NCBI GenBank assembly: GCA_003194525.1
Contig: NBIV01000031.1
Coordinates: 248,001 to 312,000 of the forward strand
Direction: 5' to 3'
Source of the DNA: Gracilariopsis chorda
Taxonomy: Eukaryota; Rhodophyta; Florideophyceae; Gracilariales; Gracilariaceae
Length of the DNA: 64,000 bases
The translations under genes were made by a program, and so were the position numbers. Under the pieces are notes generated by a model. It saw nothing but the letters and a program-made list of their open reading frames with translations, ran no database searches and was not told where the DNA came from. Shown here one piece after another: positions 1 to 64,000 of this stretch. Each line of letters opens with the position of its first letter. Positions within the stretch are counted from its first letter, which is position 1.

Positions 1-1673
1 AAACAGTGGGCAGACCGGCAGTCCCAAGTGACCTGGGTGGCACCGTCCAGGAAAGGCCCCCACTATGCTGTGCGAAACAGTAGGCAGGACGCACGCGCTT
101 CCCCGAAGATCTTGCCGGCCTCTCCCTGAATTTCCCCGGAAGGGTCAGGAGTTTCCCACGGAAACCGAGCCGGCAGTCTTACCTCACGCAGCCTCTCAGC
201 GTAGCGTGGATATTGGAAGAACACATGCCTGCCCGTACAAGGACCTGAATGGTTTTACAGGGGGTTTTACGGAACTTGCGCCGAGATCGAACGAGAACAC
301 GTGTTTTAGGCCGGTTTTGCTGCCCGAAATCGCCACGGGTAAAGCGGAAAGTGTGGGTAGAACGTCGCTAGTGCTTTTAGACGACGAAAGCGAGGCAAAT
401 TGGAAGTCGTGGTGTGCCCCTTAGCTGACGTCCTCTGATGGAAAGGGAAGGAATAGCAGAGAAAAGGATTGAAAAGGCCAGCTGCGTCAGAACGAAATAG
501 ATCCGATGTCGGGTCTTTCCGTAGAAGCTTGGTGCTGATCTTTCAATGTTCCGAAGAGTAGCTAGTGAGCACAACACAGCTGCAGCAAAGTGAGAGCAAG
601 CAGCAGTCATCGGCTGCATTCCGGTGACATGAATGAAGATTGGTACAGTACTACGGGACAGAGAAAATCTTACTTCTCGAGGAGCGTGAGGTGATACATA
701 GAGTTTAGCGTGCTAGACGAAGAAAAGCTCCATTGTAGTGTTAGATTCTACCACAACGCCGTAATCAAGTAATGTGTGCCCATAAAGAAAAAGAAGGAGA
801 AGAAGAATCCTGCAGTCAGACCAAGGATTTTGTTGCGTTGTATTGTGTGCTATAGCTGCAAGATGTCCCATTCCGATCTGAAACTACTCTTGAGTATACA
901 GGAAAGATGAATTGGGAAGCTAAAAAGGTGAAGACCATCATGCGTCGATGGAAAATGGTGGTCCGTAATGTAAATCCCAACCTGTGGTGGCCTTGTGGTA
1001 GCTCCTATAGCCATCTACGGTTGTGGGGAATGCGGAATCAGATGTGTGAGATCAGCAAAAGGCATGAGCCTTGAGGGTCAACGGTAGAGAAGGGGGGCTT
1101 CGCGAGAAAGGCGGGGCAAAGACTAAGGCTGCTAGAACGCAAATTGAAGGCGGGTGGGAAGCAAAAGTAGTAAAGCATCGCTTCAAGATGGCGGAAGGGA
1201 AAGACTGCCGCACGCAGCTTGAACTCTTGTCGACAACAGACAACAATCACAGAGTTGCTGTGATCTGGTTGATGCTGCAGTTGGATCCCGAAAAATGTAC
1301 TTGAGACGTCAAAGAGATCAAATCATTCACCGATTGCTGAAGGGCATGTTTCTGACATAGGACAGAAACAGAGATCGTTGCTGTTAACCGCTCCGAGATT
1401 TGTCAAGGATTTAATGCACCAATGAAAAGAGGCGCGGGTTAGCTCTAGAACCAATGGAATTGCTGTACTGTGAAGTACTCCAACTTGAGCTTCATGTCTC
1501 AGCATTCCTCATTGCTCTTAATCTCCAATCTGAAGGTCCTTGTTCTTGAACAGCTTCCACTCGACGAGCGGCAATCGCCCGCGACCTTACTTCTGCGACG
1601 GCATCTTCACCTCTTCACGTCCTTGTCGGAGGCATACGTTTCTTCATTCATACACCCTGGTTTGTCTTCCCAT
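1..1673. other. No recognisable gene upstream of the mannosidase
   Basis: Open frames here are short (the longest about 119 codons at 65-424 on the plus strand) and show no domain I recognise. A frame in phase with the mannosidase stays open from about 1470 with an ATG at 1494, so the last 180 bases could be 5' UTR or an N-terminal extension of that gene. Nothing else stands out. Confidence 0.4.
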
Positions 1674-4600
1674 ATGGCTCAATATTACAAACAACCTTCC
1701 ATAACCGAGTCCCGTGTTAACGTGTTTCTTGGATGGGAGGCATTCAATCCGAAAGGAAACGTTGCTCCCGGGCGTATGGACCAGAATTTGTGTGGCAGAC
1801 TATGGCGTCAACATGACCGTTCTGCCGTTAACATCTCTGTGGCATCGACAACGCGACCTGTAACACGTCCAGACCGTGCTACTCTGAAGTCTCATAAGTA
1901 TCGCCCAGCAGGGGTTGGTGAAACATTTGGACCTACTTTTTCTACTCATCTATTCCGAGTCGAAATCAAGGTTCCCGAATCAATGGACGGACTACCCGTT
2001 CACTTGCTATGGGATTCGAACTCTGAGGCTATGGTTATTAGTGAAGACGGTTTACCCCTCCAAGGCCTAGTCGGAGGTGACAGCTGGTGTCGACGGGCGG
2101 ATTTTCCTTTGTTTCCTGACCGCCACAACAGCGTTGCTAAGCGTGGTGACGTTGTTCGACTGTATATTGAAATTGCATGCAATGGCCTCTTTGGCGAAGG
2201 TCGCGGGGGTCAAATCGAACCCCCGGACCTGAACAAATATTACAAACTTGAGGAATGTTGTATTGCGGTGTTTGATCCAGTTGCCTGGGGTTTGATCCAC
2301 GATGTAACCCTGCTGGCTGGCCTTGCCAAACATTTACCTGAAGGCCCGAGACGGGCAAACGCTTTGAATGTTGCTAATCAGGTGGTCAACGCTGTTGATG
2401 TCGGTGATAGAGAAACATACGACGCTGGTCGCAAGATAGCGGCTCAGTTTCTCTCAAAAAAGAATGGAGAAGCGCAAAGCACAGTTTACTCAATGCTACA
2501 TTCCCATATTGATCTCGCATGGCTTTGGCCCATGGCAGCCACTCCTTCGAAAGGAGCACGTACATTCTCGACACATCTAAGGTTGATGGAATTATATCCG
2601 GATTGTATCTTTGTCCAATCTCAGGCACAACTTTATGAGTGGGTTAAGGATCAGTATCCTTTGCTTTGGGATCAGATATGCAAGCGCGTTAAAGAAGGAC
2701 GCTTCGTACCCGTTGGTGGTACATGGGTGGAAATGGATTGTAACATTCCGAGTGGTGAGTCGCTTGTTCGTCAGTTTTTGCTAGGGCAGAACTTCTTTAA
2801 GAAGAACTTTGGATCTATCTGTAAGGAGTTCTGGTTACCTGATACATTCGGGTATGCCGCCCAACTGCCACAGATAATGCAGGGGTGCGGTATTGACTAT
2901 TTCATGACGCAAAAGTTGAGTTGGAATCTGTTCAACAAGTTCCCGTAAGTTCATTCACTATTGTTCACACAGACCCCGATCATCACATAACCGAAAACCT
3001 TCTAACGAACCTTGCATTCTGTGCGGTTTACACAAACATTATTCGGCGACTTCCAATTTCTGGGGATCCAACAGCCATTCAAGCTTTGTATGGGAAGGTC
3101 TTGACGGAACTCGTGTTTTGGCTCATATGCCACCCTCAGATACTTATAACGCACAAGCTTTTCCAGAGGAAGTAATGCGCTCGACGAACAAGAACAAAGA
3201 TTCTGGGGTGATAAGTGATGCAATTATGCTTGTCGGCCATGGAGATGGAGGGGGTGGTGCTTCACCTGCCATGGTAGAGTCAATGCGTCGCATGCGCGAC
3301 GTAGACGGCGTTCCAAGGGTCAAGTTTTCAACGCCTTTTGAGTACTTCAAGAACCTCGAGGCGAAGCAAGAGGATCTTCCACGGTGGGTAGGCGAGTTGT
3401 ACTTTGAACTTCACCGCGGAACATACACAACTCAAGCAAAGACAAAACTTGAGAACCGGCAGTCTGAGATTTTATTGCAGGATGCAGAGATGCTGAGCTC
3501 TCTCGCCTTATTGACTGCGTCGTCCGCTGGGGAGGACTTTGATTATCCCATATCGAAACTTACACAATGCTGGAAACTGGTACTGAAAAACTGCTTTCAT
3601 GATACACTACCCGGATCATGCATAGCCGAGGTTTATAGGGAGACGGCTGAGGACTACGCCAAGGTCCGGTATCAATGTATGGAAGCGTTTAGGATTGCAT
3701 TGCAGTATATTAAGGCCAACTGCGATGCTATTTACAAGTTCACGAGAGGAGCAAAACGTCTCAAGACAGAAGTCACAAATGGGCATAATGGGAACGGATC
3801 CGATATATGCGATCTCCACGGTTTGATGATATGCAGAGGAAACATGAACAACCTGCAAAGCGATCTTCGTGTGATTGAAACATGCGTTGCGATGAAACTG
3901 GCAACCACGTCTCTTGTATGGCAGGAGTGCGTTGTAGGGGAACAGAAATCACTTCTTCAAAAGGAATCCAATTCTGGAACTCGCAGGGTGCTGCTCGCTA
4001 CGCACGATACCCCAGGAGGATTTGGAGCTATATTGGAACCGCGTTTCCTTACGAAATCTTCTTCGGAAGCCATTCGCACAGTTCAAGTCTCCGCGAAGGC
4101 GAAAGCGGATGGTCGTATGGTATACATTTTGGAAAATGGTGTCGTGACGGCGGAGATTTGTGAAACCGGTGTCATGGACAATTTACGTCTGCTTGGGCAA
4201 GATAAACCGACCAGAGAGGCCCTTACTCAAAAGAATGGAGGAAACAGATTAGTTGTTTACGATGACGTGAGTCAGTTTTGGTGTGGATGGGATACTGAAG
4301 TGTACTCATTTGAGAAGCAACAGCCCATAGGAAGCGCGGTGAGTTGCAAAATTGTGGAAACAGGTCCACTTCGAGTCGCGTTACATGTGAAGTACCCGCC
4401 GACTAAAGCCGGGTCAACAATCGAACAATGCATCACATTAAGAGCGGGCAGCTCTCGCATTGACTTTCGTACAGAAGTCGATTGGAAAGAAAGCAGGAAG
4501 ATTTTACGTGTTTTGTTTGATACTCAAGTGAGAAGTGACTACGCGAGTTACGAGTCTCAGTTTGGGTATGTGAAACGCCCAACGACATTCAATCATTCAT

Positions 4601-5247
4601 GGGAAATTGCGAAGTTCGAAGTCGTCGGACATCGCTTCTGCGATATCAGCGAACCTGGTTTCGGCGTGGCTCTACTCAATGATTGTAAGTACGGATACTC
4701 GGTTCGGGATTCAACCATGCGGCTTTCATTACTTCGTGCCTCAAAAAGTCCTGACGATACAGCAGATATAGGAAAACATTTCATGACATACGCAATCCTT
4801 CCGCATTGGCAGTCCTTCCCGTGTCACGAAGTAGTTAACGAAGCAACAGACCTTAATTGCCCTCCGGAGTTTTACGAATGCCCTAGCGTTGGACAGATCC
4901 CAAGCTCAATGGCATTGACGTTTGAGATGCAAACTGACAGCAGTCTCGAAGCTACGCTTGACACGGCAGTCATATCGGCTGTGAAGAAAAGCGAAAGGGA
5001 TAGTAACGCTCTCGTTGTTCGCATGTATGAATCAATGGGTGCACGAGGACGTGCGGTGTTACGATGCCCAGCTGACTACATTATCCAGAGGGCTCAGGTC
5101 TGCAACATGTTAGATGAAACTGTTCCTTCAAGCGACTCACGTTTAGAGGAGGTACAAAACGGTGAGTTTGTCAAATCTGTACTGCTCGAGTTCCAACCTT
5201 TCGAAATTCGATCAGTCGCACTGTTCTTCGGTGAGCTGAGGAACTGA
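1674..5247 (+). CDS. Alpha-mannosidase, glycoside hydrolase family 38 (MAN2C1/Ams1 type), one intron
   Basis: Predicted retaining alpha-mannosidase that trims free oligosaccharides; relatives of this type act in the cytosol or vacuole, and no signal peptide is visible. Coding sequence is 1674-2944 joined to 3075-5247 (1147 residues). Visible hallmarks are the metal-site HSHID at residues 276-280 followed by AWLWP, the nucleophile Asp390 in WLPDTFGY, QKLSWN just before the intron, and FHD then GSCI in exon 2, where a metal-binding His is expected. The C-terminal beta-sandwich part is also present. Similarity to the family begins about ten residues after the ATG at 1674, so I prefer that start. 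An in-frame ATG at 1494 would add 60 residues. The gene ends in TGA and appears intact. It stands alone, with no partner gene nearby. Length fits the family (roughly 1000-1100 residues). Confidence 0.93.
2945..3074 (+). other. Spliceosomal intron in the alpha-mannosidase gene
   Basis: A 130-base intron with a GTAAGT donor at 2945 and an acceptor ending ACAG at 3074. It is phase 2: the CC left by exon 1 joins C of exon 2 to give a proline codon. Removing it restores a continuous GH38 match (NKFP followed by HSSFVWEGLDG). Without splicing the frame stops at 2946-2948. It is the only intron I can support in the window. Confidence 0.9.
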
Positions 5248-5651
5248 TATTGTTTCACGATCAAGTAGTGAGTTCATCTGCGTGCATAGAAGAATAATCT
5301 AGACCTTGTAAATGCTTGCCTCCTAGAGCCAACCATTCCGAGAATCTTGAATTGAATGGAATGTATATGTGTACATGATCGTAAGCCGAGGCGACCTACC
5401 TTTACGTCTGTTTCTACCTCGTTCTGGTTGCTTGGTTGATGTCTACTTCAAAGGATAAGCTCCAAGCAAGTTTTGCGGTTCAAGTTGGCTTCGCTCTGAC
5501 TCGCATCAGCAGGAAGGTCGGCACATCACATGAGCAGATTAATGAATTGTGGACAAGATCATCTTTCCATGATGGGACTGCAGGCATTTCGCGTGTGATC
5601 CATCGTACTACAAGTGAACCCTCTCCTGAACCAACAACAGCATTTCGTTAA
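5248..5651. other. Intergenic, nothing recognised
   Basis: Region between the mannosidase stop and the foldback element. It holds a 71-codon open frame (5436-5651) without recognisable features. No clear polyadenylation signal was seen. Confidence 0.4.
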
Positions 5652-6054
5652 AGCTCAGGCATAGAGATGAAAACACCGTTGATCACTTTGTCATGATGTG
5701 TAGAAAACGCTCCCAGTCCCGACGAGATGTTTATCCGTGTGCAAGGGCAAGCCAGGGATTAGGAGATACAGCAGTAGTGAAAGAACGGCTTTCTTCTTAT
5801 TTCTTCTTCTTTGTATGTATGTATGTATTTTTGCGGGCGCACGCCACTAATTCCGACAGCGTGGTAGGTACTCTTGTTGATGAATCCCTCTCTCCACAAG
5901 AATTCCAACCTTTCCGGCCATTTCTTCACTATTTCCGATACTCCAACTCCTTGTCTTTCTCGTGCAGACGGGAGCGTGTCTCGTCTGGACTTGGAGCGTT
6001 TTCTACACCTCATGACAAAATCATCAACGGTACTTTCAACTCTACGCCTTAGCT
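5652..6054. mobile_element. Foldback/MITE-like element with long terminal inverted repeats
   Basis: The left arm (about 5652-5790) and the right arm (about 5915-6054) are imperfect reverse complements over well over 100 bases. For example GTGTAGAAAACGCTC at about 5698 is mirrored by GAGCGTTTTCTACAC at about 5993. The centre is low-complexity (T/C-rich and TGTA repeats). There is no transposase inside. The structure is that of a non-autonomous inverted-repeat element; exact ends and target duplication were not fixed. Confidence 0.65.
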
Positions 6055-6110
6055 CTAGGGGGCAGTAGCTCTTTCCACGAAGCAAGTAGGTAGAAACAGG
6101 GTGTAAAGGG

Positions 6111-6413
6111 TTAACCCTGTCGCGTGTCCCACAAAAACCTGTGAGAGAGCTGTCTGCGCAGCCCTAAGAGTGACATCTTCTGCGAGCTATTCCGGGACCT
6201 TCTGAACTGGCGGTTGAGTAACAAGATGGAGCGTAAGCCTCTGCTGAACTTCAAGGAAGTCCAACGGAACCTTCTCTTGGTCTGCCAGCGGTATGATAAA
6301 CCACTCTTGGCCAGCTTGTCTGCAGTCTCGTTTCGATCAATTCCACAATGTCCAGGGACCCAGACCACCATGCGACGAACAGGATTGTAGTAGGTGCAAT
6401 TAGATACTGTCTT
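6111..6413 (-). pseudogene. LINE (non-LTR retrotransposon) RNase H fragment
   Basis: On the minus strand the translation contains VVWVPGHCGIDRNETADKLA, the typical C-terminal part of a type I RNase H domain carried by LINEs. The frame continues a little upstream without an ATG (VSNCTYYNPVRR), and the rest of the pol is missing. It is a small relic next to the foldback element. Confidence 0.7.
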
Positions 6414-7336
6414 TAACCAACCTGATGTTAATCTTGGAAATGTTGATCTGGATCCACGGTTGTAGATGAAGTCAGATTATGGTTGATGGTGAATTATTGC
6501 CGTGTACAGCACACCATAATCGCCAACCTAACGGCTCTCCGTTACGGCTTCATAGGGCGCAGTCGATGGTCTGGCTCTTCCTGTCCCATCGGGTTGGGCT
6601 CAACTTTCACCTAAGAGGAGAAGACAGGATGAGAACACTTCCGCCAAGAACATGAGTATCGCTCAAACATGACTGACTTCTTAACCGCCTTCGAGGAAAT
6701 GTGGTATGGGAAACTCAGAAGGATATATGCTTCGAAGTATGGGATACAATCAACTCCTGACGTGAAACCGATCCATCGAATGTATATGTTTACTAGGAAA
6801 TGTACAGAACTCACCTTTGGAGCATTAACACCTATTGGTATGCCGAGTGATATTTCTTGATTACAGTGTAACGAGAGAGATGTGCGATGCTGAAGTTTTA
6901 TTACGGCAAGGCGAGCGTCGGCAAAGAATTTGTTTTTCTCAAGACATCTTTAACCCTAAACTTAACTTCTTGCCGAGTGGGGTTTGTAACCAACACTCAG
7001 TTTAGAGCTCTGATTTCGCCAGATCGCGACTGCATTTCAGAGTCAATCCGGACTGAGAAGACATTTTCTTGTGATAGTTTTGTGTGCTGAAAAGCCTCTC
7101 TCCGATTGAATGAGGACTTGTGACACGAAATCATTTCCCGACAGCATTAGTCTTGAGCATCTCACTTCTCTCAGCAAGAATACGTATAAAAAGGACTAAA
7201 CGTTTAGACAATTACTTCACAATCTGCGACTCTACCCATCTGAACTTCACCGAAGCTTTTTGACAACGAAAAAAAGGTCAACGACCCATATTTCAATACA
7301 GCCTTCTTTGCTTTTTTACAACTGAAGCTTTTCACG
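6414..7336. other. Unassigned region with short open frames
   Basis: A 63-codon ATG frame (6669-6860, plus) and a 67-codon frame (6887-7090) have no recognisable domain. A TATAAAA-like box lies near 7185, followed by A/T-rich sequence. It could be the promoter of the small frame at 7337, but this is weak. Confidence 0.3.
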
Positions 7337-7540
7337 ATGAAAAGGACTGCACAACAAATGACAAGTGATGAACTGGTCGCTTTTCTCAGCGAGATGAAGC
7401 TGACAAAGTTTAAGAAGCGCCCGCAATGCCCTTTTCTCCAGAGACATCACATCTCAGCGCGGTCGTCTAACTCGGTGTGGCCTCAAGACTGGAAGAAAGA
7501 CGTGCGCAAATACTGCAAACAACATACATCTTCTTTATGA
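7337..7540 (+). CDS. Small hypothetical open reading frame (67 aa)
   Basis: An ATG frame of 67 codons, rich in Lys/Arg, with no domain I recognise and no membrane segment. Its only support is an ATG and a TATA-like sequence about 150 bases upstream (near 7185). It may be chance. Confidence 0.15.
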   Translation: MKRTAQQMTSDELVAFLSEMKLTKFKKRPQCPFLQRHHISARSSNSVWPQDWKKDVRKYCKQHTSSL

Positions 7541-8408
7541 ATGAAACATCGAAGCGCCACCTACCTTCTCTGTATGGGCAGTGTTTTGCAGTGTCTGTAA
7601 CGTTTGCATTCATGCATTTTTGAAGATGATGTGCGGAAACGTAATAAAAAACATCGGCGCAGTGCGTCTCCATTTGTGATACGCGTAATTCTCCGTGTTA
7701 GCTTGGATAAAGAATCAAACCATGGGTTGCGATTTGGACGTTGACTCCTTTTTCTGTGGGCGAATGCAATGAGCACAAGCTGTTTGCAGTGGGCGTACCC
7801 TGAAAACGCGAACACAAGGATTTAAAAGGCTGATATATAAGAATTTACTGGATTCCTTTCTTTGAAGCCCAGGCCTTTTGATGCTCCTTCTTTGAGCTCT
7901 GTTTATCGCTGAAGAGAAAGCAGAACAGATATCTCTCAAACGATATAACGAAAAAACAATTTTGCGCTTTTATGTTTTCAGGAGACGCCCAGTGTTTGAG
8001 ACACGAAGAACCCAGTTTTATCTACGGCTCTCGTCGCTCTTCCAGAGCACCCAAAAAAGAACTGTCCCATGATGATTGCACGTAGATGCCTGGCAAGCTT
8101 CGTTAGTCTCCCCTGACAGTAATGAAATGGAAAAGGAAAACGGCAGCCTAGGTACCGCCGTACGTCACCAGTAAATGCAACAGCTAATACTAGCGTCTCT
8201 GCGATGAAGCCCCACGACACGTATCAGGAGAAGTTTCGGGGGTGATTTCAGGTTCAGAGGTGCCGGGGGCATATTGATTGCGGTAGTTTCGATGTTGGTG
8301 GGTGGTCTCTTGCACCTTGCGCACCGGCGAACTAAGACGGGGAACGGTGAAGCTAACAAGCAGATGATACATCCCTAGAGTAACGGATGAGGGGCGATAA
8401 CCCTTAGC
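7541..8408. other. Intergenic, nothing recognised
   Basis: Short frames on both strands (up to about 87 codons) with no recognisable protein features. I see no RNA gene or clear repeat here apart from the dispersed repeat that begins at 8409. Confidence 0.35.
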
Positions 8409-8577
8409 GCAGTGGGGTCCGAAAGCCGACGACGCACGCTCTAACAAACGCATGTGACACGGGTGACGAGCTACAGGACATCAAACGTGATTCCCAGACT
8501 GTCTAAACGTGACCCGTGTAGGCCTGCAACTTGTTTCAACCCCTTTTTTACTGCGAATTGCATCCCCCTGTTCGCAT
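8409..8577. repeat. Dispersed direct repeat, copy 1
   Basis: About 169 bases running from GCAGTGG through GTCCGAAAGCCGACGACG to CCCCCTGTTCGCAT. They recur in the same orientation at 63833-64000 with scattered substitutions (for example GTGATTCCCAGACTGTCTAA is identical in both). Copy 2 is cut by the window edge, so the full unit may be longer. Its nature is unknown; it could be part of an LTR or a small transposon. Confidence 0.75.
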
Positions 8578-8696
8578 TCTACCGCACACAATCCCACATT
8601 CCTAGGGGTTGGATGAGCAACATGTGTCCCTGCTACGACTCGAATCTAATAAAATAAAAGTGAAAGACTAACGACGTATCTATATAAAACTGTTAA

Positions 8697-9902
8697 TCAT
8701 GTTTGGGATTGAGTTTGTAGGTTTGGTACTAAGCCAGCGGCTGTGTCTTGCTGATCCCTTCGGATTCGATACATTTCAGCTTCCTGCCATATCATCTGTT
8801 TCAAAGTAGTCATTTGCTCTTGGTCCAGGCAGATCCTAAACTGAGTTTCACAAATGGGTTCATCAGCGTCATCGTGCAAAGCGACAAGATAGGGATGCTG
8901 AAAAGACTGCTGTACAGTGATTCGCTTTCGTGGGTCATACTCCAACATACGCGCCAGAAGGTCGCGCAAATCTTCACAGACGTGAGGGAACAGGTGACGG
9001 ACATTGCGAACGGGGAGGTGCTTGAGGTATCTCTCCACAAACAGTTGTGCCCCCACTGAGCTGAACAAGTGGACCATGTCCTGTGGAGGCGGGCCGATGG
9101 TTTGGGCGACCTTCAACAGCTGCTCCTGATATGTGTTTCCAGGGAAGAGGGGCCGTCTGAGAACGATTTCAGCCAGAATGCAACCGACACTCCACACGTC
9201 GACAGCGGATGAATAACGGCCTCCAAGCATGATTTCCGGGGCTCTGTACCAGCGTGTTGCGACGTAGGCGGTCATTCTGTCCTGCGAATACGGAGAGCGT
9301 GGGGCATCACGCGCGAGTCCGAAATCGCAGATCTTCAAGTCACATTCCTGGGTGAGCAAAATGTTGGATGGCTTCAAGTCCCTGTGCAGCACACCGGCTG
9401 AGTGAATATACTTCAAACCTTTTAGAAGCTGATATGTGAGGTACTGAGTATGATCAGGACTAATGGATTGGTTACTTGCGATAAGTTGATGAAGGTCAAA
9501 CTCCATGAGGTCTGTGACGAAGTAGACTTCCTGGAAATTGGGCGGATCTCGCATAGGTAAGTAAACGTCCTTAAGAGTAACTATGTGTTCATGATTGAAA
9601 TGACGAAGTAGTAGCATTTCACGTAAAGTCCTCTTGCAGTCGGTGCGGTCGGTTGTGACTCCGTTAATTCTCTTAATTGCAACCATTTCGCGGTTGACGT
9701 GGTCGATGGCGGCGCAAACGACACCGTATGCGCCGCGGCCAATGACTCGTTCGACGGTATATCGTTGAGGGCATTCAAACTCAAAACCGCCGATAACGTA
9801 AAGGCGCGGCGGGAAGGACACTGCGGAGGACGGCTGGGAAGGCTGATTTGTTGGGGGTTCAGCATGGGAGTGTTGTTGCTGGTGCAGCTGAGCGTGCTCC
9901 AT
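8697..9902 (-). CDS. Mitogen-activated protein kinase (ERK-like) with TAY activation motif
   Basis: Serine/threonine protein kinase of the MAPK group, 401 residues from the ATG at 9902; the open frame upstream of that has no ATG. Visible features are the glycine loop GRGAYGVV (55-62), VAIK Lys77, helix C Glu95, HRDLKPSN with catalytic Asp175, DFG 193-195, the activation motif T211-A-Y213 just before VATRWYRAPE, and an acidic common-docking stretch near residues 343-349 (LHDDADEP). It would be activated by dual phosphorylation of Thr211 and Tyr213 by an upstream MAPK kinase. The middle residue is Ala (codon GCC), not the usual Glu, Asp, Gly or Pro. The gene is intronless. A polypyrimidine tract on its strand lies upstream (10014-10092). 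It looks intact. Confidence 0.95.
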   Translation of the reverse strand: MEHAQLHQQQHSHAEPPTNQPSQPSSAVSFPPRLYVIGGFEFECPQRYTVERVIGRGAYGVVCAAIDHVNREMVAIKRINGVTTDRTDCKRTLREMLLLRHFNHEHIVTLKDVYLPMRDPPNFQEVYFVTDLMEFDLHQLIASNQSISPDHTQYLTYQLLKGLKYIHSAGVLHRDLKPSNILLTQECDLKICDFGLARDAPRSPYSQDRMTAYVATRWYRAPEIMLGGRYSSAVDVWSVGCILAEIVLRRPLFPGNTYQEQLLKVAQTIGPPPQDMVHLFSSVGAQLFVERYLKHLPVRNVRHLFPHVCEDLRDLLARMLEYDPRKRITVQQSFQHPYLVALHDDADEPICETQFRICLDQEQMTTLKQMIWQEAEMYRIRRDQQDTAAGLVPNLQTQSQT

Positions 9903-10013
9903 GTTTGACGGCGGACACGGCGCAGACACACTCGTGGAGTTGGGGGAAAGAGGGAGGTAGCATCCGTAGGAACAGGGGTGGGGAGTTTGTGGGAGAAGAT
10001 GTGAGGGAGATTG

Positions 10014-10092
10014 AAAGGAGGAGGAAAGGGGAGGAAGGAGGAGGAAGGAGGAGGAAGGGGGAGGGAGGGGGAGGGAGGGGGAGGAAGGGGCT
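10014..10092. repeat. Low-complexity GGA/GGGA purine tract
   Basis: An almost pure purine run on the plus strand, so polypyrimidine on the MAP kinase's coding strand, about 110 bases upstream of its ATG. It probably sits in the 5' UTR or promoter and could form non-B DNA. It has no coding value. Confidence 0.8.
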
Positions 10093-10409
10093 TGCGGCAG
10101 CACGCCGCGGGGCGGCTGCGGCGTTGTGGACGGGTGGACGGGCACGGGAGCATAACGGCGCCTAATAACCTGCAACGAGCACCGCTTATCGTGCGCAGTC
10201 GCGGCTGCTCATTCGGTGCTATTTGTCAAACACCATTACAGTAGAATATCAGTATTTAGGTCGTGAGACGACGACGGCGAAGTAAAGTCAGGAGCTAGTG
10301 CCTCACACTCACAGGTTATGGGCAAACGATAGCTGCGCCACATTCCTTCCCCCCCAACTCCTACACTCAGCAGCTCCAGCAAGGCGCCTAGGCGGCGACC
10401 TCCGCCAAG

Positions 10410-10650
10410 TGTCACTACAGTTTGCACCGACACGCAAATGCGTGCACGTGAGCTCCGAATAATCGGATGCATAATCCCTACTGTAGAATCCGACCCTTCC
10501 GGACCAGCAAATATCTACCGGATACTATATAGAGGCAAGCAGTCTCTCCTTCCTTAAGCAATAAACTTGGTAAGACATACCGACACATTGATACAACAGA
10601 CACTTTACATTTCGCGCGCCACTCGCCCGCTACCGCTGAATCCAGCAACA
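10410..10650 (+). repeat. C1 5' LTR
   Basis: Begins TGTCACTACAG and ends TCCAGCAACA. A TATA-like CTATATAGAGG lies at about 10525 and an AATAAA at about 10560, fitting U3-R promoter and polyadenylation signals. It matches the 3' copy at about 96 percent by hand count. Confidence 0.9.
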
Positions 10651-10702
10651 TTCGCGAATAACGCTGCAAAGCGTTAGCGCTCTAACCAATGAGGTTAGCA
10701 CC
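10651..10702 (+). promoter_or_regulatory. Candidate primer-binding region, antisense to a tRNA 5' half
   Basis: Read on the minus strand, the sequence directly inside the 5' LTR resembles the 5' half of a tRNA. It has an acceptor-like start, a D-arm-like GGTTAGAGC and an anticodon-arm-like hairpin TAACGC-TTTGCA-GCGTTA. Drosophila copia is primed by the 5' half of initiator tRNA-Met, so this may be a half-tRNA priming site. The loop is 6 nt rather than the canonical 7, so identity is uncertain. Confidence 0.4.
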
Positions 10703-13226
10703 GGCGGTCAGTAATAACCGAAAGCTTTAAGAAGGTTCCTTCAAAAAGGATCATATCAAACTTCCTTCCCAAAATAAAGTTCGATACAGACAATCAGAGC
10801 AACATTGCAAGACTTTTCCAAAGCCTTTTAAAAGACTCACCACATGGAATCCAATTTCTTGAACGACTCAAAAAGAGAGTTAGGTCTCTCGTACTCTCGC
10901 ATGAAGATATTGCTAAACACGACAATATCCCTAGGCAATTAGAGAAGAAGATGGAAAGCATGGTAATTGCTCTGAAAAATGCTAGAAACCCAATTGTTCG
11001 AGTAGGTCGCACAATTTAGTACGAAGACGGAACAAAACCAGAACTCGAAGCATTCATAGACCCATACAAATCACATCTATACGCCCGCAGAGTATTGCCA
11101 GGCGATATCATGTTCAGTCATAATTTACATCAGAACCAAGGAGACCCCAAAGCATCCGAAGACAGGGAAGCAGCTGAGACCGAAGACCACACCGCAAAAT
11201 CACCCAATAAATCCATCGCTGACAGTGGAGAACAAACGAGATTCAATCTGGGAGATGGAAAAGAACCAAAAAATCTTCCTCAATTGGACACAACGAGCAA
11301 TTCCAAGCAGTTGCCTCTACAGTCCAAAATCTTAATCAAAGATGACGAAATCACAAAAGCTTCGCCAAAGAGAATAAAGCATTCAAAGCAACCTCAACAC
11401 CAGAGCGAAAACTGGAACCCATCCAAAGACGAGCTGAAACTGGATAACCTATTGAAGGCCATATCTTCGATGAACACGAGATTTGACTCAGTACTTGATG
11501 AAAACATCAAAAGAATGAACACATTCTTTGATGAACGATTGCACGAGGTCAATCGGAAGATGGAGGATGCGATGCACAAGAAGTCCGTCAAGATCCGAAG
11601 GCTATCACAAAATTCGGACACCCGATTCCGTCGCATGGAACGAAAACTGGGGACAGAACAAACACTGGTCAACGTCAAAATCCCTCCATCTGAGGGTCCA
11701 AGAGCCAATAGGTCACACCGCCAATAGAGAGATTCTGGTGGCAAGTACACATTCAAAACCGGAATACCTCACTGGATCCCACTTGAAGGCAACGAAAACA
11801 CCTAGAAGGCCTCAGCCCCACCGCGAACCAGCGACAATGTCCAACAGCTTAACTGCGAGCATGAAAACATGCCACCGCATTCGAGTAATGTGTCTCCCGA
11901 TATCAATCAAAACCATACCAAGAACAACGAATGGAATCAGAATCCTCGGAATCATACCAATACCGAACAAAACCGTGTACCGGACGCTCCGCAAGTGAAT
12001 CCATCTTTCGCCTCGGTATCATCCGGATACAACCGCATGACAGCTCGACTGCGCAACATAGTCAACTCTGGACACCGCGCTAATAAACAGGAGGAAAAAC
12101 TGACGAAAATGATACAGAAGGCCTCATCCACGATATCTCAAGTATTTCGCGATAAGAGATTCAAAGGCCTCCCACATGAATCATGGGTGGAATTCATCAA
12201 AAGGTACGAAAGGACAGCATTCCTCACATGCTTCTTGACTGCGGACGAAGCATTGATCTCATTACCAACCGTGCTCGACGAAGGAGCCGAAATGTTCTTC
12301 TCCGACCATGTTGCAAACCAATGCATGAACTTCGAAAATGCCAAGCAACTGATGGCCGACAAGTACCATGATGCCACTTACCAGATAAGAGTTCTCGACA
12401 AATTACGGGACGTCAAACTCAAACATTACCTGAGTAACAGCAAATCATTAGAACAAAGCTTCAACGAAATGGTCGTTGACATTGAAAAAATGGCCATCCA
12501 CATCCCAAGATACTTCCAAGACGACCATAGTAAGCGAGAATTTCTCGTCAATGCGATCAGGGGACAAGAATGGGCACGCCCCAAGATGGAAGGACGGCCA
12601 GAATACATTGAGACATTCACACAGCTCTGCAAGCAACTCACCTACAGAGTGCAGAAACACTGCAAATGGCTCACAGACTCTGGCCGTATCGATCACTTTG
12701 CTCCACTCCACAATTCCGTATCGTCTAGCAATCCATCCCCATCCAAAGACCCCTTCTCATCGGAAGAACCAGTGTGCATTCTTTACAACAACCCACGTTA
12801 CGGACGCCCAGTTAACGTTCGATCCAAACCATGGAGAAAGCGGAATGCACAAAACCAGAGGACAAACAGTGGATGCTTTGTTTGTGGTTAAAAGAACGAC
12901 TGGAAACGTGACTGCCCAAAGCGCTCCAAAGTGCGGAACGTATTTAACACGCTGATCGCGCAAGCGGAATATGACGACGCCATTGACAACATTAGTCAAT
13001 CTGTACGCGCTCTAATTGCGGAGTACGAAGATAGTAACAACGACGACGGCAACGACAAAAACGTCGTCGAAACGTTACTCACTCATGGATCCACAGAGAA
13101 CGCAAACTCCACATCCACGGGTATTAACACACCAAACGCAGCCGATGAGCTCGAGACGCTCCTGACCTCAAACAAAAACGCTCACATGAAATCTCAGAAC
13201 GACCTAGATTTTTCAAGGGAGGATTG
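10703..13226 (+). pseudogene. C1 copia gag, degenerate
   Basis: One long frame (codons starting at positions congruent to 1 mod 3) can be read from about 10703 to the A1 insertion point. It is broken by TAG at 11017, 11725 and 11803 and TAA at 12889. The C-terminal part ends in a nucleocapsid-like zinc knuckle, CFVCG then KNDWKRDC, where the expected His is Asp and a stop lies inside the knuckle. The central part (11869-12888) is rich in helix-forming, charged residues typical of capsid. No ATG precedes the first conserved stretch, so the original start is lost or lies in another frame. Confidence 0.75.
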
Positions 13227-14032
13227 TGAAGTGCAACGCCCTCAGGGAGGGATTCTGGGTACTTGAACGCTTTCCCGATATTATCGGTTGTGTAGTGTGT
13301 ATATGAACTACGCCCCACAATGGTGGGTATGGACACGTGGGACACGGTTTTGGGTCAATTGGCGGTTGGCCACAGTAGTGGATGTTGCCACGGAATGTGG
13401 AGTATTTTAGTTAATTTTATTTATTATTTTCACACCCATTTCTGGGAAGCTAGTACTTAGTGCGACGGCGCACTGCCGTCGCACCAGTAAACCTTCCCCA
13501 ACAAGGGACCCCAACCTGGGGAATTGGCTCTGAGCTTTACCGCCTCCGCGTGTTCTCAACTCCTCCTTGGAGGGAAGCACCGTAGTGTACGGAAGTTCAC
13601 CCCCCTTGCACATCTAAAGGAGACCCATCATTGGGAGTACTAATTGTTCCAAGTGTCTTGGTGTTTCGCCCTGTATAGGGTTATTGTTACCGGCATCGCC
13701 GTATTTGTTCGTCGCACTCGCGACCCACTTCGTCCTTCCTCTTTCCCCTTTTTAGGGTAGCACCTCCCGCTATCCGCGGCCCTCGTGTGCGCATCCGCTC
13801 ACACACCCCCACTCACGTGGAAACATACCTCTACTGAGGATCACACCCCGCTCACGCGGATACCGATTCTTCGCCTTCACCTCCCTGCGCGAGTCGCGAC
13901 AGGTGTCCCTGGTCTTACAAACCGGCTTCGCCGTGACACCTCTGGGAGGGCTCTACCCAACTGGGTTCACCTCGTGAGAGGAAGATCCCGGACGTCTTTC
14001 GGTGTTTTTCCCCTTTGGGGCATTGCACCACA
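13227..14032 (+). repeat. A1 5' LTR
   Basis: An 806-bp LTR starting TGAAGTGCAACGCC and ending CATTGCACCACA. It contains many tiny perfect hairpins and one 10-bp hairpin (13460-13484). It carries the markers GGGTCAATT and CACTCACGTGG, shared with the A1 3' LTR and different from A2. Confidence 0.95.
13460..13484. promoter_or_regulatory. 10-bp perfect hairpin in family A LTR
   Basis: GTGCGACGGC (13460-13469), loop GCACT, then GCCGTCGCAC (13475-13484). It is present in all four family A LTR copies. Its position near an A/T-rich stretch (about 13410-13430) suggests a transcription start or leader structure, but function is unproven. Confidence 0.7.
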
Positions 14033-14035
14033 AAG

Positions 14036-14056
14036 TGGTCTCCCGACCTAGAATCG
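14036..14056 (+). promoter_or_regulatory. A1 primer-binding site (tRNA 3' end)
   Basis: TGGTCTCCCGACCTAGAATCG begins 3 bases after the LTR. Its complement reads as a T-arm, acceptor strand and CCA end of a tRNA. The implied C1-G72 pair with A73 is the eukaryotic tRNA-Tyr identity pattern, so tRNA-Tyr is the likely primer (inference). Confidence 0.8.
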
Positions 14057-14137
14057 GTTTTTGTTTTCCCTCTTACGAGGTTTGTTTTTATTTACCGGAA
14101 GTTCCGTGATCGTTTCCCGTCGTAACGGTATTTTCTC

Positions 14138-15564
14138 ATGTCGAGAAATCCCTCCGACGCGGAGCCAGTGGTTACGCGTAGTCGCTCCCGCGACAACGCA
14201 GACACTTCCGAAGTTCGGTTCGTACCCCGTATCCCTATACGGACAAGTTCCAGCCGTGCTGGCGCCGCTTCATCGCGGAACGATACCCCCGACCGGGAAC
14301 CCCGGAACCTCCTTTTGCCCTCGTTATCACCCCCGCAGGGGAATGCAGCATCGACTCCGGCTGTTGCCGCAGTGCCCCAGGCACCCCGGCCTGCTCCCGC
14401 TGTCGCGGCTTCAAGCCCCCGTGGAACGGGCGATAACACCCCCCAGGGGACTTCCCTGGAATCCCAGGTCCGCGCTCTGTGGACCGCCCATGACACCCTT
14501 GTAGGGGAACTAAAATCCCTCCAAGAGGTGGTCTCGGCAACCCCCGTAAAGGAGGTCGCCGAGGAGCTCCGTATTTTACGGTCTGACGTCAACTCCGTGT
14601 TGGAGAGTTTGGGACAACCCGCCGCCTTCATCGAAGGAGTTGAAGCCCGATTTGATCGGATTGGTGCCCGCCTGGGGACGCTGGAGCAGTTCGTCCCCAT
14701 GGACAAACCAACCCCGGGTGATCCGGTCAACGGGGCATCGCACAACGACCAGCTTTCTGTGAAGAAGAAACGCCGTCACCGACGGAAACATCACCGAAAA
14801 TATTCGGACTCCGATTCTTCGACATCGTCGGACTCACCCCGAAATCATTCGGTTAGCTCGAGCTCCTCGGACTCCGACTCGGAGGACGAGAAGCGAGGCT
14901 ACTCCTCCCGCTCGAAGCGGTCATCGGCCACTGAAGCTGTGGTCCGAACCCGCCAGAAGGGGAGAAGACACCCCGGTCTCCGGGAATTGAAACCGACAAA
15001 CCCGGATTACCGGAAGCTTTTATCATACCGGTACTACCGGCTTGAAGATTCGTCACTTGGACGTACGCCCCGTGGTACGGGAAAAGTGCGAGAATGCATT
15101 AAGCGAATGCAGCTCTCGCTCCGCAACCAGTATTTTACTGGAGAGGACCCAGTCCTAGTACTGGATTTCCTATCCCGCTTTGTAGCGGAGGCCGATATCC
15201 TCGGTATGAATGAGGGACAAGCCTATTTGGCTTTACCGTATTTCTTACGGGGAGTGGCGGAGGACCAATACACCTCTGTCAGAGGATCTTCTCGCGCCTC
15301 CGAGGGAGGAGTTACTTGCTGGCCGGAGGCTGTGCAGTATCTTCTGCGCTCCTACGCCACCAACACCGCTATTCAGCAGGCTATCCTCGCTTTGCGAGAT
15401 ACACGCCAGCGTGCTGGAAAGACCGAGACCGATTACTCGGTGCGCCTTAACAAGGCTTTCCACAGATGTGGTAACGTATACCCCGCTGGGGAGCGCAGTA
15501 CCATGTTCATTGATGGTCTTGACCCGGCAATCCGGAGTTTAGTTACCCGTTATCGGGAGGACAA
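14138..15564 (+). pseudogene. A1 gag, 5' part, interrupted by A2
   Basis: Starts at ATG 14138 (MSRNPSDAEP) and matches A2 gag nearly identically for 475 codons. The A2 LTR then interrupts the frame in the Lys codon of YREDK. The target duplication GACAA is at 15560-15564 and 26021-26025. The remaining gag resumes at 26026. The apparent extra codons beyond 15564 are LTR sequence. Confidence 0.95.
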
Positions 15565-16370
15565 TGAAGTGCAACGCCCTCAGGGAGGGATTCTGGGTAC
15601 TTGAACGCTTTCCCGATATTATCGGTTGTGTAGTGTGTATATGAACTACGCCCCACAATGGTGGGTATGGACACGTGGGACACGGTTTTGGGGCAATTGG
15701 CGGTTGGCCACAGTAGTGGATGTTGCCACGGAATGCGGAGTATTTTAGTTAATTTTATTTATTATTTTCACACCCATTTCTGGGAAGCTAGTACTTAGTG
15801 CGACGGCGCACTGCCGTCGCACCAGTAAACCTTCCCCAACAAGGGACCCCAACCTGGGGAATTGGCTCTGAGCTTTACCGCCTCCGCGTGTTCTCAACTC
15901 CTCCTTGGAGGGAAGCACCGTAGTGTACGGAAGTTCACCCCCCTTGCACATCTAAAGGAGACCCATCATTGGGAGTACTAATTGTTCCAAGTGTCTTGGT
16001 GTTTCGCCCTGTATAGGGTTATTGTTACCGGCATCGCCGTATTTGTTCGTCGCTCTCGCGACCCACTTCGTCCTTCCTCTTTCCCCTTTTTAGGGTAGCA
16101 CCTCCCGCTATCCGCGGCCCTCGTGTGCGCATCCGCTCACACACCCCCACTTACGTGGAAACATACCTCTACTGAGGATCACGCCCCGCTCACGCGGATA
16201 CCGATTCTTCGCCTTCACCTCCGTGCGCGAGTCGCGACAGGTGTCCCTGGTCTTACAAACCGGCTTCGCCGTGACACCTCTGGGAGGGCTCTACCCAACT
16301 GGGTTCACCTCGTGAGAGGAAGATCCCGGACGTCTTTCGGTGTTTTTCCCCTTTGGGGCATTGCACCACA
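15565..16370 (+). repeat. A2 5' LTR
   Basis: 806 bp with the same ends as the A1 LTRs. It is followed by the same primer-binding site (about 16374-16394). Private changes relative to the other copies include GCGGAG at about 15737 and CTCCGTGCG at about 16222. Confidence 0.95.
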
Positions 16371-16373
16371 AAG

Positions 16374-16394
16374 TGGTCTCCCGACCTAGAATCG
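16374..16394 (+). promoter_or_regulatory. A2 primer-binding site
   Basis: Identical to the A1 site: it starts TGGTCTCCCGACC three bases after the LTR, complementary to a CCA-ending tRNA. Confidence 0.8.
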
Positions 16395-16475
16395 GTTTTT
16401 GTTTTCCCTCTTACGAGGTTTGTTTTCATTCACCGGAAGTTCCGTGATCGTTTCCCGTCGTAACGGTATTTTCTC

Positions 16476-18650
16476 ATGTCGAGAAATCCCTCCGACGCGG
16501 AGCCAGTGGTTACGCGTAGTCGCTCCCGCGACAACGCGGACTCTTCCGAAGTTCGGTTCGTACCCCGTATCCCTATACGGACAAGTTCCAGCCGTGCTGG
16601 CGCCGCTTCATCGCGGAATGATACCCCCGACCGGGAACCCCGGAACCTCCTTTTGCCCTCGTTATCACCCCCGCAGGGGAATGCAGCATCGACTCCGGCT
16701 GTTGCCGCAGTGCCCCAGGCACCCCGGCCTGCTCCCGCTGTCGCGGCTTCAAGCCCCCGTGGAACGGGCGATAACACCCCCCAGGGGACTTCCCTGGAAT
16801 CCCAGGTCCGCGCTCTGTGGACCGCCCATGACACCCTTGTAGGGGAACTAAAATCCCTCCAAGAGGTGGTCTCGGCAACCCCCGTAAAGGAGGTCGCCGA
16901 GGAGCTCCGTATTTTACGGTCTGACGTCAACTCCGTGTTGGAGAGTTTGGGACAACCCGCCGCCTTCATCGAAGGAGTTGAAGCCCGATTTGATCGGATT
17001 GGTGCCCGCCTGGGGACGCTGGAGCAGTTCGTCCCCATGGACAAACCAACCCCGGGTGATCCGGTCAACGAGGCATCGCACAACGACCAGCTTTCTGTGA
17101 AGAAGAAACGCCGTCACCGACGGAAACACCACCGAAAATATTCGGACTCCGATTCTTCGACATCTTCGGACTCATCCCGAAACCATTCGGTTAGCTCTCA
17201 CTCCTCGGACTCCGACTCGGAGGACGAGAAGCGAGGCTACTCCTCCCGCTCGAAGCGGTCATCGGCCACTGAAGCTGTGGTCCGAACCCGCCAGAAGGGG
17301 AGAAGACACCCCGGTCTCCGGGAATTGAAACCGACAAACCCGGATTATCGGAAGCTTTTATCATACCGGTACTACCGGCTTGAAGATTCGTCACTTGGAC
17401 GTACGCCCCGTGGTACGGGAAAGGTGCGAGAATGCATTAAGCGAATGCAGCTCTCGCTCCGCAACCAGTATTTTACTGGAGAGGACCCAGTCCTAGTACT
17501 GGATTTCCTATCCCGCTTTGTAGCGGAGGCCGATATCCTCGGTATGAATGAGGGACAAGCCTATTTGGCTTTACCGTATTTCTTACGGGGAGTGGCCGAG
17601 GACCAATACACCTCTGTCCGAGGATCTTCTCGCGCCTCCGAGGGAGGAGTTACTTGCTGGCCGGAGGCTGTGCAGTATCTTCTGCGCTCCTACGCCACCA
17701 ACACCGCTATTCAGCAGGCTATCCTCGCTTTGCGAGATACACGCCAGCGTGCTGGAAAGACCGAGACCGATTACTCGGTGCGCCTTAACAAGGCTTTCCA
17801 CAGATGTGGTAACGTATACCCCGCTGGGGAGCGCAGTACCATGTTCATTGATGGTCTTGACCCGGCAATCCGGAGTTTAGTTACCCGTTATCGGGAGGAC
17901 AAGCGAAGGATCACCTACCTCGAGCTGGTCCAACACGCTCGAGCGGAAGGGGATGCACTTCGTGCAAGAACTCCGAACAATCGGTCTAAATCCGCCAAGG
18001 CGTTGTTGCTGGAAAGCGAAGCTTCCTCTCTCCCGCTCACCGCGGATGGGAACCCTGGACAGGGATTTGATACCGTGCATTTAGCGCAGGGGGATGGTGT
18101 GTCGATACCCACCAGTGAGTTGCCTTCAACGACGGAGATGGCCCATGATACGGGAACAGAAGATCCCGTTCTATACGGTGGTAACAGTCGGGTTCAACCC
18201 CAACGACTCCCGTTTTCAAACGGTCAATCCCGTTATCAACGGCCTGGATGGACTGACACCCGCCCTGCGGTTCGCTTCTCCGATACTCGGAATAATAATC
18301 CGCGTGTCGCGGTGCTGGCTCTCATTTGCCACCTGTGCTATGCCCATGGCCATACCTCTCCTCAGTGTATTTGTTCACTGAAGGATATGGCCAAGGTGGT
18401 GGCAAATTATGAGGCCCTCACTCCAGAGGAGAAACGTTCCGTCCCGACGGCTTCCTACCTCCGTGCTAAAACGGACTTTTCTCACGCCCTACCACAGACC
18501 CCGCGTGCGCGGCAAGCTTCATACACCCCGATTCGGGAGATCACGCAACCATCCGTTGCAACCCCCGCTTATGCGGATAGAAACCCCCGTCAACGGGATG
18601 AAGCACTCGTTGTCGAGGAAACCAACCCACCGCCGAAGGCGGAAAACTAA
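16476..18650 (+). CDS. gag: A2 Gag polyprotein (724 aa), intact
   Basis: Structural capsid/nucleocapsid protein of the chromovirus. The ATG at 16476 gives 724 residues. The N-terminal 200 residues are Pro/Ser/Ala-rich. Residues 208-252 form a strongly basic then Ser/Asp/Glu-rich low-complexity stretch (KKKRRHRRKHHRK, then SDSDSSTSS). Residues 320-490 match a retrotransposon Gag capsid (FTGEDPVLVLDFLSRF; GLDPAIRSLVTRY). A CX2CX4HX4C zinc knuckle lies at residues 618-631 (CHLCYAHGHTSPQC). It ends in TAA at 18648-18650; pol follows in the -1 frame. It is the only full-length, uninterrupted gag in the window. Confidence 0.93.
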   Translation: MSRNPSDAEPVVTRSRSRDNADSSEVRFVPRIPIRTSSSRAGAASSRNDTPDREPRNLLLPSLSPPQGNAASTPAVAAVPQAPRPAPAVAASSPRGTGDNTPQGTSLESQVRALWTAHDTLVGELKSLQEVVSATPVKEVAEELRILRSDVNSVLESLGQPAAFIEGVEARFDRIGARLGTLEQFVPMDKPTPGDPVNEASHNDQLSVKKKRRHRRKHHRKYSDSDSSTSSDSSRNHSVSSHSSDSDSEDEKRGYSSRSKRSSATEAVVRTRQKGRRHPGLRELKPTNPDYRKLLSYRYYRLEDSSLGRTPRGTGKVRECIKRMQLSLRNQYFTGEDPVLVLDFLSRFVAEADILGMNEGQAYLALPYFLRGVAEDQYTSVRGSSRASEGGVTCWPEAVQYLLRSYATNTAIQQAILALRDTRQRAGKTETDYSVRLNKAFHRCGNVYPAGERSTMFIDGLDPAIRSLVTRYREDKRRITYLELVQHARAEGDALRARTPNNRSKSAKALLLESEASSLPLTADGNPGQGFDTVHLAQGDGVSIPTSELPSTTEMAHDTGTEDPVLYGGNSRVQPQRLPFSNGQSRYQRPGWTDTRPAVRFSDTRNNNPRVAVLALICHLCYAHGHTSPQCICSLKDMAKVVANYEALTPEEKRSVPTASYLRAKTDFSHALPQTPRARQASYTPIREITQPSVATPAYADRNPRQRDEALVVEETNPPPKAEN

Positions 18651-21600
18651 CTGAGGGAGTCTCCCCTTTGGGAGAGGCGTCCTCAAAAACGAGGCTGTTG
18701 GCGCCCGAGGCGTCCTCGCCTCGCTCCCCGGTGAAAGTCCTCTCGAGGAAAGACACCGCTGACGCGGACTCTGCGCACCTCGGTGTGTTGCGTCGCCCGT
18801 GGATACGGAGTAAAAATCCCCGGATTCCCGGTAGAGTCTTGGTCTTGGCCAAGCGCAATTATAAGGTCTATGCCGACCTTGGCCTTGACCCCCAGTTTAT
18901 GGTGAGGTTTCTCACCGTCCTGGATACAGGTGCAGGCCCCAACTTTGTCGTGGAATCATTGTTACCCCCGCTTGTGCGGTCGCGTATCCGCTCTGACGCG
19001 GTCCCCGACATTTCGGATGCGAACAACAACCCGTTACAAACGGTGGGCACAGTGGACCTCGTCGTGAGACTTGGTACATCTGTGGTGAAGTTGGACTTCA
19101 TCGTTTGCCGTTCACTGGCAGCACCAGTCATACTGGGATGTGATTACTGCGACAGATTTGTCGACGCAATCAGGCCCCGCCTCAGGCGTGTAGAACTTGA
19201 CGACGGATCGTCGGTTCCGATTGTTCGCCGCCCGCTAAAGCGGTCCTCTCGGAAACAAGTTCCGCTCCCTGCTGCGCAGGAACCACCGCCCGCGTCCCGC
19301 GAGTCCACCAAGCTCCGCGTCGCTGCCTCGGTTTCTATACCGGCTGAGTCCCGAGTCTGGGTACAGGTAAATTCCCGTCAACACGGTCTTCGGGTTATAC
19401 AACCCCTCGCCTCGTTGTACGAGAAATCCCAGCTGGCGCTGGCTAATGGAATTGTCTCCATTTCCCCGGATGTTCCTTTCCGGATATTGGTTGCCAACCT
19501 TGGCAAACACCCCCAGTATCTGGTCAAACACCAAGTAATTGGGAGTGTAACCCCCCATCCTATGGGAATGCTGCCAACGAAGATGACAGCCGCCGATGTA
19601 CTCGGAGTTACCACCTCTTCTGAGGAGTTCACCCCGCCGTCCGAAGACGTCAAGTCTAAGGAGGGGGAGGAAACCGCTACTTCAGCGTCGAACATACCGA
19701 GTAACTCGGAATTGCGAACCACACCTGTTCCACAGGACAATGCTCCATCGAGCAATGACCGGATTGATCCGGAAAAAGCACTTGAAGCGCTGGACTTCAG
19801 CCACGTGCCAGAGTCGCACCGCGACAAACTCCGTACTATGTTACGGGAATTCACCACAATGTGGGATGGCTCGCTTGGCGAGATTGATGCAACGGAACAC
19901 CGGATCGATTTAATCCCCGGTGCGCGACCGGTTGCACAACCCCCTTACAGGGCAGGTCCGAAAGCTCGGGAAGAGGAACAGTCCCAGGTGGACAAGATGC
20001 TCCGCGCAGGTGTGATTGAGCCCGCTCAATCGCCCTGGGCATCCCCAGTTGTACTGGCTTTAAAGGCTGACGGAACCTGGAGGTTCTGTGTCGACTACCG
20101 CCGGCTCAATGCCGTGACTGTTAGGGACACGTACCCCATCCCTCGTATGGACGAGTGCATTGACTCCCTTGGAGACGCCACCGTGTTCACGGCCCTTGAT
20201 GCCAATTGGGGATATTGGCAAGTACCTGTCAGACAGGAGGATCGCGACAAAACCGCATTCACCTGCCATGCAGGAACGTACCGCTTCAAGCGGATGCCAT
20301 TTGGGTTAACCAACGCCCCCGCCACCTTTCAGCGTGCAGTAGATATCCTACTCAACCGCTTTAAGTGGCGGAGTTGTCTGGTCTACCTTGATGATATTAT
20401 CATCTTCTCCAACTCGTTGGACGACCATCTCACTCACGTCCGAGACGTGCTGACCGTACTCCGCGATGCGGGAATTACCCTCAAGTTGAGGAAATGCGAG
20501 TTTTTCACAGATACTGTGAAGTATCTGGGTCACATTATCCGTCCTGGACGGTTAGCGATCGAGAAAGCTCGAGTCAAATCCCTCGTTGAGGCGAAAGAAC
20601 CCCGTACTCAAACGGAACTGCGCTCCTTTCTGGGGCTAGTCAACGTCTATCGACGGTTTATCCCGAACTTTTCGGATACTGCAGCGCCCCTGAACGCGTT
20701 GTTGCGAAAGGGGAAACCCCCCAAAACTGGGAACATTTACGCCCGAGCAATCGGAAGCCTTTAACTCCTTGAAGGAGGCTGTCACATCAGCACCAATCCT
20801 ACATCTCCCAAAACTTGGGTTGCCATACTCCGTAGATACGGACTCGAGCGACTACCAAGTCGGGTGTGCTCTTTTTCAAACCACCCCCGAGGGGGAACGA
20901 CACCCAATTGGTTATTGGTCGCGCTCGCTCAATGTCCATGAGCGGAACTACTCCGTATCGGAGAAAGAGTGCCTCGCCGTCGTATGGGCGATGACCACTC
21001 TGCGCCCCTACCTTATGGGAGTCCATTTCACCGTGTACACGGATCATTCCTCACTGAGGTGGTTAATGAATATCTCCGACCCGTCGGGACGCCTCATGCG
21101 CTGGAGACTCCGCCTCGCGGAATATGACTTCCAAGTCATTTATAAAAAGGGCGCGCAGAACACCCAAGCCGACGCTCTGTCGCGTTTACCCACAAGTGGG
21201 GAGGCACTCCCAACGGAGGATGATGAAGTCCCATGTTTCATGGCAATGGACCCGGATGATCCGGAATGTGCCGTCGAGGCTGAGCCAGAAAACTGGGACG
21301 AAGATGCTGACTTCGACTACCTACTCGCATCGCGAGATGATTCTGAGAAACCCATACCGGAAAATTATGTACCGGTTGAGACCGAGGAAATGATCCGAGA
21401 ACAATTCGGGGACCCCTTCTGTACAAGGATACGTGCACGCCTCAACGGCGGAGTGAACCTCCCCTTCGGGGTGAACGACATTGGTTACCTCGTGAGGACC
21501 GTCGAGGCTACCCCACAAGTTGTGGTACCGCACACGCTACAGAAGCGGATATTGCACCTTTCGCATTACCCGAAACTCGGGGGACACTCCGGTGGGAGGA

Positions 21601-24260
21601 AGCTTTATCTAACCCTTCGCAGGGATTTCTACTGGCCCGCCATGGCGGTTGATTGCTACGCTACGGTGCGGTTCTGCACGCAATGCGCGAAGAACCGGGT
21701 CAAACTCCGGAAGCACTCCAAACGGATGAAGCTATTCCCCGCCAGGGCACCGCTCGAGTTTGTCGCAATTGACATTCTCGGACCATTGCTCTCTACCAGG
21801 AGAGGCAACAAGTTCCTACTCGTTATTACGGACAGGTTCTCGAAATTAGTTCGGACAGTCCCTCTAAAGAGGATTACCGCCTACACGGTCGCTCACGCCT
21901 TTGTGCGGCATTGGGTGTTTGCCTACGGACCTCCTTTGGAGCTACTTTCCGACAACGGGAAACAGTTCGCATCGCGATTTTTCCAGGACGTCTGTCGGAT
22001 ACTGGACGTGAAGAATCTCTTCACGACCACGTATCATCCCCAGTCTAATGGGCAGGTCGAGCGTTTCAACCGGACAATGCTCGCAGCTCTCCGTGCTTAC
22101 ACGGCTGACCACCCCAAGACTTGGGATATCTACACGGATGCCGTGACCTTTGCGTACAATACGCAGGTACACCGGACTACCGGAATATCCCCTTTCGAGT
22201 TGGTCCTTTCACGGACACCCCCGCCAATGGCGTTGGAATCCCAACCTACGTTGGACGCGTTCCCTTCTGTGAAGGATTACCGCCAGAAGTGGAAAGCATG
22301 GCTGACCAAGCTGGTACCCGCAGCGCGGAAGGCGATGGACCACGCCCAAGCCGTCTACAAACGGAATTTCGATGCTCGCTTGCGAGGAGGCAAACCGGAA
22401 CAGATCAACTCCGGGGACTTCGTATTCGTCCGCAAGGAGTACTACAACCCTGAAAGGGAGAAGCACCATAAGCTCTCGCCTGTGGCGGATGGTCCTTTCA
22501 AGGTTATCTCCGTCACGACGGACACAGTGGTTGTGGAAATGGGTGACGCGCATGAGCGGTTATCTCGCGATCGCATCGTGCTAGCTCCGCCACCCTCGAC
22601 TGAGGCTGCACCAGCTACGCTGGACCCTACGCTGGAATATGGCTCTGCATCCGATACATCGGTGGTGAGACGGCCTACCGTGCTACCACACCCCTCCCGG
22701 GGACTCTCAGACCTACCGACCCTGTCGGACTCACCGGCTCAGCCGGGTAATTCGGGCCTCTCTGTGCCCGCCCCTATGGCGCGAATCTACACCCGCCAGG
22801 CGGGGCATGTTATCCCTTATCCCGCCGCTCCGTCTCAGGAGGGGGAGGAGAACACTCGTTTTCGAGGAATGAGATCGCCGTCGCAACGGGAAACACGCCG
22901 TACCATACGGACAACTGACCGCGGAGCACGGAGTATCTCACGCGACACTAATCCCCCGTCCTCGGGCAGCGCTGTGCAACAGGAACCAGACGCGCAGGTC
23001 CCGCAAAGGCGGCAAATACACCGTGTTACACGGGAAGCTGAAACGCAGCTACCGCACACCCCTGTCAGGGAAGGATCCCCGATACGGGAGTACGGCGACA
23101 ATCGCCCTCAATCCCCTGAGCAGGGAGATGCCTCAAAGCCGCCATTGACGGAAGTCCCCGCGGAAGCGGTTCAATCAGGTCGCTCAGACCCGCGCCCCGC
23201 GGAGAAGAGGCGCCCAGATACACCAGCGCCGCTGGGAAATACCCACACCCCTATCGGGGAAAAGGGTAGCCAAGCCGCATCCGAAGCTTCAGGCCCTGGC
23301 GCGCAGAGCTCGGAAACGCTCCCCGTCGCAGACGGAATCGAAGCCCCCGTTCCGGGGAATAATTTGCGCCAACTACCGCAACGCTGCGGCGAAGAACCGA
23401 GGAACTCGGGAAAAACGCGCGCCATCGCACGCTCGAAACCGGTCGTACCGGACGCTGCTCCTCCTCATGGAGACGGTGCACCGCACTTAGCGGCAATTCC
23501 CCTGAAAAGGGTGTCATCGGCACCTGCCCGGAACCCCCCAGAGGGGAATTTTGACCAAAATACCGGTGTACCGGAGTTAGCCCCAGGCAACCCGTCAGTA
23601 GCCGGGGACACCACGGCATCGCCGGAACGTATGGTGCAGAGCGCTCGTGCGCCTGGCAGGGAGGCGGTTTGCCACCCAATCACCGTGTCGCACGGGACCC
23701 CCCAGGGGATTGTGGAAATGCCGATCCCGTAGGAGCGGTCATCTTCCCGCAAACTCGCGGTTCGTGCGCTCAACCGCGAAGGCGGAACCCAAGTCCCCCG
23801 CCGACTGGCGGTTCGCCCGGCCTACCGTGAAGACGGAAACAACGACACCCCTCTGGGGAACGACTTGCCGGTGAAAACCGTGGCACCACACACCCTCTTG
23901 AGGGATATTTTCCCGCATGAGCAGCGGCCACTAGGACAGCGCACGGCAACGTCAGAGTTATCGCCGAACACCCTGCTAAGGGACATTATACCGCACCGCG
24001 GGCAACCCTCGCCATGGATTACAACCACCACCCGGCACGGCCGGCAGGTCTACGAACGAGAGTTCGTAGTAGACCGACTTGTCGGACACACCTGGGACCA
24101 GGATGGTATTCTACAATACCGCGTCCGCTGGTACGGGTACGACCCCAGTGGGGATACGTGGGAGCCAATGGAACACCTCCCACGGTCGCAGGTCCTGCGA
24201 TACCACCGTCAAACGGGAACTGCAGCTCCAGCCACGCTGGTAAATGCCCAAGTTGGGTAA
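18650..24260 (+). pseudogene. pol: A2 pol (protease, RT, RNase H, integrase, chromodomain), broken
   Basis: Order of domains: aspartic protease (VLDTGAGPN, about 18920-18950), reverse transcriptase (FCVDYRRLNA; YLDD at about 20380), RNase H (VDTDSSDYQVGCALF; TDHSSLRWL), integrase zinc domain (HLSHY, GGHSG, CTQCAKNR) and DDE core (AIDILGP; LSDNGKQF; GQVERFNR), a Pro/Ser-rich linker, and a chromodomain (about 24051-24219). A single extra A in a run at about 20715 shifts the frame. TAG at 23730-23732, where A1 has CAG, cuts off the chromodomain. The frame re-opens after each lesion, so these are recent mutations. Pol is in the -1 frame relative to gag. Confidence 0.93.
18660..18675 (+). promoter_or_regulatory. 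Hairpin just after gag stop, possible frameshift stimulator
   Basis: TCTCCC-CTTT-GGGAGA, a perfect 6-bp stem starting 9 bases after the A2 gag stop codon, in the gap before pol. A1 has the same hairpin at 26783-26798. The pol frame is -1 relative to gag and has no ATG before the protease, so recoding is expected. I see no canonical slippery heptamer. Confidence 0.4.
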
Positions 24261-24451
24261 CGTTGCCGCGCGAGCGGAGAGCGAAAGGAAAGGATAACAA
24301 GGCAAAGTCCGTCGAAGACGGGGAACTCAACCGAGAAGCACCGTTCTAAACGGGAAAGTTTATTCAAGGGAGCAGCTAGCTCCCCACAATACTACACTAC
24401 ACTAACTGGCATAGCCAGGGAAAGAAGAACCAGGAAACTGGACCAGAGGTT

Positions 24452-25158
24452 TCACTCACCCCCATCGTCCGGGGCGTAACCCCCAGCAAGGCGGTAGGCC
24501 AACGCGTCCGCCATGGTGGTGACATCCCCCGATACCTCGGCAGCGCTAAGACCGGCACCCCGGAGGAAACGTGCGATGATTTCGTTTTCATTCGCCGTCA
24601 CCCCGCTGGGGATAGAAGGTCCGGCACTTGCCGCCGAAGGGTCAGCAGCCGGCTCGGCCGGAGATGCCCCCTCTGGGAAAGCTTCCGCGCTAGCGCCGGT
24701 TTCCTCTACGTCCATCTCCCCGGGTTCTTCCGGTTAGTTATCGACCATTGGGTCATCCCCGCCGTATGCGCGGTAGTAGTCGTCTGAATCGACGTACCCC
24801 AACGGGTGGTCTTCCGGCACATGCCGGGGCGTATCGCGAAGCTCGCGCGCCTCCTCGGAGGATCCCACCGAAGGTGGTAATGCGAAGGGATGGTCGGCTT
24901 CAGCAGCCGTATTTCCCGGTTGTACCGGAGGTTGATCGCCCTGAGGCAGGGGAACCGACCGGAAACCGGTGGTATATCGCCAGAGAGACCTCGGAGGTTG
25001 GCTGTGGTGGTGGATGTTGTTTGTCGGAGTACGCTCGGTGACGAGGAAGCGCGAAGGCGAGGCGAGGAAATGACAGCTGCAGTAGCAGGAGGTATTGACT
25101 CTGGTGCAGAGGGATTTACCAGAGAACCGGAGACGGCGCACGCGCTTTTATCACCCAT
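24452..25158 (-). pseudogene. A2 antisense accessory ORF, deleted remnant
   Basis: Corresponds to both ends of the A1 antisense ORF (ATG at 25158, MGDKSAC) but lacks 1098 bases of its middle. The junction at about 24858 lies between the two CGGAGGA copies seen in A1 (32944-32950 and 34042-34048). The N-terminal part is also frameshifted, and a GAA-to-TAA change stops it after DDPMVDN (about 24735). Function is lost. Confidence 0.85.
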
Positions 25159-25199
25159 TTTCGTCTGGGAATCCTCCGCGTCCGCGGTCGTTTTCCCGT

Positions 25200-25213
25200 C
25201 TTAGGGGGGGATA
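25200..25213 (+). promoter_or_regulatory. A2 polypurine tract
   Basis: A run of eight G followed by ATA directly before the 3' LTR. This is the expected plus-strand primer site. A1 has the same tract at 34373-34384. Confidence 0.75.
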
Positions 25214-26020
25214 TGAAGTGCAACGCCCTCAGGGAGGGATTCTGGGTACTTGAACGCTTTCCCGATATTATCGGTTGTGTAGTGTGTATATGAACTACGC
25301 CCCACAATGGTGGGTATGGACACGTGGGACACGGTTTTGGGGCAATTGGCGGTTGGCCACAGTAGTGGATGTTGCCACGGAATGTGGAGTATTTTAGTTA
25401 ATTTTATTTATTATTTTCACACCCATTTCTGGGAAGCTAGTACTTAGTGCGACGGCGCACTGCCGTCGCACCAGTAAACCTTCCCCAACAAGGGACCCCA
25501 ACCTGGGGAATTGGCTCTGAGCTTTACCGCCTCCGCGTGTTCTCAACTCCTCCTTGGAGGGAAGCACCGTAGTGAACGGAAGTTCACCCCCCTTGCACAT
25601 CTAAAGGAGACCCATCATTGGGAGTACTAATTGTTCCAATCATATTGGTGTTTCGCCCTGTATAGGGAGTCCTGTCCACCGGCATTGCCGTATCTACTCG
25701 TCGCTCTCGCGACCCACTCGTCCTTCCTCTTTCCCCTTTTTAGGGTAGCACCTCCCGCTATCCGCGGCCCTCGTGTGCGCATCCGCTCACACACCCCCAC
25801 TTACGTGGAAACATACCTCTACTGAGGATCACGCCCCGCTCACGCGGATACCGATTCTTCGCCTTCACCTCCCTGCGCGAGTCGCGACAGGTGTCCCTGG
25901 TCTTACAAACCGGCTTCGCCGTGACACCTCTGGGAGGGCTCTACCCAACTGGGTTCACCTCGTGAGAGGAAGATCCCGGACGTCTTTCGGTGTTTTTCCG
26001 CTTTGGGGCATTGCACCACA
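25214..26020 (+). repeat. A2 3' LTR, with a divergent internal patch
   Basis: 807 bp, paired with 15565-16370 by shared markers and by GACAA duplications. Bases 25638-25713 are clearly different from all other copies, while both sides are nearly identical. A compensating change in a hairpin stem lies in this patch (25636-25648). Confidence 0.92.
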
Positions 26021-26025
26021 GACAA

Positions 26026-26773
26026 GCGAAGGATCACCTACCTCGAGCTGGTCCAACACGCTCGAGCGGAAGGGGATGCACTTCGTGCAAGAACTCCGAA
26101 CAATCGGTCTAAATCCGCCAAGGCGTTGTTGCTGGAAAGCGAAGCTTCCTCTCTCCCGCTCACGGCGGATGGGAACCCTGGACAGGGATTTGATACCGTG
26201 CATTTAGCGCAGGGGGATGGTGTGTCGATACCCACCAGTGAGTTACCGTCAACGACGGAGATGACCCATGATACGGGAACAGAAAATCCCGTTCTATACG
26301 GTGGTAACAGTCGGGTTCAACCCCAACGACTCCCGTTTTCAAACGGTCAATCCCGTTATCAACGGCCTGGATGGACTGACACCCGCCCTGCGGTTCGCTT
26401 CTCCGATACTCGGAATAATAATCCGCGTGTCGCGGTGCTGGCTCTCATTTGCCACCTGTGCTATGCCCATGGCCATACCTCTCCTCAGTGTATTTGTTCA
26501 CTGAAAGATATGGCCAAGGTGGTGGGAAATTATGAGGCCCTCACTCCAGAGGAGAAACGTTCCGTCCCGACGGCTTCCTACCTCCGTGCTAAAACGGACT
26601 TTTCCCACGCCCTACCACAGACCCCGCGTGCGCGGCAAGCTTCATACACCCCGATTCGGGAGATCACGCAACCATCCGTTGCAACCCCCACTTATGCGGA
26701 TAGAAACCCCTGTCAACGGGATGAAGCACTCGTTGTCGAGGAAACCAACCCACCGCCGAAGGCGGAAAACTAA
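26026..26773 (+). pseudogene. gag: A1 gag, 3' part
   Basis: Resumes the frame interrupted at 15564, beginning in the KRRITYLELVQHARAEGD stretch just after the second GACAA. It contains the CHLCYAHGHTSPQC zinc knuckle and ends in TAA at 26771-26773. Nearly identical to A2 gag codons 476-724. Without the A2 insertion the A1 gag would also be 724 codons. Confidence 0.93.
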
Positions 26774-29700
26774 CTGAGGGAGTCTCCCCTTTGGGAGAGG
26801 CGTCCTCACGAACGAGGCTGTTGGCGCCCGAGGCGTCCTCGCCTCGCTCCCCGGTGAAAGTTCTCTCGAGGAAAGACACCGCTGACGCGGACTCTGCGCA
26901 CCTCGGTGTGTTGCGTCGCCCGTGGATACGGAGTAAAAATCCCCGGATTCCCGGTAGAGTCTTGGTCTTGGCCAAGCGCAATTATAAGGTCTATGCCGAC
27001 CTTGGCCTTGACCCCCAGTTTATGGTGAGGTTTCTCACCGTCCTGGATACAGGTGCAGGCCCCAACTTCGTTGTGGAATCATTGTTACCCCCGCTTGTGC
27101 GGTCTCGTATCCGCTCTGACGCGGTCCCCGACATTTCGGATGCGAATAACAACCCGTTACAAACGGTGGGCACAGTGGACCTCGTCGTGAGACTTGGTAC
27201 CTCCGTGGTGAAGTTGGACTTCATCGTTTGCCGTTCATTGGCAGCACCAGTCATACTGGGATGTGATTACTGCGACAGATTTGTCGACGCAATCAGGCCC
27301 CGCCTCAGGCGTGTAGAACTTGACGACGGATCGTCGGTTCCGATTGTTCGCCGCCCGCTAAAGCGGTCCTCTCGGAAACAAGTTCCGCTCCCTGCTGCGC
27401 AGGAACCACCGCCCGCGTCCCGCGAGTCCACCAAGCTCCGCGTCGCTGCCTCGGTTTCTATACCGGCTGAGTCCCAAGTCTGGGTGCAGGTAAATTCCCG
27501 TCAACACGGTCTTCGGGTTATACAACCCCTCGCCTCGTTGTACGAGAAATCCCAGCTGGCGCTGGCTAATGGAATTGTTTCCATTTCCCCGGATGTCCCT
27601 TTCCGGATATTGGTTGCCAACCTTGGCAAACACCCCCAGTATCTGGTCAAACATCAAGTAATTGGGAGTGTAACCCCCCATCCTATGGGAATGCTGCCAA
27701 CAAAGATGACAGCCGCCGATGTACTCGGAGTTACCACCTCTTCTGAGGAGTTCGCCCCGCCGTCCGAAGACGTCAAGTCTAAGGAGGGGGAGGAAACCGC
27801 TACTTCAGCGCCGAACATACCGAGTAACTCGGAATTGCGAACCACACCTGTTCCACAGGACAATGCTCCATCGAGCAATGACCGGATTGATCCGGAAAAA
27901 GCACTTGAAGCGCTGGACTTCAGCCACGTGCCAGAGTCGCACCGCGACAAACTCCGTACTATGTTACGGGAATTCACCACAATGTGGGATGGCTCGCTTG
28001 GCGAGATTAATGCAACGGAACACCGGATCGATTTAATCCCCGGTGCGCGACCGGTTGCACAACCCCCTTACAGGGCAGGTCCGAAAGCTCGGGAAGAGGA
28101 GCAGTCCCAGGTGGACAAGATGCTCCGCGCAGGTGTGATTGAGCCCGCTCAATCACCCTGGGCATCCCCAGTTGTACTGGCTTTAAAGGCCGACGGAACC
28201 TGGAGGTTCTGTGTCGACTACCGCCGGCTCAATGCCGTGAATGTTAGGGACACGTACCCCATCCCTCGTATGGACGAGTGCATTGACTCCCTTGGAGACG
28301 CCACCGTGTTCACGGCCCTTGATGCCAATTGGGGATATTGGCAAGTACCTGTCAGACAGGAGGATCGCGACAAAACCGCATTCACCTGCCATGCAGGAAC
28401 GTACCGCTTCAAGCGGATGCCATTTGGGTTAACCAACGCCCCCGCCACCTTTCAGCGTGCAGTAGATATTCTACTCAACCGCTTTAAGTGGCGGAGTTGT
28501 CTGGTCTACCTTGATGATATCATCATCTTCTCCAACTCGTTGGACGACCATCTCACTCACGTCCGAGAGGTGCTCACCGTACTCCGCGATGCGGGAATTA
28601 CCCTCAAGTTGAGGAAATGCGAGTTTTTCACAGATACTGTGAAGTATCTGGGTCACATTATCCGTCCTGGACGGTTAGCGATCGAGAAAGCTCGAGTCAA
28701 ATCCCTCGTTGAGGCGAAAGAACCCCGTACTCAAACGGAACTGCGCTCCTTTCTGGGACTGGTCAACGTCTATCGACGGTTTATCCCGAACTTTTCGGAT
28801 ACTGCAGCGCCCCTGAACGCGTTGTTGCGAAAGGGGAACCCCCCAAAACTGGGAACATTTACGCCCGAGCAATCGGAAGCTTTTAACTCCTTAAAGGAGG
28901 CTGTCACATCAGCACCAATCCTACATCTCCCAAAACTTGGGTTGCCATACTCCGTAGATACGGACTCGAGCGACTACCAAGTCGGGTGTGCTCTTTTTCC
29001 AACCACCCCGAGGGGGAACGGCATCCAATTGGTTATTGGTCACGTTCGCTCAATGTTCATGAGCGGAACTACTCCGTGTCGGAGAAAGAGTGCCTCGCCG
29101 TCGTATGGGCGATGACCACTCTGCGCCCCTACCTTATGGGAATTCACTTCACCGTGTACACGGATCATTCCTCATTGAGGTGGTTGATGAATATCTCCGA
29201 CCCGTCGGGACGCCTCATGCGCTGGAGACTCCGCCTCGCGGAATATGACTTTCAAGTCATTTATAAAAAGGGTGCGCAGAACACCCAGGCCGACGCTTTA
29301 TCGCGGTTACCCACAAGTGGGGAAGCACTCCCAACGGAGGATGATGAAGTCCCATGCTTCATGGCTATAGACCCGGGTGATCCGGAACATGCCGTCGAGG
29401 CTAGGCCATAAACCTGGGACGAGGATGCTGATTTTGACGAACTACTCGCATCGCGAGATAAATCTGAGAACCCGTTACCGGGAAACTTTGTACCGGTATC
29501 ACCGGAAGAAATGATCCGAAAACAATTCGGCGACCCATTCTGTACCAGAATTCGTGCCCGTATCAACGGTGGTGAAGATCTCCCTTTCGGGGTAAACGAC
29601 AAAGGCTACCTCGTAAGAAAGGTCGAAGCCCGCCCACAGATTGTGCTACCACATTCCCTGCAATCGCGGGTGTTACATCTATCACACTACGCCCCCATTG

Positions 29701-32348
29701 GAGGTCACCCAGGTGGGAGGAAACTCTACCTAACCCTGCGAAGGGATTTCTATTGGCCCGCAATGGCGGTGGATTGCTACGCAACTGTGCGGTTTTGTAG
29801 CGAATGCGCGAAGAATCGCGTCAAACTCCGCAAAAATGCGAAGAAGATGAAACTATTCCCCGCAAGGGCGCCGCTCGAGTTTATTGCGATCGATATTCTC
29901 GGACCATTACTCACCACGAAACGTGGAAACAAGTTTCTACTTGTCATTACCGACCGCTTTTCTAAGCTGGTACGGACTGTCCCTCTTCGGAGGATAACCG
30001 CTCTCACGGTGGCCCAGGCTCTGGTGATGCACTGGATTTTTGTCTACGGTCCCCCTGTAGAGGTGCTCTCTGACAACGGGAAGCAGTTCGTGAGCAAGTT
30101 CTTTCAGGATGTTTGTCGCATCCTGGATGTCAAGAACTTGTTCACGACTACCTACCACCAGTGTAATGGGCAAGTTGAACGGTTTAACCGGACGTTACTC
30201 GCGGCGTTACGTTCCTACGTCGCTGACCACCCAACGAATTGGGATCTCTACGCTGATGCGGTAACCTACGCGTACAATACGCAGGTACACCGGACTACCG
30301 GAGTTTCGCCATTCGAGTTAGTTCTATCTAGAACACCCCCGCCTGTGGCGCTGGAACCCCAAGCTACCTTGGACAATTTCCCATCTGTGGGTATCTACCG
30401 GCAGCAATGGAAGCAATGGCTTTCCAAGCTGGTCCCCGCGGCGCGGAAGTCTATGGCACGGGCCCAAGCCGCTTACAAGCGGGATTTTGACGCTCGCGTG
30501 CGAGGAAAACCGTCCCCGATTCGGGCAAATAACTACGTCTTCATCAGGAAGGAATACTACAACCCGGAACGGGAGAAGCGTCACAAACTCTCGCCTGTGG
30601 CGGATGGACCCTTCAAGGTGATCTCTGTTAACACCGACACTGTCGTGGTAGAGATGGGGGACACGCACGAACGGATTTCCCGTGATCGTGTTGTCCTTGC
30701 CCCTCCTCCCTCGTCAGAGGTAATCCTGGATCCAGGCAACCCCGTTTCTACGGACTCCGCTACACCGGAACAATCCGGGAGTACTAGACCTACGGTACTA
30801 CCACACCCCAGCCGGGGACTCTCAGACCTACCGACTCTGTCGGACTCACCGGCTCAGCCGGGTAATTCGGGCCCCTCAGCGCCCGCCCCTACCACATCTG
30901 CCCCACTGGCGCGCATTTATACCCGCCAGGCGGGGAATGTTATCCCTTATCCCGCCGCTCCGTCTAAGGAGGGGGAGGAGAACACTCGTTTTCGAGGAAC
31001 GATATCACCGTCGCAACGGGAAACACACCGTAACATACGGAACACTGACCGTGGAGCACGGAGTATGTCACGCGACACTAATCCCCCGTTCCCGGGCAGT
31101 GCTGTGCAACAGGAACCACACGCGCAGGCCCCGCAAAAGCGGCAAATACACCGTTTGTCACGGGAAAACGAGAAGCCTCACTCCAAGACCGCAGCAGCGG
31201 AAAGGCAATCGCCCGATGCCTCGAAGCCGCCGTTGGCGGAAGTCCCCGCGGAAGCGGTTCAATCAGGTCGATCAGACCCGCGCCCTGCGGAGAAGAGGCG
31301 CTCAGATACACCAGCGCCGCTGGGAAATACCCACACCCCTATCGGGGAAAAAGGCGGCCAAGCTGCAGTCGAAGCTTTGAGCCCTGGCTTGCAAGCACCG
31401 GAAACGCCTCCCGTCGTTGACGGAATCAAAGCCCCCGCTACGGGGAATAATTTGCGCCAACCCCCGCATCGCTGCGGCGAAGAACCGAGAAACTCGGGAA
31501 TAACGCGCGCCATCGCACGCTCGAAACCGGTCGTACCGGACGCTGCTCCTCCTCACGGAGATGGTGCACTGCGCTCAGCGGCAATTCCCCTGAAAAGGGT
31601 GTCATCGGCACCTGCCCAGAACCCCCCAAAGGGGAATTTTGACCAAAATACCGGTGTACCGGAGTTAGCCCCAGGCAACCCGTCAGTAGCCGGGGACACC
31701 ACGGCATCGCCGGAACGTATGGTGCAGAGCGCTCGTGCGCCTGGCAGGGAGGCGGTTTGCCACCCAATCACCGTGTCGCACGGGACCCCCCAGGGGATTG
31801 TGGAAATGACGATCCCGCAGGAGCGGTCATCTTCCCGCAAACTCGCGGTTCGTGAGCTCAACCGCGAAGGCGGAGCCCAAGTCCCCCGCCGACTGGCGGT
31901 TCGCCTGGCCTACCGTGAAGACGGGAACAACGACACCCCAATGGGGAATGACTTGCCGGGGAAAACCGTGACACCACACACCCTCTTGAGGGATATTTTC
32001 CCGCATGAGCAGCGGCCACTTGGACAGCGCACGGCAACGTCGGAGTTATCGCGGAACACCCTGCTAAGGGACATTATACCGCACAGCGGGCAGCCCTCGC
32101 AAGGGAGTACAACCACCACCCGGCACGGCCGGCAAGTCTACGAACGAGAGTTCGTAGTAGACCGACTTGTCGGACACACCTGGAACCAGAATGGTATTCT
32201 ACAATACCGCGTCCGCTGGTACGGGTACGACCCCAGTGGGGATACGTGGGAGCCAATGGAACACCTCCCACGGTCGCAGGTTCTGCGATACCACCGTCAG
32301 ACGGGAACTGCAGCCCCAGCCACGCTGGTCAATGCCCAAGTTGGGTAA
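26773..32348 (+). pseudogene. pol: A1 pol with chromodomain, broken by one deletion and one stop
   Basis: Same domain order as A2. The first frame covers protease and RT (26791 to about 29008, YLDD at about 28510). A one-base loss in a C run at about 29009 moves RNase H into the next frame. TAA at 29409-29411 stands where A2 has GAA. From 29412 the frame is open to 32348 and includes the zinc domain, integrase DDE (SDNGKQF; GQVERFNR, preceded by a 3-nt in-frame deletion compared with A2) and an intact chromodomain (about 32139-32310). The RNase H-integrase stretch (about 29412-30720) is far more diverged from A2 than the flanks. Confidence 0.93.
32139..32310 (+). other. Chromodomain at the C-terminus of A1 pol
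   Basis: About 57 residues from YEREFVVDRLVGHTW to RYHRQTG, including the core VRWYGY and the D-TWEP turn. In other chromoviruses such C-terminal chromodomains steer integration toward marked chromatin. Here it is in frame with the A1 integrase. In A2 it is separated from integrase by a stop. Confidence 0.9.
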
Positions 32349-32539
32349 CGTTGCCGCGCGAGCGGAGAGCGAAAGGAAAGGATAACAAGGCAAAGTCCGT
32401 CGAAGACGGGGAACTCAACCGAGAAGCACCGTTCTAAACGAGAAAGTTTATTCAGGGGAGCAGCTAGCTCCCCACAATACTACACTACACTAACTGGCAT
32501 AGCCAGGGAAAGAGGAACCAGGGAACTGGACCAGAGGTT

Positions 32540-34327
32540 TCACTCACCCCCATCGTCCGGGGCGTAACCACCAGCGAGGCGGTAGGCCAACGCGTCCGCC
32601 ATGGTGGTGACATCCCCCGATACCTCGGCAGCGCTAAGACCGGCACCCCGGAGGAAACGTGCGATGATTTCGTTTTCATTCGCCGTCACCCCGCTGGGGA
32701 TTGAAGGTCCGGCACTTGCCGCCGAAGGGTCAGCAGCCGGCTCGGCCGGAGATGCCCCCTCTGGGAAAGCTTCCGCGCTAGCGCCGGTTTCCTCTACGTC
32801 CATCTCCCCGGGTTCTTCCGGTTCGTTATCGACCATTGGGTCATCCCCGCCGTATGCGCGGTAGTAGTCGTCGGAATCGACGTACCCCACCGGGTGGTCT
32901 TCCGGCACATGCCGGGGCGTATCGCGAAGCTCGCGCGCCTCCTCGGAGGAAATTTCCCGGAACTCCCAGGGGTCGAAGTAGATAAAATCCCCCGCAAGGG
33001 CGGTGTTTCTACCGAGTCCCGGACCACCGGTGTTACCGCTACCGCCATCCAGACGACCGCTTTGCTCCAGCGGGACCTCACTCCAGCTAACGCTGTCGAT
33101 GTACCCAAGTAATTGGAGGACCTCTTCATTGTTGGCCTGGCCCCCAAGGGGGATGCGAAGATCCAGGTTTCGGATCGCTGCCCGCACACGCGGTTGAAGG
33201 AACCAGAGACGATACTGGTCGTACGCCTCGTTGAGGATATAAGCCGCACTGCGGGCCGCCCACTCCGTAACCACCACGGACCACAACCCCGACCGGGGAT
33301 CCTGCATGAGCAGCGAACCGAGGTACGTAAGTACCGGCGGGAGTTCTATGTAGCACCCCCGGCAGGCTTCATGGAAGCGCCACCACTCGGGGAGTGCTAC
33401 ATACCGACCTAGTCGGTGAGGCGGCGCAATCCGCTCTATCTCCACGTTCTGATACGGGATAAAATACCCGAATCGGGATCGCCAACGCCGCTCGTAGCGG
33501 ATGAAGTTTTGGAGAAAGTTGGACCGGTATTGCCGGGGAAGGTACCTGAACTCCGCCCGAATAATCGGTCGCTCCCAGAAAAGGGCCTCTTGCCGCGCTG
33601 CGGGGAAATTCCTCCAAGCGAGGGTCTCGAGGCGGAACAGGTTCTCGCCGTACCCAATCTCCCCGCGAGTGCGGAAGTAGCTAACGTCGAAGCCAAACTC
33701 CAGTGGGACCGGTACATCGAATGGAGCCCGGCTCTGCCGTTGATACGCCATGCGCGTCAGCGCGGTCTGTGCCGCAGCGACGGTCTCGCCCGAGTTTCTT
33801 CGGAGGTGGTGACGCGGAATCGCAATCCGGTGACGCCAATCCCACGATGTGGTGACTGCTCTGGGCAGATCCCCCGGAAGGGTGTCTGAACCATCCGCAT
33901 AAGCGGTGACCAATCCCTCATTGAGGACGGCGACCGGGTGAAACCACGGGGCAAGGCGCAGGCGCGACGCGTGATTCCGATTCATCGGGTTGAGCCCCAC
34001 CAGGGTGTTGTAAGTTGGCCAGTTGGACACCGGAGTGGTTCCGGAGGACACCACCGAAGGTGGTAGTGCGAAGGGATGGTCGGCTGCCGCAGCCATATTC
34101 CCCGGTTGTACCGGATTTCGATCGCCCTGAGGCAGGGGAACTGACCAGAAACCGGTGGTGTATCGCCCGAGAAGTCTCGGCGGTTGGCTGTGGTTGTTGA
34201 TATCGTTGTCGTCGTTCATTTTTCCCTTTTGGAGGGTGGCTGTTGTTGTCGTTTGTGTGCTTGGTGACTCTGGTGCAGAGGGATTTACCGGAGAACCGGA
34301 GTCAAAGCACGCGCTTTTATCACCCAT
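32540..34327 (-). CDS. Antisense accessory ORF of A1 (595 aa), unknown function
   Basis: A long ATG-initiated frame on the strand opposite to gag-pol, convergent with pol (192 bases apart) and starting 58 bases inside the 3' LTR boundary, so any promoter must lie in the LTR reading backwards. I do not recognise a domain. The middle (residues about 170-440) is rich in Trp, Tyr, Phe and Arg and looks globular. The C-terminal 140 residues are acidic, Pro/Ala/Ser-rich and probably disordered (DSDDYYRAYGGDDPMVDN region), followed by a small helical end. No signal peptide or membrane segment is evident, which argues against an envelope protein. Element B2 has a degenerate antisense frame at the same position with weak collinear similarity. 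Persistence of 595 open codons in a family with fresh lesions elsewhere suggests it was recently functional. Confidence 0.75.
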   Translation of the reverse strand: MGDKSACFDSGSPVNPSAPESPSTQTTTTATLQKGKMNDDNDINNHSQPPRLLGRYTTGFWSVPLPQGDRNPVQPGNMAAAADHPFALPPSVVSSGTTPVSNWPTYNTLVGLNPMNRNHASRLRLAPWFHPVAVLNEGLVTAYADGSDTLPGDLPRAVTTSWDWRHRIAIPRHHLRRNSGETVAAAQTALTRMAYQRQSRAPFDVPVPLEFGFDVSYFRTRGEIGYGENLFRLETLAWRNFPAARQEALFWERPIIRAEFRYLPRQYRSNFLQNFIRYERRWRSRFGYFIPYQNVEIERIAPPHRLGRYVALPEWWRFHEACRGCYIELPPVLTYLGSLLMQDPRSGLWSVVVTEWAARSAAYILNEAYDQYRLWFLQPRVRAAIRNLDLRIPLGGQANNEEVLQLLGYIDSVSWSEVPLEQSGRLDGGSGNTGGPGLGRNTALAGDFIYFDPWEFREISSEEARELRDTPRHVPEDHPVGYVDSDDYYRAYGGDDPMVDNEPEEPGEMDVEETGASAEAFPEGASPAEPAADPSAASAGPSIPSGVTANENEIIARFLRGAGLSAAEVSGDVTTMADALAYRLAGGYAPDDGGE

Positions 34328-34372
34328 TTTCGTCTGGGAATCCTCCGCGTCCGCGGTCGTTTTCCCGTCTTA

Positions 34373-34384
34373 AGGGGGGGGATA
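34373..34384 (+). promoter_or_regulatory. A1 polypurine tract
   Basis: AAGGGGGGGGATA-like run ending at the 3' LTR start (34385). Expected primer site for plus-strand DNA synthesis. Confidence 0.75.
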
Positions 34385-35190
34385 TGAAGTGCAACGCCCT
34401 CAGGGAGGGATTCTGGGTACTTGAACGCTTTCCCGATATTATCGGTTGTGTAGTGTGTATATGAACTACGCCCCACAATGGTGGGTATGGACACGTGGGA
34501 CACGGTTTTGGGTCAATTGGCGGTTGGCCACAGTAGTGGATGTTGCCACGGAATGTGGAGTATTTTAGTTAATTTTATTTATTATTTTCACACCCATTTC
34601 TGGGAAGCTAGTACTTAGTGCGACGGCGCACTGCCGTCGCACCAGTAAACCTTCCCCAACAAGGGACCCCAACCTGGGGAATTGGCTCTGAGCTTTACCG
34701 CCTCCGCGTGTTCTCAACTCCTCCTTGGAGGGAAGCACCGTAGTGTACGGAAGTTCACCCCCCTTGCACATCTAAAGGAGACCCATCATTGGGAGTACTA
34801 ATTGTTCCAAGTGTCTTGGTGTTTCGCCCTGTATAGGGTTATTGTTACCGGCATCGCCGTATTTGTTCGTCGCTCTCGCGACCCACTTCGTCCTTCCTCT
34901 TTCCCCTTTTTAGGGTAGCACCTCCCGCTATCCGCGGCCCTCGTGTGCGCATCCGCTCACACACCCCCACTCACGTGGAAACATACCTCTACTGAGGATC
35001 ACACCCCGCTCACGCGGATACCGATTCTTCGCCTTCACCTCCCTGCGCGAGTCGCGACAGGTGTCCCTGGTCTTACAAACCGGCTTCGCCGTGACACCTC
35101 TGGGAGGGCTCTACCCAACTGGGTTCACCTCGTGAGAGGAAGATCCCGGACGTCTTTCGGTGTTTTTCCGCTTTGGGGCATTGCACCACA
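34385..35190 (+). repeat. A1 3' LTR
   Basis: 806 bp, matching 13227-14032 at the family-specific marker sites and differing at only about two positions found by eye (13711 region A/T, and C/G at 14012 versus 35170). It is followed by the second GATTG target duplication (35191-35195). Confidence 0.95.
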
Positions 35191-35195
35191 GATTG

Positions 35196-38154
35196 AATCG
35201 CCACCAACCCTCCAACCACAGGCGAATTAACGCAACGAATTGCATCAGCCACACCAGGGAATCTGAGCACCGCATCAACTTCATCTCTCCCGCACATGAC
35301 TCCCTCGAAGACACATCCGATGAAATAATCGACATTTCGAAGGAAAATAATGAGTTCCATTTATTCTAAGGACGGCACACCAACGATGAAGAACCATGTT
35401 TCTCCGGAGCATGTATTGACTCAGGAGCCACAAAGTCTGTCATAGGAAATGCGGAAGCAGAACACTATGCCCAACTATCCAACAACCGTGCATGTTACAC
35501 CGAGGGAAACAGCAAGACATCATATCGCTTTGGCCCTGCAAAACGTATGGCACTTGGAACGATCGATATATCAATCCCATTCCCCAACAATCTAATTGTC
35601 AATGTCACGATTAATGTTGTCGGAGCCGAGACCCCGATGTTACTGGGATACGACTTTTGCAAAAACAACGCTATGGTCCTGGATATGGCAGATGGTTATT
35701 TCTACTCGAAACGACACGATTGGATAACGCGCGTTTACGAAGACCACGGACATTTGTTTTACAAATGGGATCCTTCGGACCATGCCACAATTCTCGTGAG
35801 CTCGTACAGCCCATACTCCACTCAAGATTTACGAAAAATGCACCTATCCTTTTACCATCTACTGAAGCCGTATGGACGGCATTTCTTAGTTGTTGGGTTA
35901 CATTATACATTGGTACGCCCAACAAATAACGGATTGACCAAGGATCCGCATTCAACTCCAAGCTTTGGAAGAATCTAACAGATGAATTTGGAATCGAGTT
36001 AATACCAACTGGGATTCAATCACATAACTCGCTTGGATTAGGAGAGCGATACCATGAACCACTCCGACGGTTCTTCAACAAGATCTCACACGAATATCCG
36101 ACGCTACACCGAGACGTCAAACTGCGCCTATGCATTAAGGCAATGAACGATACTATGGGCCCAAACGGACTAGTACTGTCTCTACTAGTATTTGGAGTAC
36201 TTCCCTATCTACCGGGAATACACTCGCCCATACCATCTAACCGAGAACGCTTCATGGCTCTCGAATAGGCTCGACGAGAGTACCAGCAAATAATTGCGCA
36301 AATGGGCATTAGCACAGCTCTCAGAGTAAGAACTCCCGAAGCGGCGAAACACTCTATCCCACCAGGCGATCATGTATGGATTTATCGAGAAACTGACTCG
36401 ATACATAAGCGTGGACACTTTTCTGGACCATTGAAAGTGCTGAAAATGGAAAACAAACAAGTATTCCTCAACTATAACGGGAAACTTGTTCAGTATAGCG
36501 TATCACAATGTATCCCCGACACGACACCAACACAGAATGCGCCAGACCAAAACGCCACAGACGAACGAATATGTATCACGGAGATACTAAAACCAGGAGA
36601 TTCTCGTCAGCAACTGCCGCAGTGGAAGGAAGCCAAAAGGAAGGAACTGGAAGGACTCACGAAAAGGAAACTATTAAACATCGTAAGTGAAGCAGACACC
36701 CAGTGACAGATTAGAAGTAGCGCGATACCACCCAGTATCCTTGGCCCGAGATGGGTACTCACCATCAAGAACGTGGAATCGGAAACCCCAATATTCAAGG
36801 CGAGGATGATAGCGCAAGGATATAAGGATCCGGAAAAGCACCGTATAGTTCACGAAGCACGAACTATGCAAATAAAATCGATACGACTTATCGTCTCTTT
36901 GGCACACGCTCCTGGGTTCCAACTGTGGAGTGCGGATATAAAACAAGCTTATATCCAGTCAAAAGTGCCTCTCACACACGACGTCTACCTACGACCGGTC
37001 CCTGAACTTGGCCTACCGATCAGTCGATTGTTGAAAATCCAACGCCCAATTTACGGCATGACGGAAGCCGGAGACCTCTGGAGCTTCACCTTTATGTCGC
37101 ATATCACCGAAGAACTCAAGATGACACCATTCACTTCCGACCGCGCTTTCTTGTTCCGTCACAACGAAAGAAGCAACTCGTAGGAATTATGGGAGTATAC
37201 AATGACGATACAATTCAAGCCGGAACATCCGACTTTGTCGAAGTAACGAACAAGATCGGACAACACTTCGATGCAAAGGATCCTACATTTTGTAGATTTG
37301 AATTCGCCGGCATCCATATTGAATTATTGGAACGAAAGTTTATCATGACGCAGAATCAGCATATTCTGCGACTTGCTACTATCAACGCAGACGCACAGTA
37401 TCAAGAATTCAAAACAACACTGATGAGGACCAGCTGGATAGTACATACTCGCCCGGCCATCATGTGTGCAACAGCATAACTTGGCCAGGTAACCGAGAAA
37501 GCGTTCAACGCTAAGCATGTGTCCGAACTCAACAAGACCATCACTCACTTACGAATGACTCCGGAAGTATGCCTGAACACTTACCAGCTCGACAGAGATT
37601 CAGTTCATGTGCGTGTATATAGCGATGCCTCGTTCAATTGCAACAGTGATGGGTCTTCACAGCTCGGATATATTGTAACCTTGTGCGACAGGCACAAAAA
37701 TGTGAACATCATTCACTACAGAAGCTACAAAACACGTCGCGTTGTTCGCTCTGTACTGGCTGCGGAAGTTTACGCATTTGTGGATGGATTTGACGCTGGC
37801 TTTGCTATCAAAATGGATCTAGAGAAGGTACTGATGAGAAAGGTGAAACTTTGCATATTGACCGACTCGAAGAGCATCTTTGACACGATCACGAAGGAAA
37901 AAACGACCTCCGAACGACGCTTTATGATCGATCTGAACTTTGCCCACGACGCCTACGCGAAAGAGGAAATAACTGACATCGGTAATATCGCCGGCACGGA
38001 TAACCCTTCCGACGGACTAACACGTCCAAAACCGTCCTTCGTGCTGCAAGGAATGATAGTATCTGGGAAGGCTAATCATACGGTTCAGCAGTGGGTTGAA
38101 CGCAACAACGAAAGCGTCATCAACCTTTGCAACGAACTTTGCACAAAAAGCTAA
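35196..38154 (+). pseudogene. C1 copia pol (protease, integrase, RT, RNase H), degenerate
   Basis: Continues the copia element after A1. Protease: GACIDSGATKSVIG (about 35410) with MLLGYDFC downstream. Integrase: the end of the core (RIDQGSAFNSKLW; SHNSLGLGERYHEPLRRFF) is clear, but the stretch between LRKMH (about 35840) and it is shortened and frameshifted. RT: WSADIKQAYIQSKVPL (about 36930) and the catalytic motif VYNDD at 37195-37209. RNase H: YSDASFNCNSDGSS, ILTDSKSIFD, AGTDNPSDGLTR (37615-38030). Stops at 35367, 35931, 36266, 36704, 37181 and 37477 and several frame changes show it is dead. The first frame is -1 relative to gag across the insertion site. Confidence 0.88.
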
Positions 38155-38172
38155 AGAAGAGAAAGAAGGGAA
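38155..38172 (+). promoter_or_regulatory. C1 polypurine tract
   Basis: A run of A and G (AAGAAGAGAAAGAAGGGAA-like) immediately before the 3' LTR, the expected plus-strand primer. Confidence 0.7.
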
Positions 38173-38413
38173 TGTCATTACAGTTTGCACCGACACGCAA
38201 ATGCGTGCACGTGAGCTCCGAATAATCGGATGCATAATCCCTACTGTAGAATCTGACCCTTTCGGACCAGCGGATACCTACTGGATACTATATAGAGGCA
38301 AGCAGTCTCTCCTTCCTTAAGCTATAAAATTGGTAAGACATACCGACACATTGATACAACAGACACTTTACATTTCGCGCGCCACTCGCCCGCTACCGCT
38401 GACTCCAGCAACA
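38173..38413 (+). repeat. C1 3' LTR
   Basis: Begins TGTCATTACAG and ends TCCAGCAACA. It pairs with 10410-10650, with about ten differences over 241 bases. The TATA-like CTATATAGAGG is conserved, but the AATAAA of the 5' copy reads TATAAA here. Confidence 0.9.
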
Positions 38414-38798
38414 CGAAGACCTCCACATACAAACCCTATACAGTGCGAGCCCCAAAAAGTTGAACAACACGAGAAACAACGACGAGTAAAGTAGCAAGCA
38501 AGTTTTCTTTTACTTCGAAATTTGGACTTCATCATGTTCGATGATTACAGTTTCACATGTTCCACTACGATAAAGAAACATCATCACTTGTGCAAAAGTA
38601 GTCCAACACTTGTTCAAGTTGAACAAAAAGACAGATAATTTCAGTTTTGTCCCTTATCTTCTTGAAAGATACACAACCAAAGCACTCATAGGAATAATAA
38701 AAAATAACAGTCACCAAACGCCTATACTTCTGAACAATCAGTCACTTCGCACAAAACGCTTCGCCGCTCTCGCTTCCACTTCATGGCAGATCTCAGCT
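38414..38798. other. Spacer between C1 and the pogo-like element
   Basis: A/T-rich, with no open frame of note. It may hold the 3' end of the pogo-like element. I looked for a terminal inverted repeat (a CAGTGCGAGC at 38441 follows a TA) but found no convincing partner to the right. Confidence 0.35.
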
Positions 38799-40480
38799 TC
38801 ACGTCGAGTGCCGCTTTGCGGCATTTGACTTCGCAATTGCTCTGCGAATGGAAAGAGGTCGTGGCACTTGGTATCCGTCACCATATCGAGTGACTCGGCG
38901 AAGTGCGGCCAAATGATCAAACTCCAACCTTGCGACTGTCCACTTTTCTTTCTCTACAGCAACCATCCGTGCTTTCTCCGCCCCTTTCATATCCTTCACA
39001 TTCCTCTGCTGCTTCTTGCTTAAGTCCTGCAATTTCAACAAGCCCAATGCCGCATCAGATATAAGTATGGCACCATATTTATTGTTAAGAAAACCGGACG
39101 AATGGACATGGACATCGTTAATAACATCTTCAATTGATCGATCGTTCTCCTTATCCATCATATCTACTATTTGTTCAACACTGGCAAGGCGATAGGGTTC
39201 CTCTAAACTATAAGGGCGAGCTTGAGAGAAGACACGACAGTCATCAAACCGATATATTCCGCTCCTGGAGAACCCAGAGTTGATGTTGGAATTAGTTACG
39301 CTGAGAGTATACGCCTTTGAAATGATCTGGGACACATCAAACTCGTTCATAGGCTTATATGCCCTGCATCGAGATCGGTACACCTTCTCCAGAAGTGCAC
39401 GATAGTGATACTTCAGTGACGGAAATATGGCTACGTCAAGAGGCTGCGTGGTGCCACTGGTGTAAGCTGGGAGAGCATAGGCTATGAAGTTTGATTTGGC
39501 GAGCATTTCCAAGATTGGAATGTCTAGGTGACTACGATATCCTTCATAGATCAGAAGAATCTTACCAGTGATTCTCTTCTCTTCAGTTTGCTTCAGAAAC
39601 CATTCAGCTCACTTCAGGAAGTTCGCACGGTCAACTGAGGCGATGTATTTTCGTGCCGTCACAAGCGACCCGTATGGCAACAACTCGCTTATACATTCAG
39701 TGCTCTCTTCGTTTCCTCCGCCTCTACTTATTCTGCGTACACGAATTCGTGTTCCTTGGAAGACAAACATTGGAGCGCCAAGGTCACCGTTTGCGAACAC
39801 GGCTGCTAGTAGGGTGATTCGATTAACATTCTCAAAGCTTGGATTCGGCAACGTTGGTTTAACTCCTTTCCGAGCCAGAAATTTCTCCTGGTTTCCATAC
39901 TTCCGCTCAGTGCTCGGCGAAAATCCAGTTTCGTCTACGTTCGAAATGTGGGAAGGGAGAATTTTGTGAAACTCGATTATTTTCTTCAATTTGCTCATGT
40001 GGGCAACCAGCACTTTCGCATTCGTGGCTTCAAATCGCTTAGCGTCCTGTCGAGATGGCTTGCGAAATATGATTTTATCCCTATGACGGGCTTCAAAGAG
40101 CTCAAAAAAGCGCCTTTCTGGCCTGCCGTTGCGAAACCGGAGAGATTCTTTGCGCCAAGGGGGAAATGTCTTCACGAGCATCTCTACGGTATCCAACAAA
40201 TCCTGCCGAGACAGGGCACGACCACGGGTGGCGTGCTCCAGGAGAATATTGACGACGTGTTTCTCCTCGGATGCTGTTAGGCATATCCTGGAAGCCTTTT
40301 TCTGCTGTGTTTCTTTGGATTGTGGGTGGTAGTGGTAATGTAGTGCTGATGGGGACAGGTGAACTTCCTCTGCAGCTTTGCGGAAAGAATAACCTGCATT
40401 TATCAATTAAATTCCGAGTGAGATGTAGCGCTCAATTCAGTTGCTACCGAGCACATAGAACTGGTTTTGGCACCCTGGGG
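38799..40480 (-). pseudogene. Pogo/Tigger-like DDE transposase, decayed
   Basis: Minus-strand frame with a Psq-type helix-turn-helix at the N-terminus (SFRKAAEEVHLSPSALHYHY), a second DNA-binding segment (ATRGRALSRQDLLDTVEML), and a DDE_1 core. First Asp is in ISNVDETGFSP (about 39920) and the third in TTQPLDVAIFPSLKYHYR (about 39440). The second position reads YEGYRSHL (about 39545), with Glu-Gly-Tyr where Asp-Gly-His is usual. The frame is cut by TGA at 39609-39611 and by a TAA just before 40406. Upstream in the same phase, an ATG near 40480 could have been the start. A TATATAAAG lies upstream on this strand (about 40555). Terminal repeats were not found. Confidence 0.85.
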
Positions 40481-40589
40481 CCATGATGGATGGAACTGTT
40501 GTGGAAGGGATACATCCAGCAACGCTGGTGGTGATGAATACAAACGGGACTTTATATACTGAAAGAAAGGATGTTCTAGTCTAAGATGC

Positions 40590-41125
40590 GACTGATAATG
40601 AATTTGTTTGGAAGACTGAGATTACGTCAAGCATCTCTATGTGATTGGATTAATGAAATGGAATGGCCTTTGCTCGTGAATTGCGCTTGCTGAAGAAGAG
40701 TTTTCTGTTTGTTGCTACCACACTTGTACCTTGTAAAACCTATGCTGCCATCTGATTTCTTGCTTGGAGTCTGAAACCGAGTTTACTACGACCTACGGTT
40801 TCAATGTTCGTAGGCTGGTTGTGATAAAGCAAATTTGTTGGGAGATTGAGATTAGACAAGCTCTTTTCTCTGATTGGGTTAAAGAAAGGGAAGGGGCCTT
40901 GGCTCCTGAATTAGAGTTGACTGTTCCGGTCGTGGGATGCAGAAATTTGTGCCTCGGAGATTGCGTGCAAAAGACCTGTTCTTCCCATTCTCGCGCTTGC
41001 TAAAGTAGATTTTATCCTTTGTTACTACCGCGCTTGTACCTTGTAGACCCTACCCTGTCACCTGCTTCCATGCTCGAAGTCTGAAACCGGGTTCACTACG
41101 AGCTATGTGTTCAATTGTTCTTGAC
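40590..41125. repeat. Degenerate tandem direct repeat, two units of about 230-300 bp
   Basis: Unit 1 (about 40590-40820) and unit 2 (about 40819-41125) share an ordered set of blocks: GAGATTA, TGATTGG, CGCTTGCT, TTGTACCTTGTA, AGTCTGAAACC. The second unit has extra bases. No coding potential. It is an old duplication of unknown origin. Confidence 0.6.
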
Positions 41126-42000
41126 TTGTGATGATAACGCCCAGTCTGTGGGGCTTTTTGTTGATTTCTCCATATATGTTTGTAAAATCACGTTGTATTG
41201 AACGTGAGGCGCCTGTCCAAAACTTAAGGTACACCAACAGTACACCAATGCCATCTCGTACTCAACGACATCCAGGTACCCAAAGATACCAACCAAAACC
41301 GCTCTACATCCATCACCGCCATTGAACTTGACAAAACGTCCATATTACCCGATCTTGATACAGCCAACTACGCCCTGTGGTACTTAGTTTGAAGACCTAT
41401 GCCCCTATAATCGATGCATCCCACGTCCCCAAAAAAATAATCTCACCCCCACTGACTCCCAAGCGTTCAAGTCGTTCCAGAACTGCCATAACAGCCATAA
41501 CCGCCTCCTAGCAGCCGTACCTGGAATTCAACCCATAGAAATCGTTTTAATACTTGTAGTCCCAGTAGAAGGACCCACACCCCCTGATATCATTATCAGC
41601 TTTATGTCACACATCAACTAGTCCACTGAAGAGGAAAATTAGTTCTTGAATAACGAAGCGGAGAATATCCTGTACACCAGCGAGTCTAAAACTTGCAAAA
41701 CAACGCCATTCGCCTTTTTGACGGATAATCCAGCTCATATACCCCTAATGCTAGAATTTATGATCAGTATACGTCTCACTACATTTGATGGCTCAGTGGT
41801 TTGGCGCAGCAAACCCGATCTCAGACCTGATTAAATTAGAGTCAGCTCGAAGCCTTCAGCTAGAATTGTACAAAGTTTTAGAGTATTTCTATAAAACTTG
41901 TGGCCACAGTTTGGCGTTCAAATTGGAGATTTAGGAGAAGCTGAAGAAGGCCAAAAACAGGCTTTTGATAGTTAAAACGATCACTAGCAGAAATTCATTA
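41126..42000. other. Unassigned, possible copia gag scrap
   Basis: Around 41320-41390 a plus-strand reading gives LPDLDTANYALWYL, reminiscent of the NYALW motif at the start of copia Gag, but stops follow at once. The rest has only short frames. Low certainty. Confidence 0.25.
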
Positions 42001-43830
42001 ACCATGCTACTGGGGCTCTATCCACTACGTATAACGTTCTCTTCTCCTCCGCGTAGTGCGTCCTTGTTGCACCGCAGATGCCACTGCCTTCCATTTCCTC
42101 ACGCGTGCGAAAGCAGTCCGAGTTTGTTTTGGGGTATTGTCATCTTCCGGTGGAGTAGTGTTCGAGTTGGCAGCAGTTGTTCGAATAGTTTGGTTTCTGC
42201 CGCGTATTTCACTCGCAGCTTGCACTCTGTCTTTCGTTACAGCAGCTGGGTCGCTTCGTTCTTCGACCTTTTCAGAAGATGCCGTTCTGCTATCCGTATT
42301 ACTCGTAACACGCGTATATGCCCGACTACTACTTCACGTGCGGGACTTCTCCCTACTTCTACGGGAAGGAGTTAGATTCTCCGGAATCATTCGCAACGAA
42401 AGCTCCTTCTGCAAGTTCCACATACTCCGGCACGTCTTCCGCAAAACTGGGTGTACACGCCAACACAGATTAACCCCGAATATTGTGCAATTGCATGAAG
42501 ATCTGTGGCGGCGATTTGCCCCAGGATTCTACCAACAGAGAGAACAGCAAAGTGACTGTCCTAGTTGGGGCTCGTGCCCTTGAACGTCAAGTCTCAAAAC
42601 ACGCTCATCGGTGTTGTTTAAGAAAGCCATGCGCTTTTTCTTGCGATTATGCGCAAGAGGAACCAGACGCCTGAGCTCTTTCTTTGACAGCGCCGCGGCT
42701 TTTGCGCGTGCGTCGCCACCTTTGGCCTGATTGGGTTTTTTGCAACCAGACGCTCATTTTAGTGTCGAGGCATGTGTGAGCAGCTCTTGGGATACATCTA
42801 TCATTTATTCGGCCGTCGGTTGAACCTTGTTCAACAAATTCCTGTAGCTGTCCAACAAACCTCGAACACGAACCACCACCACGAGTGAAACCAGTTCTTC
42901 TTCCCGTGCCCCTCCCTCAAACAGATGTAGTCAGACTACTGCCTCGTCTCTGTATCCCCCTTACACCATCTGTTCCCTTGGTACCTTCTCTTATTTGAGA
43001 TGCTGCCAACAGCAGAGGGCTACTCAGTACACGTGCGCCCGAAATCTCTGCTGAAGCGGCATTGAAGCGGTGCCAAAGCGGCGTTGTTCTTACTGTAGGC
43101 GTTTGGGCACCTGCCATGTTGCGGCGTTGTGGCCGTAGGAGTAGTGGGGTTGGCGGCAGCAGCTGCTGTTGGAGGTTGCGGAGGGGTTGAGGGGCTTTGG
43201 AGTGCAGTAGGGATTGCGATCTCACACGACAAAGAGATTTTGTGAATGGTGGAGCGAGATTCGTCCATCGTGGAAGGTGCCTTGTGCGCAACCACGGACA
43301 GATCCAGTTCTACATATCGGATTTTGGGTGTTGAAATTCGAGATTGTTTCTGACAATCCACACATTACAGTCGTCAGGCTCAATGCATAATCTAAAAAAC
43401 TGTAAGATTGGCTCACAGCCGTTGAGATTGCCTTCTAAACGGCTCCCCTGTTCGATATGTCGATCAAGTGCGCAGTATGGCCAAAACGGTCAAAATTTGA
43501 TGAAGATCGATTTATCGATCAACAGCGGCATTCGAGATATACCTTACGAGGAGTGGCAGTTTCACCCAAGTATGAGAACCAATTCCCCAATAGGGATGGT
43601 TTTGCACACTTAGAGTTGTGGTAATTGGGCAATGTTGACAGGAGTACAAATAACACACGTTTATCCGTGCAGGCAACCCTCCCGGGAAATACTGTTGCTT
43701 TTATTTACTTATGTAGTTAGTTATCTATTTATCTATTGATTTATATATGGACTTTACAGTGTACGGTTGACGGCCGGCACCCTACTCAGATAGGTGCGTT
43801 TAGGCCATCTTGGTCAATAAAACTCACAGA
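42000..43830. other. Unassigned region with short open frames on both strands
   Basis: The longest frames are 42056-42583 (plus, 175 codons, no recognisable domain) and 43020-43361 (minus, 113 codons, non-ATG start, Pro/Thr/Ala-rich middle). None shows a family signature, and the start of the latter follows a stop immediately. I cannot assign a function or an element class. No RNA gene was seen. Confidence 0.3.
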
Positions 43831-44263
43831 AGCGAGTGTTTGACTCTGATGCAGGAACCCGTGGCGCACTATATCCTCCTCTAGAGAGTCTACGCCTTGT
43901 GTGGGACTATTCATCCGCTTCGCGGAGTTTCCAAACACATTTATCGAATAGTGTTTGTCTTTTGTTGTGTGTTTTGTTTTCTATCTTTGCTCTGTTATAC
44001 AGTTGGTGCTCTTCGTGCTCACCAATGACCCGTCGCGCACTCCTCGCTTGAGTGATCTCGCGTCTCATACCACTGCTTCCTCGCGTGTCTCTGATCCTTT
44101 CTAGGCCGTTCTCACACCTGTACGCTAGTCGTAAAGTGAGTCCCGGGTTACACCCTGCTCGTGTACTCACCACAGGTGGTCCTGTCGCTGCGCTAACCTC
44201 CACAGAGAGGAGGACCTCGAAGAACCTTGCGTTTCTTCCACCATTGAGGCGTATTGCACCGCA
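43831..44263 (+). repeat. LTR-like remnant upstream of B1
   Basis: Ends with GTATTGCACCGCA, close to the family A LTR end CATTGCACCACA, and is followed by the same tRNA primer complement. Small hairpins like those of family A occur (for example CCGC-TTC-GCGG near 43917). The 5' boundary is uncertain. It differs from the B2 LTRs at 58230-59013, so it may come from a third gypsy element. Confidence 0.45.
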
Positions 44264-44267
44264 AAAC

Positions 44268-44285
44268 TGGTCTCCCGACCTAGAA
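44268..44285 (+). promoter_or_regulatory. Gypsy primer-binding site
   Basis: TGGTCTCCCGACCTAGAA, identical to the first 18 bases of the A1 and A2 primer sites, a few bases after the LTR-like end. Confidence 0.7.
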
Positions 44286-47200
44286 GCCTACAGAAACAGC
44301 TGTTTTGGATCGTAAGGAAAGTATCGTTTCGCCTAGAACTTCTAGCATTGGACTAATAATTTATGCAACTGTCTCGAAAGTATAAACATCCGTATTGACA
44401 ACCATCAACCCAACCCCAGAAACGAAGACCAACAAGGAATCCTAGGTGCGACCACACTTCCTGCCGACGTTGTCATCCCATTGGACGCCCAAGCGGACAA
44501 TAATAGTGCCCATAAGACTACCCGCAGCCACTCTGGTGGACGCCTCATAGACCCTGTGGACAACTCGGAAAAGATAACCAGAGATTCGTCATTTGTCACT
44601 GGCCTCCGCGGGAGGAAGAACCAGCTAAATCTTCGGCAAAACCCAAGGAATGATGCAGAGCAGCCTCAGGACTTAGCTGCCACTGGATCCATGCCCCGTA
44701 TGCTGGACGATGTCACCGCTCTCCTGTGGCCACAACTCGGCTCTTGATGCAAGAGCCAAGTTGAGTTTTTCCTCAGGGACCAGCTTCATCTAGCATTACG
44801 GGAGCACCTCTTCTCTCTGGCAGACCCGTTGATATCTCAGATTGTCTAGTCAGACTTCCTCGTGGATTCTTTTGCCACGATCATTCAAGAAGAGATCACC
44901 AACCAGGCAGGAACACTTCACAGCCCTCGGGCTATTTCTCAAAGTTTACCATTAGAAGTCCATCGGTCAGCCCAAACCGAACCTCAGGGAGCAGCTATAA
45001 GCGTAGCTTCTCCCATCGTTGTATCACATGAAGGCCCATTGGATTATTTAACGCGCGGAGATAATAGACTCCTGACAAAGAGAGGCCACGCGCCAGATAA
45101 AGTCAATGGATGACACGGCGTTCAGTACGCCGACGAGTACCTAAAGGTCAATGAAGACCTAGCCCAAAAGGACGTCGTAGATACCGCGACCAAAAGGAAG
45201 AAAAGAAGTAAACGAAGGCAGAACTCGAGGACGATCCATCCGAAGGGTCACCACTTGGACTGGAGCGATGACTATTCGAACTCCTCGGATTTTTCTGACA
45301 CCAATACGGATGAGGCAAGTTTTCGGCGCCTCAAACCATTGGTGACGTCCAATGAGCTTCTCCAAAAGGTCTTATACGTGAATACGTAGCGCTTGATGCA
45401 TCGTTCCGTGCGCTACACCTCTTCGGTTGCCAAAAAGATAGACAGGTGGGCGAACGGAACAAAAATGACCGTCCCGGAGAAGTTCTCTGAAAAAGATCCC
45501 ATTACTGTCTTTAAGTTTGTAAGCTCTTTCCAGGTAGTCTGTGGCCAAAATAGAGTCCATGAAGGAGCTGTACTTTATTGTTTCCAGTTTTTCGTGATTG
45601 GGAAAGCGAAAGACCAAGTCATCGCCAAGATTTCCCACTCTTTGAACCCCGTTGACTCCCAGGTTCTGGAGCTCCTGCGGACCTAGAAGTTGTCCGTTAC
45701 TTGCTGAAAATGTATGGAGCTGACCACCCCATAATAAATGCCTACCAGGACGTAATAGGTTAACAACAGAGTTCCAACATGTCCCAGACGGATAATGTGG
45801 ACCGCCTCTGGACTAGAGCCCGCAGGTGTGCGAATATGTTTTCCGAAGGTCGGCTTAAGCGGCATTTCATCGTGGGGTTACTTCCAGCGATACGTGCTCA
45901 TGTCCGAAACTACCACACTGCCCACCCGGACTTGACGCTTCGTCAATTGGTGACATATGCCGAGGGGTAGGGCAGGGTCACTAGTACTTCCCATCGGTCG
46001 CGTGACGCAGATACCAGGGGTTGGGCAAGGCCCCTAAATGGATAAGCGAAGGCCACCATGGTAGAATCCCCATCAGAATCGGACTCGGCCTATGGAAATT
46101 CAGACAGCTGAGATATTCTCGCTGTGAGCTTCCTCTGAGCTCCGTCAGGAGCACTATCGGCCACTTCGTCAGGAATGACAACCCCATTGGCTCCGGAAAC
46201 GCCCCAATACTCCTTGGTTGCCCCAGGAATGTCGTCATTATGAAGTGCAATCAGGCCTGTTATATCTGCATTTACACCTCACGCCCATATGAATGCATAA
46301 AATACATGCCTGTGGACATCCGCAAGGGATTTATGGCGCGAAGGGAGGAGAATTATCAGTTGCACCGAGCTGAGCATCATTTCCGTAGGACATTTCCTCC
46401 GAGTACCACTGGAACGCCAGGGAGCTCCAAGTACGTAACCCCCCTAACCACGGCTATGAAAGTACTTCAGTTCAATATGGTGGAAGACCCACGGGATAAC
46501 ATCAAGTTCCTGAACGGACAGGGCGATCTTGTAGTGCCAACGCCGCAGGAAAACGATTATAGGGACGAAAAGAGGCGTGACGTCTCTCTAAAAGCTGCCA
46601 CCTCAACTCACTAGACTTGCGGATCACAATATAGTGGAGAACGAAGGAAAGGAACTAAAGGAAGACATGACAACGGTCTTGAGTCAATTGTACAGTGTGG
46701 ACCAATTGGAGGACCCATAGGACGCTCTCTGTATCCTCAAAAAGGACAACTACAGAATTAAACGGAACTTAGGGATTACATGCCAATAACACAAGGAAAT
46801 ATACGGCCCTGTTGAACACCGGCGCAGGCCCCAACTTGGTGCACCAAAATCTCTTGCCATTGGGCTGGGAAAGGATGATACAGCAAAGTAAACCACCAAG
46901 GGTAACAGACGCATCCAGTCGACCAATGAACATTCGTGGATTACTACCACTCTATGTCCAATTGTTTCACCATAAGGTTAGGACATGGTTTCTTGTATGT
47001 CCGAGCCTGGGGTCAGAACGGATCCTAAGGACAAGCTTCATTGATAGATATGTAAAAGCATTCTATCCTGGCCAAAAGAGGGCTGTTTCCATCGAAGGCC
47101 ACCAATGGCAATTGTTGGTTCACGCCCTGGACCCGATGCAGCCCCAGCCAAAACCAAGTTTCCCACAAGGACCGCATCCAACAAGTTCAGACGGGCCAAG

Positions 47201-50150
47201 GCGATAGTGATACCTCCTATGACCCAAGTGGCCCAGGCAGCGGTATGCAAGTCCTCAGGCCTTGTTTTGTTGCAAAACCATCCCAAGTGGGTAACGAAAC
47301 GCCTATGTCTCATGGCCAATGAAGTCATGAACGTGGTACGTAATCAGCAATTTGCAATCACCATAAGCAACTTCCTGGAGAAGCCTACGAGAAATCCTAA
47401 GGTCTAAGTGGTGGGAATATCTATATCCACCACTAGGGCCATTATGTAGATTGTCCCAGAAGATTTGCCGCTCGGAGGTGACCCCACGGCCACTCGGAAA
47501 AAGGACGTCAACCTCGGCAAGGACTTTGAGACCTGTAGGGCACAATTGATTGACCTCCTCAAGGACTTCGCTACCATGTGGAGTGAGAGATTGGGAGAGA
47601 TTGATGCCACAAAGCATCGAATTGACCTTAAGGACAAGGATATCCCTCAATATTAGCACCCGCACCGGAAAGGTCTAACAGGACGCGAGGTAATACTTTG
47701 GGAGGTGGAAACAATGAAGTCCGCAGAGGTGATCGAACGTGCTCCATGCAACGAAGCCGAATGGGCGAGCCCAATCTTCCTTGTGGCCAAGAAGGACGGG
47801 AAGGCACAGTTTTGTATTGATTACCGCAAAATGAATGCGGTGACCAAGAGGTATATTTACGTTGTCCCCGGTATGGGCTACTGCCTAAAATATCACGGGG
47901 ACACACAGACTCCCACCGCCTTGGGTGCCAATTGTGGCTATTGGCAACTAACCATGGACGACAAAGCTAAGTCGCTGACTACCTTCACGACCCGTGAGGG
48001 ACTGTACCGATTTACGTGGATGCTCTTTGGTTTCATAAAACCGCCGGTTACTTTCTAACAGGCCATGTATATCATTCTGTCCAGGGTTAAATGGAAGTCC
48101 ACCTTGGTCTATTTAAATGATGTAATCATCTTTCCCTGGTCCATTCGTGAATATTTCAAAAATGCGTAGTCAGTCCTTAGGTTACTCCAACAGGCGGGCG
48201 TCACGTTGAAACTGAAGAAGTGTTTCTTCATTCAAGTATCCGTGGACTATCTTGGCCATGTGGTTCTGCCGTGAAGACGCCAAGTAGCCATGACCACGAC
48301 TAAGGCTATATGCGAAGCGCCACCACCGAGGACTCATAGGGAATCGCACTCCATCTTGGGACTGTGTAAAGTTTACCGTAGATTTGTTCCTGGTTTCGCA
48401 AAAGTAGCAGCCCCTTCTGACAAGGTGCTGAACAGTACAATGCCTACCGAAACTTCAAGGGCCATTTGATTAATCCACCAGTCTTGAAGTTACCCAAGCC
48501 CAATAAGCCATATCTACTAGATACGGAGGCATCTGCGACCTAAGTTGGCTGCACAACTCTCCAAGAGCAGGAATGCCCTAAGGAATACGGCTCAGTGGGT
48601 TCCTAGAGTAGGTCCATGATGAAGCCCGAAAGAAACTACAGCACAACGGGGAAGTGTCTGGCCATTGTGTGGTCAGTGCTGCACCCTCGGGCGTACTTGG
48701 AAGGAAATCACTTTACCATTAGGACAGATCGCCACTCTCTCCGCTGGCTACTGGAAATGACAGACGCGTCGTCCCGCCTGGCTCGATGGAGATTACGCCT
48801 GGCTGAATTCAATTGCGAAGTGACCTTTAGGTCAGGACTGAAACATGAAGCCGCAGATGCGTTGTCACGCATTGTGACCTATGGTACAGACCAAAGCCCA
48901 CTACGCGACAAGCTTTCCACCATTTGGGATGTAGCACAGGACGTAGAGGACAAGAGCAAAGAACTTCTACTGGCGGAGGTAAGGTCGACCGAATGGACAG
49001 ACAGATGCGGCACAGCGACCTTATGCGCTATGGACTGGGAATTCCAGTTGTTGGATGTCCATCTCGCCCAGTCGGAAAGCTTGGATCTCACGCCAAGACC
49101 ACTTGAAGAATTCCTTCAGAGCCAGAAACAAGACGAGTACCGCGTCCTGGTGGGAGAGAAAGTAGGAAACCTTCAGTCACTGCTTGGCTATGACCGCTGG
49201 GGCATACTATGCTGGTCACCTTTGGACGGGACCATGCAGTGGGTGGTGCCCAAGGGCTTGCGAGCACGCCAGCTATACCTCACTCATTACCCGAGATTAG
49301 CTGGCCATTCTCGAGTTACGAAGATGTACCAGACCCTCAGGAAATATTTATGCTGGCCCCTCATAGCCAATGATGTGATGGAAACGGCAGGGATTTGTGC
49401 AGCATGCCCAAAACTCTGGGGGACAAAAGCGATAAAACAATGAAAACTGAAGCTATTCCCAGCGGCCGGGCCATTGGGGGACATCGTGACGGATATCCTA
49501 GGGCCATTTCCAATATGGACCCATGCTAACACGTTTATATTGGTGGTTACCAATCAGTTTAACAAGTTAGTCCAGACAGTTCTGCTTAAATCCACACCCG
49601 CAACGGACGTCGCCACGGCTCTTTTCGTCCATTGGATATACCCTTATGGACTACCACTTTATCTCCTTACAGCAATGGCTCTTAGTGAGTCTCTAAGTTC
49701 TTCGAGCTCGTGTGCTCGGCCTTAGGTGTAAAACATCTCCTTACCACCGCGTATCACCCTCAAACCAGTACACAAGCCCAAAGGTTCAACAGAACCCTGG
49801 CCAAGAGGTTAATTCATTACGTTTCAAAGCACCGATTGGACTGGGATGACTATGTCCAGCCTTTGGTCTATGTATATAATACTCAAGTGCATAAATCCAC
49901 TTGTTACCACTCCCTACGACCTCAACCTCGTACGTGCCCCAACGCCGTACATTGTTCACCTGCAAGACACCTCCACACCTCAGGACATAACTGGAGAAAT
50001 AACCCGCCCAGGCCAAATGGTATTCGCGTAGGTAAATTGATGCCATCCTTAGGGCTGCGAAAGCCAGATTTGACAATGCGCAGGCACGTTATAAGGCCGA
50101 AGTTGATAGATCCGTTTGGTTTACGCCTCCAGTAGCCATAGGAGACTACC
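44286..50150 (+). pseudogene. B1 chromovirus gag-pol, heavily decayed
   Basis: Fragments in different frames appear in gypsy order. Gag capsid: 45393-45970, with FSEGRLKRHFIVGLLPAIRAHVRNYH. Protease: NTGAGPNLVHQNLLP at about 46814. RT: 47700-48480, ERAPCNEAEWASPIFLVAKK. Here the catalytic motif is YLND instead of YLDD, at about 48110. RNase H: 48616-48900, RTDRHSLRWLLEM. Integrase: 49260-50110, HYPRLAGHS; DILGPFP; YHPQTSTQAQRFNR. It is clearly inactive. It breaks off abruptly at about 50150 into the middle of another gag (B2). Confidence 0.85.
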
Positions 50151-53100
50151 AAGTGGTTGCCAAGATCTCCGGCTTGGCCAACTCCATTGATGCCCGAGAT
50201 CGGGAGCTCCTAAGGACCTATCCAGAGGTTGTTCATTACCTGTTGGAAACGTATGCGACTGATGAACACATAATGGATGCCCATCAGGACGTAGTAGGAT
50301 ACCACCAGAGTTCCAGCATGTCCGAAACGGATTACGCCGACTAACTTTTGACTAGAGCCCGCAGGTGCGGGAATGTGTTCTCCGAGGGTCGGCTGAAGGG
50401 ACATTTTATTACAGGATTGCTCCCTGCGATACAGATTCATGTCCGAAACCACCACACTGCCCATCCGAAGTTGACGCTGCGTCAACTGGTGACGTATGCC
50501 GAAGGATACGGTAAGACCTATAGGACTTCCCGTCGAACGGGTGACGCGGATACTCGTGGTCGCGCAAGACCCCTGACCAGAGGAGTGAAGGCCCACATGG
50601 TAGAGTCCCCGTCGGAGTCGGACTCAGCCTTTGGACATTCAGACACCGCAGATGCTCTTGCGGTGAGCTTCTTCGCAGCTCCGTCAGGAGAACCATCGGT
50701 CTTTTCGTCGGGAACGACCACCCCATCGGCCACGGCGACACCCTGTTATTCTCCGATTGCCCCCAGGAAGTACATCATTACGAAGTCCAATCAGGCCTGT
50801 TATACTTTTCTTTCCATGGCCCGGCCGTGTGACTGCATAAAGTATATACCTGAGGACATCCGCAAGGGAATCATGGCGTGAAGGGAGGAGAACTATCAGG
50901 TGCGCCGAGCCGAGGGATACTTCCATAGAACCTTCCCTCCGAGAACCACTGGAGCGTCAGGGAGCTCAAAGTATGTGACTCCCCTGACTACACCGGTGAA
51001 GCAATCTGAGGTCAACATGGTTGAAGATCCAAGGCATAGCGTCAAATAACTGGACGGACAAGGCGATCTTACGGTGCCCACGCCGCAGGAAAACGACCAG
51101 AGAGACGCATAGAGGCGTATCGTCCCTCTTATAACTGCCGCCTCAAACCATCGGACTCGCAGACCACAGGAGCTGAGAAGAGAAAGAAACCAGAGGACGA
51201 AATGAGAGGGGTCTCGAGTCGGGTGGATGCTGTGGACCAATGGGAAGACCTAGAAGACGCTGTTTGTGTCCTGACGAAGGATAAATACAAGGTACAGGGA
51301 ACCTTGGGACTACAAACCAATAGCACAAGGACGTTTACGGCCGTACTGGATACTGGAGCAGGCCCCAATCTGGTACATCCGAAGGTCTTACCATTGGGCT
51401 GGGAAAGGATGATACAGGAAAAGAAGTCACTGAAGGTAACGGACGCATCACGTCGGCCAATGGACATTCGCGGAGTACTTCTACTTTACGTCCAATTGGG
51501 TCACCTGAAGGATAAGACTTGGTTTCTTGTATGTCCGAACCTGGGAGCAGAAGGGATCCTAGGGACGAGCTTTATTGATAGATATGTAAAGGCAATCTAT
51601 CCTGGCCAAAAGAGGGTCGCTTTCTATCGATGAACACTATTGGGGAATGTGGGCTCGCGCCTTGGACCCGAGGCTTCCCAAGCTAAGGTCAGGTTTCCCA
51701 CGAGGACCGTGTCCAACAAGGTCAGATTGGCAAAAGTGATAGTCATACCGCCTATGACCCAGGTAGCCGCTGCAGCGGTATGCGACTCCTCAGGTCTGGT
51801 TTTGTTGCAAAACCATCCCAAGTTCGTAAGGAAACACCTTTCCCTCATGGCCAATGGAGTAATGAATGTGGTACCCAACCGGCCCTTTGCGGTCACTATG
51901 AGCAACTTCTGTGACAAGCCTACAAGGCTACCCAAGGGTGCAGTGGTGGGGTATTTATGCCTGCTACAGTGGCCATTGTGGAGATTGATCCAGAAAAGTA
52001 GCATCCTGGGGGTTAAAAACCGTCTAATTGAGAAAACGAAGTCAACCTTGGCGATGACTTTGAACCACATAGGAAACAAGCCATTGATCTCCTCAAGGAC
52101 TTTGCTAGCATGTGGATTGGAAAGCTGGGCGAGATCGATGCCACAAGGCATCGAATTCTCCTTAAGGACGGGGCCACGCCCTAATATCAGCACCCCTATT
52201 GGACGGGCCTAAAAGGACGAGAAGTGGTAGCCAAGGAGGTTGAGAAAATGAAGTCCGCTGGGGTCATTGAGCGTGCATTATCCACTGAGGCCGAATGGGC
52301 TAGCCCTTTTGTCCTAGTGGCCAAGAAGGACGGGACCATACGGTTTGTATTGATTACAGCAAACTAAATGCGGTGTAAAAGAAGGATACTTATCCTATCC
52401 CCCGTATGGACAACTGCTTAGATTCCCTTGGGGACGCGCAAATTTTCACCACGTTGGATGCCAATCGTGGGTATTGGCAGGTTTCCATGGACGATAAGGC
52501 GACGTCGCTGACTACCTTCACGACCCACGAGGGATTATTCCGATTTACACGGATGCCCTTTGGTCTTATGAATGCGCCAGCTACTTTCCAGCGGGCCATG
52601 GACATAATTTTGTCCAGGGTCAAATGGAAGTTCGCCTTGGTCTACCTAGATGATGTGATCATCTTTTCCAGGTCCATTAAGGAACACTTCGCGCATGTGA
52701 AGGCAGTGCCGAGGTTACTCCAGCAGGCTGGTGTAACACTGAAATTGAAGAATTGTTTCTTCTTCCAGCCCTCCGTGGACTACCTTGGCCATGTGGTCCT
52801 GTCGGGTAAACTCCAAGTGGCCGAAGTTACAACAAAGGCCCTACGGGAAGCACGAATCCCTACGACCCATACGGAATTGCGCTCCTTCCTTGGCCTTCGT
52901 AAAGTTTACCGTAGGTTTGTCCCAAGGTTCGCGAAAATTGCAGCACCTCTCAATGAGATGCTGAAGAAAGGGACCCCTTCGGAATTTGGCGACCTCACGG
53001 ACGAGCAATATGAGGCCTACCAGAACCTCAAGGACCATTTGGTTAATCCGCCGGTCTTGGCGCTACCCAAGGCCAATAAACCATATATCCTATATACGGA

Positions 53101-55695
53101 CGCATCTGCGATCCAAGTGGGCTGTGCCCTCCTACAAGACCAGGAGTCCCTTAAGGATTATCGCCCAATTGGCTACTAGAGTAGGTCCCTGACCAAGGCC
53201 GAAAGGAACTATACCATAACGGAAAAGGAATGTTTGGCCATCGTGTGGTCAGTGCTCCATCTTCGGTCTTATTTGGAACGAACTCGCTTTACCTTTAGGA
53301 CAGATCACCACTCCCTCCGCTCGCTACTGAACATGACGGACGAATCCTCCCGTCTGTCCCGATGGAGATTGCGCCTGGCCGAATTCGATTACGAAGTGAC
53401 CTATAGGTCAGGGCTGAAACATCAGGCCGCAGATGCGCTGTCACGCATCCTGACCGACGGTACGGACCAGACCCCCGTGGACAATGAGATTCCCACCATC
53501 TGGGACGGACTACAGTACTCTGATGAAGAGGGAGAGGAACCACCGGTGGCTGAGGTGAGAATGGCTGAATGGACGGACGGAAACGGCGCAGCGATCTTAT
53601 GCGCCGTGGACTGGGACGATCCACCGTTGGAAATCCATATGGCCCAGTCGGAAAGCGCGGATCTTACGCCAATATCCCTCGAGGAATTCCTTCAGGCCCA
53701 GAAAACGGACGAATACTTTGCCCAGATAGGAGAGAAAGTAGGGACCCCTGGGTCGCTGTTTGATTATGAACGCCGTAGCATATTATTTTGCAGGTCACCA
53801 TTGGACGGGTCGATGCAGCGCGTAGTGAATAAGGCCTTACGGGCACGCCTTCTTTACCTCGCGCACTATCCGAGGTTGGCTGGCCATCCTGGAGAGACTA
53901 AGATGTATCAGACCCTGAGGAGACACTTTTACGGGCCCCTGATGGCCAATGACATAATGGAGACCGCAAGGACTTGTGAAGCATTTGCGAAGATCCGAGG
54001 GACAAGAGCGGTACATCAAGGGAAATTGAAGTTATTCCCAGCGGCAGGGCCTTTGGAGCTCATTGCTATGGATATCCTAGGGCCATTTCCGAAGTCGACC
54101 CACGGCAACCAATTTATATTGGTGGTTACCGATCGGTTTACCAAGCTGACCCGAGCAATTCCGCTCAAATCAACAACCGCCTCGGACGTCGCCATGGCTT
54201 TCCTTGTCCATTGGATTTAACCCTATGGACTGCCGCTCTATCTCCTTACGGACAATGGCTCTCAGTTTATCTCCAAATTCTTTGAGCATGTGAGATCAGC
54301 CTTAGGTCTAAAACATCTCCTCACCACCGCGTACCATTCTCAGACCAATGGACAAGCTGAAAGGTTTAATCGAACCCTGGCCAAGAGGCTAATTCAATAC
54401 GTTTCCGAGCACCAATTAAACTCGGATGACTATGTCCAGCCGCTGGTCTATGCATATAATAATCAATTGCATAAGTCCACTGGTACAAATCCTTTTGATC
54501 TCACACTCGTACGTGCCTCTGCGCCGTACATGGTTGACCTACAGGACTTAGAAGCACCTCAGGACATAACGGAGAAAATGACTCCCGCCCAGGCCAAACG
54601 GTATTCGCGGAAGCGAATTGATTCTATCTTAAAAGCCGCACAGACCACGTTGAACAAAGCGCAAGCGCGCTATAAGGCCCATTTTGATCGGGCCGTTTGG
54701 TTTACACCGCAAGTGGCCGTGAGAGATGACTTCCACTTGGACAGACCACCGAAGGAAAAGCCCGAGGACGAGGACATCACCAAAAAGCTGTTGCCAAAGT
54801 CCACTGGGCCCTTCAAGGTACTTAAGTCTCCTGGGCACACGGTTACTATCGACCGAGATGGGCTCCAGGACACAGTCACAATGGACCGACTCTCTCTGGC
54901 ACCACGCCCACCTTCAACTGAACCATTGCACTCGCGCGCTCTCCCTCCCAACCCCCGCCCTCCATCCCTACGTAACCACTGGTCAATGACCCTATGGTCC
55001 CTCAGGAACCGCAGGTCTCTGCGGATCCAGAAGACCCTTCCCCCGATGGCTACAGTCCCCTGAACGAAATGATACTTCCTGAAGAAATACCCGACCCTAT
55101 GGAAACCCCCGACGCTGTTCCTTCGGACACTGACGGATACGGTCCCCTCGACTAGATGGACCTACCGGAGGACGCCGGAATGAACGACCAGCGAAAGTAT
55201 GTCGTCGACCGCATCGTCTCCGCTGGGCTCACCGACGGTGGCGAAGTGCGCTACAAAGTCCGTTGGTATGGCTATGAGCCCAAGAACGATGCTTGGCTTC
55301 CGAGGTCAGACATCCCGGATAATTTTGTGGCCCACTATTGGTCAAAAACAGGCCACACCGAGCGTGAAAGGAGGGGGGTATCCCTGGCCACAAATTTGCG
55401 CCAGCACGAGCCCAATCCGCCTCCAACCAATAGGAACATTGCTTTTGGCCACGGCGCCCACGGAACTGCCTCCCATGCCGCCCCACTCGCTGGCCACGCG
55501 TCAGTTCTTCCGAAGGTTTACCGCGACGATGACCAACTTGGGTGCCACATAACTCCGAAGTCCCAGTGCACCAAAACCCCGGAGACGTGTTTCAAAACCG
55601 ACCTAGTGGTATTCAAGGGTGGAGATGAAGACCAATGGAGCACCACAGAGAATACGCACACCTTGACGCTAGAAGGGCCAAAAAGGGAACCATAG
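50150..55695 (+). pseudogene. B2 chromovirus gag-pol with chromodomain, decayed
   Basis: 5'-truncated gag (50153-50881, GLLPAIQIHVRNHHTAHPKL), protease (51202-51633, LDTGAGPNLVHPKVLPLGWE), RT (52230-53179 with YLDD at about 52645), RNase H and integrase (53180-54700: TDHHSLRSLL; HYPRLAGHPGETK; DILGPFP; LTDNGSQF; GQAERFNR) and chromodomain (about 55192-55350: KYVVDRIVSAGL, VRWYGYEPKNDAW). From about 52377 to 55063 one frame is broken only by TAG at 53177 (Trp in the homologous motif) and TAA at 54218 (probably Tyr). A frameshift precedes the chromodomain. Younger-looking than B1 but dead. Confidence 0.88.
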
Positions 55696-55730
55696 TGTTT
55701 AATGAGGACTAATGGCCATAAGCACGACCA

Positions 55731-57944
55731 CTAGGACGACGCAGCCGGTTGCGAAAGGGATCCCGTGCGGGCGTGGTTGCGAGCCAGACTCCGGGCGGAA
55801 GAGGATGAGGCACCACCAGCGGACTCCGTGTCCGAAAGGTTAAGACCAAAGCAGTTATCAAGGTCTGTCGCGACACGCTCGGACAACACCTTAGAGTTCT
55901 CCTCCAGGATGGTCGCTAAGGCGTCTTTGACCTCTTGGTTACGCTGAACCAGCGAGTGGTACCGCGAAGCCCGGCGGGCCCAGGATTGGGCGGAACGAAG
56001 AGCCTCTACAATACCAGTGGGTTCAAGGATACCAACGGACGTGCATACCTTCTTCAGGTCATTGAAGGCCATTGTAATGACCTCTGGAGTGACCCGCACG
56101 GGAGGCGGAGGAGAGACCACCGGGGCGGAAACCGTCATGGACGTAGGAAGTGGGGAAGCCAAGGGACCGATGGACGCCTCTGGGGGCTCTACCACGGCAA
56201 CCTCATGCACGCGCACGAAAGACGACGCTACCGATGGGGCCGGTACAGGAACTACCGCCTGCTCCCGTACTGGAGGACAAAGACAATCTTCGCGAAACCC
56301 AATGGAATGAGGGTAGTAATCCGGCACAGACTGACGTGGCTCGTCCACGGGGACAGCCAGCAATGGTTTGGCCTGGTAGACGTTCCCGTCTTCATTGCCT
56401 AAAGGATGTCGCGGGATCGGGAGGAAGCTGTAGACGTCATAGTCGTACCAAAGGAACCCGGGGGCTCTGCGCCCAGTCTACCTGAAGTACATAATCCAAT
56501 AGGGCCTCAGCCTCTTCACTCTCGTACTCCATACCCCGGAAAATGTTCTGCACACCCAACTCATGGATTAGTTGGATAAAGGGCCACGGAAGAGGCACGA
56601 GTCGGCCTTCAGAACTGGGAAGAACCCGCTCGTTCCAGATACGGCAGTCGGTCTCCCGGACGTTAGCTTGGACCCCATATCGGGCGGTATCCAGAAAGGC
56701 CATCAAACAGAACACCGCCCATTCGGCAAAAAGAACCTGCTAGGTCAGCCAGGGGAGACGTTTAGTGAAGTCCCCCTGGAGCTGATAGTTGTGGTAGGCC
56801 ACCATGGACGGAGTAGGGACCATAAAGAGATTGGAAACGTGCCAGATGGCAGCCTCAAGGCCGGCGATAAGCGACGGTATCATGAGATATAGAGAAGAGC
56901 TGCGGGACGGAGGCATGTCGTGAAATTCCACTTGGTGCCAACAGAAGAAGTGCTTGAGGTTGGTTTGAATACGATCATCGGGTTTGATCATATCATGCCA
57001 ATAGGCCCGGTTCAATAACCAGTACAAGCGGTCGTATGGAGGTCTGATGCAGACTAATCCCAGGAGGCTATGACCAGGGGGAGGAAAGGGGGCCTTAGGG
57101 TCGCCATACATCGATTAAAGTCCTCCAGGAGCTTGTTTACTCTCCATTGGTAATCAGAATCCTCGCCGCAGTGGACGAAGGGCATATCCGGTGGGACCAG
57201 AGCGCGGCAACGCGCGTCCGAGCGTGCATCAGCAGGAAGGTGGAGCCAACGGTTGTAACAGGAGTCCTCTTGGGAGTTCTTCTTCGCACGGGCATAGTTG
57301 GGGATCGCAGCGAACCGCCGGGCGTCCAAGTATTGGTCAGCATACCGCACAAAATCGGCGACCAAACTGGGTAGATGGATAATCCTCACGGACATAGGAT
57401 TCCGACCCAAAGTGTGGTCGTACTTGTCCACGGGGTGGGCATATGCGCTGCTGGGGACCAGAGCCATGTTGGTCGATTCTACAGTTATTGCCACCCAAGG
57501 GATACGCTTGAAGCCGCCATAATCCAAGAGGTAGCCATGGGAGCCCTTATATGCCCCCGAGGACATGGCGTAGACGCGATCGACAAGCCGGCACAGCGGA
57601 CACTGCGCCAGGGGAGACCAACAGTCAGGAATCTGAAAGGCCAAGGGAATGCACCACGATCTGCCGAAGGGGCGAGTATGGTGGATGCACCAAGGCGGTA
57701 TGTGAAGAAAAGAGCGACCAGAAGGACTAGGTAATCTAGAGGGAAGTATGGGCGTCCGTGCCAGGGATCGGTGAAATGCAGGAGCACGAGGAGCACCCCG
57801 CAATTGAGACTCACTAGTTAATGAGGCCCCCTCGTAGGAGACCAATGGCATGGTAGCGGCCACGTGCCACTTGCCGAAAAAGCAACCAAATGGACGCAAA
57901 CCGGTACCGCCGCCGTACCTGCTGTGGAAGGGCCGACCAGCCAT
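55731..57944 (-). pseudogene. B2 antisense accessory ORF, degenerate
   Basis: Antisense fragments at 57054-57944, 56740-57111, 56437-56715 and 55731-56363 form one collinear reading with two frame changes and a TAG at about 56740. They converge on pol (36 bases apart), like the A1 antisense ORF. Weak similarity in the same order: RFAAIP and LVPPDMPF against RIAIP and VPVPLEF in A1, then EWA, EEAEALLDYVLQVDWAQSP against EEVLQLLGYIDSVSWSEVP. The C-terminal part has a Ser/Ala-rich acidic stretch. Function unknown. It has more open codons than the B2 pol decay would lead one to expect on the opposite strand. Confidence 0.55.
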
Positions 57945-58229
57945 GTGAACCAGGAGGCGAAAGACCTAATCGGTGGAAATGAAGAGAGAACAACAACCCC
58001 ATTGGGCGGGAGGAAAGAACGCCAGCGGAAGAAGAGGATAGCTCACCGACGTGGAAGTGGCCGACGGGACCTGGGATCTTAATGGGGGTAGGTCTGTAGG
58101 AGAATGACCATTGGGCAGGTGCAGTGGTGAAATAACCATGGGGCTGGGCTGGCAGGGGTCAGAACATTGCTGCCCGAAATATTCCACGTGGGCAAGCTGG
58201 GTGCCTATGCAGGAGATACGAGGGGACAG

Positions 58230-58621
58230 TGCGAGTGCCAAGGCACTGTGGCCATAGGTTTTATTATGTAGCTAATTTTTTGTAATTTGTTAGGATAGTG
58301 TCCGGAGGTCAGAGCGCCTCGCCAGCCATACAGGTTGCCTCGAGTGCCGCCGATCTCTGAAGCGTAAAGACAAGCACCCTCACCGTCTTCTTGCCCCCAT
58401 ATGCAGCCAGTAGGACTCCAAAGGCCTCGAAGCCATCGCTACCATTCTCCCGATCTGTAGTGAATTGAGATAGCGCCCGCCCATTGCGCCTCGCTGCCAG
58501 TTGGTGCCCGCGTCACTAGTAGACCCAGTGGATTGTCACCCCAGTGGCTGGCTCTCTGCCGCTATTACCCCCTAGTTGGACTACTACCCCAGTTGGCCAA
58601 AAGACGTAGTATTCTACTACA
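58230..58621 (+). repeat. B2 LTR, first tandem copy
   Basis: Starts TGCGAGTGCCAAGG and ends ATTCTACTACA, 392 bases, preceded by a purine-rich tract (about 58210-58228) that could be the polypurine primer. It is about 80 percent or better similar to the next copy by eye. Confidence 0.75.
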
Positions 58622-58627
58622 GGGACC

Positions 58628-59013
58628 TGCACAGTGCCAAGGTACTGTGATCTCAGGTTTATTTATGTAGTAATTTCAATTAGTTTTTAGGGTAGTTACC
58701 GGAGGTCAGAGCGCTTCTTCGACTATATAGGCTGACTCGAGTGCCGCCGACCTTCGAAGAGTAAAGACAAGCACCATCGCAGTCTTCTTGCTACCGTACT
58801 CAGCTAGTAGACGACAAAGGCCTCCTAACCATCGCTACCATTCTCCCAACTGGTAGGGACTTGAGTTGGCGCCCGCCCATCGCGCCTCGCCGCCAGTTGG
58901 TGCCCACGTGAAGAGTAGACCCCGTGGACTGTCTCCCCATTGGATGGACTTCTGTCGCTACTACTCAGTAAACTAGTACTCCAGTTGGCCAAAGGACACA
59001 GTATTCTACTACA
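58628..59013 (+). repeat. B2 LTR, second tandem copy
   Basis: Starts TGCACAGTGCCAAGG and ends ATTCTACTACA, 386 bases, separated from the first copy by only GGGACC. Blocks such as CCGGAGGTCAGAGCGC and TAAAGACAAGCACC are shared. No internal element sequence remains between the two. Confidence 0.75.
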
Positions 59014-59078
59014 ACAGGTCAGAGACTATTCCCCACAAAAAGCTCCTGCCTCGTGCATATCCCGGACACTTTTTTGGA

Positions 59079-61530
59079 ATGCAAAACCTACGCACTCTGT
59101 ATCGGATCTACATTCCTTTACTCCGCAAAGTAATGAAATGTAGACAACAGGATTTCACGGTCACAAAGGAAAGATTCCCTTCAATCAATCAACTGATTGG
59201 GTTCTCCTCATTTCGACGAAAAGAAACCGAGAGTGAAATGGGAGATGCCGACGAGAAACATATGGACGCATCCCTAGCTTAGTGCTTTGTATCAAGGGCA
59301 AGGTCTGACAACGAAGAAAATGAACTAATGCTTCCGAAGACCTTTAGAGCAGCACGAGACATTCCATAGTGGGCCGATGCAATCTACAGGGACTACGAGG
59401 CTCTAACCAGCAGAAAGATGTGGAAACTGGTGGATCGGAAACCTGAAATGAAACCACTGCCACTCCTGTGGACGTTCATCGTGAAGCATATACGCAGCAA
59501 GCCACTGAAGGTACTGCCAAGGGCTGGATGTATGGTCCGAGGAGACAAACAGGAGCCGTACTTGGATTAAGATCCGGAAAAGTTGTACGCCCCCGTAGCA
59601 CGGCTGGAGACATTCCAACTCGGGCTGGCGAAAGCGGCTGCACAAGGTTCAATAATGCAAACCTTGGATAGAAGTAACGCTTACATAATCGGAGACCTGT
59701 ACAAGCCATTAGTAATGTAACAGCCTACCAATGCGTTGGGCTGTTCATATCAAAATGGAAAGGTCTGCCTACTACTGAAGTCGATGTACGGTGCGAAACT
59801 AGCCGGACACATCTGGGGATCGCTATTCCATTCAGAGCTGATAAAGCTGAAGTTTTGGCAATTGTGAACTGATAGCCGACTGTATATCAACACGTCGAGT
59901 ATTGGGTTCATTATACTCGTAGCTGCAGTCGACGACGTACTAAGTTTTTAGACTCAAGATCCCTCCTGCAATACTTTATGGAAGAGATGAAAAAACTCTG
60001 TCGAGTGAAATATCTTGGAGAAGCAAAGTCTTTTCTTGGGATGGACATCGACAGGGACAGCAAAGGCATTTGGGTATTACAATAAAAACATGTCGTGAGG
60101 ACGTTAGAGAAGTACGAATTAGTGAAATCGAATCTTGCGCAAACTCCGTTGCCTACCCCTTGCGATCTGACGGATCTAAAGAAAGAAGAACAGAGTCTCT
60201 ACACTGTGCTTCACGCCAGATACCGGAAACTAGTAGTGCACTTGATATATTTAGCTGTGACTTCTGTAGTGCTAGGATCGGGAGAGGGCAGGCACTCAAG
60301 GTGTTCGAAGCCTTGCTCCCTGTATGGGTATCACAGCTTCCAGAACCTTCCGCATCGCACGGGTTTGGGGTGTAAGACCCACAGTGACTTCGGGAATACT
60401 ACCACGGAGGTTGGCATTTCAGTCCCAGAGTGCGTGAAGTTATGGTGAGTTTGACGTGGAAGCCATACTCACAGAAGCCCAGAGAGGAAAAAAAGGGAGA
60501 CGAAAAAAAAAAGAATCCGTAAGCACGGCGCTGTACAGATCCCAGAGAAGGGGTTCTTGTAGCCACGAGAGAGACAAAATAACCAAGAAATAACCCTATA
60601 CAGGGATGGACGAATGTCTTAGATGCACAGGAAAAACAACAGTAAAAAACAGTGATAAAGTGGTACACTTCGGACCAGTCTTGCACGGATGACTATGAGA
60701 AGTTGATATTACCGTGAACAGCCGTGGTTTCTCCCGATGGGGATAAGGAAGCTCATGTAGGCGGCAGGTATCAGGTCCGATATTCTGCAAAGAGTAATCC
60801 TCAACGATGAGCCTCAGTTCCCTTCTCTAGGAGGAGATGATGGCGAGGAGCCATCACCTAAGTAGGCACGACCCTGGTGTCTGACACTGGGGTGTGCAGC
60901 GCACCACAAGTGGCACTTTCCAGATTGGGTTCTACCTGGACGAGCCTCCATATCAGGAAAATACTCTAAAAATAAAAACTAAAATAACCCAAAGCACTGG
61001 GGAAATTCCTATGCAACCATGCATCTATCCCGATCTCATCCGAGTTACCAAGTATTGGTACACGTCAGACCCGTATCCACTGCCACGTGGCATCCCAGCA
61101 GGGATACTGTATCTCATAACCACCGTTCCGAATGCGCAAGGGATGCATGCGATATATGATCCGCATCTTCGCTAAGTCGCAACAAGTGCATTGCACTACA
61201 ACTTCAAGGCCTGAAATCATGTTCGTAGCTTCAATGGTAGCAGGGCAAGTGCATGCTCCTGCAAAGAGACGTGCTGAAATTTCATAAATGGTGTTAAGGT
61301 ACTTGAAACGTACGAAGGACTATTGCCTCTACTTCTCCACAAGCGCTAACGTGCCAATGGAAGCATATTGAGATGAAAATTTGGCTGGTTGCGAAGACAC
61401 CAGACAGTTTAAAACTGGTGTAATGGTAAAGGTAAACAAAGGACCCATTCTTTGGACTACAAAGAAGCAGAGGATAATTGTGTTATTTTCTGGAAAGACA
61501 GGTTTTATTGCATTCTCTTACTCGGAAAAG
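59079..61530 (+). pseudogene. Copia pol remnant C2 (RT and RNase H), shredded
   Basis: Readings in several frames give copia landmarks: an integrase C-terminal segment (about 59080-59180), the RT entry WADAIYRDYEALTSRKMWKL (about 59372-59430), LYAPVARLETFQLGLAKAAA (about 59590), and, after a stretch of unrelated sequence (about 60360-61200), the RNase H lead-in LRYLKRTKDYCLYFS, AGCEDTRQFKTG and GPILWTTKKQRI (61290-61490). Stops are frequent. It is not close to C1 in sequence. Confidence 0.75.
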
Positions 61531-62510
61531 CCGTGACATCGCTAAGAAGATTGTTTTGGATAATACTAAATAAAAAAAGTCGTTGAAGATGAACTAGAAA
61601 CCATGTATCCCATACTGATATTGAGTTATAGCTCCACCACTTTATAGTTTGTACAACATCCCCGAAGGTCTGAGCGTAACAAACCAATTGCTCTAAAGTT
61701 CTACCGTGTAAAAGAATTGGTGAGGAATGGCATTGTCGGCATATAATATTGCTCGATCTGAAATGATGCCTGCGGACGTGTTTAATATGTTTTTGAAGCA
61801 ACATGGACTGCAAACATTGAGTTTGCTGTATGGAGTACACCGCAACTTCTAATATTTTTTACAACTCATCTAACGCCTAGGGTTTCGTTTTAAGTCTTCG
61901 TTTTTTCTTTAATTTGTGTAAATGAAATAAGAACCCGTTGTTCTGTTTTACAGATCTTTGTAATATGGAGATTGCTATACCTTTTCCTTTCGGTGCAGAT
62001 TTTTCCTACCAGGTTTTTCTGCGCAAAATGGTCTAACGGTGGCACCCTTAGTAAATTTATCGAGATAGATACTAGTAGTAGTCAATCATAATACTTTGTT
62101 CATAACTGCGAGGGACGGGGTGAATGGCTGTGACAGCCGTTCAGTGAAACGTTTTGACGTTTCACCGAATCTGACAGTTCGATTATCAATAAAGCTCCAC
62201 CAGCGACTCTGGCTGACCTCGTACAGTGCACGAAACGCTGTTAAGCACAACCAGCCACAAGCTTCTATTGTAGGGATCGGCATGCTTTGGCGGTATAGCG
62301 ATGTGATGCACCCTGCCTTTTGGTTAGTTAATCACATTCGTATACTCTTTTTGTCATAGATAAGAACTACAGCTCTGCTATCATTAAAACACCTTGTGAA
62401 ACTTCTTGAAACCCACGAAAAACTACATGAAACATGCCAAAATAATGGGAGAACTTTCTGCCAATTGAAACCTCTTGCCTGGCACTAGTTATTATTCGTG
62501 ACAGCAAACA
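61531..62510. other. A/T-rich spacer, nothing recognised apart from two hairpins
   Basis: Short frames only. Two adjacent perfect hairpins occur at 62126-62138 (GGCTG-TGA-CAGCC) and 62144-62165 (8-bp stem GTGAAACG / CGTTTCAC). The right part may contain the 5' end of the Tc1/mariner element. Confidence 0.4.
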
Positions 62511-63548
62511 ATGCGTTGCTTGTCTATCCCAACGAAGGCCCCAAATATGGTGAGAGGAAAGTACTTGTCTCAATTTGAAAAAGGACAGATATCCGCACTC
62601 CGTCATGAAGGAATGTCTTTACGCCAAATTGCAGAGCTCGTAAAACGCTACATTGGGGCTATAAGAAGCTTCGTAAGTTCAAAAACGAAGCCAGATCAGC
62701 CCACCATCGCAAAAAAGGTTCGAAAACTATCTCCAAAGCAACATCGCGCTTTGCTGCGGGAGGAACGTAAGAGCAACTCGAGTGCGTCATATTTGAAAAT
62801 GGACCTCAATCTCAGTGTATCTGTTCGCCGGGTACAGAAGTTACCCAAAGAAGACGAAACCCTTAACTATTCAAAAGGATGCAGGGTTCAAAAATGACCG
62901 AAGATCATAAGATAGTACGGATACAATGGGCACGACGAAACAAATCTAAAAGAGATTTATTTTGGAATACAGTTGTGTTCTCAGATGAAAAGAAGTTCAA
63001 CATTTGACGGTCCTAATGGTCTCGCATATTACTGGCATTATTAAAGAACAGGGGCGCGATATCTATCCTTTTGTGTTGGAGGTGGTTTTTTGGTCATGGT
63101 TTAGGGTGCGATATAATTGTATGGTGTCAGTGACTTATAATTTTTATCGGGCACTGAGGATTCTAAGAAATATTGCAATACGCAAGAGCCTGGAATATTA
63201 CCTTGGACTGCAGAAATATTTGGACTTATGTTAACTTGGGTTTTTCAGCAGGACAGTGCATCAGTTCTTCGTTCTACTTTCACAAAGAACTGACTACTCC
63301 AACATCAGGTTCGGCTTCTATCTTGGTCTGCTAAGTGTCCAGTCCTTAACATAATTGAGAATGTCTGGGGACTAATGGCTTGGAAGGTTTACGCAAATGG
63401 TAAGCAGTTCAAGAATGTGGAGGATCTTGACTCTATTCTAAATGTATGGCGAAGTCTCACTGCAGACTACATGCAGAAACTGTATCGATCTATTCCTAGA
63501 CGCTTGTTAGCTGTGATGGAAAAGCATTGTGGTGCTACAAAGTACTAG
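62511..63548 (+). pseudogene. Tc1/mariner-like transposase, decayed
   Basis: The N-terminal helix-turn-helix is open at 62545-62897 (GKYLSQFEKGQISALRHEG; SLRQIAELVKR). Then come VVFSDEKKFN with the first catalytic Asp (about 62965-62998), FDGPNGLAYYWH in the next frame, VFQQDSAS with the second Asp position (about 63243), and CPVLNIIENVWGLMAWKVYANGKQF with the Glu (about 63340-63400). The C-terminus ends RSIPRRLLAVMEKHCGATKY at 63548. At least three frame breaks. Terminal inverted repeats were not identified. Confidence 0.85.
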
Positions 63549-63832
63549 AACAATAAAGGCGTGCAGTTTTATTACATGTGTCATAACTTATTTCGCGTGC
63601 TTAAACCTATTTCGCTGTATGATTTTGATTTGTACTCCGTATGAAACGGAACTGCGTCAATCGCATACCACTGTCGTTTTGGGCACCCGTTCTGCCCTTA
63701 TGCAAGCGTGACTAGTGTCATGCTTGCACCTTTGAAACGCCTTTATGGGCAGTCGGGTGGGTGTGCTTAAAGGAGTTTCGCGCACTGTATGTCGGTCAAG
63801 CCGCCAGGTACTACTGTACCCCATGTTTTTCA

Positions 63833-64000
63833 GCAGTGGAGTCCGAAAGCCGACGACGTACGTTCACACAAATGCATGTGACATGGGGGACGACCTACAG
63901 GACACCAATCGTGATTCCCAGACTGTCTAACCTGACCAGTGTAGGCCTGCAACTCGTTCCAAACTCTCTTGTACTGCGAATAGCATCCCCCTGCTCGCAT
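63833..64000. repeat. Dispersed direct repeat, copy 2 (cut by window end)
   Basis: Matches 8409-8577 in the same orientation, from GCAGTGG to CTCGCAT at the last base of the window. About 85-90 percent identical by eye. Confidence 0.75.

What the first reader, a model, noticed from the sequence alone, without database searches (positions are those of the whole stretch)
13227..35190. Chromovirus family A is carpeted with perfect micro-hairpins
LTRs, gag, pol, linker and the antisense ORF of A1 and A2 contain very frequent perfect inverted repeats of 4-6 bp with 3-4 nt loops, mostly starting CC and ending GG. In 23223-23451 alone I count seven: CCAGC-GCC-GCTGG (23223), CCCC-TATC-GGGG (23248), CCGTC-GCA-GACGG (23323), CCCCG-TTC-CGGGG (23345), CCGCA-ACGC-TGCGG (23376), CCGAG-GAA-CTCGG (23397), CCGGT-CGT-ACCGG (23439). 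A rough hand estimate under uniform base use gives well under one such CC..GG stem in that length. In gag there is CCGTAT-CCCT-ATACGG (16565), and in the LTR three in a row at 16147-16197. The longest seen is an 8-bp stem at 24050-24069. The B, C and host sequences in this window do not look like this. Possible causes: selected RNA structure (packaging, recoding, protection), or reverse transcriptase repeatedly correcting near-palindromes by copying one arm from the other.
Basis: seen in the sequence. Interest (0 to 1): 0.92.

Follow-up and report, generated by a model that had tools for sequence, protein, structure and literature searches.

The report
Hairpin-carpeted retrotransposon in a red alga
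A very abundant jumping gene in a red seaweed is built, from end to end, of hundreds of tiny perfect hairpins of nearly one size and spacing, and comparison of copies shows that evolution keeps these hairpins while their loops change freely, so that they probably matter for how the element copies itself.

Summary
Confirmed, and more specific than reported. The 22-kb unit 13227-35190 (Ty3/gypsy copies sharing LTRs, flanked by GATTG duplications) carries about 25 non-overlapping perfect hairpins per kb: 228 in A2 against 44±6.5 in shuffles, and 3.3-4.9 times codon-preserving shuffles in the six ORFs tested. Host sequence and family B are near shuffle level. The hairpins have a fixed outer size of 11-14 nt (5 bp + 3-nt loop, or 4 bp + 4-nt loop), a 5-bp stem cap with 3-nt loops, linkers rarely under 5 nt, and a spacing near 21 nt. 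Lineages at 72-81% identity keep them: paired sites change least, and double changes often restore Watson-Crick pairs (63 of 103). Old LTR copies of one sub-family show no stem protection, so upkeep seems tied to replication. Arm-copying by reverse transcriptase predicts several times more compensated pairs than seen. A sister family (71% identity) and a relative from another record (49% protein identity) share it; 19 other gypsy contigs show little or none (z at most 3.7). G·U pairs are hardly tolerated, so folding of + strand RNA alone is doubtful; the strand is unresolved. Host: very probably Gracilariopsis chorda. Likely a selected array of uniform single-strand hairpins; function inferred only.

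The parts
13227..35190 (+). whole hairpin-carpeted insertion: LTR - partial gag - LTR - A1 - LTR - A2 - LTR, one unit with target-site duplication GATTG at 13222-13226 and 35191-35195, LTRs beginning TG and ending CA
   Evidence: hairpin density
13227..14032 (+). LTR 1 (806 bp)
15565..16370 (+). LTR 2 (5' LTR of A1)
25214..26020 (+). LTR 3 (between A1 and A2); 20 C-led micro-hairpins listed, spread over its whole length
34385..35190 (+). LTR 4 (3' LTR of A2)
16476..18650 (+). A1 gag ORF (724 aa), CCHC zinc knuckle CHLCYAHGHTSPQC at 18327; 57 hairpins vs 14.5 in codon shuffles
18668..20764 (+). A1 reverse transcriptase ORF (698 aa, RVT_1 E 6.5e-37); 56 hairpins vs 11.4
20769..23732 (+). A1 RNase H - integrase ORF (987 aa); 78 hairpins vs 20.1; includes the cluster 23223-23451
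26791..29115 (+). A2 RT ORF; 62 hairpins vs 14.7
29511..32348 (+). A2 integrase - chromodomain ORF (945 aa, Chromo E 1.3e-9 at residues 881-922); 80 hairpins vs 20.0
32540..34327 (-). antisense ORF of A2 (595 aa, no Pfam family at its cut-off); homologues at 39-58% identity incl. Gracilariopsis chorda and Gracilaria domingensis; 49 hairpins vs 14.7 in codon shuffles of this strand
23223..23451 (.). dense example: seven perfect hairpins of 12-14 nt
24050..24069 (.). exceptionally long member (8-bp stem, 4-nt loop)

Best explanation
Family A is a Ty3/gypsy element with a chromodomain (found in A2) whose entire sequence has been shaped by selection into an array of uniform, size-capped micro-hairpins (about 12-13 nt each, roughly one detected per 40 nt, neighbouring ones about 21 nt apart). 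SHOWN: the array, its fixed geometry, its spacing, its conservation with compensatory changes between lineages, its decay in old copies, and its presence in a sister family and in a relative from another record. INFERRED: the hairpins fold in a single-stranded form of the element during its replication cycle, most likely inside the virus-like particle (genomic RNA and/or first-strand cDNA), where each one is a repeated compact unit that keeps the long strand locally folded and packs or shields it, probably together with the zinc-knuckle Gag. Because + strand G.U pairs are hardly accepted, I lean slightly to the minus-strand cDNA, or to a need to fold in both strands, over + strand RNA alone.
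For: Geometry: excess at outer span 11-14 nt; with 3-nt loops stems stop at 5 bp (8 of 60 go on, against 13 of 37 elsewhere in the window). Centres are not complementary beyond chance (32 of 179 span-13 hairpins have a sixth pair), so intrastrand hairpins rather than duplex dimers. Spacing in A2: gaps 0-4 nt 9 vs 33.8±5.0, gaps 5-12 nt 76 vs 47.8±5.6. Covariation: four non-redundant comparisons, 63 of 103 doubly changed pairs still Watson-Crick; 33 hairpins changed but fully paired against 60 with one bad pair; 17-LTR alignment 86% paired vs 26-40% in slid controls. Stems change less than linkers in all four comparisons (e.g. 0.163 vs 0.222, 0.123 vs 0.201). Old sub-family LTRs: stem 0.0436, linker 0.0442, whereas among eight A-type LTRs stem 0.0513, linker 0.0756, so upkeep seems tied to replication. 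Same 13-nt geometry in L035 (gag 15 vs 2.9±1.9, pol 7 vs 1.0±0.9 in codon shuffles). Single strands would fold so: mean hairpin probability 0.58 with DNA and 0.42 with RNA parameters, vs 0.36 and 0.21 for chance hairpins of host sequence. Folding-energy excess 10.6-12.1% vs 2.0-3.3% elsewhere.
Against: No expression, probing or particle data exist here; packing or shielding is inference. Family L010 has a similar zinc knuckle (CHRCYYHGHIVPKC) but no clear hairpin excess (3-7 per kb), so a zinc knuckle alone does not explain the array. Strand evidence conflicts: the A-rich 3' flank lies on + but vanishes in the antisense-ORF region; wobble counts in A1 and A2 favour neither strand (GU +7 and +20, AC +17 and +7 over control), and only A' shows a marked excess of minus-strand wobbles (AC 85 vs 52.5). 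A span-13 loop-closing pair shows G.U above control (16 vs 2.1, pooled copies), which fits + RNA. Older lineages show no stem skew between wobble types (ratios 0.98 and 1.03). Turnover between A and A' is large (71 of 157 hairpins with two or more bad pairs). Selection on some 230 small hairpins per element needs a large effective element population.
Confidence: 0.5

Rival explanations
1. The hairpins are a + strand RNA structure of the genomic/messenger RNA, of the kind called genome-scale ordered RNA structure, kept because it hides the RNA from host RNA surveillance (siRNA target sites of about 21 nt, annealing to the element's own antisense transcript) or helps packaging.
For: Folding-energy excess of 10.6-12.1% lies in the range reported for structured RNA viruses (HCV 7.5-10.7%, pegivirus 12.5%, SARS-CoV-2 around 15%). 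Spacing near 21 nt. The element encodes an antisense protein gene, so sense and antisense RNAs could meet. A-rich 3' flanks on + in gag-pol. G.U above control at the loop-closing pair of span 13.
Against: G.U pairs almost absent although A-U pairs are freely used (GU +20 and +7 beside +306 and +313 perfect hairpins in A2 and A1); stem length capped and loops short, which RNA energetics alone does not demand (own knowledge of the energy rules); positions conserved, unlike GORS, reported as poorly conserved.
Confidence: 0.3
2. Reverse transcriptase repeatedly perfects near-palindromes by copying one arm from the other (templated mutation), so that the hairpins are a by-product and not selected.
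For: The excess is nearly all in perfect hairpins; one-mismatch forms are close to background in A1 and A2. Upkeep appears limited to replicating lineages.
Against: Two-change broken hairpins: 79 with both changes in one arm, 123 split between arms (bands share sequences). Neutral arm copying should change about as many pairs jointly as linkers change per site (20-29%); seen 3-6% in four comparisons. Stems are conserved in sequence, not merely in pairing. Does not by itself give a 5-bp cap, even spacing, or restriction to one gypsy clade.
Confidence: 0.1
3. The hairpins are binding sites of one dedicated protein (Gag or the conserved antisense-ORF protein) that reads a short helix of fixed height, as a self-label for packaging.
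For: Fixed size, stem cap, minimum linker and free loops fit a ruler-like reader of the helix. The antisense protein is conserved at 39-58% in gracilarialean and unnamed sources.
Against: No protein known to bind; the antisense protein has no recognised domain; whether it is present in L035's element or absent from family B was not tested.
Confidence: 0.2
4. By-product of base composition, codon use or DNA-level palindrome maintenance in the genome.
For: A is richer in G+C (0.53-0.61 in its ten inner 2-kb bins) than most of its surroundings.
Against: Dinucleotide and codon-preserving shuffles fall 3.3-5.2 fold short; noncoding LTRs share it; old copies lose it and show no stem protection.
Confidence: 0.02

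Closest known systems
[quoted passage not shown]
   Same: Structure spread over coding and noncoding parts, hundreds of consecutive stem-loops, folding-energy excess of similar size, paired sites less diverse.
   Different: Here one stereotyped unit of 11-14 nt with a stem cap and a regular spacing, nearly Watson-Crick only, positions conserved between lineages; in an integrating LTR element; GORS is reported as poorly conserved in position and pairing.
Satellite tobacco mosaic virus RNA packed as a series of stem-loops on coat-protein dimers (PMC3551766: passages seen)
   Same: Genome seen as a string of short local helices (30 helices of 9 bp in the crystal), proposed to be bound one by one by the coat protein.
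   Different: Helices of 9 bp, not 4-5 bp; the passages describe no genome-wide array of perfect uniform hairpins in the sequence, and doubt that the free RNA folds so; here no particle data.
Ty3 genomic RNA of yeast (PMC11381356: passages seen)
   Same: Same superfamily of retrotransposon; structured genomic RNA with a well-folded core.
   Different: Well-folded core covers about 20% of the RNA and no uniform hairpin array is mentioned in the passages seen.
Retand gypsy elements with antisense ORFs between pol and 3' LTR (PMC11963269: abstract seen)
   Same: Antisense protein-coding region between pol and the 3' LTR.
   Different: Retand are non-chromoviruses of plants; A2 carries a chromodomain and its antisense protein matches no Pfam family at the cut-off.

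Membership tests
Ty3/gypsy LTR retrotransposon, chromovirus | LTRs starting TG and ending CA with a target-site duplication | tested here: met
Ty3/gypsy LTR retrotransposon, chromovirus | RT - RNase H - integrase order | tested here: met
   (A1 ORFs)
Ty3/gypsy LTR retrotransposon, chromovirus | chromodomain at the integrase C-terminus | tested here: met
   A2 E 1.3e-9; not found at E<=0.001 in the A1 ORF 20769-23732
GORS (genome-scale ordered RNA structure) | folding energy lower than shuffled controls over the whole genome | tested here: met
   10.6% (A2) and 12.1% (A1), vs 2.0-3.3% for three other stretches; sampled windows, mean values
GORS (genome-scale ordered RNA structure) | structure acts in + strand RNA | tested here: inconclusive
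   no general G.U tolerance on +, minus-strand wobbles in marked excess in A' only
GORS (genome-scale ordered RNA structure) | heterogeneous stem-loops, poorly conserved in position (as reported) | tested here: not met
   one size class, positions conserved
Capsid-bound stem-loop string (STMV-like) | helices bound by capsid protein in the particle | not testable with these tools
   no particle or binding data
Templated arm-copying (quasi-palindrome correction) | multi-base changes confined to one arm | tested here: not met
   79 same-arm vs 123 split

The most novel reading that the evidence does not exclude
A clade of red-algal gypsy elements has evolved a genome-wide structural code: every stretch of the element must fold, in its single-stranded replication intermediate (minus-strand cDNA or both strands), into Watson-Crick-only micro-hairpins of fixed height and regular spacing, superimposed on all its genes and LTRs, a repeated nucleoprotein unit like a nucleosome array for a single strand, or a self-label that tells element from host nucleic acid.
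Probability: 0.35. Interest if true: 0.93.

Novelty: new variant of a known kind. Interest (0 to 1): 0.84.

Why it matters
If single-strand hairpins are selected over the whole length of an LTR retrotransposon, then retroelements, like some RNA viruses, can carry a second, structural message over all their genes, here with an unusually uniform unit. It also offers a way to recognise active lineages of such elements, and a natural case of strong conflict between protein coding and nucleic-acid folding.

Tried and rejected
Rejected: chance or composition; codon use; reading-frame linkage (start phases uneven but no single phase); duplex dimers (centres not self-complementary beyond chance); constant loop motif (among span-12 and span-13 hairpins of A2 no loop sequence is seen more than 5 times); host DNA-level upkeep; known Rfam families (0 matches at gathering score in 13227-35190); neutral arm copying.

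Led nowhere: viral-contig scan for relatives (45 stretches matched a pattern, 0 confirmed); Pfam for gag and the antisense protein; a first one-mismatch strand test in which background swamped the signal; structure prediction of the antisense protein. Strand tests pull in different directions and are left unresolved. One search pools related copies, so its counts are not independent (there A.C exceeds control more than G.U does); one search treats pieces one by one and is the one I rely on. Counts also reuse related copies; one search used only window pieces as queries. HSPs with low hairpin density in the query were dropped; 'split' includes pairs changed on both sides that do not pair. Hairpins spanning an indel were set aside (33 of 401 in the four summed comparisons; the comparisons with L033 and L023 were left out of that sum as redundant). 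The L023 LTR comparison, left out, had no fully compensated hairpin among its 32.
Full report
WHAT WAS CHECKED. Counting perfect stems against loop length gave the first new fact: in 13227-35190 the excess does not sit at one loop size but at one OUTER size. Loop 3 with 5 bp (147 against 14.9 in shuffles), loop 4 with 4 bp (192 vs 53.5), loop 2 with 5 bp (57 vs 14.0) and loop 1 with 6 bp (32 vs 4.7) all amount to 12-13 nt; the two flanking stretches show no such pattern. By outer span the excess runs from 11 to 14 nt and peaks at 12 and 13. At spans 12 and 13 each of the two outermost positions is C on the left and G on the right in 75-87% (13 nt with 5 pairs, 12 nt with 4), less so at spans 11 and 14; loops are mixed, and the base after the hairpin is often A (45-54%). 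With 3-nt loops, stems stop at 5 bp: in A2 8 of 60 stems extend to 6 bp, elsewhere in the window 13 of 37.

DENSITY AND CONTROLS. A2 (25214-34384) holds 228 non-overlapping hairpins against 43.7±6.5 in 100 dinucleotide shuffles, A1 237 against 46.6±6.3; B holds 51 against 40.3±6.7 and host sequence 49 against 43.0±5.8. Codon-preserving shuffles (200 each) of five sense ORFs and of the antisense ORF average 11-20 where 49-80 are seen (3.3-4.9 fold), and no shuffle reaches the count. Density is fairly even from U3 to the 3' LTR (2-9 C-led hairpins per 250 nt). In the whole stretch hairpins cover 31% of the bases. RNA folding energy in 350-nt windows is 10.6% (A2) and 12.1% (A1) below shuffles, against 2.0, 2.8 and 3.3% for host, B and the stretch 35401-46000.

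SPACING. In the whole stretch the start-to-start distance peaks at 20-22 nt with a second rise near 40-42; CC-to-GG correlation peaks at 10-11, about 30-33 and about 54 nt. As A1, A2 and the four LTRs are copies of each other, I repeated this on A2 alone: gaps of 0-4 nt 9 times against 33.8±5.0 for random placement, gaps of 5-12 nt 76 times against 47.8±5.6. The 1.5 kb of A1 behind pol agrees (2 vs 5.4, 15 vs 7.8); in A' (L031) short gaps are rare (1 vs 6.0) but the 5-12 class is not clearly raised (11 vs 9.5).

WHERE IT OCCURS. In 24 stretches of 10 kb of the same genome, chosen by contig number and not strictly at random, 34 of 240 one-kb bins reach 15 hairpins, and all lie in six stretches that hold DNA similar to A. 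A sister family, A' (L031-L034; 71% DNA identity, 73-75% protein identity in RT), is also rich: L031 has 83 against 23.6 in shuffles. Two other gypsy relatives, L010 (51% protein identity) and L022 (42%), and family B of the window (58% over part of RT) are at or near background. A scan of bacterial and archaeal genome assemblies found 20 contigs encoding relatives, all in metagenome bins. One, L035 (49% identity over residues 18-538 of the RT ORF, filed under a Robiginitomaculum bin), shows 53 hairpins against 20.4 (z 10.2); the other 19 (33-46% best-segment identity) have z of 3.7 or less, L048 being the highest (24 vs 11.7). In L035 the class most in excess is again span 13 with 5 bp (gag 15 vs 2.9±1.9, pol 7 vs 1.0±0.9 in codon shuffles), but without preference for CC. 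So geometry, not the CC..GG ends, is what is shared.

THE ORGANISM. A protein named as Gracilariopsis chorda BWQ96_03215 lies on a contig of 445,473 bases, exactly the length of contig C30 of this genome. The unit 13227-35190 reads as a single insertion (GATTG on both sides) of a tandem form that shares LTRs.

EVOLUTION. In four non-redundant alignments between lineages (72-81% identity; A2 coding vs L031, A2 3' region vs L029, A2 LTR vs L026, A1 vs A2 integrase) 1,591 stem pairs were scored: 1,152 unchanged, 336 changed on one side, 103 on both, of which 63 are still Watson-Crick. By hairpin: 156 unchanged, 33 changed but fully paired, 60 with one bad pair (34 other mismatches, 14 A.C, 12 G.U), 119 with two or more, 33 with an indel and not scored. 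By my own rough estimate from the per-site stem rates (12-23%), independent changes would give about one fully compensated hairpin per twenty singly broken ones, not one per two. Stems change least in all four (linker/stem/loop: coding 0.292/0.226/0.292, 3' region 0.269/0.144/0.243, LTR 0.222/0.163/0.343, integrase 0.201/0.123/0.264), so loops change about as fast as linkers, and faster in two. In an alignment of 17 LTR sequences, 86% of cells in 32 hairpin column sets (some overlapping) are Watson-Crick against 26-40% when partners are slid by 1-3 columns; one sees pairs of variants such as CCCATCATTGGG and CCGAGTATTCGG at one place. Results that go the other way: the comparison with the old LTR of L023, left out of the sum, had no fully compensated hairpin among 32, and hairpin turnover between A and A' is large (71 of 157 hairpins, indel-bearing ones counted, have two or more bad pairs).

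WHEN IS IT MAINTAINED? Five LTRs of one sub-family (L026-L030; most similar partner 96-97%), whose differences I take to be mostly younger than insertion, show a stem rate of 0.0436 and a linker rate of 0.0442 (71 and 240 differences): no protection. Among eight A-type LTRs the stem rate is 0.0513 against 0.0756. Old copies have fewer hairpins (L023 11.7/kb, L006:4498 10.7/kb, against 27-30/kb in the window's LTRs). Hence the hairpins seem to be upheld while the element replicates, not in resident DNA.

SELECTION OR COPYING MECHANISM? If reverse transcriptase turned near-palindromes into perfect ones by copying an arm, changes should cluster in one arm, and pairs should change jointly about as often as neutral sites change. 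Hairpins with two changes and a broken pair have them in one arm 79 times and split 123 times; 119 further ones are single compensated pairs (bands share sequences). Jointly changed Watson-Crick pairs are 27 of 638, 11 of 265, 10 of 169 and 15 of 519 where linkers differ by 29, 27, 22 and 20%. I therefore favour selection; arm correction as a minor helper is not excluded.

WHICH STRAND? This is open. Hairpins with a single G.U on + are hardly in excess over same-sequence control spans, though A-U pairs are freely used: A2 112 vs 92.0, A1 92 vs 85.4, A' 41 vs 40.0, L035 36 vs 36.2; single A.C on + (the wobble of the minus strand): 127 vs 120.2, 134 vs 117.3, 85 vs 52.5, 53 vs 43.9; perfect ones 371 vs 64.6, 377 vs 64.4, 114 vs 27.6, 80 vs 27.5. 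In young copies (90-95% and 95-100% identity) stem changes that make + strand G.U are fewer than those that make A.C (ratios 0.65 and 0.37, linkers 0.99 and 1.18), but loops lean the same way (0.86 and 0.57), older bands show no stem skew (0.98 and 1.03), and related copies are counted together. Hairpins with exactly one bad pair, G.U against A.C: 24:37, 22:20, 30:46, 6:12 in the four bands from old to young. For + RNA speak the A-rich 3' flank, which however vanishes over the antisense ORF, and a G.U excess at the loop-closing pair of span 13 (16 vs 2.1, pooled copies). My reading is that folding of the + RNA alone would have left many more G.U pairs, so that single-stranded cDNA, or both strands, or a reader that demands Watson-Crick helices, is somewhat more likely.

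MECHANISM. Shown: uniform hairpins, apparently upheld during replication, with free loops. Inferred: they act as repeated folding units of a single-stranded intermediate in the particle. The gag regions of A and A' carry a CCHC zinc knuckle, and L035's gag ORF contains a matching C-x2-C-x4-H-x4-C stretch (read by eye), but so does hairpin-poor L010, so the knuckle is not the cause by itself. The element also carries a conserved antisense gene of unknown fold that could be a reader; this is a guess.

COMPARISON WITH WHAT IS KNOWN. The nearest kinds are GORS of RNA viruses (PMC7642675, abstracts and passages), the stem-loop string of satellite tobacco mosaic virus (PMC3551766, passages) and structured Ty3 RNA (PMC11381356, passages). 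In what I saw of them none has one stereotyped, size-capped, Watson-Crick-only, regularly spaced unit over the whole element. Ten full-text searches showed, in the 5-20 papers listed by each (titles and starts of abstracts; nine of the ten matched more papers than were listed), no report of such hairpin arrays in a retrotransposon or a red alga; the library is open-access only, so this is weak evidence of absence.

VERDICT. Real, strong, unexplained, shared by a lineage of elements. I file it as a new variant of pervasive genome structure, with a fair chance that it is a new kind.

Noticed in passing
window 32540-34327 (-): A conserved antisense protein gene (595 aa) of unknown fold lies between pol and the 3' LTR of A2; five homologues at 39-58% identity, including Gracilariopsis chorda BWQ96_03215 and Gracilaria domingensis FGB62_50g12. 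Structure prediction did not finish.
   Followed up: partly
window 13222-35195: The family A stretch reads as one insertion of a multi-LTR tandem (four LTRs, three internal parts) with a single target-site duplication GATTG, rather than two independent insertions.
   Followed up: yes
L023, L026-L030: LTR sub-families about 74-78% identical to A are probably very numerous in the genome (first-look candidates 1,437 and 1,784, of which 40 each were scored), and two diverged LTR matches lie about 25 bases apart at C1068, C757 and C729.
   Followed up: no
L035 1-4100: A contig filed under a bacterial bin (Robiginitomaculum) is an LTR-retrotransposon piece with gag and pol, probably a contaminant from a eukaryote.
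   Followed up: partly
A-family stems and loops, young copies: On the + strand G>A plus T>C outnumber C>T plus A>G in hairpin stems and loops but not in linkers in the 90-100% identity bands: a strand-asymmetric signature that is not explained.
   Followed up: partly
L002:3000-4500 and L011:4500-5000: Locally raised hairpin counts (8, 5, 5 and 8 per 500 nt) without DNA similarity to A; perhaps chance, perhaps a distant family.
   Followed up: no
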